Positions 1 to 33,824 of a stretch of 33,824 nucleotides of DNA are shown in pieces (within the stretch, counting starts at the first letter, position 1; the number at the start of each line of letters is the position of its first letter). Position numbers and translations under genes: made by a program. A model generated the notes under the pieces. That model was not told the origin of the DNA. It ran no database searches and worked only from the letters and a program-made list of their open reading frames with translations. This stretch comes from a virus. The stretch is taken from positions 1-33,824 of the IMG/VR virus record IMGVR_UViG_3300025083_000120; one strand, given 5' to 3'.

Positions 1-55
1 GATCCCTATGGTTCAGTTGACTGTCAACACTCCGCTGGATACCAGCACCATCTGA
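1..55 (+). CDS. 3' end of an upstream virion gene (partial, probably capsid)
   Basis: An open frame enters from the left edge (codons starting at base 2) and stops at TGA 53-55, giving 17 visible residues ending LDTSTI. It lies just before a hairpin terminator and the head-tail connector genes. In siphovirus gene order this is where the major capsid protein ends. Too little is visible to assign a family, so the capsid role rests on position only. Confidence 0.55.
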   Translation, partial: IPMVQLTVNTPLDTSTI

Positions 56-71
56 TCTTGATCAGAGCAAA

Positions 72-109
72 GGCCCTACCATTAGGTGGGGCCACCTTAT
101 TATTGTCTT
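72..109 (+). terminator. Weak rho-independent terminator after the capsid-position gene
   Basis: Arms GGCCCTACC (72-80) and GGTGGGGCC (85-93) form a 9-bp stem with one G-U pair around the loop ATTA. The following tract (accttattattgtctt) is only moderately T-rich, so termination is probably partial. This would lower expression of the connector genes relative to capsid. The hairpin overlaps a GTG at 86, which argues against that GTG as a start codon. Confidence 0.6.
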
Positions 110-640
110 ATGGCTGCCACGATTAACGCCACACTCAAGAGTGAGACAGCCAACAGCTTTGTGACGTTGGCAGAGGCAGACGCGTATTTTGAAACCGTTC
201 CAAGCTCAACGCAGTGGGACAACAAACAAGACGACAAGAAAAATCGTGCCTTAATTTCAGCTACAAGCTGGATCGACACGTTGAATTTCTATGGTGATCG
301 TTGCGACTCAAGCCAAGCTTTAAGTTGGCCCCGCAATAATTATCATGTCGATCGTGTAGAGCTGACCTGTTCCGCGATCCCAAACGCAATTAAAAAAGCT
401 ACATATCTACTAGCGTTTGAGCTGGCTAATGACACGGACGCGATTACAGGGAATACCGGCAATAAGGGGTTATACGAAGAAGTCGAACTCGGAGACCTCA
501 AGGTCAAGTACAACACTGCTAGCCAAGCTACTGGAACTGTCAATAACGTATTCGACGTTTACCCTTGGCTGCAGTCTTATCTTGGTGCTTATTGCCTTGG
601 AGGTTCTGGCTCTTATCAAGTTCGTATGGTGAGGGGTTGA
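110..640 (+). CDS. Head-tail adaptor / connector protein (DnaT-like or gp6-like type)
   Basis: A 176-residue protein. The N-terminal segment SFVTLAEADAYFE, followed by helices with NRALISATSWID and LSWPR, resembles the phage connector family often annotated as DnaT-like (PF20557-type) and the HK97 gp6-like adaptors, which sit between portal and head-closure ring. The ATG at 110 is chosen over the in-frame GTG at 86 because the GTG lies inside a terminator hairpin and would add only eight residues with no family resemblance. The next gene starts one base after the stop. Family recognition is by eye and position supports it. Confidence 0.7.
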   Translation: MAATINATLKSETANSFVTLAEADAYFETVPSSTQWDNKQDDKKNRALISATSWIDTLNFYGDRCDSSQALSWPRNNYHVDRVELTCSAIPNAIKKATYLLAFELANDTDAITGNTGNKGLYEEVELGDLKVKYNTASQATGTVNNVFDVYPWLQSYLGAYCLGGSGSYQVRMVRG

Positions 641-641
641 A

Positions 642-1019
642 ATGTCACTTGTAGACAGCACTTTTAAGTCAATCCCCAAGGATTTACTGGACGAATGGGG
701 TCAAGACATCACGCTTGTTAAGACGACAACGCCACGCACTTACGACCCAGCAACAGGTGCTGTGACTGGTGCGGATACATCTGTTGTGTTGAAGGGTTTG
801 ATTTCTAATGTTTCGGCAAGAGAAAGCGAAGGGCTTTATCAAACAACTGACATCAAGGTGATTCTTGGTGGTGATGAGTTGAACTCTTACTACCCGACTG
901 AAGCTGACCGTATTCAGTATTCGCAAGCTGGCGTGACTAGAGAAGCGAAGATTTTAAATGTGTTGAGTCTTCGGGGCGAAGATCCTTTGCTCCACACAAT
1001 CGTTGCGAGGCCGCAGTAA
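642..1019 (+). CDS. Putative head closure / head-tail joining protein
   Basis: A 125-residue protein with a GAGGGG ribosome binding site just upstream of the ATG. The pattern of beta strands, with an early DITLVKTTT strand and a late VTREAKILNV strand, matches small head-closure proteins of the lambda gpFII / SPP1 gp16 type that cap the connector. Its place between the adaptor and a gp10-like protein agrees with this. The TAATG junction at 1018-1022 couples it to the next gene. No catalytic motif is present or expected. The assignment leans mainly on synteny. Confidence 0.6.
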   Translation: MSLVDSTFKSIPKDLLDEWGQDITLVKTTTPRTYDPATGAVTGADTSVVLKGLISNVSARESEGLYQTTDIKVILGGDELNSYYPTEADRIQYSQAGVTREAKILNVLSLRGEDPLLHTIVARPQ

Positions 1020-1558
1020 TGGCGAAGAGAGATCTTAAATTTTTGATAAAGGACATAGAGGATGCCACTCTTGAAGGAGCTAGGACAGCTTGCGTTCAAA
1101 TAATGAATGATCTTGTTGAAGCAGGGCCAGCTTACTCAGGAGAATTTTCAGCATCTTGGTATGCAGTTGCTCCCGGTAAAGCCCCTGGAAGTCCACGCAG
1201 TTCCACAGGTTTGTATAAGTACACTTTAAGAAATGTCCCTAAAACTAAATTTAAGACAACAGGTTTATACACGATATTAAACACTTCTCCGTATGCAGCG
1301 GAGGCAATGGATCTTGTCCCTTATTCAAAGCCTACGGAACGTTTAGAAGAACGAAAAGTGCTTAGCAAAACAATAAAAACCGGTAGACGCTCGCCAGGAG
1401 ACACTCGTGGGCAAGTGGTTGGGGACGGGGGTTCTGCAAGCTCTGCACCCGCTGATTGGTGGTCAACCTTCGGGTTAGGCGGACCTTTAACCAAGTCCAT
1501 TGGAAAAGGTTTTGGCAAAGGATTCCTTACATTTGGTAAAGCAAAAGGATTTAGCTGA
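1019..1558 (+). CDS. HK97 gp10-like neck / tail completion protein
   Basis: A 179-residue protein. The segment AGPAYSGEFSASWYAV near residues 35-50 resembles the conserved region of HK97 gp10-type proteins ('G.l..S..'), which join the head connector to the tail. The C-terminal 40 residues are rich in Gly, Lys and Phe (GKGFGKGF) and look like a flexible tail. Start and stop overlap both neighbours (TAATG and TGATG type), so it belongs to one translationally coupled connector operon. Role inferred from family resemblance and gene order. Confidence 0.65.
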   Translation: MAKRDLKFLIKDIEDATLEGARTACVQIMNDLVEAGPAYSGEFSASWYAVAPGKAPGSPRSSTGLYKYTLRNVPKTKFKTTGLYTILNTSPYAAEAMDLVPYSKPTERLEERKVLSKTIKTGRRSPGDTRGQVVGDGGSASSAPADWWSTFGLGGPLTKSIGKGFGKGFLTFGKAKGFS

Positions 1559-1989
1559 TGAACTACCAAGCAATTCGAGCCGCAGTTGAAAATCCACTTT
1601 TAACTGCTTTTAACAGTTTGTCACCAGCTGTGCCAGTATTTTTCGACAACATCACTGCTGCCCCAGCTAATACAACAACAGAGTACGTTCGAGTAAATGT
1701 TACGTTCGGCCTAACAACAGAAGTAACGCTGACCAGCAATCTTGACTTTGTTAGAGGCAGTGTAGTTATTCGTGTTTACAGCGAGAAAGGGAAAGGCCCT
1801 GCAAGGAACCAAACGTTGGTAAACACAGCGGCAACAACGCTACTTTCTTTAAGCGCGTCCACTAGAGCAGCTACGGGTATTTATTTTCGACCTGGGGCGG
1901 TTAATGGGCCTACTTTTTCAACAACTGAACAATCCCCCCACATGATGGGGCGTATAGACGCTGGCTTTATTGCCGAAGATCACGGTTAA
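1558..1989 (+). CDS. Putative tail terminator protein (DUF4128-like)
   Basis: A 143-residue protein starting at an ATG that overlaps the preceding TGA. It opens with a helix (NYQAIRAAVENPLLTAFNS), then strands YVRVNVTFG and GSVVIRVYSEKGKG, and ends MMGRIDAGFIAEDHG. This is the layout of the DUF4128 / lambda gpU-like tail terminators, which form the ring closing the tail tube at the head end. It directly precedes the tail tube gene, the usual position for this function. No alternative function is suggested by its sequence. Confidence 0.65.
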   Translation: MNYQAIRAAVENPLLTAFNSLSPAVPVFFDNITAAPANTTTEYVRVNVTFGLTTEVTLTSNLDFVRGSVVIRVYSEKGKGPARNQTLVNTAATTLLSLSASTRAATGIYFRPGAVNGPTFSTTEQSPHMMGRIDAGFIAEDHG

Positions 1990-2040
1990 ATGTTTTGCGG
2001 ACAACGCGCTAAGCTGTATGAGTCCGGGTTTCGCCCGTAA
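1990..2040 (+). CDS. Possible 16-residue ORF before the major tail gene
   Basis: An ATG one base after the preceding stop opens 16 codons (MFCGQRAKLYESGFRP) ending in TAA. It contains a short CGGG-tttcg-CCCG hairpin (about 2025-2037). It may be a real mini-protein, a leader, or only a spacer. No ribosome binding site is visible and codon statistics cannot be judged at this length, so confidence is low. Confidence 0.2.
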   Translation: MFCGQRAKLYESGFRP

Positions 2041-2063
2041 GTCCACCATTCTCAGTACCACGA

Positions 2064-2804
2064 ATGGCTACCGTCCTTTCGGGCACCTCTGGAGCCCTTT
2101 ATTACAAGCCAGCTGGCACATCTGGAACCTTTAAGGCTGCAGATGTAACTAGCGGCAGCGACACGATCAAAGTTGGAACGTTTCTGAACTTCAAGGTAAA
2201 CGACAAAGTTTCGTTTACTACCGGTGGGGGCACTCTTCCCGGCGGTCTAGCTGCAGGAACTCCTGTCTTTATCAAGACCTACACCGCTTCTACTGGAGCA
2301 GCAACGTTTTCTGCAACAGCAGGCGGTTCTGTACTCGCCCTGTCAAGTGACGGGACTGACGGCACTAGCGCCTTTACAGTTGCGTTTACTGAGTTCCAAG
2401 CAGTTGCAAACGTGCGCTCCTGGAACTTTGAAATAACCCGAGATGAAATCGATGTGACAAGCATCGGTGGCACTTTGGGTCAAAGCGCACCATTCCGAAC
2501 CTTTATCTCTGGGTTTGCGGATGGCACGGGTTCAGCTGAGGTTTACTTCACTGATGACGACACCGGCATTTCGGCTCGTTTGATTGAAGACGTTACTCAG
2601 CGCAACCAAGCTGGTGCAACCTTCAAGCTGTATATGGATGCAGTTGTTTCAGCTGGTACGCCAGACGATGCAGCCAGCCGTTCCATTTCAATGGAAGCAG
2701 TGCTGACTTCTGCGAGTTTCTCAGTAACTCCAGACGACGCTCAGGCGATTTCAATTAACTTCCGTCCAACGTCAGCTCCTACATTCGACTTCGCTAAGAG
2801 CTAA
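2064..2804 (+). CDS. Major tail protein (tail tube), with an inserted N-terminal domain
   Basis: A 246-residue protein. The tail-tube fold is suggested by the short first strand (GTSGALYYKP), the central segment VRSWNFEITRDEIDVTS, the acidic FTDDDTGISARLIED region and a C-terminal strand (ISINFRPTSAP). Residues about 20-110 are a low-complexity insertion rich in Gly, Thr and Ser, placed between the first strand and the rest of the core; it may form an external decoration. It sits between the tail terminator and the tail chaperones, and a strong terminator follows, as expected for a highly expressed structural gene. Two further tail-tube-like proteins appear at 11791 and 12261. Confidence 0.8.
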   Translation: MATVLSGTSGALYYKPAGTSGTFKAADVTSGSDTIKVGTFLNFKVNDKVSFTTGGGTLPGGLAAGTPVFIKTYTASTGAATFSATAGGSVLALSSDGTDGTSAFTVAFTEFQAVANVRSWNFEITRDEIDVTSIGGTLGQSAPFRTFISGFADGTGSAEVYFTDDDTGISARLIEDVTQRNQAGATFKLYMDAVVSAGTPDDAASRSISMEAVLTSASFSVTPDDAQAISINFRPTSAPTFDFAKS

Positions 2805-2825
2805 TAGTCGATTGATGATAAAGAG

Positions 2826-2852
2826 GCCCCTGACATTGTTAGGGGCTTTTTT
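2826..2852 (+). terminator. Strong rho-independent terminator after the major tail gene
   Basis: GCCCCT (2826-2831) pairs with AGGGGC (2841-2846), with a nine-base loop and six T residues at 2847-2852. It separates the abundant tail tube transcript from the chaperone and tape measure genes. Confidence 0.9.
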
Positions 2853-2886
2853 AGTGCTAGTGTAGTAAGACAATTAGTTGTAACTC

Positions 2887-3228
2887 ATGGCATTACGCGC
2901 CATTGACCGTCTCAAGAAAGCCGCAAATTTAGAGGCAACAAAAAGAGTCGTTACTCTTTCAGATGACAGCGAGTTTGAGATGTGGGTTACGCCACTGACG
3001 ATGGCAGAACGTGAACGCGCCCAAAAGCGTGCTGGATCGGATGACGCCAATGCGTTTGCTTTACAGCTACTGATTACTAAAGCGAAGGATGAAGTGGGGG
3101 AGTCTTTGTTTCTGGCTGGTGAAGTTGATGTCTTAAAGAACGAGGTAAAGGACAAGGACTTACAGTCTTTGATGCTGGCAATTTTGACTGACGACGAAGA
3201 AGAAGAGGCAATCGACCCAAAATCCTAG
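2887..3228 (+). CDS. Tail assembly chaperone, short form (lambda gpG-like)
   Basis: A 113-residue protein with an N-terminal RAIDRLKKAANLEATKRVV region, a strand FEMWVTPLTMAERERA and a very acidic C terminus (DDEEEEAIDPKS). It lies directly after the tail tube gene and before the tape measure gene, the invariant position of the gpG/gpGT chaperone pair that coats the tape measure during tail assembly. The stop codon TAG 3226-3228 lies four bases after a CCCAAAA heptamer, and an open -1 frame continues beyond it. The 'PLTMAERE' motif is typical of siphovirus tail assembly chaperones. Confidence 0.8.
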   Translation: MALRAIDRLKKAANLEATKRVVTLSDDSEFEMWVTPLTMAERERAQKRAGSDDANAFALQLLITKAKDEVGESLFLAGEVDVLKNEVKDKDLQSLMLAILTDDEEEEAIDPKS

Positions 3229-3413
3229 GAGCCGAGCTTCGTAAGGACAACTGGCTCATGCTGCAATTTGGTATTGCCAAGGAGCTTGGCATGAGCTTGT
3301 CGGAGCTACGGTCAACGATGACTGCAGAAGAAGTCTTGGGTTGGAGCGCGTATTTTAAAATTTTGAACGAAGAGCAGGAGAAGGAATTAGCAAAGGCCCG
3401 TAGGCGCAGGTAG
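2887..3413 (+). CDS. Tail assembly chaperone, frameshifted long form (gpGT-like)
   Basis: A -1 shift at 3216-3222 joins the first 112 codons to 63 codons of the -1 frame, giving about 175 residues. The added domain begins ILGAELRKDNWLML and ends in a helix with WSAYFKILNEEQEKELA and a basic tail. This resembles the T domain of lambda gpGT ('W..yf...qe'), which contacts the tail tube protein and brings it to the tape measure. The second segment has no start codon that would give it a ribosome binding site of its own. Both the slip site and the domain are visible directly; the actual shift frequency is unknown. Confidence 0.8.
3216..3222 (+). promoter_or_regulatory. Programmed -1 ribosomal frameshift site (CCCAAAA)
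   Basis: The heptamer C-CCA-AAA is set in the correct phase (X-XXY-YYZ) for tandem -1 slippage, re-pairing as CCC-AAA. The zero-frame stop follows at 3226, and the -1 frame stays open to 3413. This is the standard arrangement for making the gpG and gpGT forms in long-tailed phages. Confidence 0.85.
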
Positions 3414-3444
3414 AGTGTCCTGATACAGGTGTGTTGTTTCTGCA

Positions 3445-6219
3445 GTGGCCTCTAGCTATCAGGCAAAAATTGATCTGATTGTCACAGGTCTGGAAAAGAT
3501 AAAGGCAGCAGAGACCAGGATAAAAAACCTTGTTTCAGAGTCAAAAAAATTAAAACGAGGTAGCACTGCCCAGAGAGGAACAGTTGCTTTAGCGACTGTA
3601 ACGCGTACTGAGCGTCAAGCTTCCCAAAAAAGTGTTCGTATTGCAGAGCAAAAGCTTACACTTCAATCTAAATTAAACGCCGCCACTGACCTTTACAACA
3701 GAAAGCTTAGGGAGTTTACGCGTGCAGGGGGCGAATCAAACAGTAAATTACAAGGTCGCGTTGACCAGATAAAGCAAGCATTTCAGGCTGGGACAAGAGG
3801 GGGACAAAAAAATATTCGCCTAGCTAGAGCATTAGCAACAGAACTAGGCCGCGTTGTTGAAAAACAACGTGAATCTAATCGTCTTCAGGTTATTAGAAAT
3901 AAAGGGTTTGAAGAAGGTAGACGTGGTTTTGAGCGAATTGAGGCACTTAAGGCTGGTGGCGTCTCTGATAGTCGTGGCCTTGGCCGTGCCGAAAGTCTTG
4001 TCAAAGGCATTGGAGTGGCAGCGCAGACAGGAGATCAAGCTGCTTATAACGAGGCCGTAAGAAAAGCCAAAGCGGTTTTAAACCGTTTGGAACGCGATTA
4101 TAAAAACGCTTCTACAGCCCAAAAAGCTTCAACTAAGGCTAAGCGTGATGTTGAAAGAGCAGAAAAGAGACTTGCCGCTGAGACAAAGAAGGCAGAAACA
4201 GCTTCTGCAGCACGTCGCCGTGCCCGCAAACAAAAATTCACTGATGTAGCCACTGGATTTGGCTTCCCACTGTTGTTTGGCGGCGGCCCGCTTCAAGCGG
4301 TAGCAGGCGGCCTTGGTGGAGCGGCAGGTGGTTTAGGCGGATCAATTGCTGCCAGCGCACTTACTGCACAGGTCGAAGCGTTCGCGACAGAAGCTGCAAC
4401 GGTTGGCCAAGCCTTGAACTCAACCGGTGGTGCGCTGGAATTAATGCGCGAAAAATCTTTGTTTAGCACCGATGCGGCAAGGGAGCGTGCTGCCGTCTTG
4501 GAAGAGCTGGGTCAAGTAGAGGAATTGGCGGCACATCTTGGCCAGGAAATGGCAAAGGCGATTGGCAATGAAGGCGTCAAAGCGTTGCAAGATTTAGGCG
4601 AAACAAGCAAGGAAACAACAAGACTTTGGAACTTACTGACTGTGCAGTTATTCAAGTTAATCTCTGGTCCACTTAATGCCTTCTTAAAAATTGTCAATCA
4701 GGCTCTTGGTGGCATTACGGTACAGCAACAGGTTGAGGCGCGGAAGGTAGATCTTGGAGCGGATGGCGCAGCTGCGCTGGACGCTCGAATCGCTGAGTTA
4801 GTGGCGGGTGACGATTCCGGTATAACCGAGAAAAGAAAACGTAGGGGGTTCAAAGGCGCTGGAGGGTTAAGTAAGACTGATGCACGGACGCAGGCTTTAG
4901 GTGAAGCTCAGTTTCAAGTTGCTGCTAAGCCGCTTCCGATCACAAAACAGGACCAAAGAGATTTTTCAGTCAGTGGCGGGGATAAAGCTGCCAAGGACAA
5001 GGCACGTTTAGATCAAAAACTGGCAGCACTTGAGCAAGAAAGACAGAAGATACTTGAGATCTCTGCCTTTAAGGACAAAATTGCTGCGGCCGAGGCTGCA
5101 AGCGATTCACAGCTTGTTATTCGTTTACAAGGTGAGCAACGAATTGCTCAGATTGAATCCAAGCGTCTAACAGATCTAACAAAGGTCAAAGATCAACGAT
5201 TGATTGACGCGATTAACATCAACGCAGCAACCGAAAAGCTTGCAGCGCAACGTCAGACTGAGCGTGACATTACTGAGGAGCAGCGCAAGCGTCAGGAGCT
5301 TTTTGACACAACGATCGAAGGGCTTGAGCATCAACTCAAGATGACAGAAGCAACCAGTCAGGCGGAGCGAGATCGCCTGAAGATTGCAAGAGAGATGAAA
5401 AAGCTTGAGGATAAAGGTCTTAAAGGCGATCAACTGACGCAAGCTCAAGGCCTCATGGAGCGTTTGGCTGTAGCGCAGCAGCCTCTGAATGCCTTTATTA
5501 CTAAAGCCACTGACGACCTAAATAATCTGCAGCAAGTTGCTGTTGATGTTTCTCAGGGAATTGGCAATGCAATTGGCGGTTCACTGGTCAACGGTTTGCA
5601 GGGGTTGGTTACTGGAGCGACATCAGTCAAGCAAGTGTTTGCCGACATGTTGAGGAGTGTGGCTGATGTATTAGCCAAAACCGCTTCACAAATGATCGCT
5701 CAATACATTGCGATCGGGATTGCAAAAGCGTTTGCTGGGATGGGCGGTGGGTTTAACAGCCCTGCCGCCAGCCCTGGGGGCTCTGCTGGTGTCGCAGGCA
5801 TTGGTGGAGGTGGCCTTGGTGACGTATTTGGCAATACCAGTTTGTTTGAATATGCAGAAGGTGGTTATGTCAACAAGCCAACCAACGCATTAATTGGTGA
5901 AGGTGGCGAGCCTGAGTACGTCATTCCTGAATCCAAAATGCGTGAAAGCATGTCTCGTTATTCACGCGGCTCGCGCGGAAACAGCGTCATTCCTACCAGT
6001 GGCGGTGGAGCGGAAGACAGCGGCGGTGGTACTGCAGTTGCCGCACCAATCGATGTTCGCTACACCGTGGAACGTATCAACAGTGTTGACTATGTAACCG
6101 CTGATCAGTTCCAATCTGGCATGAAGCAAGCCGCCAGCCAAGGTGCTAAACAGGGTGAACAGCAAACGTTAAAGAGGTTACAAATGAGCGGTGGTACGCG
6201 TAAGAGGCTAGGAATGTGA
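3445..6219 (+). CDS. Tail tape measure protein
   Basis: A 924-residue protein starting with GTG. Residues about 1-260 are highly charged and rich in Ala, Lys, Arg and Glu, as in long coiled coils. Two hydrophobic Gly/Ala-rich segments lie near 270-310 and 734-770, and a second coiled-coil region fills about 520-720. The C-terminal region carries EGGYVNKPTNALIGEGG then EYVIPESK (about residues 805-830), a hallmark seen near the C terminus of many siphovirus tape measure proteins. At roughly 1.5 angstrom per residue the tail would be near 140 nm (inference). It follows the gpG/gpGT pair and overlaps the next gene by four bases. Confidence 0.93.
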   Translation: MASSYQAKIDLIVTGLEKIKAAETRIKNLVSESKKLKRGSTAQRGTVALATVTRTERQASQKSVRIAEQKLTLQSKLNAATDLYNRKLREFTRAGGESNSKLQGRVDQIKQAFQAGTRGGQKNIRLARALATELGRVVEKQRESNRLQVIRNKGFEEGRRGFERIEALKAGGVSDSRGLGRAESLVKGIGVAAQTGDQAAYNEAVRKAKAVLNRLERDYKNASTAQKASTKAKRDVERAEKRLAAETKKAETASAARRRARKQKFTDVATGFGFPLLFGGGPLQAVAGGLGGAAGGLGGSIAASALTAQVEAFATEAATVGQALNSTGGALELMREKSLFSTDAARERAAVLEELGQVEELAAHLGQEMAKAIGNEGVKALQDLGETSKETTRLWNLLTVQLFKLISGPLNAFLKIVNQALGGITVQQQVEARKVDLGADGAAALDARIAELVAGDDSGITEKRKRRGFKGAGGLSKTDARTQALGEAQFQVAAKPLPITKQDQRDFSVSGGDKAAKDKARLDQKLAALEQERQKILEISAFKDKIAAAEAASDSQLVIRLQGEQRIAQIESKRLTDLTKVKDQRLIDAININAATEKLAAQRQTERDITEEQRKRQELFDTTIEGLEHQLKMTEATSQAERDRLKIAREMKKLEDKGLKGDQLTQAQGLMERLAVAQQPLNAFITKATDDLNNLQQVAVDVSQGIGNAIGGSLVNGLQGLVTGATSVKQVFADMLRSVADVLAKTASQMIAQYIAIGIAKAFAGMGGGFNSPAASPGGSAGVAGIGGGGLGDVFGNTSLFEYAEGGYVNKPTNALIGEGGEPEYVIPESKMRESMSRYSRGSRGNSVIPTSGGGAEDSGGGTAVAAPIDVRYTVERINSVDYVTADQFQSGMKQAASQGAKQGEQQTLKRLQMSGGTRKRLGM

Positions 6220-6722
6220 CGGCATTTGCTTTTGGTCATGCCTTACAAATTGTGATTGAAGGCGGTGCTGACTTCCGCTTTCAGAACTTTTTTATTGGAA
6301 AAAACATGACCCACACTGGCGCTGACAATGTAAATGCGAATTTTCAGTTTGTGCCATTTGGTTTTTCTGGCGTCACTGTTAACCGCACAGGCGACGGAAT
6401 GGACGCATCCCTCGTTTTTCCAAACAATGCTTTGACGAGAGAGTGGGGCAGAGACGCAATTATCAAAAGCTACCGAATGATGGTGCAGGTGTTAATTATT
6501 GAGAACTCTACCTCTGTTCAAGGTCAGACAGTGACCAGCCCGGGAGCTACTGTTGTTCACACTTACACAGGCGTCGTAACCGGTGGACAGTGGGACAACG
6601 TTTCGCTCAACATAGAACTTAGTTCTGTTTTAGATGCTGTTGGTACGGACGTGCCAAATCGATCCCTGACTCAAACACTTGTAGGCAACCTGCCAATTAG
6701 CAATGGTGTCCGACTGCGCTGA
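6216..6722 (+). CDS. Minor tail protein, possibly lambda gpL-like
   Basis: A 168-residue protein with a GTG start overlapping the tape measure stop (GTGA). The segment FQFVPFGFSGVTVNRTGDG, followed by strands ending in FPNN, resembles the N-terminal part of gpL-like minor tail proteins ('pf...g..v...G.g....l.i.N'). Unlike lambda gpL, it has no cysteines to hold an iron-sulfur cluster and it is shorter (lambda gpL is about 232 residues). It lies between the tape measure and the gpK-like protein, where gpL is expected. A distal-tail-like role is an alternative. Confidence 0.55.
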   Translation: MTAFAFGHALQIVIEGGADFRFQNFFIGKNMTHTGADNVNANFQFVPFGFSGVTVNRTGDGMDASLVFPNNALTREWGRDAIIKSYRMMVQVLIIENSTSVQGQTVTSPGATVVHTYTGVVTGGQWDNVSLNIELSSVLDAVGTDVPNRSLTQTLVGNLPISNGVRLR

Positions 6723-7074
6723 TCTCATTGGAATGCCGTATCGGCTAGGTGCTGACGGCAGTGATGGCCATATTGACTGTATCCACCTTTGCTACAAGGC
6801 TTTAGGGCATATCGGCATTGATCCGCCACCGTTTAAGCAGTCCTGGTACGAGGCAAGCAAATGGGAAGTATCGCGTGATTTGTTGAACTGGGGTTTTCGG
6901 GTCAAGAAGCCTGAGTATGATGGGGATATTCTGCTGTTACCGCAGCAATCCTGGGCATTCGCAGTCACATGGCAGACGGGAATTTTGTACGTCAATCGAA
7001 TATCAAAAAAGATTCAGTGGTCTTCGGTCCAACTGTTTCCAACGTACCACTGCTTCCGTACGAGAAAGAGTTAA
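6703..7074 (+). CDS. NlpC/P60-like tail tip protein (lambda gpK-like), active site possibly altered
   Basis: A 123-residue protein. LIGMPYRLGADGSDGHIDCI matches the NlpC/P60 consensus 'G.PY..Gg...g.DC..L', with the nucleophile at Cys26. The second block, GDILLLPQQ followed by QTGILYV, aligns with the usual 'GDlv..HvGIy' motif but has Gln91 where the catalytic His is expected. Either a different residue serves or the enzyme is inactive. In lambda gpK this domain is attached to a tail tip protein and is thought to cut peptidoglycan. The gene overlaps its upstream neighbour by 20 bases and the following gpJ-like ORF by 106 bases out of frame. Confidence 0.7.
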   Translation: MVSDCADLIGMPYRLGADGSDGHIDCIHLCYKALGHIGIDPPPFKQSWYEASKWEVSRDLLNWGFRVKKPEYDGDILLLPQQSWAFAVTWQTGILYVNRISKKIQWSSVQLFPTYHCFRTRKS

Positions 7075-10000
7075 TTAAGACGATTGGAATTACAGAAGAA
7101 GAGTATCAACTTTTTGCAGCTGAAGTAAGGCGGCGCGGTCGGTTAAGACCTGCAGAGTATGAGCATATTCCTCATGTAGTTAACGGCGACCCAGTAACCG
7201 CCACACTTGTAAGTATTGCGGTCAGTCTTATACTAACTGGCGTTTCATACCTGCTGACGCCAAAACCTAAAGCACCTGAAGCATCAAAACGATCACAGCT
7301 AGACCTTGGCAGCGTCAACGCTGCAAGCCGTTTTGTCCCAAGCCGTGGGTTTGACAGCTTAAATGAGCTTGCAGATTACGGTTCTCCCATACCGATCATT
7401 TTTGGTCGTTATGTCAAGGCTAAAAAAGTTGGCGGGATGTTGGTTACGCCAAAGCTTGTTTGGTCACGGATGTTTAGCCATGGAACGCAGCAATCAGCCA
7501 AGTTGATGTTTGTTGTTGGCGAACACGGTTTTGCCGATGGTGTTAGCCCTGATGGGATTATTGAGCCTGAGCTTGAAGGTATTTTTCTCGGCAACAACGC
7601 CTTAGACATTCTGTTCAGCGACTTTTTTGCGTTCTATTGGAAACGCAACTCACCAATGCTGACGGATGGGCTTACTGATTCAGCGTCAAGCTTTAACCGT
7701 TTGGAGCGGAGAAATCTTTTTTATGGATCGGCTGGCGACCCGAGCAAAGGAGATCCGTTCGAGTATGCGAGTGATGATGATGTATTTGAATGCCCAAGCG
7801 ATACCGGAGCTAGGTCTAAAAGTTTTTGTCATGCGTTTTCGCCTACTAATAATACTCAGTTTGGGGTGTACGGGGCTATTCCTAATGGCACTGGTTACAG
7901 GGTAAATTTTGAGCTTGTGCCAATCATTAAGGGAACTGAAGACAAACAAAAGCACGCATTAACGGTGCGTCAAATGAAAATTACTGGCGACAAAGATTCA
8001 AATTTTGACATAGGCAACGAAAATTTGTTAAAAAAAGTACGGCGGTTTTACATGGATGGCGAAGGCCGTCAGTACAGCCCACGCATGGGTTTAAGCGCAC
8101 TTATAAGAACAAACGGAACAGTGCTTGACGTGCCAGGTAATAACTTAACTGAAAGAGATCGAGTTGATGTTGGCGACATTGTTGAATTTGAAATCAAGAA
8201 AGGAGAAATTCCAGAAAACAAGTATCAGCGCAGCAATAACAGAGGCGGTGAAAACGTTGATGACATTAATGCTACGGTCGAGGCAGAGCAGCTTGCAGCC
8301 GATGAAGCAATGCAGGTTGGAGAGCAATTTGCTGTTGGCAACGTATTGTTTGTGGTTATAGGGCGCAGGCATCAACGGTTTGACCCTACGATCGATATGA
8401 CTCAAAAAATTAGCTTAAGGTGTATTGATACTGACGAGTCGCAAGATGCAAGGATTGGTTTTGTAAACGACCATGAAGTTATAGATCCTGAAAAAGATTT
8501 TATTGCTGATGGGAGTGGAGTTAAACCTATATTTTATCCCGTAACAAGAATTGCTACCGCTATCGTCAGAAACAACAAGCCCGCTGTTGTAACTGAGATA
8601 GGCATCCGAAGTAGAGTTTTTCAACGGCTAAATGGCATTTGCTCTTTTAACAATCTGCCCACTCCAGACCAGTTAGACAAGTTTCAGCAGAACGAAGTAT
8701 CAGTGCGCTCTGGAACGTACACAGGCTCAATCGTCAGGTCTTCTGTGTTTCAAGTTTACGTGCGCGAAGCTGGCGTAGATAGCAGCAACAATGCCTTTAG
8801 ATTTAGACGTATAGATTTATTTTTTGTTGTCAGGGGCAGCACGCCTGTTGATCAATACAACTTCATCAGGTTCAAGCATCCACAAGGAGAGCCTAAGGAG
8901 CTTGAATACAAGTTTGTATCAGTCGCGGCATCTGAGGTAGCGCAGTTGTCTGACGATGAAGAAATGATTCTTCTTTCCGCGTCAATTTCTGACGTAATAG
9001 AACCACTTGTTTTTGAAGATAAGAATATTTCAAGTCTTGGAAGATTTGAAATAGAAACGGCTGGCTCCAGGATCAGAAAGAAAGATATTGAAAAGAACAA
9101 AGAATTTTTACGCAACCCAAAAACCAAAATAGTTGGTGAAGAGACCACGGTGCCTTCAGCAGTACAACCCAATTCCGCGAGACCTGCGGATCAGGGTGGT
9201 GTATTTCGCCGTGCCATCTCAATGGTTGAGCACGCAAATGCAGGCAACCTAGAGCCGCCTGGTCGGATGGGTTCTTTTACCTTTGCAATTTTTGGCAATG
9301 CTGATAATTACCCAGGCGGTGAAGGAACACAAAGAACTTTAAACACTCGCGAAGACCTGCCTGGTAACAGATGGGTCAGGGTGCAATGGACGGTCGACAA
9401 GCGAGCATTGCTAGCTGATCAATACGCAAGAGCCAATAACGGTCAAATTTATGTTTGGCGAATACTTAGTGCACAAGTAATTGGTAGTTCTCCAGGGTTC
9501 AATAAGAACGATCTTATTCTCATTAGGCGTGGAGAGGGTTCAACAGAAGGCACAGAGCAGCCAGGCTATTCCAATTCTCCTTATCCAAGCAGCAATAATT
9601 TCAGAGACAATCATCCTTCTGGGCAAGCAATTCGGTGGTCCGGGTTTTACTACAGGATTACGGACATTAACACCACAAGCGTGCCTGAAGGGCGCATGGG
9701 TGGCTATTTCTATGACATCTTTGGCGATGCAGAAAATCTTGCACTTGGAACAAAAAGCAGCGCAATTAAAAGCATTCAAGAAGGAAGTAAAAGAATAAAA
9801 ATCAGACTTAATGTTGAGGTGATGAGTTTACCTGCGGGTCACTTTACTGGCCTGACAAAGAAGTGGAATTTTTCCGGCCCTGTTGAAGTTATTAATGACG
9901 GTTACACGACAAGCGACTGGGATAAGGACGAAACTTTCACGCACACTGAGACCATTTCTCCTGCCAATAACGCTTTTTACTGGACTTATAACCAAGTAGG

Positions 10001-11411
10001 TTTCCAATACAGGGTCGCTGATCTTGTGACTACCCCTGGTACGTCTGAATTAACAGGAGATACCGAATTTGAAAATCATAGTCAGTATGCAGATCTAAGT
10101 TTCTATAGAGGTTTGGTGCAAAAATCAAACGAATCAGAGCCTGAGCACAGCATTGTTTACGTCAACGAAGTTCTACCTAACAGCAAAGTTCCAGAATATA
10201 ACGGTTTAACAATTGCCGGTTTATCGCTCAAGGCTAGCCGTAACTTTACAAGCTTGGACCAGCTGCGTTGCTGGATCGGGCAAGGAATACCTGTGAAACG
10301 TTTGCATCCTGATACGACTGCTTCTGCAAACAACCCTTATGACGAACCGGGTGATTTGTATTACCAAGCGTCGGTTGGCCCAAGCCACTTATTCACCGAC
10401 CTTGTTTTTTATCTGCTGACTGACAGGCAAGGTGGAGCGGGCAACCTTATGGGCATGACCCCAGATAATGCGTTCTTGCTGAACGTAGATGATTTCAGAG
10501 AGGCCGCTAGGTTCATTCACCAGCAAGAATTGTTTTTTAATGGAGCGATTACAGAACGCACAAACCTTCGTCAATACATCACAGACACTGCGCCTTATTT
10601 CTTGTGCAACTTTGTGATGATGGATGGGAAATTTTCTCTGCTGCCAGCTCTTCCGTACAACAAAGCAAGCGGTCACATCAACACCGGGCCAGTACCAATT
10701 GATCAGCTGTTTACGTCAGGCAACATCTTGGAAGACAGCTACAAGCTCGAATATTTAAGAAGCGAAGAGCGCAGAAACTTTACAGCCACAGTTCGGTATC
10801 GGTTTGAGTCGCGCAATAAACTCCCAGAAGAAAGAGTTATGAAAGTAAAAATAAAAGGCAGCCCATCAGCAAACTTGCCGGAAGAAAATTTTGATCTGAC
10901 ACAGTTCTGCACTTCTAGGGGCCACGCTGTTAAGGTCGCGCAATACTTCTTAGGTCTTCGTAAGTTTGTCACTCATACAATTAGTTTTTCAACAACGATA
11001 GAAGGTTTAAATTTAAGAGCGGGTTCATACATCAAGGTCATTACTGAGTCTTCTCCGTACAGAAGCGCAAATAACGGTACGGTCAGTTCATCAGGGGCGG
11101 TGACAAGTGTCGAAAGCCTCTCTGATGGAATGTATAGCGTCACCTTTTTCCAAGTAGGTTCAGAAGACGTAGACGATGGACGGATGGAAATTAGCGGTGG
11201 GAGGGTGGCTGACACCAGATTCCACAATTCTGTGTTCACTGTCCAAGACGGCAACAAGAGCGAGAACGTTTATGTTGTTGAGCAGTTAACGTTTTCGCAG
11301 GAGGGCACAGTGGATATTGTGGCTTCTGAGCATAATTGCACTAGCGATGGAGCTAGTGAGCTTGCCAAATTCGTTGAAGACCCCAACTCTGTAGAAGTGG
11401 AGGATGTCTAA
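6969..11411 (+). CDS. Tail tip attachment / host specificity protein, gpI-gpJ-like fusion
   Basis: A 1480-residue protein. The N-terminal 100 residues carry a hydrophobic stretch at about 76-97 (VTATLVSIAVSLILTG) followed by LLTPKPK, as in lambda gpI. The sequence then runs into SRGFDSLNELADYGSPIPIIFGRY, the standard opening of the gpJ/central tail hub family. The rest is a long beta-rich hub with a fibronectin-like tail region. Two related segments, GRMGSFTFAIFGNADN (about 764) and GRMGGYFYDIFGDAEN (about 906), show an internal duplication of about 140 residues. The ATG at 6969 overlaps the gpK-like gene by 106 bases; an in-frame GTG at 7017 is an alternative start. A TAATG junction links it to the next gene. 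Confidence 0.85.
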   Translation: MADGNFVRQSNIKKDSVVFGPTVSNVPLLPYEKELIKTIGITEEEYQLFAAEVRRRGRLRPAEYEHIPHVVNGDPVTATLVSIAVSLILTGVSYLLTPKPKAPEASKRSQLDLGSVNAASRFVPSRGFDSLNELADYGSPIPIIFGRYVKAKKVGGMLVTPKLVWSRMFSHGTQQSAKLMFVVGEHGFADGVSPDGIIEPELEGIFLGNNALDILFSDFFAFYWKRNSPMLTDGLTDSASSFNRLERRNLFYGSAGDPSKGDPFEYASDDDVFECPSDTGARSKSFCHAFSPTNNTQFGVYGAIPNGTGYRVNFELVPIIKGTEDKQKHALTVRQMKITGDKDSNFDIGNENLLKKVRRFYMDGEGRQYSPRMGLSALIRTNGTVLDVPGNNLTERDRVDVGDIVEFEIKKGEIPENKYQRSNNRGGENVDDINATVEAEQLAADEAMQVGEQFAVGNVLFVVIGRRHQRFDPTIDMTQKISLRCIDTDESQDARIGFVNDHEVIDPEKDFIADGSGVKPIFYPVTRIATAIVRNNKPAVVTEIGIRSRVFQRLNGICSFNNLPTPDQLDKFQQNEVSVRSGTYTGSIVRSSVFQVYVREAGVDSSNNAFRFRRIDLFFVVRGSTPVDQYNFIRFKHPQGEPKELEYKFVSVAASEVAQLSDDEEMILLSASISDVIEPLVFEDKNISSLGRFEIETAGSRIRKKDIEKNKEFLRNPKTKIVGEETTVPSAVQPNSARPADQGGVFRRAISMVEHANAGNLEPPGRMGSFTFAIFGNADNYPGGEGTQRTLNTREDLPGNRWVRVQWTVDKRALLADQYARANNGQIYVWRILSAQVIGSSPGFNKNDLILIRRGEGSTEGTEQPGYSNSPYPSSNNFRDNHPSGQAIRWSGFYYRITDINTTSVPEGRMGGYFYDIFGDAENLALGTKSSAIKSIQEGSKRIKIRLNVEVMSLPAGHFTGLTKKWNFSGPVEVINDGYTTSDWDKDETFTHTETISPANNAFYWTYNQVGFQYRVADLVTTPGTSELTGDTEFENHSQYADLSFYRGLVQKSNESEPEHSIVYVNEVLPNSKVPEYNGLTIAGLSLKASRNFTSLDQLRCWIGQGIPVKRLHPDTTASANNPYDEPGDLYYQASVGPSHLFTDLVFYLLTDRQGGAGNLMGMTPDNAFLLNVDDFREAARFIHQQELFFNGAITERTNLRQYITDTAPYFLCNFVMMDGKFSLLPALPYNKASGHINTGPVPIDQLFTSGNILEDSYKLEYLRSEERRNFTATVRYRFESRNKLPEERVMKVKIKGSPSANLPEENFDLTQFCTSRGHAVKVAQYFLGLRKFVTHTISFSTTIEGLNLRAGSYIKVITESSPYRSANNGTVSSSGAVTSVESLSDGMYSVTFFQVGSEDVDDGRMEISGGRVADTRFHNSVFTVQDGNKSENVYVVEQLTFSQEGTVDIVASEHNCTSDGASELAKFVEDPNSVEVEDV

Positions 11412-11791
11412 TGGCTTTCCCTGATTTAGTCCCTACCGCTCGCACGTATGACGCTGGCGACTTCCCCGTCAAGGTCTTTAAGAGTCAAAACGGCGTTGAG
11501 CATAGGATTTTGTACGGCAGCAACCGCACCAACATGAAGCTGTCTCTGACTTACGCAAACATCCCGGACGCCAACGCCAAGCTGTTTTTAGACCATTACC
11601 AAGAAGAGCAGGGGACGTTTGGCACGTTTGACTTTATGCCTACTGGTTACGTAAAAGGTTGGGAGAGCAATACGAGTGAGCTTGATGCAAAGACTTTTGG
11701 GAATAAGTACAGGTACGAAGGCCCCCCGAAGGTCGTCCAGGTGCGTTCAGGGATTAGCACTGTTACAGTTAATCTGATTGGCGTGCTCTGA
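11411..11791 (+). CDS. Minor tail protein, lambda gpM-like (Phage_min_tail type)
   Basis: A 126-residue protein. The pattern VKVFKSQNGVEHRILYGSN followed by LSLTYANIP and a late GTFDFMPTGY strand resembles the gpM family (PF05939), a component of the tail tip complex. In lambda this gene lies between the tape measure and gpL; here it lies after the gpJ-like gene, so the module is rearranged. It is coupled to both neighbours by TAATG and TGATG overlaps. Family recognition is by eye, so this is a moderate call. Confidence 0.6.
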   Translation: MAFPDLVPTARTYDAGDFPVKVFKSQNGVEHRILYGSNRTNMKLSLTYANIPDANAKLFLDHYQEEQGTFGTFDFMPTGYVKGWESNTSELDAKTFGNKYRYEGPPKVVQVRSGISTVTVNLIGVL

Positions 11792-12261
11792 TGCCCTTTT
11801 TTACCGGCACAAAGGGAAGTCTGTTGCTTGAAGGCAACACCATTGCCTCAGTTCAGAATTGGACTGTCAGCACGACTGTTTCTGTGCTGAACACAAGGAC
11901 TCTTAGCGAGAGCGATGATTTTTTCGAGCCTGATAGCCGCAACACCAGTGGCAGCTGTCGTGTCCTTTATTACAGAGATGAATCAAATTTAAACAACGCT
12001 AGTACGTTTATTAACAAAGTAATTAAAGCGAGAGACGGAAGCCCTGGGCAGGGGGCAAGCCTATTGCAAGGCGATCAAAATACACCAAACGAAGTTCGAT
12101 CTAGTCTTCGACTAAAGGTTGATGATGGGTCGGCAGACGGTCTTTACATTGAGTTGCGGGTAATAATTACGAATGTGACGCTAACGATGTCAGTAGGTGA
12201 AATTTTTGCGGCTGACATTGCGTTCCAAGGGTGTGGCGCCCCAACATTCGTGAATATCTAA
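11791..12261 (+). CDS. Second tail-tube-fold protein
   Basis: A 156-residue protein. The opening FTGTKGSLLLEGNTIASVQN, then WTVSTTVSVLNTRTL and the end of the protein (VGEIFAADIAFQGCGAPTF) form the signature of phage major-tail/tail-tube-like proteins ('G..Gsl...g..ia.v.nWsl....le.T.l...'). Because a tail tube protein is already present at 2064, this one may form a tail tip ring or baseplate-like hub extension rather than the tube. It overlaps both neighbours at start and stop and so is made in step with the tip protein. Confidence 0.6.
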   Translation: MPFFTGTKGSLLLEGNTIASVQNWTVSTTVSVLNTRTLSESDDFFEPDSRNTSGSCRVLYYRDESNLNNASTFINKVIKARDGSPGQGASLLQGDQNTPNEVRSSLRLKVDDGSADGLYIELRVIITNVTLTMSVGEIFAADIAFQGCGAPTFVNI

Positions 12262-13133
12262 TGACTGTATATCTTGGCACGTTTGGCGAGGTTGAATTAA
12301 GACGTGTCTTCGATGGCGGCGAGTTGCGGTCAACGATTAATGTTTCTGACGTAAACGCAACTGAAAAACGGTTCAGCTTTGATTTTGAGCACGGCCAACT
12401 TGTTTCAGGCGATCAAGTCGAAATTACAAGTACGGATGGCAGTGCGCTTGATTTTGTAAATAGCTATACAGATGCAGGCATAAAAAGATTTGTCCATGTT
12501 GACGAGCTAGACGGGATCAGGCTTTACGACAGTTTTGCCAATGCAGTCAGTGGCGGCAAACCAAATGCGATTGCGCTTGCCACTCCAGGCAACTCAATAC
12601 CTATTAAGGTTGTTGTTGAATCTGCTGCGCCGCGTCTTTTAGCTCAGGTACAAAGCTTTGAAATTAATACTGAGCGCGAAACAGTTGACACAACGGTGCT
12701 ATCTGATGAGTTTCGTTCCAGAGTCAATACTTTAATTTCCGGCTCCGGCCGTATTACTGCTTTTTGGGAATATACCGGTGATACGGAAAAAGAGGTACCA
12801 ATGTATTTGTACGAGCTAGCGCACCGCACAAAAGTTGGCAGTAACTTTATTGGGCGTTTTTATATCAAAAAGAACGGCTACAACCCAGGCAACAACGCTG
12901 CTCGCGATGGGGATGAAATTTGGTGGCGCGTTGTGGGAATTATTACATCAGCCGCCATACAGTTTTCACCTGACAGCACTGTTCAAATTACGGCTGATTT
13001 CATAACAACAGGTCCGCTGCGTTTAAGAATGTCAACCCAAGCGCCAGATGCTCTCTTGCAAGAGGACTCTGGTGACATACGCTTGGAGCAAGACAGCACC
13101 GCTAAACTGTCGTTACAGCAGCAGCAATTTTAA
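12261..13133 (+). CDS. Third tail-tube-like or tail tip structural protein
   Basis: A 290-residue protein starting at the ATG that overlaps the previous TAA (12259-12263); an in-frame GTG 30 bases upstream would extend it but lies inside the previous gene and lacks support. The second half, LLAQVQSFEINTERETVDTT followed by a late strand with VQITADFITTGPLRLR, repeats the tail-tube pattern seen in the upstream protein. The first 130 residues look like a separate beta domain. The C-terminal 25 residues (LLQEDSGDIRLEQD) are low-complexity and may be a linker to fibres. No enzymatic motif is present. Confidence 0.5.
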   Translation: MTVYLGTFGEVELRRVFDGGELRSTINVSDVNATEKRFSFDFEHGQLVSGDQVEITSTDGSALDFVNSYTDAGIKRFVHVDELDGIRLYDSFANAVSGGKPNAIALATPGNSIPIKVVVESAAPRLLAQVQSFEINTERETVDTTVLSDEFRSRVNTLISGSGRITAFWEYTGDTEKEVPMYLYELAHRTKVGSNFIGRFYIKKNGYNPGNNAARDGDEIWWRVVGIITSAAIQFSPDSTVQITADFITTGPLRLRMSTQAPDALLQEDSGDIRLEQDSTAKLSLQQQQF

Positions 13134-13150
13134 CCAGGAGCTAGCCGTCC

Positions 13151-15580
13151 ATGGCTGATTTAAAAATTAGTGAGCTAAATGCTCTTGGTGGCTCTGATCT
13201 AGCCGCTGGTGATTTAGTTGCTGTTGTCGATAGCAGCGCCAGTGAGACCAAAAAGCTAACGGTCGGTGACCTAGTCGCAAATGGCGTCACCTTAATTAGT
13301 GATGACACGATCCCTGGGGCGAAGATCCTTTTTGGCGCGGGTGACGTTGCTACAGCAGCTGTTGCCGATTCAGCGATCACGACTGCCAAGCTTGCCAACG
13401 ACGGTGTAACAGCAGCCAAACTTGCCGACGAATCAACGGTTGACCTAGTCACGACGCTTCCAACTTCTGGAGCGTTTATGGGGCAACTGGCATTAGATAC
13501 GGGTGATAACAGGCTGTATTGCTGGAACGGGTCGGCTTGGCTGAGCCTAAAAGCTGCTGGCTCCATCGATGCTGTGACTGGCAGCACGGTTGGTCTGGTT
13601 GACATTGTTGTCACCACCACAGGTTCAAGCGTTGCTATTGCCGCAACTCAGAATGACACTGATGCAGCAAACAAGTTTTTAGCTGGCCCCACTGGCGAGG
13701 GCGGTGCGGTTGTTTACAGAACAATTGATGGCAGTGATATTCCTGTCGCAACGACAAGCGCCAAAGGTGGTGTGGTTGTCAATGGTGAAGGGCTCCGAAT
13801 GGACGCCAACACGATTGAGGTTGATAACGATGTAACGGCCAGCTCAACGCACCATGTCGTCACTTACAGCGTCAAAGGTTTAGTAACTGGCGGCCGTGCT
13901 TTAACGGCTAGTGACTTACCTGCAGCAACTAGCAGCGCAAAGGGTGCTGTTATCCCTGGAACGGGTTTGGCTGTTGACGGTAGCGGCAACCTTAATCACA
14001 GCAACAGCACAACGGCTGGCACTTTCACGAAAGTAACGGTTGATGGTCAAGGCCATATTTCAAGTGGTGCGGTTCTTGCAGCTTCTGACATTCCCAATAT
14101 TTCGGCTTCAAATATTACAAGTGGAACAATTGGCAGCGCACTTTTGGGCACGGCTTCAGTCACAGCCGAAAAAATGGCTGACGCTTCAATTACTAAGTTC
14201 GGCGGTGCTGGCTCAACCGACAACGTCGTTACTTTCCCTGATGGTGATTTCAAGGGTCAGTTTTTCTTCGACGAGCTTAATGAAGACCTTTACATTTTTA
14301 CGGGTACTTCATACTTACCAATCACGATTATCAGCGGCAACCTTGTACTTGCTGGAACGTATGACGCCGCTGCGAACTTGCTTGATAGTGTGACAAGCGA
14401 GGGTAGTGCTGCTGGTTTTACGAGTGGGCAGGCATTGCCTGCTCCAGCTGTCACAAACCAAAACTATTACGTCGTTGTTTCGACTTCTGGTACGGGTTCT
14501 GGTGCAGCGCCTTCAGTTGCACTGGCCCCGCCAGATATGTTGCTGTCTACAGGTGCAGGCGCTGACTTTGTTCTAATTGACGTTTCAAACGCAATTGCTG
14601 GTCAGACTGCTTCAAATATTAGTTTTACGGCTGCTGGAAGTATCTCAGCGACTGATGTTCAAGCTGCAATTCAAGAGCTTGACAGCGAAAAGATTAGTGC
14701 TGCCAGCCCCACATTTACTGGGACGGTGTTACTGGGCCAGAACACTGTATTGGCGTTTGAGGGTTCTGCAGTTGATGAATATGAAACCACGATTACAGCT
14801 ATAAACCCAACTGCAGCTCGCACGATTACATTCCCGGATGTTACGGGAAACGTTGTAACTACGGGTGACATTGGAACAATTTCAAGTGGAATGATTGCTG
14901 ATGGCACGATTGCCAATGCGGACATCAGTGCAACTGCAGAGATTGCAGTCAGCAAGCTTGCAAATGGCAGTGCTCGCCAATTGCTGCAGACAGCTGCTAA
15001 TGGCACAGATGTTGAATTTACCGACAATGTTGATGTTCCTGGAACGTTAGACGTTGGGGGTGTTGCAACGTTCGACAGCACATCACTGTTTGTTGGCAAC
15101 GCTACGTTCAATGGCAGCCTGATCTTTGAGGGTGCAACGCCTGACGCACATGAGCTGACGTTGAGTGTTGCTGATCCAGGTGCTGACGTTACGGTCACGA
15201 TTCCTGCTTCGACTACGACTCTTGCTGGTCTTGCTGTTACTCAGAGCTTTACGAAGGCACAGCGTGGAACGCCTGTTGCATTGACCGATGGGGCAACTAT
15301 TGCTGTTGACATGAGCCTTGGCAATAACTTCAGCGTGACGCTTGCTGGCAACAGAACTCTTGGCGATCCAGCCAACGTGACTGCTGGTCAATCTGGTGTG
15401 ATTGTGGTTACGCAGGATGGAACAGGAAGCAGGACTCTTGCTTATGCGGGCACGAAGTACAAGTTTGCTGGTGGTACGGCCCCAACGTTGACGACAACAG
15501 CTGCTGCGGTTGATGTATTGGCTTATTATTGCGAAAGCGCAACGCGCATCACGGTTACTTCGCTGCTGAACGTTTCATGA
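13151..15580 (+). CDS. Tail fibre protein with repetitive shaft
   Basis: An 809-residue protein, preceded by AGGAG about ten bases before the ATG. The N terminus (ADLKISELNALGGSDLAAGD) is typical of phage fibre proteins. Repeated modules of the type TSAKGGVVVNGEGL and SSAKGAVIPGTGLAVDGSGN, with VTYSVKGLVTGGRALTASDL and FTKVTVDGQGHISSG, are characteristic of cyanophage and prophage fibre shafts. The last 110 residues (IVVTQDGTGSRTLAY, then TLTTTAAAVDVLAYY) match a common fibre C-terminal domain. It probably binds the host cell surface. The next fibre gene overlaps its stop by four bases, so the two may be co-assembled. Confidence 0.85.
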   Translation: MADLKISELNALGGSDLAAGDLVAVVDSSASETKKLTVGDLVANGVTLISDDTIPGAKILFGAGDVATAAVADSAITTAKLANDGVTAAKLADESTVDLVTTLPTSGAFMGQLALDTGDNRLYCWNGSAWLSLKAAGSIDAVTGSTVGLVDIVVTTTGSSVAIAATQNDTDAANKFLAGPTGEGGAVVYRTIDGSDIPVATTSAKGGVVVNGEGLRMDANTIEVDNDVTASSTHHVVTYSVKGLVTGGRALTASDLPAATSSAKGAVIPGTGLAVDGSGNLNHSNSTTAGTFTKVTVDGQGHISSGAVLAASDIPNISASNITSGTIGSALLGTASVTAEKMADASITKFGGAGSTDNVVTFPDGDFKGQFFFDELNEDLYIFTGTSYLPITIISGNLVLAGTYDAAANLLDSVTSEGSAAGFTSGQALPAPAVTNQNYYVVVSTSGTGSGAAPSVALAPPDMLLSTGAGADFVLIDVSNAIAGQTASNISFTAAGSISATDVQAAIQELDSEKISAASPTFTGTVLLGQNTVLAFEGSAVDEYETTITAINPTAARTITFPDVTGNVVTTGDIGTISSGMIADGTIANADISATAEIAVSKLANGSARQLLQTAANGTDVEFTDNVDVPGTLDVGGVATFDSTSLFVGNATFNGSLIFEGATPDAHELTLSVADPGADVTVTIPASTTTLAGLAVTQSFTKAQRGTPVALTDGATIAVDMSLGNNFSVTLAGNRTLGDPANVTAGQSGVIVVTQDGTGSRTLAYAGTKYKFAGGTAPTLTTTAAAVDVLAYYCESATRITVTSLLNVS

Positions 15581-18500
15581 GTATTCCTGGTGCTGCTAGT
15601 CCGCTGTTTCTAGCAACGACTGCTGGAGCGGCGGGTGATTTTTCCATAGCCAGGTCGCTCAGATTTAACAGCGGTGATTCTGCGTACTTGTTAAAAGATT
15701 TTGCGTCTGCGGGCAATCGCCGCACCTGGACCTGGAGCGGCTGGGTGAAAAGGTCCAAGCTTGGATCTATTCAAGTTGTATTGATGGCGACTTCTCATGT
15801 AGGGACAACCACCGCCGTTTATTTTAAAGCAGATGACACATTAGAGTTTTATGATTATCAGGGCGGTGGCCATACTTTTAGGCTTATAACTTCTCAAGTT
15901 TTTAGAGATACGTCTTCATGGTTGCATCTGGTTGTCAGGTGGGATACTACTAGTAGTACATCGTCAGATCGAGCAAAAATTTACGTTAATGGTTCCCAGA
16001 TAACTTCTTTTGGGACAGGCACATACCCTAATCAGAATATAGAATCCCGATGGAACAATAATGTAACACACGACATTGGCCAAGAAAATGACAACAATTA
16101 CCTTGATGCTTACCTAGCCGAGGTCAACTTCATTGACGGGCAGGCGCTTGCGCCGACTGACTTTGGCGAAACTGACGATAACGGGGTCTGGCAAGCCATT
16201 GATACAGCCGGGCTGACATTTGGAACGAATGGATTCAGGCTTAAGTTTGCGGATAACAGCAGTAATGCGGCGCTAGGCACCGACAGTTCCGGTAACTCGA
16301 ACACCTGGACCGTTAACAATTTGAGTGTTGGTGCGGTCTCAAATCTTACGGCCAAGCAAAACTTTGATGTTGTTACTTATACCGGCAATGGTGGCACGCA
16401 GTCAATATCATCGCTCGCTTTCCAACCGGATTTTGTGTGGTTGAAAGGTAGGTCTCAATCAAACGTATCTCATCAGTTATATGATTCTGTTAGAGGAGTA
16501 TCAAAGATACTGCAAGCTGACAATACTGGAAATGAATTTACAGTTAGTGGAGTGTCTGCATTTAACTCTAATGGCTTTACGCTTGGCAATAATGGTGGTG
16601 GCAATAACTCAGGATCCACATACGTTGCCTGGGCCTGGAAGGCCGGTGGCGCTGCGTCGTCAAATACGGATGGCAGCATAACAAGTTCTGTCTCGGCAAA
16701 TGCTTCCTATGGGTTTAGTGTTTGCACTTATACAGGTAACAACACATCGGGCGCTACTGTCGGCCATAGTTTAAATGCTGTACCGGCACTAATTATTCTT
16801 AAAGATAGATCTTCTGCTTACAATTGGCAGGTTTACCATAAAAGTTTTGCAGGCACTAGTAATGGGATAGTTCTTAATTCAACTTCTGGCATTGACAGTG
16901 GCTCAGGCAGTATATGGAATAGCACTACTCCAACAAGCACGGTCTTTTCTATTGGAAACAGTGTTGGAGTTAATACAAGTGGCAATAATTACGTGGCCTA
17001 CGTGTGGTCTGAAGTTGCCGGATTTTCTAAGTTTGGATCGTACATAGGCAATGGTAGTGCCACGGGACCTGTAGTAACAACCGGATTTAAGCCAAGATGG
17101 CTTATGGTGAAAGGCTCTTCTCATGGAAGCAACTGGAATATTGTTGATACTGCTAGAAGTTCATCAAATCCTCAATCAAATATCTTGCGTGCTAATTCTA
17201 GTGCTGCCGAGTTTTCTACTCCTACGGGCCAATATGGTCTTGCCTTTGACGCATTAAGCGATGGTTTTCAGTTGAAAAGTGGTAGTTCCACAAACGATGT
17301 TAACCAGACTGGAGAAACTTACATCTACGCAGCATTTGCGGCAACAGTTGATGACTCAGCAATAAATGATTGTTTTGTTGACACCCCAAGCAACGCGGCA
17401 GATCCTACAGACACGGGCGTCGGTAATGAAGTCGTGGGTAATTATGCAACAATGTCGCCAGTTGGAAAAACCAAGTCAGCATATTTTACCGAAGATGGTA
17501 ATTTAACTTGTGGCAACTCAAGTGCTCCTTCTGGTGGATCTGGGAACAGGGGATATGTCCCGTCAACTATTGGCTTTAAGACGGGCAAATGGTATTGCGA
17601 ATGTGTAACGACTAGAGCTTCTGATGGTGATGTCGATTTTGCTATTGGCATATATTCTCAAGGCGCATCTGGATATTATCAAAATGATGGAACAACATAT
17701 AATTGTAGACCGGATGCCAAACTTTGCTCACCCGGCGGTCTTGTTCAATCCTATGGAACTAGTTGGGCAGATGGCGATGTTATTGGTATAGCAGTTGACT
17801 TAGATAGTTCAACAAAAACCATCCAGTGGTTTAAAAATAATGTTGCTACTGGGTCAGCAGTAACGATCTCAACAGATCACGAATTTTTCTTTGGCTACGG
17901 GTCAGACGGTGGTGGTGGTGGCAGAACTTATAAAGCTACTTGGAACTTTGGCCAACGTGCCTTCGCGTATACCGCACCAAGCGGCTACAAGTCTTTAAAC
18001 ACCGCAAACTTACCGACCCCAACGATTGCGGATGGCAGTAAGTATTTCGATACGAAGTTGTATTCCGGTACGGGCTCAAGCCAAAATATTACAGGCTTGA
18101 ATTTTAGTCCTGATTTTGTTTGGACTAAGGCTCGTAGTCACTCTGATTACCACACTCTTATTGATGTTGTTAGAGGGTCAAGTAAAACACTGTATTCAAA
18201 CGATACGGCTGCTGAAGGTACTGATGCGACAGGCATTACTGCATTCAACTCGGACGGTTACAGCTTAGGTGCCAATACGACTGCAGGAAGCGTAAACGCA
18301 AGTGGGCGTAGTTACGTTGGATGGGCGTGGGACGCCGGAACATCGACTGTAACTAACAACGACGGCAGCATTGCTTCACAAGTAAGAGCACAGCCAAGTG
18401 CTGGGTTCAGTATTGTTAGTTATACAGGCAACAATACAGCAGGTGCCAGTATCGGCCACGGGTTGAATACTGCCCCTGAATTTATCGTGTGTAAAGATCG

Positions 18501-19053
18501 CGATTCATCTTCAGGCTGGTGGGCTGTATATAGTGCCTCACAAGGTAATACAAAGGGTGCTTACTTAAACAGCAATCAAGCGTTTGGCACTCAATCTTTT
18601 TGGAACAATACAACGCCTACAAGCAGTGTGTTTAGTGTCGGCGCTAATGCCAATACAAACGCTAATGGAAACGATTTTATCGCCTATTGCTTCGCACCTG
18701 TCGCGGGCTATTCGGCCATCGGTTCTTTCAGCCCTAATGGCACAACTGATAATGCTTTTGTATATACCGGGTTTAGAACAAGATTTATTTTGGCGAAGTT
18801 TACTACTCCAGGCGATTGGATGTTACTTGATACTTCTCGGCGACCAAATGGCCCTACAGGAGGAACGTTAATTGCTCAAGACTCTGCCGCTGAAGATGGT
18901 GTTTATAACAGCAGCCAAGTAGGTTTTGACTTCCTAAGTAATGGATTTAAAATTCGCCACAACGGAGCGCCTCTAGGTGATTCTGGTAAAACAGTAATTT
19001 ATTACGCCGTAGCAGAAAATCCGTTCCAGGCTAATGGCGGGCTTGCTCGTTAA
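15577..19053 (+). CDS. LamG / SPRY-like adhesin, tail fibre tip
   Basis: A 1158-residue protein starting at ATG 15577 (ATGA overlap); an upstream in-frame start at 15529 is unlikely. Residues about 20-215 form a LamG/concanavalin-like domain (RTWTWSGWVKR, WLHLVVRWD, AEVNFIDGQAL). Residues about 262-590 and 823-1158 are two copies of a three-part unit: 'TYTGNG..PDFVW.K.R', then 'YTGNNT..GH.LN..P...' and then 'GFK.RWLM.K'. Between them, residues about 660-805 resemble a SPRY/B30.2 domain (GKWYCECVTT, GIAVDLDSSTKTIQWFKNN). The protein looks like a multi-lectin adhesin for glycans or surface proteins of the host. Confidence 0.8.
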   Translation: MSIPGAASPLFLATTAGAAGDFSIARSLRFNSGDSAYLLKDFASAGNRRTWTWSGWVKRSKLGSIQVVLMATSHVGTTTAVYFKADDTLEFYDYQGGGHTFRLITSQVFRDTSSWLHLVVRWDTTSSTSSDRAKIYVNGSQITSFGTGTYPNQNIESRWNNNVTHDIGQENDNNYLDAYLAEVNFIDGQALAPTDFGETDDNGVWQAIDTAGLTFGTNGFRLKFADNSSNAALGTDSSGNSNTWTVNNLSVGAVSNLTAKQNFDVVTYTGNGGTQSISSLAFQPDFVWLKGRSQSNVSHQLYDSVRGVSKILQADNTGNEFTVSGVSAFNSNGFTLGNNGGGNNSGSTYVAWAWKAGGAASSNTDGSITSSVSANASYGFSVCTYTGNNTSGATVGHSLNAVPALIILKDRSSAYNWQVYHKSFAGTSNGIVLNSTSGIDSGSGSIWNSTTPTSTVFSIGNSVGVNTSGNNYVAYVWSEVAGFSKFGSYIGNGSATGPVVTTGFKPRWLMVKGSSHGSNWNIVDTARSSSNPQSNILRANSSAAEFSTPTGQYGLAFDALSDGFQLKSGSSTNDVNQTGETYIYAAFAATVDDSAINDCFVDTPSNAADPTDTGVGNEVVGNYATMSPVGKTKSAYFTEDGNLTCGNSSAPSGGSGNRGYVPSTIGFKTGKWYCECVTTRASDGDVDFAIGIYSQGASGYYQNDGTTYNCRPDAKLCSPGGLVQSYGTSWADGDVIGIAVDLDSSTKTIQWFKNNVATGSAVTISTDHEFFFGYGSDGGGGGRTYKATWNFGQRAFAYTAPSGYKSLNTANLPTPTIADGSKYFDTKLYSGTGSSQNITGLNFSPDFVWTKARSHSDYHTLIDVVRGSSKTLYSNDTAAEGTDATGITAFNSDGYSLGANTTAGSVNASGRSYVGWAWDAGTSTVTNNDGSIASQVRAQPSAGFSIVSYTGNNTAGASIGHGLNTAPEFIVCKDRDSSSGWWAVYSASQGNTKGAYLNSNQAFGTQSFWNNTTPTSSVFSVGANANTNANGNDFIAYCFAPVAGYSAIGSFSPNGTTDNAFVYTGFRTRFILAKFTTPGDWMLLDTSRRPNGPTGGTLIAQDSAAEDGVYNSSQVGFDFLSNGFKIRHNGAPLGDSGKTVIYYAVAENPFQANGGLAR

Positions 19054-19077
19054 ACTTCGTTCATCACCTGCATCCTC

Positions 19078-19587
19078 ATGGGCTATTACATCGGCACGCG
19101 CGGTCTACCCATGGATATTCCGTGGGAGCACAACGACGTTCAATACCCTGCTAACTGGTTACGCCTAAGCAGTTCACAAGACCGTGCAAAACTAGGTATT
19201 ACCTGGGGCGATGTAGCTCCTTATTACGACCAAAAATTTTATTGGGGATTTGACGATGACGGCAACCTCATCCCCAAGACCTATGTAGATCTACAAGCCA
19301 ACTGGGTTGCTCAAACAAAGCACACAGCAAACACCTTGCTTTCTCCGTCTGATTGGCGCGTCATCAAAGCCAAGGAGAGTGGCAAAACAATGAACGCTGG
19401 TTGGAAGACTTGGCGTCAAACCATTCGTACGGAATGCGGCACCAAAGTCAAAGCAATCGAAGACTGCGCCAAGATTGGCGACGTATCACCCCATGCCGAT
19501 TTAGCGCGTGTCCAAGCGTTAGCTAAATATGTGACTGGAACGGATTACCCTGCGTGGACTGCCGATCCAGACAACGCAACAGAATGA
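19078..19587 (+). CDS. Putative tail fibre assembly chaperone or accessory protein
   Basis: A 169-residue protein. The central segment LLSPSDWRVIKAKESGKTM followed by WKTWRQTIR resembles the 'L..sDW.v.k..e.g.......yR..lR' motif of small proteins encoded next to fibre genes and annotated as tail fibre assembly chaperones (DUF4376 / Phage_tail_APC type). Its location directly after the two fibre genes agrees with this. The N-terminal 80 residues (YWGFDDDGNLIPK) look like a small beta domain. It overlaps the next small gene at ATGA. Confidence 0.6.
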   Translation: MGYYIGTRGLPMDIPWEHNDVQYPANWLRLSSSQDRAKLGITWGDVAPYYDQKFYWGFDDDGNLIPKTYVDLQANWVAQTKHTANTLLSPSDWRVIKAKESGKTMNAGWKTWRQTIRTECGTKVKAIEDCAKIGDVSPHADLARVQALAKYVTGTDYPAWTADPDNATE

Positions 19588-19691
19588 CCTTTACTTTTGG
19601 CGTGTTGGCTGGGGTTGTACTGACAACCCTTGTCTTAGCTTTCAACCCAGTCGATGATGACCTTTACGAAGATGAGCGACGTGACTACTAA
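19584..19691 (+). CDS. 35-residue single-span membrane protein
   Basis: ATG 19584 overlaps the preceding TGA. The 35 codons encode one hydrophobic segment (FGVLAGVVLTTLVLAF) followed by an acidic, charged tail (DDDLYEDERRDY). The translational coupling and a clean membrane segment support a real gene. The function is unknown; small holin-like or virion membrane-interacting roles are possible but unproven. Confidence 0.6.
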   Translation: MTFTFGVLAGVVLTTLVLAFNPVDDDLYEDERRDY

Positions 19692-19878
19692 ACCCGATCC
19701 ACTGATGTCCGCTTCTTACGGAGCCACTGACATTGAGGCCCAAAATAATAGAAATACATGGATGGCCATGCTCTATTTGCACGAAGGTCGCAACAAAGCT
19801 GATCATCCTCAACGCGGTCTATACACGGGGCTTTTCAAAAAGCATCACCTATGGCTCCCTGGTAGTGACGAGAATTAA
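19672..19878 (+). CDS. Small hypothetical protein, 68 residues
   Basis: A charged protein without a membrane segment; it contains NTWMAMLYLHEGRNKADHP and then GLYTGLFKKHHLWLPG. The ATG at 19672 is preferred (MSDVTTKPD...), overlapping the previous small gene by 20 bases; in-frame ATGs at 19654 and 19657 would add up to six residues. The sequence is not recognised. A 71-base gap follows before the beta-barrel gene, which probably contains a promoter, although no convincing -35/-10 pair could be chosen. Confidence 0.55.
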   Translation: MSDVTTKPDPLMSASYGATDIEAQNNRNTWMAMLYLHEGRNKADHPQRGLYTGLFKKHHLWLPGSDEN

Positions 19879-19949
19879 GGAGCAGATCACTAACTGTCCA
19901 TTGACCAGGCCAGTTAATCTGGTTCAAGAAAACTCAACCCTTTCTAAAA

Positions 19950-20318
19950 ATGATCAAGTCTCTTGTTCTTGGTGCAGCCGCTACGGCAGTTGCATTGGCC
20001 CCAGCGTCTGCCCTCGCTGGACCTGGACCATATCTGAACCCAGAATTTAATGGCGCAACTGTTGGCGACGATTACTTGGGCGGTGCGTTGAACCTTGACG
20101 TTGGCTACGAAGGCGGCGAAGGCGCTTATTCCTGGTTCGTTCAAGGTGGTCCTGCCATCCTGATGCCGCAAGGATCCGAAAACGAAGTTGAATTTGCTGC
20201 CAAATTCGGTGGATCAGTCGCTGTTGCTGAAAACGTTTCCGTTTACGGAGAACTCAGCGGCGTAACTGGCGACGACTTCAGCTGGGGTTCCAAGCTGGGC
20301 CTGAAGTACGGCTTCTGA
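19950..20318 (+). CDS. Secreted outer-membrane beta-barrel-like protein
   Basis: A 122-residue protein. It has a signal peptide (MIKSLVLGAAATAVALAP, cleavage probably after ASALA near residue 23). The mature part is a series of alternating strands (LDVGYEGG, YSWFVQGGP, AAKFGGSVAV, SVYGELSGV) and ends GLKYGF, with a terminal Phe as in outer-membrane porin-like barrels recognised by the BAM machinery. Small proteins of this type recur in marine cyanophages (recalled, not searched). It would be exported by the host and inserted in the outer membrane, or used as a virion protein. A strong terminator follows, so it forms its own transcription unit end. Confidence 0.7.
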   Translation: MIKSLVLGAAATAVALAPASALAGPGPYLNPEFNGATVGDDYLGGALNLDVGYEGGEGAYSWFVQGGPAILMPQGSENEVEFAAKFGGSVAVAENVSVYGELSGVTGDDFSWGSKLGLKYGF

Positions 20319-20343
20319 GCTAGTCTTTAACAAAGCAACTGCA

Positions 20344-20379
20344 ACCTTCCCTGGCCTCACACAGCAGGGGAGGTTTTTT
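20344..20379 (+). terminator. Strong rho-independent terminator after the beta-barrel gene
   Basis: ACCTTCCCTG (20344-20353) pairs with CAGGGGAGGT (20365-20374), a 10-bp stem with one T-G pair, followed by six T residues. It ends the long + strand structural transcript and suggests that the following gene has its own promoter or relies on read-through. Confidence 0.9.
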
Positions 20380-20394
20380 CTTTGGCATCTAATC

Positions 20395-20631
20395 ATGCAA
20401 AAAGTCTTCAACGTAATGTCGGTCGCAGCATTCACGATGTCAGCAGGCATGGTGATTGGGACGGTTGCGCTTTACACCCGAATCCCATCGCTGACAAAGC
20501 TTTATATCAGTGAGCTAAAGCTCGAACTGACTGAAATGGTGCTTGATATGGTGCCAGCGGTTGATGACGTGATGCCTGAGCTGCCATCAGCTACAGGACC
20601 AGCAATCGAAACGCCTAAGTTGCCGTTCTGA
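20395..20631 (+). CDS. Small membrane protein, cyanophage type
   Basis: A 78-residue protein with an N-terminal membrane span (FTMSAGMVIGTVALY), an amphipathic segment, and a C-terminal Pro-rich tail ending KLPF. From memory, this size, topology and the following proline-rich gene form a pair recurring in marine T4-like cyanophages, where they are annotated as structural or hypothetical. The next gene starts four bases after its stop, so the two are probably co-translated. The biochemical function is unknown. Confidence 0.6.
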   Translation: MQKVFNVMSVAAFTMSAGMVIGTVALYTRIPSLTKLYISELKLELTEMVLDMVPAVDDVMPELPSATGPAIETPKLPF

Positions 20632-20634
20632 TCG

Positions 20635-21393
20635 GTGCCTGAAATACCTGAGATTGGTGTGGGGCGTGTGTACGTCCCAGAAATACCAACTTGGAGAGGT
20701 ATCCCGCCGCAAAGCATTCCGCAAGAGCCACCGATCACATTAATGCTGGGTTTTCCGGTTGCTGAAATACCTGGCTGCGTTGAAACACGTAATACTCAAC
20801 CTGGAAACGAAAAGGCTTACGACAACGATGCAAGGGGCAATTTTGTTGTCTGCGATGGAACGATGCCGTCGTATGACGCATTGGACTTTACGCCTGGAAC
20901 GTTGACGTATGGATCAGCTAAGCCACCAGCAATTGAGGCACCAAAAGAAAAACCGGCTGCCTCGAAACAACCGGCTCAGTCCCCTTCACCAGCGGGGTCC
21001 CCACCCCCTGGCGTTCCAAATGTAGACACAGAATTACCGTGTCCGCCACCAGACGCAATACCTATAGGCGCTAAAAATAAGCTTCAGACTGCTGTCATTA
21101 CTGGTTACAAGCGAGTCGATGGAGAATGCAAAACCCAGTTCAAGTCGTTGGACATACCAGCGATTCTCGGCAACCATTTACCTGGCTCGCCTGTTGTGGT
21201 CACGACTGCAACGATTGCGGTTGTCGCAACAACAGCGGCAGTCTTAGCCAAGCCATTAGGCGATATTTTGCTGAAGGTGATCAAGCCTCTTGTCAAAAAG
21301 ACGATCAAGAAGATCAAGGAGAAGACAGGTAAGGCCACTCCTATTGAGTCTGCTTGGCAGCGTCGGAAGTTTCAGCGGTCTTTGAAGAAGTAG
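20635..21393 (+). CDS. Proline-rich membrane-associated protein, cyanophage type
   Basis: A 252-residue protein starting at GTG. The N-terminal half has repeated 'EIP' motifs (MPEIPEIGVGRVYVPEIP), then PPITLMLGFPVAEIPGCVE. The middle (about 95-140) is Pro/Ser-rich, and residues about 190-215 are a hydrophobic span (VVVTTATIAVVATTAAVLAK) followed by a strongly basic tail. These elements match a conserved but uncharacterised family of marine cyanophages (recalled). Its 3' end overlaps the convergent reverse-strand gene by 53 bases. Confidence 0.6.
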   Translation: MPEIPEIGVGRVYVPEIPTWRGIPPQSIPQEPPITLMLGFPVAEIPGCVETRNTQPGNEKAYDNDARGNFVVCDGTMPSYDALDFTPGTLTYGSAKPPAIEAPKEKPAASKQPAQSPSPAGSPPPGVPNVDTELPCPPPDAIPIGAKNKLQTAVITGYKRVDGECKTQFKSLDIPAILGNHLPGSPVVVTTATIAVVATTAAVLAKPLGDILLKVIKPLVKKTIKKIKEKTGKATPIESAWQRRKFQRSLKK

Positions 21394-22048
21394 GTATTGA
21401 ATGCGTGTGGGGCGGTAAGACGCCTGGCGGATTAACCAAGACGACATCAGCACAGATTTGGCTGTAAGGCGATTTGGGGTGAAACATGATGCCTTCTTTC
21501 ATTAGGTCAGCGCAGTTTCGCAACCTAGCTATTTCGTAATTCAACCTTTTATCAGCAAGTGTTGCGTCTAAAAGTGCCACCTGTTTTTCAGCGGCTTTAC
21601 GACAAGTTCGTACGTGATGACGATCCAGCGGTATCGAAATTGTGGCTGTAATGCCGCCGTTAATCGATAGGTTTGTTTTTTGTCCTGTCCGTATAGGTTT
21701 ATAGAAAAGAACATCTCCCGGATTATCTGGTCTTCCATCTGGAATTGCATTTCCTTCAGGGTCAAACGCACCAACAACATCAATCGTGTCATATACAGGT
21801 TCGTTGTAGTGGCTTTCGTATGGTTGCGCCCAGCCTGTTGTCGTACTGATGAAAGGGTTGATATTTAAGGTTGCACCTTGACAGCTAATCCCACCGCCGT
21901 AAGTGTTTGTAAATTGTTTTGAGGGTACTACCTGGACAGCCTGATTCGTAACCGATCCTGAGCTGTTTGCTACTGGAGCGGCAGTGCTTGAGACTTGTGC
22001 TTGTGCTGGAGCGGTTAGCAGCAAAAGCGTTGCGATAACTCGCTTCAT
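21341..22048 (-). CDS. Secreted protein with signal peptide, cyanophage family
   Basis: A 235-residue protein. Residues 1-18 (MKRVIATLLLLTAPAQA) form a clear signal peptide. The mature part has a Gly-rich segment (TYGGGISCQGATLNINPF), then ISIPLDRHHVRTCRKAAEKQ followed by a helical region, and MKEGIMFHPKSPYSQIC near residue 195. It is recalled as a family carried by several cyanophages, often annotated as virion structural. Four Cys residues lie after the signal peptide, suitable for disulfides in the periplasm or on the surface. The ATG overlaps the stop of the preceding gene (ATGA). Confidence 0.6.
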   Translation of the reverse strand: MKRVIATLLLLTAPAQAQVSSTAAPVANSSGSVTNQAVQVVPSKQFTNTYGGGISCQGATLNINPFISTTTGWAQPYESHYNEPVYDTIDVVGAFDPEGNAIPDGRPDNPGDVLFYKPIRTGQKTNLSINGGITATISIPLDRHHVRTCRKAAEKQVALLDATLADKRLNYEIARLRNCADLMKEGIMFHPKSPYSQICADVVLVNPPGVLPPHTHSIPTSSKTAETSDAAKQTQ

Positions 22049-22467
22049 TGGCTAAACGTGCTTGTCGTCTCGGTTAAAGATTCAATATCTGTATCTCTAT
22101 TAATCAAGGTGTGGTTTGTTAATCCTGGCCCTTGTAGCGTTTCAACGAACTGAAACGATGCGCCTTGTTTGACGATGTTCCAAGCAGGTTTACTAGCAGG
22201 GTCAAGACCAGTCCAACGACTAGAAACACCATTCAATGTGTTTGTTGTTGTAGTCAGACTAGCTGGAGCAATAGCCCCGCCTACTGGAGCAATATTAGTC
22301 CCGCTTGCGCTGTACTCATAACCTGTCCTGTACTCATATGAGTTGATGACCTCAGTTACTTTTGTTTTGGTGCGTGTCGTGGAAGACAAAACACCTTGCT
22401 GAAAATTTGGCACTACAGGAATCGCTGCAGCTGGAGCAGCCAAAAGCAACAGCAGCAGGATTCTCAC
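22045..22467 (-). CDS. Secreted Thr/Ser-rich protein with signal peptide
   Basis: A 140-residue protein. The N terminus MRILLLLLLAAPAAA is a signal peptide. The mature part begins PVVPNFQQGVLSSTTRTKTK and contains YEYRTGYEYSASGTNIAPVG, then VETLQGPGLTNHTLINRDTD. It is poor in Lys and rich in Thr, Ser and Asn, as in secreted beta-sheet proteins. A similar protein is recalled from marine cyanophages. It sits between two other signal-peptide genes with 4-base overlaps on both sides, so the three are made together and probably act at the same extracytoplasmic place. Confidence 0.6.
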   Translation of the reverse strand: MRILLLLLLAAPAAAIPVVPNFQQGVLSSTTRTKTKVTEVINSYEYRTGYEYSASGTNIAPVGGAIAPASLTTTTNTLNGVSSRWTGLDPASKPAWNIVKQGASFQFVETLQGPGLTNHTLINRDTDIESLTETTSTFSQ

Positions 22468-22961
22468 TTGATAGTTAGCTCCTGAATAACCTGGCCAATT
22501 GCAGTTGTACCAGCCGACCCTGCTGTAATTGCTATTGCACCATCTGTAGCAATCGTTCCAGCTAAAGTGCCAGCAACACCGCCTGCAGTTGTTGTTGTAT
22601 TCCCGAATGTAGGTAGTGCTGGCACGACCCCTGCAGTAACCGTTGTTGAAAGTATGGTTGGAACGTCATCGCCTTCTATGTATGACTCTGAATACGAAAA
22701 GCTGTCGCCAGCAGTAGTAATACTGTAAGCACCAGGAGTGTACCCAAGAGCAGTGCCGGAAGTAAGTGCCCCCAGCACAGGAGGAGTACCCAAAGTGACG
22801 TTAGAGCCAGATACTGAAAACGAAGACGGTTGCCGAATTGCTTGGGACGCTGCTCCATCAACAGTTAGCGAAATTGAGGATTTAATAGCGTGCGTAATAT
22901 CCGCCGAAGCAGGACTTACCGCAAAAAACGTTAGGCAAGATAAGAAGAGAAAACGTCTCAT
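22464..22961 (-). CDS. Secreted Gly/Thr/Ser-rich protein with signal peptide
   Basis: A 165-residue protein. The signal peptide is MRRFLFLSCLTFFAVSPASA, followed by DITHAIKSSISLTVDGAASQ. The rest is a low-complexity beta-rich sequence (TSGTALGYTPGAYSITTAGD; then Gly/Thr/Ala-rich runs) ending VIQELTIK. No enzyme motif is seen. Stop and start overlap with both neighbours (ATGA type). It belongs to the reverse-strand secreted trio and has recalled relatives in cyanophages; a structural role in the virion or cell envelope is inferred. Confidence 0.6.
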   Translation of the reverse strand: MRRFLFLSCLTFFAVSPASADITHAIKSSISLTVDGAASQAIRQPSSFSVSGSNVTLGTPPVLGALTSGTALGYTPGAYSITTAGDSFSYSESYIEGDDVPTILSTTVTAGVVPALPTFGNTTTTAGGVAGTLAGTIATDGAIAITAGSAGTTAIGQVIQELTIK

Positions 22962-23230
22962 TTGGGTTTAGACGTAGTAGGTGTTTGTTCTGCGATTGTA
23001 GGCGGCTCATCTTTTTTCTTGCCAGCACGTTTAATGTTGACGCCAAAGCTCGTCATTGTTCCCGTAAGCAACGAGGCTGGAAAAGTCGGATCCATGGCTT
23101 TGACATAACCCAGGTAGTTAAGGCTGAGCATCACAATCGACCATGTAAGAACAGCTAGCTTTACAAAATCCGCCAACGGCGTTGATTCGGGCTCTTGTTC
23201 TTGCTCCTGCTTTGCCTGTTCTTCTGCCAT
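22958..23230 (-). CDS. Small single-span membrane protein heading the reverse-strand cassette
   Basis: A 90-residue protein with an acidic Gln/Glu-rich N terminus (EEQAKQEQEQEPE), one membrane segment (LAVLTWSIVMLSLNYLGYV, about 28-46), a less hydrophobic second segment (FPASLLTGTMTSFGV), and a basic tail. Two short spans and charged termini are compatible with a holin-like or anchor protein, but no family is proven. Its ATG is separated by only 23 bases from the start of a divergent gene, and its stop overlaps the first signal-peptide gene by four bases. Confidence 0.6.
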   Translation of the reverse strand: MAEEQAKQEQEQEPESTPLADFVKLAVLTWSIVMLSLNYLGYVKAMDPTFPASLLTGTMTSFGVNIKRAGKKKDEPPTIAEQTPTTSKPK

Positions 23231-23253
23231 GATGAGTTCACGCTAGAGGTCGA

Positions 23254-23508
23254 ATGGTGGTTGAAATCTGGGCTGCTGTTGCTGGTGCGTCAATAGGCGT
23301 GGCCGCTTCTGGTATCAAAGGTGCCAACCGTGAGAACCAGCATGGAAGGGATTCGTTGGTGCGTCTAACTTCGGCTGTGGATAATTTAGCGTCACGAATG
23401 GATGTGCTCCACGCTGATCTGAGGGTTAGGGATCAAGAGCTATTCGCCCGAATCTCAGACCTGGAGCAGAATGTTGCACGACTGGAAGGCCACGCAAATC
23501 GGACTTAG
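23254..23508 (+). CDS. Membrane-anchored coiled-coil protein
   Basis: An 84-residue protein. The N terminus (VEIWAAVAGASIGVAASGIK) is a short hydrophobic segment, and residues 35-80 form an amphipathic coiled coil with regular Leu/Val spacing (RLTSAVDNLASRMDVLHADL). The layout resembles spanin or holin-associated proteins and small cyanophage proteins recalled to occur before a C39-like peptidase. It is the first gene of the + strand cluster ending in the peptidase, consistent with a part in lysis or virion structure. Confidence 0.55.
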   Translation: MVVEIWAAVAGASIGVAASGIKGANRENQHGRDSLVRLTSAVDNLASRMDVLHADLRVRDQELFARISDLEQNVARLEGHANRT

Positions 23509-23532
23509 ACTTCCGGCACACACAGTGCTGTC

Positions 23533-23706
23533 ATGGTTTTACTTCTAAAGCCAATCCTGTTTAGCTTCATCAAATCAAAGGCCGTAAAACAACTGCTACT
23601 TGACTGCTTGATCAAGATCAGCGAGCAAACTGACAACCAGTTGGACGATGTGGCTTGTAAGTATGTCCAGGATCTACTGTTCCCTGGAGATCGCGTTGAG
23701 AAGTAA
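23533..23706 (+). CDS. 57-residue protein, possible small lysis-cluster component
   Basis: A short ORF from ATG 23533 to TAA 23706, immediately followed by the next ATG. The N terminus is hydrophobic (VLLLKPILFSFIKSKAVKQL) and the rest acidic (SEQTDNQLDDVACKYVQDLL). A near-identical layout is recalled from cyanophages at the same place, upstream of a C39-like peptidase. It is likely a peripheral or amphipathic membrane protein. No function is assigned; the junction with the peptidase gene supports coupled translation. Confidence 0.6.
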   Translation: MVLLLKPILFSFIKSKAVKQLLLDCLIKISEQTDNQLDDVACKYVQDLLFPGDRVEK

Positions 23707-24426
23707 ATGTGGCTTTGGGTCGTAATCGTTGTGGGCTTATCACTCCTTCCGTTTTTCCAGTTCTTCAAAAAAGGCGATCCCCATCAGCTAGCTGCAATTG
23801 CGGAGTTGGAGCGCTCCATCGATCAAGATCTACTTGACGACGAAGCTGAGTGGTTTGAGATGTGGAAGACCAGTGGCATCCACCAAGAGGTGTATGGCGT
23901 TCCGTACTACAACCAGCTAGATAGCCTCACGGGTTATGGCTATAGAGAGTGTTTTGACGCAGCAGCCGCAATGGTTGTGGCGTTCCACCATGGCATCAAA
24001 AGCCAAGACGCTTATCGACATATACGCCGAAAGTTTGGTGATACGACAGCAGTCCACGCTCAAGTTTCTGCGTTGAGATCACTTGGCCTAGACGCTCAGT
24101 TTCGCAGAGATGCCAGGGTTGAGGACATTGAGATTGAGATCGATGCTGGCAGACCAATCATGGTTGGCTGGTTGCATAAAGGCGATCTGACTAAGGGCAA
24201 ACCAGCAGTGTGCGATAGCGAGGGTTGCGGTCATTGGAGCGTAATCATTGGCTACGACAAAGACGACTTCATTGCAATGGATCCGATGGGCAAGCCAGAT
24301 ATGGATCATGGCGGCCATGACACCACAAAATCTGGTGAGTTGATCAGGATGTCGCGTCCTGCGTTTTACCAGCGTTGGTCTATCGAAGGAGAAGCAAGCG
24401 GCTGGGCTGTATTTGTGGATCGATGA
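23707..24426 (+). CDS. Membrane-anchored C39-like cysteine peptidase, candidate lysis enzyme
   Basis: A 239-residue protein. An N-terminal signal-anchor (MWLWVVIVVGLSLLPFFQFF) is followed by a papain-like C39_2-type domain. The catalytic residues are readable: Cys82 in GYRECFDAAAAM, His176 in GCGHWSVIIGYD and Asp192 in AMDPMG, with an oxyanion Gln likely in YYNQLD. Family members cut peptide bonds and in phages may cleave peptidoglycan cross-links or process proteins. The uncleaved anchor and the small membrane genes upstream suggest a signal-anchor-release endolysin system. It is recalled from marine cyanophages. An alternative is a virion-associated murein peptidase. Confidence 0.75.
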   Translation: MWLWVVIVVGLSLLPFFQFFKKGDPHQLAAIAELERSIDQDLLDDEAEWFEMWKTSGIHQEVYGVPYYNQLDSLTGYGYRECFDAAAAMVVAFHHGIKSQDAYRHIRRKFGDTTAVHAQVSALRSLGLDAQFRRDARVEDIEIEIDAGRPIMVGWLHKGDLTKGKPAVCDSEGCGHWSVIIGYDKDDFIAMDPMGKPDMDHGGHDTTKSGELIRMSRPAFYQRWSIEGEASGWAVFVDR

Positions 24427-24632
24427 ATTGGGGATATATCAGTGCGTTCTGGACGACAGTCGTGATGAACTGCGTTCAACCTGTGAATTGGCAAGCTTGT
24501 TTACCAGTGCAGGACTGGTTATTTCCCGCTATAGGTGATTACATACGATTTAAGAGTGAGGAGCCTTATGCCTCCGAAAAACGAGCCTTACGATCCATCA
24601 ATGGAATGGATGCACGTCACTCAAAGCCTTGA
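24423..24632 (+). CDS. Small Trp-rich, probably membrane-associated protein
   Basis: ATG 24423 overlaps the peptidase stop (ATGA). The 69 codons encode an aromatic-rich N-terminal half (NWGYISAFWTTVVMNCVQPV, then QDWLFPAIGDYIRF) and a charged C terminus. The translational link with the peptidase suggests it helps in the same process, such as anchoring or lysis timing. The sequence is not recognised. It overlaps the next gene by 65 bases in another frame, so its last third is less certain than its first. Confidence 0.5.
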   Translation: MNWGYISAFWTTVVMNCVQPVNWQACLPVQDWLFPAIGDYIRFKSEEPYASEKRALRSINGMDARHSKP

Positions 24633-24816
24633 AGAAGAACTTACCCTGGAACGTAGTATCAGAGAAATAGAAGACTGCGAAAACATTGACGTGCTATCGC
24701 GGCTATGTGTTGCCATGGCACGTCAGCAATGGCATCAGGGTAAATTGCTTAAACAGGCGGTTGGCCACATTGCTTTATTGGACGCCGTGCTTTCCGACGC
24801 AAAAAAGACTGTCTAA
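24568..24816 (+). CDS. Small all-helical protein, faintly NblA-like
   Basis: An 82-residue protein. The ATG at 24568 is chosen because GTGAGGAG lies just upstream; longer in-frame starts have none. The core LTLERSIREIEDCENIDVLS, then LCVAMARQQWHQGKLLKQAV, predicts two amphipathic helices. This recalls NblA, the small helical protein that marks phycobilisomes for breakdown and is carried by some cyanophages ('L.LE.e...', then 'L......q.......llk'). Identity is weak and the family could be different. Its 3' end overlaps the convergent gene at 24749 by 68 bases. Confidence 0.45.
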   Translation: MPPKNEPYDPSMEWMHVTQSLEEELTLERSIREIEDCENIDVLSRLCVAMARQQWHQGKLLKQAVGHIALLDAVLSDAKKTV

Positions 24817-24931
24817 TTGACTTTTCAAGCGTAGTTAGTTTTGGATCAGACTCATGCAAAGTTGCTTTCACTCTTGCTATTGCCGCATCAATGTTGTCTT
24901 GTGGTCTTGTAGTCCAATTTGGGTTAGTCAT
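24749..24931 (-). CDS. Small basic hypothetical protein
   Basis: A 60-residue protein starting at the ATG that overlaps the preceding stop by eight bases. Its tail is strongly basic (SFLRRKARRPIKQ). It is the last gene of the reverse-strand replication operon. The convergent + strand gene overlaps its 3' end by 68 bases, so one of the two C termini might be shorter than drawn. Not recognised. Confidence 0.45.
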   Translation of the reverse strand: MTNPNWTTRPQDNIDAAIARVKATLHESDPKLTTLEKSIRQSFLRRKARRPIKQCGQPPV

Positions 24932-25130
24932 TTTCGGGAGAATCCAATAGTTCAGCTGTAATGTCAAATAGATTTTTTAAGTGCCGTGCGGCATCCAAAG
25001 CCATACTTTTATTTTTATAGCTACAAGCATCCTCTAAAAAAGGAGTAAACAAACAAACTTGCCTAGGGTTTCTGTAAAAGGCTGCCAAATACAGAGCTTC
25101 ATCCTGGTGCGTTCTTAGTATGTATCTCAT
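24924..25130 (-). CDS. Small hypothetical protein, 68 residues
   Basis: The ATG at 25130 is preceded by AGAAGG at a good distance; longer in-frame starts would overlap the upstream gene more. The protein reads MRYILRTHQDEALYLAAFYR at its start and ends with an acidic tail (ELLDSPEND). No known motif. It is coupled to the next gene by overlapping stop and start. It lies in a run of short genes after the polymerase, typical of accessory phage early genes. Confidence 0.55.
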   Translation of the reverse strand: MRYILRTHQDEALYLAAFYRNPRQVCLFTPFLEDACSYKNKSMALDAARHLKNLFDITAELLDSPEND

Positions 25131-25131
25131 T

Positions 25132-25380
25132 TCAATCCTTCTGTTTAGCGCGTCCTTCAACGCGTTTACGAATAGATTGTCTCCACTCTGCCTGATCTTT
25201 AGCCATAGCCTCGTTATATAAAGAAGTAGGACTAGATCTTTTTAGTTCAGAGTAAATAGCTTCTCTTATCCAAGCCGTGGCTCTTTTATCTTCTTTTGCT
25301 GCAGCTTCTTGAATCATTTCTGCTCGATGAGGATCCAACAAGATTTGAAAGTAAGTTTTATTGCCGTGTCGAAGGGCCAT
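25132..25380 (-). CDS. Possible ribbon-helix-helix (CopG/Arc-like) protein
   Basis: An 82-residue protein. The N-terminal strand KTYFQILLDPHRAEMIQEAA, followed by EDKRATAWIREAIYSEL, has the strand-helix-helix pattern of RHH DNA-binding proteins: an alternating strand, then a helix ending in a turn, then 'ts.wiReAI...L'. The C-terminal 40 residues are a charged extension. It could bind operators of phage early promoters or be the antitoxin-like half of a pair; no toxin is evident next to it. Family call is by pattern only. Confidence 0.6.
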   Translation of the reverse strand: MALRHGNKTYFQILLDPHRAEMIQEAAAKEDKRATAWIREAIYSELKRSSPTSLYNEAMAKDQAEWRQSIRKRVEGRAKQKD

Positions 25381-25404
25381 GTTGTTCAGAGTGCTACAAC
25401 TATA

Positions 25405-25581
25405 TTACCATGTAATAGAAGAATCGGTTTTCTTTTTCCAAGCAGTTGATTGGGCACGACGAGCTTGAGCACGCTGGTTCGTGCATCCCGCCCTTACTTT
25501 TTTTGCTTCTTCTAAAAACATTGCAGCTCGCTGAAGATCACCTGCAGTAGCGGTGCGTATTGCCTTTTTTAAACGCTCCAT
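25405..25581 (-). CDS. Small basic helical protein
   Basis: A 58-residue protein starting at ATG 25581, which has AGGAAGG upstream. The N-terminal half is helical (ERLKKAIRTATAGDLQRAAM) and the C-terminal half is Arg/Lys-rich (QRAQARRAQSTAWKKK), so nucleic acid binding is possible. It overlaps the end of the preceding small gene by 44 bases in a different frame. Not recognised. Confidence 0.5.
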   Translation of the reverse strand: MERLKKAIRTATAGDLQRAAMFLEEAKKVRAGCTNQRAQARRAQSTAWKKKTDSSITW

Positions 25582-25696
25582 CACTATTTGCCTTCCTGTA
25601 AGCGGCATCCATAGCCTCCTGCAAATCCTTGTGATACATTACCGTGCCTTTACAAGAAGAAAACCACCCTATGTCTGTGCAGTAAACGCTGATCAT
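25538..25696 (-). CDS. 52-residue protein coupled to the DNA polymerase
   Basis: ATG 25696 overlaps the polymerase stop (TGATG), and the frame continues for 52 codons to TGA 25538. The protein reads MISVYCTDIGWFSSCKGTVM at its start, then a charged helix (HKDLQEAMDAAYRKANSD). The junction and the lack of other coding explanation for 25582-25695 support a real gene. It contains three Cys residues, one near the C terminus. Function unknown. Confidence 0.5.
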   Translation of the reverse strand: MISVYCTDIGWFSSCKGTVMYHKDLQEAMDAAYRKANSDGAFKKGNTHRYCR

Positions 25697-27495
25697 CAGT
25701 GAGTTTCCTCCCAAGTTTTACCAGTAGAAACCTCTGCTAACGCTGGTATGTCACCAAGCCAGTGAGCTTCGGCCTCCTCCATTACTTGTTTTAGGGTTTT
25801 TGCCCACTCTTCGGCTGCCTCCTCCCGAACTAGAAGCAAAATTTCATCATGCACAGCAGCAGCAATTTTTACCGTGTCTTCCCCCGCTTCTTTAACCAAA
25901 GGCCAGAGGTTGCCAAGAGCAAGTTTAAGGATGGCGGCACCAGCACCCTGAACCGGTGTATTACATCTAATAGTCAACCTATTCATGTCTGCTAATAACT
26001 CTCGTTTCATACCAGATACAGGTACGCGTATTTGACTTATGCAATTAGACTCTTCAGCTTCTTTAGACATATCTTTGTGCCAAGAAGCAATACCGTCAAA
26101 AGCTTTAAACCAATCAGATCTAATTTTTGTGGCCTCCTCTAAAGTCATGCTTACCCCCATACCTGCAGCGTAATTTCTAAGACCGCTTGGCCCAGAACCA
26201 TATAAAAGACCGAAGTTTGCTGACTTTGCTATTTGGCGCGTACACCCAATAGATTCAGCTGTAACACTATGCAGGTCTTGACCGTCTTTAAACGCTTGAC
26301 TCATCTTTTCATCTTTAGCTATAGCAGCAGCCAGCTTTAATTCCATTTGACTAAAGTCAGCATCCACCAAAAGCCAACCTTCAGGAGCCTCTACGCATCC
26401 ACGAAACTGCGGATCTTTAGGTATCTGTTGGTTATTGGGATTAAAACATGTCATCCTTCCCGTTTCTGCGCCCAACTGCATGTAACTAGCTCTAACAAAA
26501 CCGTCAGGCTGCATTTTTTCTTGTATTGAAGTAATCATTTGGCGTCTCTTTTCAGCTTTTTTCCAATCCAAATAAACTTGAATAACAGGGTGATGCCCCG
26601 CAAACTCACGCAGGGACTGCCTTGAAACACTATCAAGTTTGCACTTAAGTACAGCAGATAGCTTTTCCTTCAACTGTTTTGGGCTATTTAAGTTAAAACC
26701 TTTGTATTTTTTAGTCCCAGCTCGCACGCTGCCTTCGTCCCTGGGACGTAAATTAAATGTGTCATCCTCATCCCTGGGTAGCTTATCTGATTTTGGAAGA
26801 GCTGCATCCAGCATCCGAACAAAATCCTTTGCATATTCCTGTATATCATGCTCGTAATCTATTTTCTTACCATTAAGTCTTTTCCCGTTCCAAGGCAACC
26901 CTGTTCTTTGCATTTGCGCCATAGCAGGTAAAGCTAAACACTCTAGTCTGTAAGCACCAGCAAGACTAAATTCGGCTAATTCTTGTTTTAGTATACTATC
27001 TAATTCGCACAAGACTTCTACATCTTTAGCTGCATAGTTAATTTGCTCATCGGTTAAATTCCCAGACCAATCCGATCTTTGCTGCTCCTTATCTAAATCA
27101 ATGCTCAGATATTTTTTAACAACACTTTTGAGGCTGTGTTTTCTATTGGGGAGTCCGTTGGACAGAAGACGGCTGGCCAGCATGGAGCAACCGAGGTTTG
27201 CCGGATTTGGGTGGATGTCGTACTGCTGAAGCCACCCAATATCAAACACAGCGTTATGGGCAAGCCAGAAACGGTCTCCGTTGCTGAAGAAGCGGCCCAA
27301 CACGTCCCAGTCGCTTTCATTTAATTCAAAACAATCGATGACAACAATAATCTTTCTGACCTGACAGCCCAGCTGTATTAAACGGAGCTTCCCTTGTTCA
27401 GGTTGAAGCTGGAGCGTTTCCACGTCAAAGCAAATGGACACAGCCGTGTCGATTTCGTTCAGATGCTCTATCCCTCTGAGAACGTCGTAACTCAT
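25696..27495 (-). CDS. Family A DNA polymerase with 3'-5' exonuclease domain
   Basis: A 599-residue protein. The DEDDy proofreading domain shows D24-x-E26 (CFDVETLQ), D85 (AHNAVFDIGW) and Y154-xxx-D158 (YAAKDVEVL). The polymerase domain shows motif A (VDADFSQMELK, about 375-390), motif B (RQIAKSANFGLLYG, about 419-432) and motif C (VHDEIL, about 546-551). The residue equivalent to E. coli Pol I 762 is Phe. There is no 5'-3' exonuclease domain, as usual in phages. The start is set at ATG 27495, which overlaps the preceding stop (ATGA) after GAGG; a longer in-frame start lies inside that gene. It copies the phage genome together with the Prim-Pol/helicase. Confidence 0.95.
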   Translation of the reverse strand: MSYDVLRGIEHLNEIDTAVSICFDVETLQLQPEQGKLRLIQLGCQVRKIIVVIDCFELNESDWDVLGRFFSNGDRFWLAHNAVFDIGWLQQYDIHPNPANLGCSMLASRLLSNGLPNRKHSLKSVVKKYLSIDLDKEQQRSDWSGNLTDEQINYAAKDVEVLCELDSILKQELAEFSLAGAYRLECLALPAMAQMQRTGLPWNGKRLNGKKIDYEHDIQEYAKDFVRMLDAALPKSDKLPRDEDDTFNLRPRDEGSVRAGTKKYKGFNLNSPKQLKEKLSAVLKCKLDSVSRQSLREFAGHHPVIQVYLDWKKAEKRRQMITSIQEKMQPDGFVRASYMQLGAETGRMTCFNPNNQQIPKDPQFRGCVEAPEGWLLVDADFSQMELKLAAAIAKDEKMSQAFKDGQDLHSVTAESIGCTRQIAKSANFGLLYGSGPSGLRNYAAGMGVSMTLEEATKIRSDWFKAFDGIASWHKDMSKEAEESNCISQIRVPVSGMKRELLADMNRLTIRCNTPVQGAGAAILKLALGNLWPLVKEAGEDTVKIAAAVHDEILLLVREEAAEEWAKTLKQVMEEAEAHWLGDIPALAEVSTGKTWEETH

Positions 27496-27746
27496 TTGCT
27501 TGCCTCGGGATAAGCCAAGCCCAGATCGAGCCAATCCCATTCGTGAATCATTTGGTCCGTTTCGGGGCATGGGGCGTACCAGCCACCTTCATCCAACTCC
27601 CATCCGGCTGCAACACGGATGTCATAAACACGGCTTTCTTCGGCCATAGCGGCCTCAACCTTGTCTAAGTGGTCGAACCAAGTAGGACAGGTTTCCATCA
27701 TTCGGAGATTTTCTTGTGCCCTGTAGAGGGCTGCTGAGTCAGACAT
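27492..27746 (-). CDS. Small hypothetical protein before the polymerase
   Basis: An 84-residue acidic protein (SDSAALYRAQENLRMMET; then DEGGWYAPCPETDQMIHEWD). ATG 27746 is preferred over an in-frame GTG at 27779. It contains a Trp/Tyr-rich central region and ends by overlapping the polymerase start, so the two are co-translated. No family was recognised; it may be a polymerase partner, inferred from coupling only. Confidence 0.6.
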   Translation of the reverse strand: MSDSAALYRAQENLRMMETCPTWFDHLDKVEAAMAEESRVYDIRVAAGWELDEGGWYAPCPETDQMIHEWDWLDLGLAYPEASK

Positions 27747-27780
27747 GTGTGGTGTCAAGCAACTCTGGCAGTGTAGCACA

Positions 27781-28128
27781 CTACTCTGTAAGTATGTGTT
27801 CCAAGAATGGAAAATGATCTATATCGTAAAAACTCATAACAGCCACATCAATACCAAAGTTCAAAGCAGCTGTAACTTGGCATTGAAATTCTGTGTGACC
27901 ATCTGCGTCATCCTGGTACGTTACTTGTTCCACAGCTAAGACTCTGTTTTCAGGGTCATAGCTTGTATAACGCGCAAGAGCTAACCTTTCGTATGTAATG
28001 CAGTCTGCTGTCATTAGCGTTTTGCAGTAGGTAAACTGAACATTGTCTCTCACGCTGGGGTACCGCCTGATAGAACCATGACGTTGTTTAAAACACCAGC
28101 GTGCAACACAGTTAAGAAGCCAATTCAT
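27781..28128 (-). CDS. Hypothetical protein, 115 residues
   Basis: ATG 28128 lies inside the end of the preceding RHH gene and is preferred over a TTG at 28146. The N terminus is hydrophobic and basic (MNWLLNCVARWCFKQRHGSI), and the rest is mixed (ERLALARYTSYDPENRVLAV, then FYDIDHFPFLEHIL). It could be associated with the membrane. No domain was recognised. A short 34-base gap separates it from the next gene, longer than most junctions in this operon. Confidence 0.55.
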   Translation of the reverse strand: MNWLLNCVARWCFKQRHGSIRRYPSVRDNVQFTYCKTLMTADCITYERLALARYTSYDPENRVLAVEQVTYQDDADGHTEFQCQVTAALNFGIDVAVMSFYDIDHFPFLEHILTE

Positions 28129-28366
28129 TAAAAACAATGGCAACAACGTTTTCTAGTTGTCTCCTGTCCATGCCATTACCCGTTCTACGCCTTACCAGGC
28201 TTACCAAAGTGTGGAAGTCTTTAGGGCCATAGTCCCCAACATCTTTAGCTTCTCTGGGAACAAGTCTGTCTCGTATAAACTGGGCTCTTGATATATGTTT
28301 AGACCCGGCTTCTTTGTCTACCTGAGCTAAAACTTCTTCGGGAATGCGGACTGTAATTTCTTTCAT
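28112..28366 (-). CDS. Ribbon-helix-helix (CopG-type) DNA-binding protein
   Basis: An 84-residue protein. MKEITVRIPEEVLAQVDKEA, then SKHISRAQFIRDRLV, is the standard RHH fold: a strand with alternating residues, helix 1, and helix 2 starting with 'SRAqFiRd'. The remaining 40 residues (VSLVRRRTGNGMDRRQLENV) form a second helical part that may set oligomerisation. RHH proteins bind inverted or direct repeats as dimers. A candidate target is the TGACA-N5-TGTCA repeat between the divergent replication promoters (inference). TAATG overlap with the preceding gene. Confidence 0.75.
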   Translation of the reverse strand: MKEITVRIPEEVLAQVDKEAGSKHISRAQFIRDRLVPREAKDVGDYGPKDFHTLVSLVRRRTGNGMDRRQLENVVAIVFNELAS

Positions 28367-28584
28367 TAAAGGTACTCGTTGTAAAAGGCACTGCCGGGTC
28401 CGTATTTAGACACGATCTCTGGAAACGCGTCCAGAACCCTGGAGCGATTACGAGGATCAGCTAGCAGTGCCGCTTCAGACAGCTTACTGATGAATGCACC
28501 ACCGTAATTGTGTGCGGTCTTGATGGTGGCATTGGTTTGTTTTTCTGTCACAGCTCGATAAATAACAGTGGTACCGTAGCACAT
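28366..28584 (-). CDS. Small hypothetical protein, 72 residues
   Basis: ATG 28584 overlaps the preceding stop (TAATG); the longer in-frame version is inside the neighbouring gene. It reads MCYGTTVIYRAVTEKQTNAT, then GGAFISKLSEAALLADPRNR and GPGSAFYNEYL. The protein looks compact and soluble with no obvious catalytic motif. It is co-translated with the RHH gene that follows. Not recognised. Confidence 0.55.
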   Translation of the reverse strand: MCYGTTVIYRAVTEKQTNATIKTAHNYGGAFISKLSEAALLADPRNRSRVLDAFPEIVSKYGPGSAFYNEYL

Positions 28585-28850
28585 TATAGTTTTCCTCGCA
28601 ACCGCAGGCTTTCCCAAAAAACGTCCCAGGCTAATTCTGGGTGACTTACAAAAATTTCGTACTCGACTTTGGGGTTTTCGGTAAGCCGACAAGCAAGTGG
28701 TGGATCTCCTAAAGACTCGTTTAAAAGACTCCACCATTCTTTTATGGATGTTCTCCGAGCAACGCTGTCTTGCTTGCCCGGAAACGCGTCCCAGTTCATC
28801 TGTTCCCCTTGAAGGTGGTAATTCTTCGGGCGTTCAGCCTTTCGTTTCAT
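28584..28850 (-). CDS. Hypothetical protein, 88 residues
   Basis: ATG 28850 overlaps the Prim-Pol/helicase stop (ATGA). The N terminus is basic (MKRKAERPKNYHLQGEQMNW), and the middle is Trp-rich (TSIKEWWSLLNESLGDPP; then HPELAWDVFWESLRLRGKL). The spacing suggests a helical protein. Its position right after the helicase suggests a role in replication, but no family was recognised. Confidence 0.55.
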   Translation of the reverse strand: MKRKAERPKNYHLQGEQMNWDAFPGKQDSVARRTSIKEWWSLLNESLGDPPLACRLTENPKVEYEIFVSHPELAWDVFWESLRLRGKL

Positions 28851-31282
28851 CTGCCCCATATTTTGTTGGCGTTAAGCATGAGCTGGTGAAGATCCTCTGG
28901 AGATCGCCTCGCGGGGGGATATTGATCTGAGTGTCCCACTGAGGCAGATCCGTTCGTATCACTAGGTTTAGCAGTGGGACACTTTACTGTTTTCGTGGGG
29001 GCTGTCCCACTGGTCTTTGATGAGTGGGACACCTTCTCCGTTTTTTGCGGTTGTCCCACTGCTTGTCCCACTGCAGAATCCGCTCCAGTACTGGGTTTAG
29101 GTGTAAGTGGGACACTTTTCTTACCCTCTCCGCGCACGCGCGTGTGTGGGGGTTGTTCAATAACCGCTTTGTAAAGCCGTGGAACGTCCCCACCTTTGCC
29201 TTTAATCAACACCCCTTCTGAAGTTTCGATCAGCCCACGCTTAACCCAACGCTGGAGCGACTTCCGTATAGCCGCAACATTGCCGCCAACAATCGGATCC
29301 GAGTCCAGCTCTGTTCTGCTGATGGATCGTGGGTAGATGGAGCGCACCCGAGCCAAGACCCGATCACTGATCCCGCTCGGTGAAGTGTTGGTGCTGTCAA
29401 TTTCAGCGGTGAAGTCTGAGATGGAGAAAGTCAGGTCAGATTCCTGCTTCATGATCAGAGCTGTTCCGCTACGTCCGCTGCGGCTCTTCTCAACGCTGAT
29501 GATCCGGCTGTGGGGCGTAGTGGCGTCGTTGCTCTCTAACTGCTTGTCAGTCGGTTCAGACAGCCTCCAGGTCTCTGTAACGGCGTCTCTAATAGCGGTA
29601 GTACCCCTAAAACCGCCCTGCTTGTTTGCGTGGTGGATGATCAGAATCGTGGTCGCTGGAAATAAAACCCCGTTGTTCCGTGTCAGCCAATAAAGCGGCG
29701 TAGCAAAATCCGACTTGTTTTCATCAAAAGCACGTCCGCCAGAACAACCAATCAAGGAGTCAACGATGACCATCTTTGGTTTGCGCTCTGTCATCAGAGC
29801 CTGGAACTGGGCGTAATACTGCAAGTTCCAGTTGTTATGGATCATCACGTCAGACGTGCGAGGAAACTCAACCTCATCAAGCTGGCTATCCAAATCATCC
29901 AAAGGCTGGTCGCCATTCAAGATCAAGCAACCACCTTTTTGCACTGGAACGTGTTTACCCCGAACGACAAAAGGTGTTCCATTTACAACGTGCTTGGCCA
30001 GCGTCCATGCAGCAGTTGATTTTCCTTTACCGCCTTCGGCATATATAAGAACCACAGCAGGCTTAGCAAGAACATCAGGGATTAAAAATTCACGTCCAGT
30101 TATTTTTCCTTTTAATTTATCCAATGTAAAAGATCCTTCGTCTTGTTCAAATCCTATATGGTCAGCATAAACCTGCTCAAGTTTTGCCTGATCCCTGTAC
30201 TTACACTCTTGGGCAATTCTATTAGCTTCAAAGTTACGTTTACCAGGGTTAGATATCTTCATAGCTTCACCCATCTGCTTCATCGCTTCTTCAAATGAAA
30301 GCGTTGCATCTCTGAAACTTATTGGCGTCTGATCGATTTCAGCCACCACCGATGCAAGATTGTCCCTTTGAAATCGGGCACGCTTTGGGTCGTAGTGGTC
30401 TGCATAACTTATAAGACTGCCAAAACTCAGTCCACCATTGGATTTAAACCCAGCTTCCCAACGCTTAAGGCATGGGTCGTCATTCTCCCAATCCTCTCTA
30501 TATTCTTCATCCTGTAAAGACCATTCCCGCCAAATATTTAAACCATCCTCATTAGGTAACTCTGAATGAAGCATGGCTCCAATACGCCACCAAGTATCTT
30601 CAGATCCCCGTCCCTCGGGCTGAATTACGGATAAACAAGACTTTGCAATAGCAATAAGCTCTTCCCTGGAACGTGACGCATACCTAAAATCCTTTATAGT
30701 TCTACCTTCAATTTTTTCGTTATATTCTCTAAAAGACTCCTGCATTTCTGCTAAAAGCCACCCAGGAATCTCTGGAATAGCATTAATGTCACCTTTAAAA
30801 ACATATTCCCCACCTTTTGGGTACGCACCGCTAATTACACCCTGCTTGCCCCATAAAACTTCCCAACCAGCATTGGTCTGAGAAAGCACTAAACCCCTAA
30901 CTTCATGCCAGTTTTTCTCTGGAATACGAAACAGGTATTTGGCAGCATTTTTCTTAGGTGAAATAACAACTGGAACATCCTTAAAAGTCGTGCCCCACTT
31001 CTTTTTCAGTATCGAAAGGTTGGCGTCAACATCAAGAATTACGAGCCCATCACTACATGGCCCTGTGTAGACACCGATCGCTTTGAAGACATCAGGCTGT
31101 TGTTCGATATATCGGGCAGCCGCATACGGGCGAACAATCCTGTGTGGTTCGGTGCCAGCCTTGTTAAGCGGAGACTTGCCACAAGCTGGGTGGCCTGTTT
31201 TCGGCAGTGGAACGCCTTTTGCGTAGATAGGCCCAGTAGCCCAATTTTCAGGCAAAGAGCGGACAAATTTGACGAGATCCAT
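28847..31282 (-). CDS. Bifunctional primase-polymerase / RepA-like helicase
   Basis: An 811-residue protein. Residues about 1-185 form an archaeo-eukaryotic Prim-Pol domain, with catalytic D84-x-D86 (LVILDVDANL) and a late GVISGAYPKGGEYVF element. Residues about 205-290 resemble PriCT-2 (WWRIGAMLHSELPNEDGLNI). A RecA-fold helicase of the AAA_25/RepA type follows, with Walker A AEGGKGKST (about 413-421), Walker B MVIVDSL (about 502-508) and the IIHHANKQGGFRGTTAIRD motif. A winged helix lies near 630-700. The last 95 residues are low-complexity, and their DNA carries an iteron-like repeat cluster. It would prime and unwind phage DNA. It is the first gene of the operon. Confidence 0.9.
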   Translation of the reverse strand: MDLVKFVRSLPENWATGPIYAKGVPLPKTGHPACGKSPLNKAGTEPHRIVRPYAAARYIEQQPDVFKAIGVYTGPCSDGLVILDVDANLSILKKKWGTTFKDVPVVISPKKNAAKYLFRIPEKNWHEVRGLVLSQTNAGWEVLWGKQGVISGAYPKGGEYVFKGDINAIPEIPGWLLAEMQESFREYNEKIEGRTIKDFRYASRSREELIAIAKSCLSVIQPEGRGSEDTWWRIGAMLHSELPNEDGLNIWREWSLQDEEYREDWENDDPCLKRWEAGFKSNGGLSFGSLISYADHYDPKRARFQRDNLASVVAEIDQTPISFRDATLSFEEAMKQMGEAMKISNPGKRNFEANRIAQECKYRDQAKLEQVYADHIGFEQDEGSFTLDKLKGKITGREFLIPDVLAKPAVVLIYAEGGKGKSTAAWTLAKHVVNGTPFVVRGKHVPVQKGGCLILNGDQPLDDLDSQLDEVEFPRTSDVMIHNNWNLQYYAQFQALMTERKPKMVIVDSLIGCSGGRAFDENKSDFATPLYWLTRNNGVLFPATTILIIHHANKQGGFRGTTAIRDAVTETWRLSEPTDKQLESNDATTPHSRIISVEKSRSGRSGTALIMKQESDLTFSISDFTAEIDSTNTSPSGISDRVLARVRSIYPRSISRTELDSDPIVGGNVAAIRKSLQRWVKRGLIETSEGVLIKGKGGDVPRLYKAVIEQPPHTRVRGEGKKSVPLTPKPSTGADSAVGQAVGQPQKTEKVSHSSKTSGTAPTKTVKCPTAKPSDTNGSASVGHSDQYPPARRSPEDLHQLMLNANKIWGR
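28924..29148. repeat. Iteron-like repeat cluster, candidate replication origin
   Basis: Seven copies of GTCCCACT or its reverse complement lie at 28933, 28973(rc), 29004, 29023(rc), 29053, 29065 and 29106(rc), all inside the coding region for the disordered tail of the Prim-Pol/helicase. The octamer is read in three different reading frames of the protein, so it is kept at DNA level. The first copy is enclosed by the inverted arms GATCTG (28924-28929) and CAGATC (28945-28950). An 18-base alternating pyrimidine-purine run (29131-29148), with palindrome CACGCGCGTG, borders the other end. The layout recalls lambda ori inside gene O. Confidence 0.65.
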
Positions 31283-31316
31283 TTGCTACAGTGACGTGGT
31301 TAGTAGTTCAACAGTT

Positions 31317-31351
31317 ACCTCCAGAGGCTTCTCCGGCCCTGGAGGTTTTTT
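31317..31351 (+). terminator. Hairpin with T tract: + strand terminator or 5' stem-loop of the replication operon
   Basis: ACCTCCAG (31317-31324) pairs perfectly with CTGGAGGT (31339-31346), followed by TTTTTT (31346-31351). On the + strand this is a classic terminator, but no + gene lies upstream for 6.5 kb, so it would stop antisense transcripts of the replication operon. On the - strand it would lie at the very 5' end of the Prim-Pol mRNA, where a stem-loop can protect RNA from decay. Either or both roles fit. Confidence 0.7.
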
Positions 31352-31352
31352 C

Positions 31353-31381
31353 ATTCTACAACAGTTGACACCCGCTGTCAG
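31353..31381 (-). promoter_or_regulatory. Predicted promoter of the replication operon
   Basis: On the - strand, CTGACA (31381-31376) and TAGAAT (31358-31353) are separated by 17 bases and match the sigma-70 consensus 5 of 6 each. Transcription would begin near 31346, inside the hairpin element, about 65 bases before the Prim-Pol ATG at 31282. Its -35 box shares the inverted repeat with the divergent promoter. Confidence 0.6.
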
Positions 31382-31392
31382 TGTGCTACCTT
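31365..31392 (+). promoter_or_regulatory. Predicted promoter of the SSB operon with inverted-repeat operator
   Basis: A perfect -35 TTGACA (31365-31370) is followed after 16 bases by the weaker -10 TACCTT (31387-31392), which is preceded by TG as in extended -10 promoters. The -35 overlaps the inverted repeat TGACA-CCCGC-TGTCA (31366-31380), whose other arm is the -35 of the opposite promoter. A factor bound there could block both. Confidence 0.6.
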
Positions 31393-31430
31393 TTTAAAGC
31401 ACCGGGCAATCAGCCCTCAGCATCTACAAA

Positions 31431-32021
31431 ATGCCATTTCTTTCCAAAAAAGCCTCATCTGCGGTAGCAGGCAGCGGCGACCGTCCTTATCTGAATCCTT
31501 CTAAAGTTCCTTCTGGCGAGACTGTTCGCTTTGCTTTGCTCAGCGACCAACCAATCGAGTTTTACGAGTGCTGGGGCGTATCTACAGACGGCAACGACAA
31601 AAAGAAGCCGTTCCGTTTCGTACAGGATCCCACTTCAGAAGAAATTGAAGCTGAAATGGGTGACAATTTTGAGCGTCGTGCGAGCTTCGATGGTGAAAGT
31701 GCCGAGCCCAGCAAATTTGCTGTTGCTGCTCCGGTTTACAACTACACGACTGCAAGAGTCGAAATAATCCAAATCACTCAAAAGAGCATTCTTCGTGAGT
31801 TGGACGGCATCTCCCAAATGGAGGATTACTCCAATCTGCTGGAGCACGACTTTGTTTTGGGCAAAGAGGGTTCAGGCAAAGCAAGTGAGTACAGCTTGCG
31901 TCCTGTCCCACAAAAGAAAGGCAGTGAAAAGGCAACCAAAGCTGCCTGGGACGACGCCTTAGAAGCTGGCTTCGACATTGATCGAATGCTGGATGACGGC
32001 AACCCATTCAGTGCTGAGTAA
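31431..32021 (+). CDS. Single-stranded DNA-binding protein (phage SSB-like)
   Basis: A 196-residue protein. The middle (about 35-165) fits an OB-fold of phage SSBs: FALLSDQPIEFYECWGVST, then FAVAAPVYNYTTARVEIIQI and FVLGKEGSGKASEYSLRPVP. The C terminus is acidic and ends DDGNPFSAE, like the protein-interaction tails of SSBs. It stands alone between its own promoter and a strong terminator, which fits a protein needed in large amounts early, and it is divergent from the replication operon. The family is named by pattern; a general recombination/replication accessory role is an alternative. Confidence 0.7.
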   Translation: MPFLSKKASSAVAGSGDRPYLNPSKVPSGETVRFALLSDQPIEFYECWGVSTDGNDKKKPFRFVQDPTSEEIEAEMGDNFERRASFDGESAEPSKFAVAAPVYNYTTARVEIIQITQKSILRELDGISQMEDYSNLLEHDFVLGKEGSGKASEYSLRPVPQKKGSEKATKAAWDDALEAGFDIDRMLDDGNPFSAE

Positions 32022-32034
32022 AACAGCATGTTTC

Positions 32035-32058
32035 AGGGGCTTAACCGCCCCTTTTTTT
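32035..32058 (+). terminator. Strong rho-independent terminator after the SSB gene
   Basis: AGGGGC (32035-32040), loop TTAACC, GCCCCT (32047-32052), then a run of T to 32058. It would limit read-through into the nuclease gene and keep SSB the dominant product. Confidence 0.9.
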
Positions 32059-32090
32059 ATTGCATACAATTAATCAGCTTTAGCCCTTCA

Positions 32091-32282
32091 ATGCCTGATC
32101 GTCACTACGAAAAACCTTTACCAGAGACGATCACCACAATCTTGGAAGACGGCAGAGTTTCAATCTCAGTAGGAAATATCACTGGAATTGTTAGTTCGAT
32201 GCACTTGATAGAACCCAAAGCTCATCAGCTACAAAAGGCTTGGCTCAAGAATCAGATGGATTTGGTAGATGCAAGCAACTGA
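32091..32282 (+). CDS. Small hypothetical protein, 63 residues
   Basis: The ATG at 32091 follows the terminator; a longer in-frame ATG at 32028 would run through the terminator hairpin and is rejected. The protein (PDRHYEKPLPETITTILEDG, then VGNITGIVSSMHLIEPKAHQ) looks like a small alpha/beta domain. It overlaps the nuclease gene by 14 bases, so the two may work together or only be co-expressed. Not recognised. Confidence 0.55.
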   Translation: MPDRHYEKPLPETITTILEDGRVSISVGNITGIVSSMHLIEPKAHQLQKAWLKNQMDLVDASN

Positions 32283-33072
32283 TTCTCAAAACGCATTAGC
32301 TGGTTTACGCCGCTGGACCCTGGAACGTGACGACTCTGGTCCACACCGTGTGTATCGCGATGAGTCCGGCGTGTCTTACGCCTCAGTGACACACATTCTC
32401 AAAGAAACCTCACCCCAATGGCAAAAAGATGCACTCGACCGCTGGCTGGAACGCCCAACTGCTCCCATGGAGCGTGACATTGCTTGCCAGCGCGGCACTT
32501 TGGCGCACAATCACGCGGAATATGTCCTCAAGACGGCAGCAAAGCTGGCGCGACAGTCTGCAAACAAGCGAGGTAGCTGGAGGGCTGGAGATGACGGCCT
32601 GGAACGTGCCCCCAAAGGAATCACTAGCTGGGCAATCGAAAAAGCCATTCAGGGGGCTCCTAGGGTCTCCTGGAGCGCCTCTGGGTACGCCCGAGGTCTA
32701 CGGTCTTGGATCGGAGAGAACGTAACGGCCATTCATGCCATCGAATTTTCCATTCATGACCCACGAGGCTGGGCTGGAACGGCTGACGCTTTAATCGACC
32801 TAGATGGCAAGCTCTGCATCGCTGATTGGAAGACCAGCGTTAACGCCCGTAGTGAAGAAATGTTGTCAAACTATATATGCCAGACTGGAGCGTATTCCCT
32901 GGGATTGCAGCACCTGACTGGGTTAAAGCCCAAGTGTGGAGCGGTTGTAGTAGCCCGACGCAGTGGAGCACCTCAAGTTCGGTTGCTCAGTGAGTTAGAA
33001 TTACGTGGGGCAGAGTGTCAATGGTTAGAGAGAATGAACCTTTATACGGCCCAGCAAGCCCTAAAGAACTAA
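32269..33072 (+). CDS. PD-(D/E)XK exonuclease (RecB/Cas4-like, phage type)
   Basis: A 267-residue protein. The nuclease core is readable: motif I RGTLAHNHAEY (H80), motif II GTADALIDLDG (D173), motif III CIADWKTS (D186, K188), and motif IV QTGAYSLGL (Q205, Y209). These proteins digest DNA ends and in phages act in recombination, replication or host DNA breakdown. It follows the SSB-like gene, a common pairing for recombination modules, though no annealing protein was recognised here. Its DNA contains six copies of CTGGARCG, in all three reading frames. Confidence 0.85.
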   Translation: MQATDSQNALAGLRRWTLERDDSGPHRVYRDESGVSYASVTHILKETSPQWQKDALDRWLERPTAPMERDIACQRGTLAHNHAEYVLKTAAKLARQSANKRGSWRAGDDGLERAPKGITSWAIEKAIQGAPRVSWSASGYARGLRSWIGENVTAIHAIEFSIHDPRGWAGTADALIDLDGKLCIADWKTSVNARSEEMLSNYICQTGAYSLGLQHLTGLKPKCGAVVVARRSGAPQVRLLSELELRGAECQWLERMNLYTAQQALKN

Positions 33073-33254
33073 GTAAGGCACTGGAATGTCTCTATACGGG
33101 ACAGATGAATGTGGCTATACAAGCCAGGGCATTAAGGATGACTCTGGAACGTCTAAAGCAACTGTTCAACGCCTACGTGGCAGAACGCCCCATCGATATA
33201 AACGATGAGGATATATATGCCGCTGATCTACAAATGACTTGGCCTTTTGCTTAG
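33021..33254 (+). CDS. Small acidic hypothetical protein
   Basis: A 77-residue protein from ATG 33021 (an in-frame GTG at 33015 is possible), overlapping the nuclease stop by 52 bases. The sequence is helical at first (SPKELSKALECLYTGQMNVA, then RMTLERLKQLFNAYVAE), ending with an acidic section (DINDEDIYAADLQ). It resembles small helix-turn-helix-like phage proteins but no DNA-binding motif can be claimed. It meets the convergent gene with a 4-base overlap. Confidence 0.5.
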   Translation: MVRENEPLYGPASPKELSKALECLYTGQMNVAIQARALRMTLERLKQLFNAYVAERPIDINDEDIYAADLQMTWPFA

Positions 33255-33457
33255 GACTGGAACGGTATGAAGAATTGGCTCGGCTTGCCGTTCATGGTCA
33301 CGCCATCTTTCCAAGTCAACCCAATGCAATGGTCATTGAGCAGGCACTTGATCAGAAACTCATCAGTCTTTGGAGCGTAGATAACAACGTAGGCATTGGA
33401 TGCCCAGTGGACCGTTTTGCCAGCCATCACGGCTGTTTTGATCTCAGTTAAGTTCAT
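33251..33457 (-). CDS. Small hypothetical protein, 68 residues
   Basis: ATG 33457 overlaps the preceding stop (ATGA); longer in-frame versions extend into that gene. The protein reads MNLTEIKTAVMAGKTVHWAS, then AYVVIYAPKTDEFLIKCLLN and LTWKDGVTMNG. This pattern of a short helix and strands recurs in small phage proteins of unknown function. It runs with the two other reverse-strand genes at the right edge. Confidence 0.6.
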   Translation of the reverse strand: MNLTEIKTAVMAGKTVHWASNAYVVIYAPKTDEFLIKCLLNDHCIGLTWKDGVTMNGKPSQFFIPFQS

Positions 33458-33624
33458 TTTTCTGAATACAGATAGGTGTTTAGTTTTTGATGCAATGCTT
33501 GAAGCATTTTGTACTTGACACAATCAGACTGTCTAATATTTTCAAAGAAACCCATTTCCATGAATACGGAATCATGGAGCGTTTCTAACTCTCTGAACGT
33601 GAACTCGATGCTGGTGTTTTTCAT
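33454..33624 (-). CDS. Small hypothetical protein, 56 residues
   Basis: The ATG at 33624 lies 25 bases after the preceding stop and is preferred; an in-frame GTG at 33699 would overlap the upstream gene by 50 bases. The protein is charged and helical (EFTFRELETLHDSVFMEMGF, then DCVKYKMLQALHQKLNTYLY). It is coupled to the next gene by ATGA. Not recognised. Confidence 0.5.
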   Translation of the reverse strand: MKNTSIEFTFRELETLHDSVFMEMGFFENIRQSDCVKYKMLQALHQKLNTYLYSEK

Positions 33625-33649
33625 GTTGGAACGTAAGTGAGACAAAATC

Positions 33650-33824
33650 TCAGACTGTTTGAGACAACCCACCCATTCGGGCGAGTCTTTCGTATTCACG
33701 CACTAAACGTGCATAGTCTTGAACGTTGCCACCTTTAAAGGCAGTGATTAACAGTTGGCGCGTCATTCTCATCAACGCGTCCCTGTCTTCGTAGCTAATC
33801 CCTGGAACGGAATCCGCATCGATT
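33650..33824 (-). CDS. Partial gene running off the right edge
   Basis: An open - strand frame enters from base 33824 and ends at TGA 33652-33650, showing about 57 C-terminal residues. They are helical (YEDRDALMRMTRQLLITAFK, then YARLVREYERLARMGGL). A C-terminal helix pair of this kind would suit a small terminase subunit or another DNA-binding phage protein, but this is a guess from composition. The start lies outside the window. Confidence 0.5.
   Translation of the reverse strand, partial: IDADSVPGISYEDRDALMRMTRQLLITAFKGGNVQDYARLVREYERLARMGGLSQTV

Follow-up and report, generated by a model that had tools for sequence, protein, structure and literature searches.

A short word, TGGARCG, is over-represented about 10-fold in the genome of an uncultured virus, with a strand polarity of 4-5:1 and to a degree that exceeds codon effects. 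We consider that it probably serves as a Chi-like site governing an end-entering nuclease at the free end left by packaging, with host RecBCD as the likeliest reader and a phage exonuclease module as the alternative. The stretch of DNA analysed (33,824 nt, hereafter the window) is part of a siphophage genome of 42.3 kb, which closes circularly and carries cyanophage-like genes. The nearest named relatives of this uncultured virus family infect cyanobacteria, and the label of cyanophage given in the first-pass annotation appears justified by the relatives of its genes.

That annotation had listed, from a hand count, 28 plus-strand and four minus-strand copies of the octamer CTGGARCG and had taken the chance expectation to be low. 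The listing proved exact at every position, and 100 dinucleotide shuffles yielded a mean of 1.78 copies and a maximum of 5, strands summed. The repeated unit is wider than this octamer, as TGGARCG occurs 54 times on the plus strand and 12 times on the minus strand of the window. Under a second-order Markov model, TGGAGCG (26 plus, 3 minus) is expected 2.3 times and TGGAACG (28 plus, 9 minus) 3.2 times; excess and skew thus survive Markov correction, and the skew extends to relatives and to the rest of the genome, the complete sequence of the same phage (G001) carrying 62 plus and 15 minus sites. Among 7744 7-mers compared with synonymous-codon shuffles, TGGAGCG and TGGAACG rank first and second (35 observed against 6.2, and 38 against 8.2, on both strands), so the excess is not protein or codon bias. 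Like Chi, TGGARCG is a short and asymmetric word whose excess goes beyond what composition and codons explain. Minus-strand copies are also enriched, about 3-fold, outside the dense cluster described below. The consensus core can be written TGGNNCG, frequently with a C in front.

Plus-strand sites are spread along the window. In the tail genes (2174..16227) they start at 2174, 3342, 4088, 4317, 4755, 5456, 5613, 6006, 6068, 7481, 7702, 8711, 10433, 10541, 13468, 13523, 13957, 14353, 15040, 15265, 15624, 15733 and 16221, and in the late, lysis and replication genes (19536..31214) at 19536, 20856, 20895, 21974, 22007, 22659, 23807, 24235, 24647, 27410, 28440, 29180, 29253, 29338, 29945, 30667 and 31208; many of the latter fall in minus-strand genes. 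The densest cluster (32321..33809), with starts at 32321, 32447, 32468, 32600, 32671, 32775, 32886, 32937, 33145, 33258, 33371, 33575, 33627 and 33803, contains no minus-strand site and recurs in 29 relatives when the exonuclease start is taken as anchor. Sites in the minority orientation (196..29087, minus strand) lie at 196, 2679, 12221, 12714, 19022, 21012, 22554, 23812, 23981, 25574, 26886 and 29081, with none at 29.1-33.8 kb.

The cluster overlaps a conserved gene module. A 267-aa, MGME1-like PD-(D/E)XK exonuclease (32269..33072, plus strand) contains eight plus sites, where synonymous shuffling predicts 1.8. The minus-strand primase-helicase (PriCT-2 and AAA domains; 28847..31282), a conserved member of the module, contains six plus-oriented sites against 0.47 expected, in agreement with the earlier observation that polarity is independent of gene strand. 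The same module includes a small protein (31431..32021, plus strand) weakly matching phage ssDNA-binding proteins, for which a fold search gave no confident match. A family A DNA polymerase is encoded at 25696..27570 on the minus strand; no homologue of it was detected in three complete motif-bearing genomes.

Some 90 further contigs share TGGARCG in the same orientation relative to the terminase. Across 28 exonuclease-bearing loci, 464 plus and 52 minus sites were counted upstream of the terminase (41 expected), and 148 plus and 50 minus sites downstream (28 expected). Density peaks at about 7 per kb inside the exonuclease gene upstream of the terminase and, in five complete genomes, plus-site density drops with leftward distance from terL (Spearman -0.76, p=0.0015), while minus-site density shows no such drop. 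Individual positions turn over as density is maintained, sites occupying 17 positions among 26 exonuclease genes, with a median spacing in the cluster of 168 bp, and the motif is kept across 34% to 57% GC. Diverged clades retain position and polarity with an altered spelling, TGGATCG in one (64:4) and CTGGAGC in another (261:58), and the class of word groups on the primase tree, requiring 9 changes against 29 when shuffled. Enrichment was not comparable in the named cyanophages S-CBS1/2/3/4, S-LBS1, S-CBP2, P-SSP7, PSS2, S-EIVl, S-CRES1, S-N03, P-HM1, S-SRP02 and S-2L, nor in phages of Pelagibacter, Roseobacter, Vibrio and Methylophilales. Two further candidate signals were set aside. Helical phasing of site spacing (~10.4 bp) was dropped since relatives share sites and the phase is thus not independent evidence, and CCATTCA, which appeared as a second polar word (156:26 pooled), was taken as an artefact because it encodes conserved A-I-H-A and S-I-H-D in the exonuclease gene on which the loci were centred.

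This arrangement resembles that of Chi in lambdoid phages. There, Chi concentrates between the replication genes and the packaging site (PMC3784561), and the peak found here sits between replication genes and terminase, the latter standing in for pac or cos. Lambda packaging leaves only the right end free, and Chi affects RecBCD when the enzyme comes from the 3' side of the site (PMC2082072), which together predict the orientation found for TGGARCG, one that would suit a nuclease entering a putative free right end. Orientation relative to terL is constant; the direction of packaging is taken over from lambda. On this model, phage DNA would form concatemers and the terminase would cut one, the left end going into the capsid while the DNA left behind keeps an open right end. 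An end-entering recombination nuclease would load at this open end, travel leftward and meet 5'-(C)TGGARCG-3' from the 3' side, whereupon destruction of the DNA would stop, recombination would begin, or both. Since such a nuclease would read the word one way from the free end, selection would retain many sites in a single orientation, densest in the first 3-6 kb from the packaging cut. Any Chi-like effect on a nuclease is putative, and the density here is ~1.3-7 per kb, where Chi in E. coli and E. coli phages has ~0.2 per kb. The simple Chi model leaves the ~3-fold enrichment of minus sites away from the cluster unaccounted for.

Host RecBCD is the likeliest reader because the RecBCD Chi sites known so far, such as GCTGGTGG of E. 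coli and GCTGGCGC of P. syringae (PMC5959072), share the TGG that also forms the core of TGGARCG. The word and its variants otherwise differ from these in their letters and shift in spelling between phage clades, and the word is unenriched in the candidate host genomes sampled. Of the 13 picocyanobacterial genomes searched for RecC, 9 have homologues, with model matches falling below the curated cut-off. A host Chi is usually enriched in the host's chromosome, though this is no strict part of its definition. TGGAACG was unenriched (z from -2.7 to 0.9) and without clear replication polarity in four picocyanobacterial genomes, namely RCC307, Cyanobium CH-040, G112 and G188, each sampled over 290-400 kb, and CTGGAACGT was notable in 0 of 299 picocyanobacterial genomes screened; the phage's own host may differ from all of these. 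A host search with the primase in 399 picocyanobacterial genomes returned only partial AAA-domain matches, mostly within longer proteins.

The main rival is a reader encoded by the phage, since the motif goes with the exonuclease module and shows no enrichment in the sampled picocyanobacteria. We regard it as a possible but less likely account that the site causes the MGME1/RecB-like exonuclease to pause or switch, whether this enzyme acts alone or has a partner, and it is with equal reserve that we suggest a viral nuclease module and its polar word (TGGARCG, TGGATCG or CTGGAGC) drifting together by phage lineage as a Chi-like code of their own, independent of host Chi. A strong motif accompanies the exonuclease in 73 of 77 loci and is seen in neither of the two loci that have primase, polymerase and SSB-like gene without it, although these two are near-identical and amount to one event; that spelling class follows the primase tree also favours a phage reader. 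Two incomplete contigs (L078 and L086) carry the motif with no exonuclease gene visible, their sequence being cut short upstream. Lambda exonuclease pauses strand-specifically at GGCGA, so phage exonucleases are able to respond to sequence (PMC7496540), and the enzyme here, likewise a PD-(D/E)XK exonuclease with a putative strand-specific response, differs in being MGME1-like rather than lambda-exo-like. A genome-wide polar array of GGCGA is not described in that study. Recognition of seven bases would, however, be atypical of a 267-aa exonuclease without a helicase, and the TGG core agrees with RecBCD Chi.

Other readings fit poorly. It is improbable that the word is a priming or unwinding site of the phage primase-helicase marking lagging-strand starts; the enzyme belongs to the module and a single polarity round the circle is compatible with unidirectional replication, but known primase sites span 3-5 bases, the cluster spacing is much denser than Okazaki starts need, and the two exonuclease-less loci L309 (12:10) and L310 (12:8), one independent case, lack a polar motif despite their primase, polymerase and SSB-like gene. 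The first-pass annotation had listed orienting words, uptake or packaging signals and restriction alongside Chi, and among these it is the Chi-like recombination or end-protection site that is best supported, now with its orientation tied to the terminase. KOPS and SRS, which orient FtsK and SpoIIIE, are likewise short polar words along a genome, but this is a phage genome in which no FtsK-like gene was recognised, and the five complete circular genomes show no polarity switch point and thus no KOPS-like arm polarity. Repeated packaging signals read by the terminase itself are very unlikely: orientation is locked to the terminase, but four relatives with 83-85% identical terminases (L063, L079, L087 and L098) lack both the replication/exonuclease module and the motif, which argues against the terminase as reader, and L315 keeps the motif with an unrelated terminase (23% identity). 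We give as little credence to restriction-modification, whether the one-sided layout serves to evade a type III-like enzyme or the word is a methylase site, of phage or host origin. The sites of EcoP15I, a type III enzyme, in phage T7 are similarly asymmetric and strand-biased, with no excess. Avoidance would account for the skew but not for excess on both strands (~10-fold plus, ~3-fold minus), which contradicts it; the 12 minus sites would leave the phage cleavable, and the window proteins examined included no recognisable methylase. Least credible is the idea that protein sequence, codon usage or base composition generates the word as a by-product. In the exonuclease gene the word frequently encodes L-E-R, G-T or G-A, but the codon-preserving test refutes this reading, with synonymous shuffles of the complete genome giving 9.9 sense sites (46 observed) and 3.7 antisense sites (27 observed); many sites are antisense, and the word persists over the whole GC range given above.

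In the literature searched, we found no Chi-like sequence of cyanobacteria or their phages. If host RecBCD reads the word, phage DNA would have supplied a candidate Chi sequence for cyanobacteria of ecological importance. If a phage enzyme reads it, this would, to our knowledge, be the first virus-encoded Chi-like system. The word also offers an alignment-free metagenome marker for this viral group. With either reader, the family forms a natural series in which site position and polarity are constant and sequence varies by clade, making it directly testable how a recombination nuclease co-evolves with the word it recognises.

Every CTGGARCG position listed in the first-pass annotation proved exact, 28 on the + strand and 4 on the - strand, compared with a mean of 1.78 and a maximum of 5 in 100 dinucleotide shuffles of the window. 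Counting all k-mers in the window revealed the octamer to be part of a 7-mer, TGGARCG (+/- counts of 26/3 for TGGAGCG and 28/9 for TGGAACG). Pooling 26 loci (487 kb) that bear the phage's PD-(D/E)XK exonuclease gene (window 32269-33072, +) yielded 355 occurrences of TGGAACG and 325 of TGGAGCG, against 44 and 41 expected. In this set, changing T1, G2, G3, C6 or G7 reduced counts to approximately background, positions 4-5 were graded (AR 8-fold, other pairs ~2-4-fold), and C was preferred directly 5' of the T. On this basis TGGNNCG, with (C)TGGARCG as its optimum, best describes the functional word. A non-polar 9-base word, TGTCCCACT / AGTGGGACA, was also noted in the window, with five copies on one strand and four on the other (~0.1 expected), one of them near position 200 (TGTTGTCCCACTGCG).

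Codon bias was rejected as the source of TGGARCG, given counts far above those of synonymous-codon shuffles of the complete genome, which leave proteins and codon usage unchanged. The 46 sense and 27 antisense sites observed compare with 9.9 and 3.7 under shuffling, and TGGAGCG and TGGAACG rank 1 and 2 among 7744 7-mers. The primase-helicase gene (28847-31282), encoded on the - strand, contains six + sites where 0.47 are expected; the signal is carried by the DNA strand, not the mRNA.

The window, a virus record, covers part of a 42,377-bp contig whose 120-bp terminal repeat (99.99% identical) implies ~42.26 kb of unique, circularly closing sequence; the ~8.4 kb absent from the window holds the terminase, portal and capsid genes. 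Among named phages, relatives of the endolysin (105/105) and exonuclease (207/211) belong to cyanophages, and those of the tail protein (5/5) and primase-helicase (3/3) to Synechococcus phages, suggesting a cyanobacterium as the likely host. On the reverse complement of the complete genome, two proteins with a common R-A-T-A-[YF]-R-D motif flank a gap before terL: one (12837-13253, +) occupies the small-terminase position, and the other (10195-10563, -) may be an antisense-strand paralogue.

Anchored at the exonuclease start, + density climbs from ~1/kb to ~7/kb and then decays over 3 kb towards the terminase, with - density near zero in this cluster. In complete genomes, + sites thin out with increasing distance to the left of terL (Spearman -0.76, p=0.0015), with no such trend for - sites; head genes right of the terminase lie near background. 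The exonuclease genes of 26 relatives carry 1-8 sites each at 17 different positions, and density, rather than individual position, seems conserved.

TGGARCG and its orientation relative to the terminase are widely recurrent among relatives. These are all uncultured contigs, several of them near-duplicates of each other or of the window phage, and z-scores across related genomes do not count as independent events. In 28 exonuclease-bearing loci, 464 + and 52 - sites lie upstream of the terminase (41 expected) and 148 + and 50 - downstream (28 expected). Among 124 loci spanning 7 kb or more, the main word was TGGARCG in 91, CTGGAGC in 14, TGGATCG in 8 and a TAAGC word in 2, with none strong in 9; word class tracks the primase tree, changing 9 times against a shuffled mean of 29. 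In the TGGATCG (64:4) and CTGGAGC (261:58) clades polarity persists, density still peaks at the exonuclease gene, and opposite-strand sites are nearly absent to its right. As place and direction persist while letters change, composition is hard to invoke. The top word of L325 and L333, GCTAAGC/CCTAAGC, is less polar (61:35 pooled with two relatives) and may be a different feature. A further polar word, CAGGTGC/GCACCTG (~1 expected), is common to the Pelagibacter (SAR11) phage HTVC111P (12:0) and Roseobacter phage CRP-406 (9:0), and may be Chi-like in phages of alphaproteobacteria.

Of the signals initially proposed, the Chi-like one is the best supported, by polarity, gradient and terminase tie. 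KOPS is not borne out, as polarity runs right round five complete or circularly closing genomes without a switch point, and one-sided restriction fails because the word is over-represented, and on both strands. Relatives with 83-85% identical terminases but no motif argue against the terminase as reader, and loci retaining primase without the motif argue against primase sites. The terminase of loci L025-L104 is 82-100% identical across phages of 33% to 55% GC, some carrying the replication module and others not, a pattern that points to strong modular exchange of packaging genes.

Two facts hold back a 'host Chi' reading: TGGARCG shows no enrichment in the hosts sampled (z of TGGAACG between -2.7 and 0.9 across four genomes; CTGGAACGT notable in 0/299 screened), and it tracks the phage exonuclease gene. 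The motif is strong in 73/77 exonuclease-bearing loci and in 0/2 that lack the exonuclease but retain primase, polymerase and SSB-like gene, the two being near-identical and so one event; these loci were fetched by similarity to primase and exonuclease, on which presence counts are thus conditional. The high-GC relatives L309, L310 and L312 keep polymerase, primase-helicase and SSB-like gene, having lost exonuclease and polar motif. By sequence and predicted fold the exonuclease is nearest MGME1, then AdnAB/RecE/AddAB nuclease domains. Phage exonucleases can respond to sequence, as lambda exonuclease pauses strand-specifically at GGCGA (PMC7496540); a virus-encoded Chi-like code read by a phage enzyme is the main, though less likely, alternative. 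Words enriched in Synechococcus/Cyanobium chromosomes after codon control include the E. coli Chi octamer GCTGGTGG, at rank 10-96 among ~24,000-29,000 8-mers, and GGTGAGC; they are candidates for the host's own Chi.

For reading by host RecBCD, the lambda system offers a model. Once lambda packaging has begun the right end is the only free end, and RecBCD responds to Chi when it reaches the site from the 3' side (PMC2082072). If packaging here proceeds in the terL direction, by analogy with lambda, a nuclease that loads at the free right end and travels left would meet TGGARCG in its observed sense, densest sites first; switchless polarity, terminase tie, gene-strand independence and gradient would follow. 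A modest excess of - sites away from the cluster is left unexplained. The RecBCD Chi sites of E. coli and P. syringae have GCTGG in common, which the AddAB-type sites given in the same source lack (PMC5959072), and RecC homologues occur in 9/13 picocyanobacterial genomes tested. Model fit, GCTGG and these homologues lead us to favour TGGARCG as a Chi-like site, with host RecBCD its likeliest reader. In lambdoid phages, Chi is concentrated between replication origin and packaging site (PMC3784561); here, similarly, density peaks between the replication genes and the terminase.
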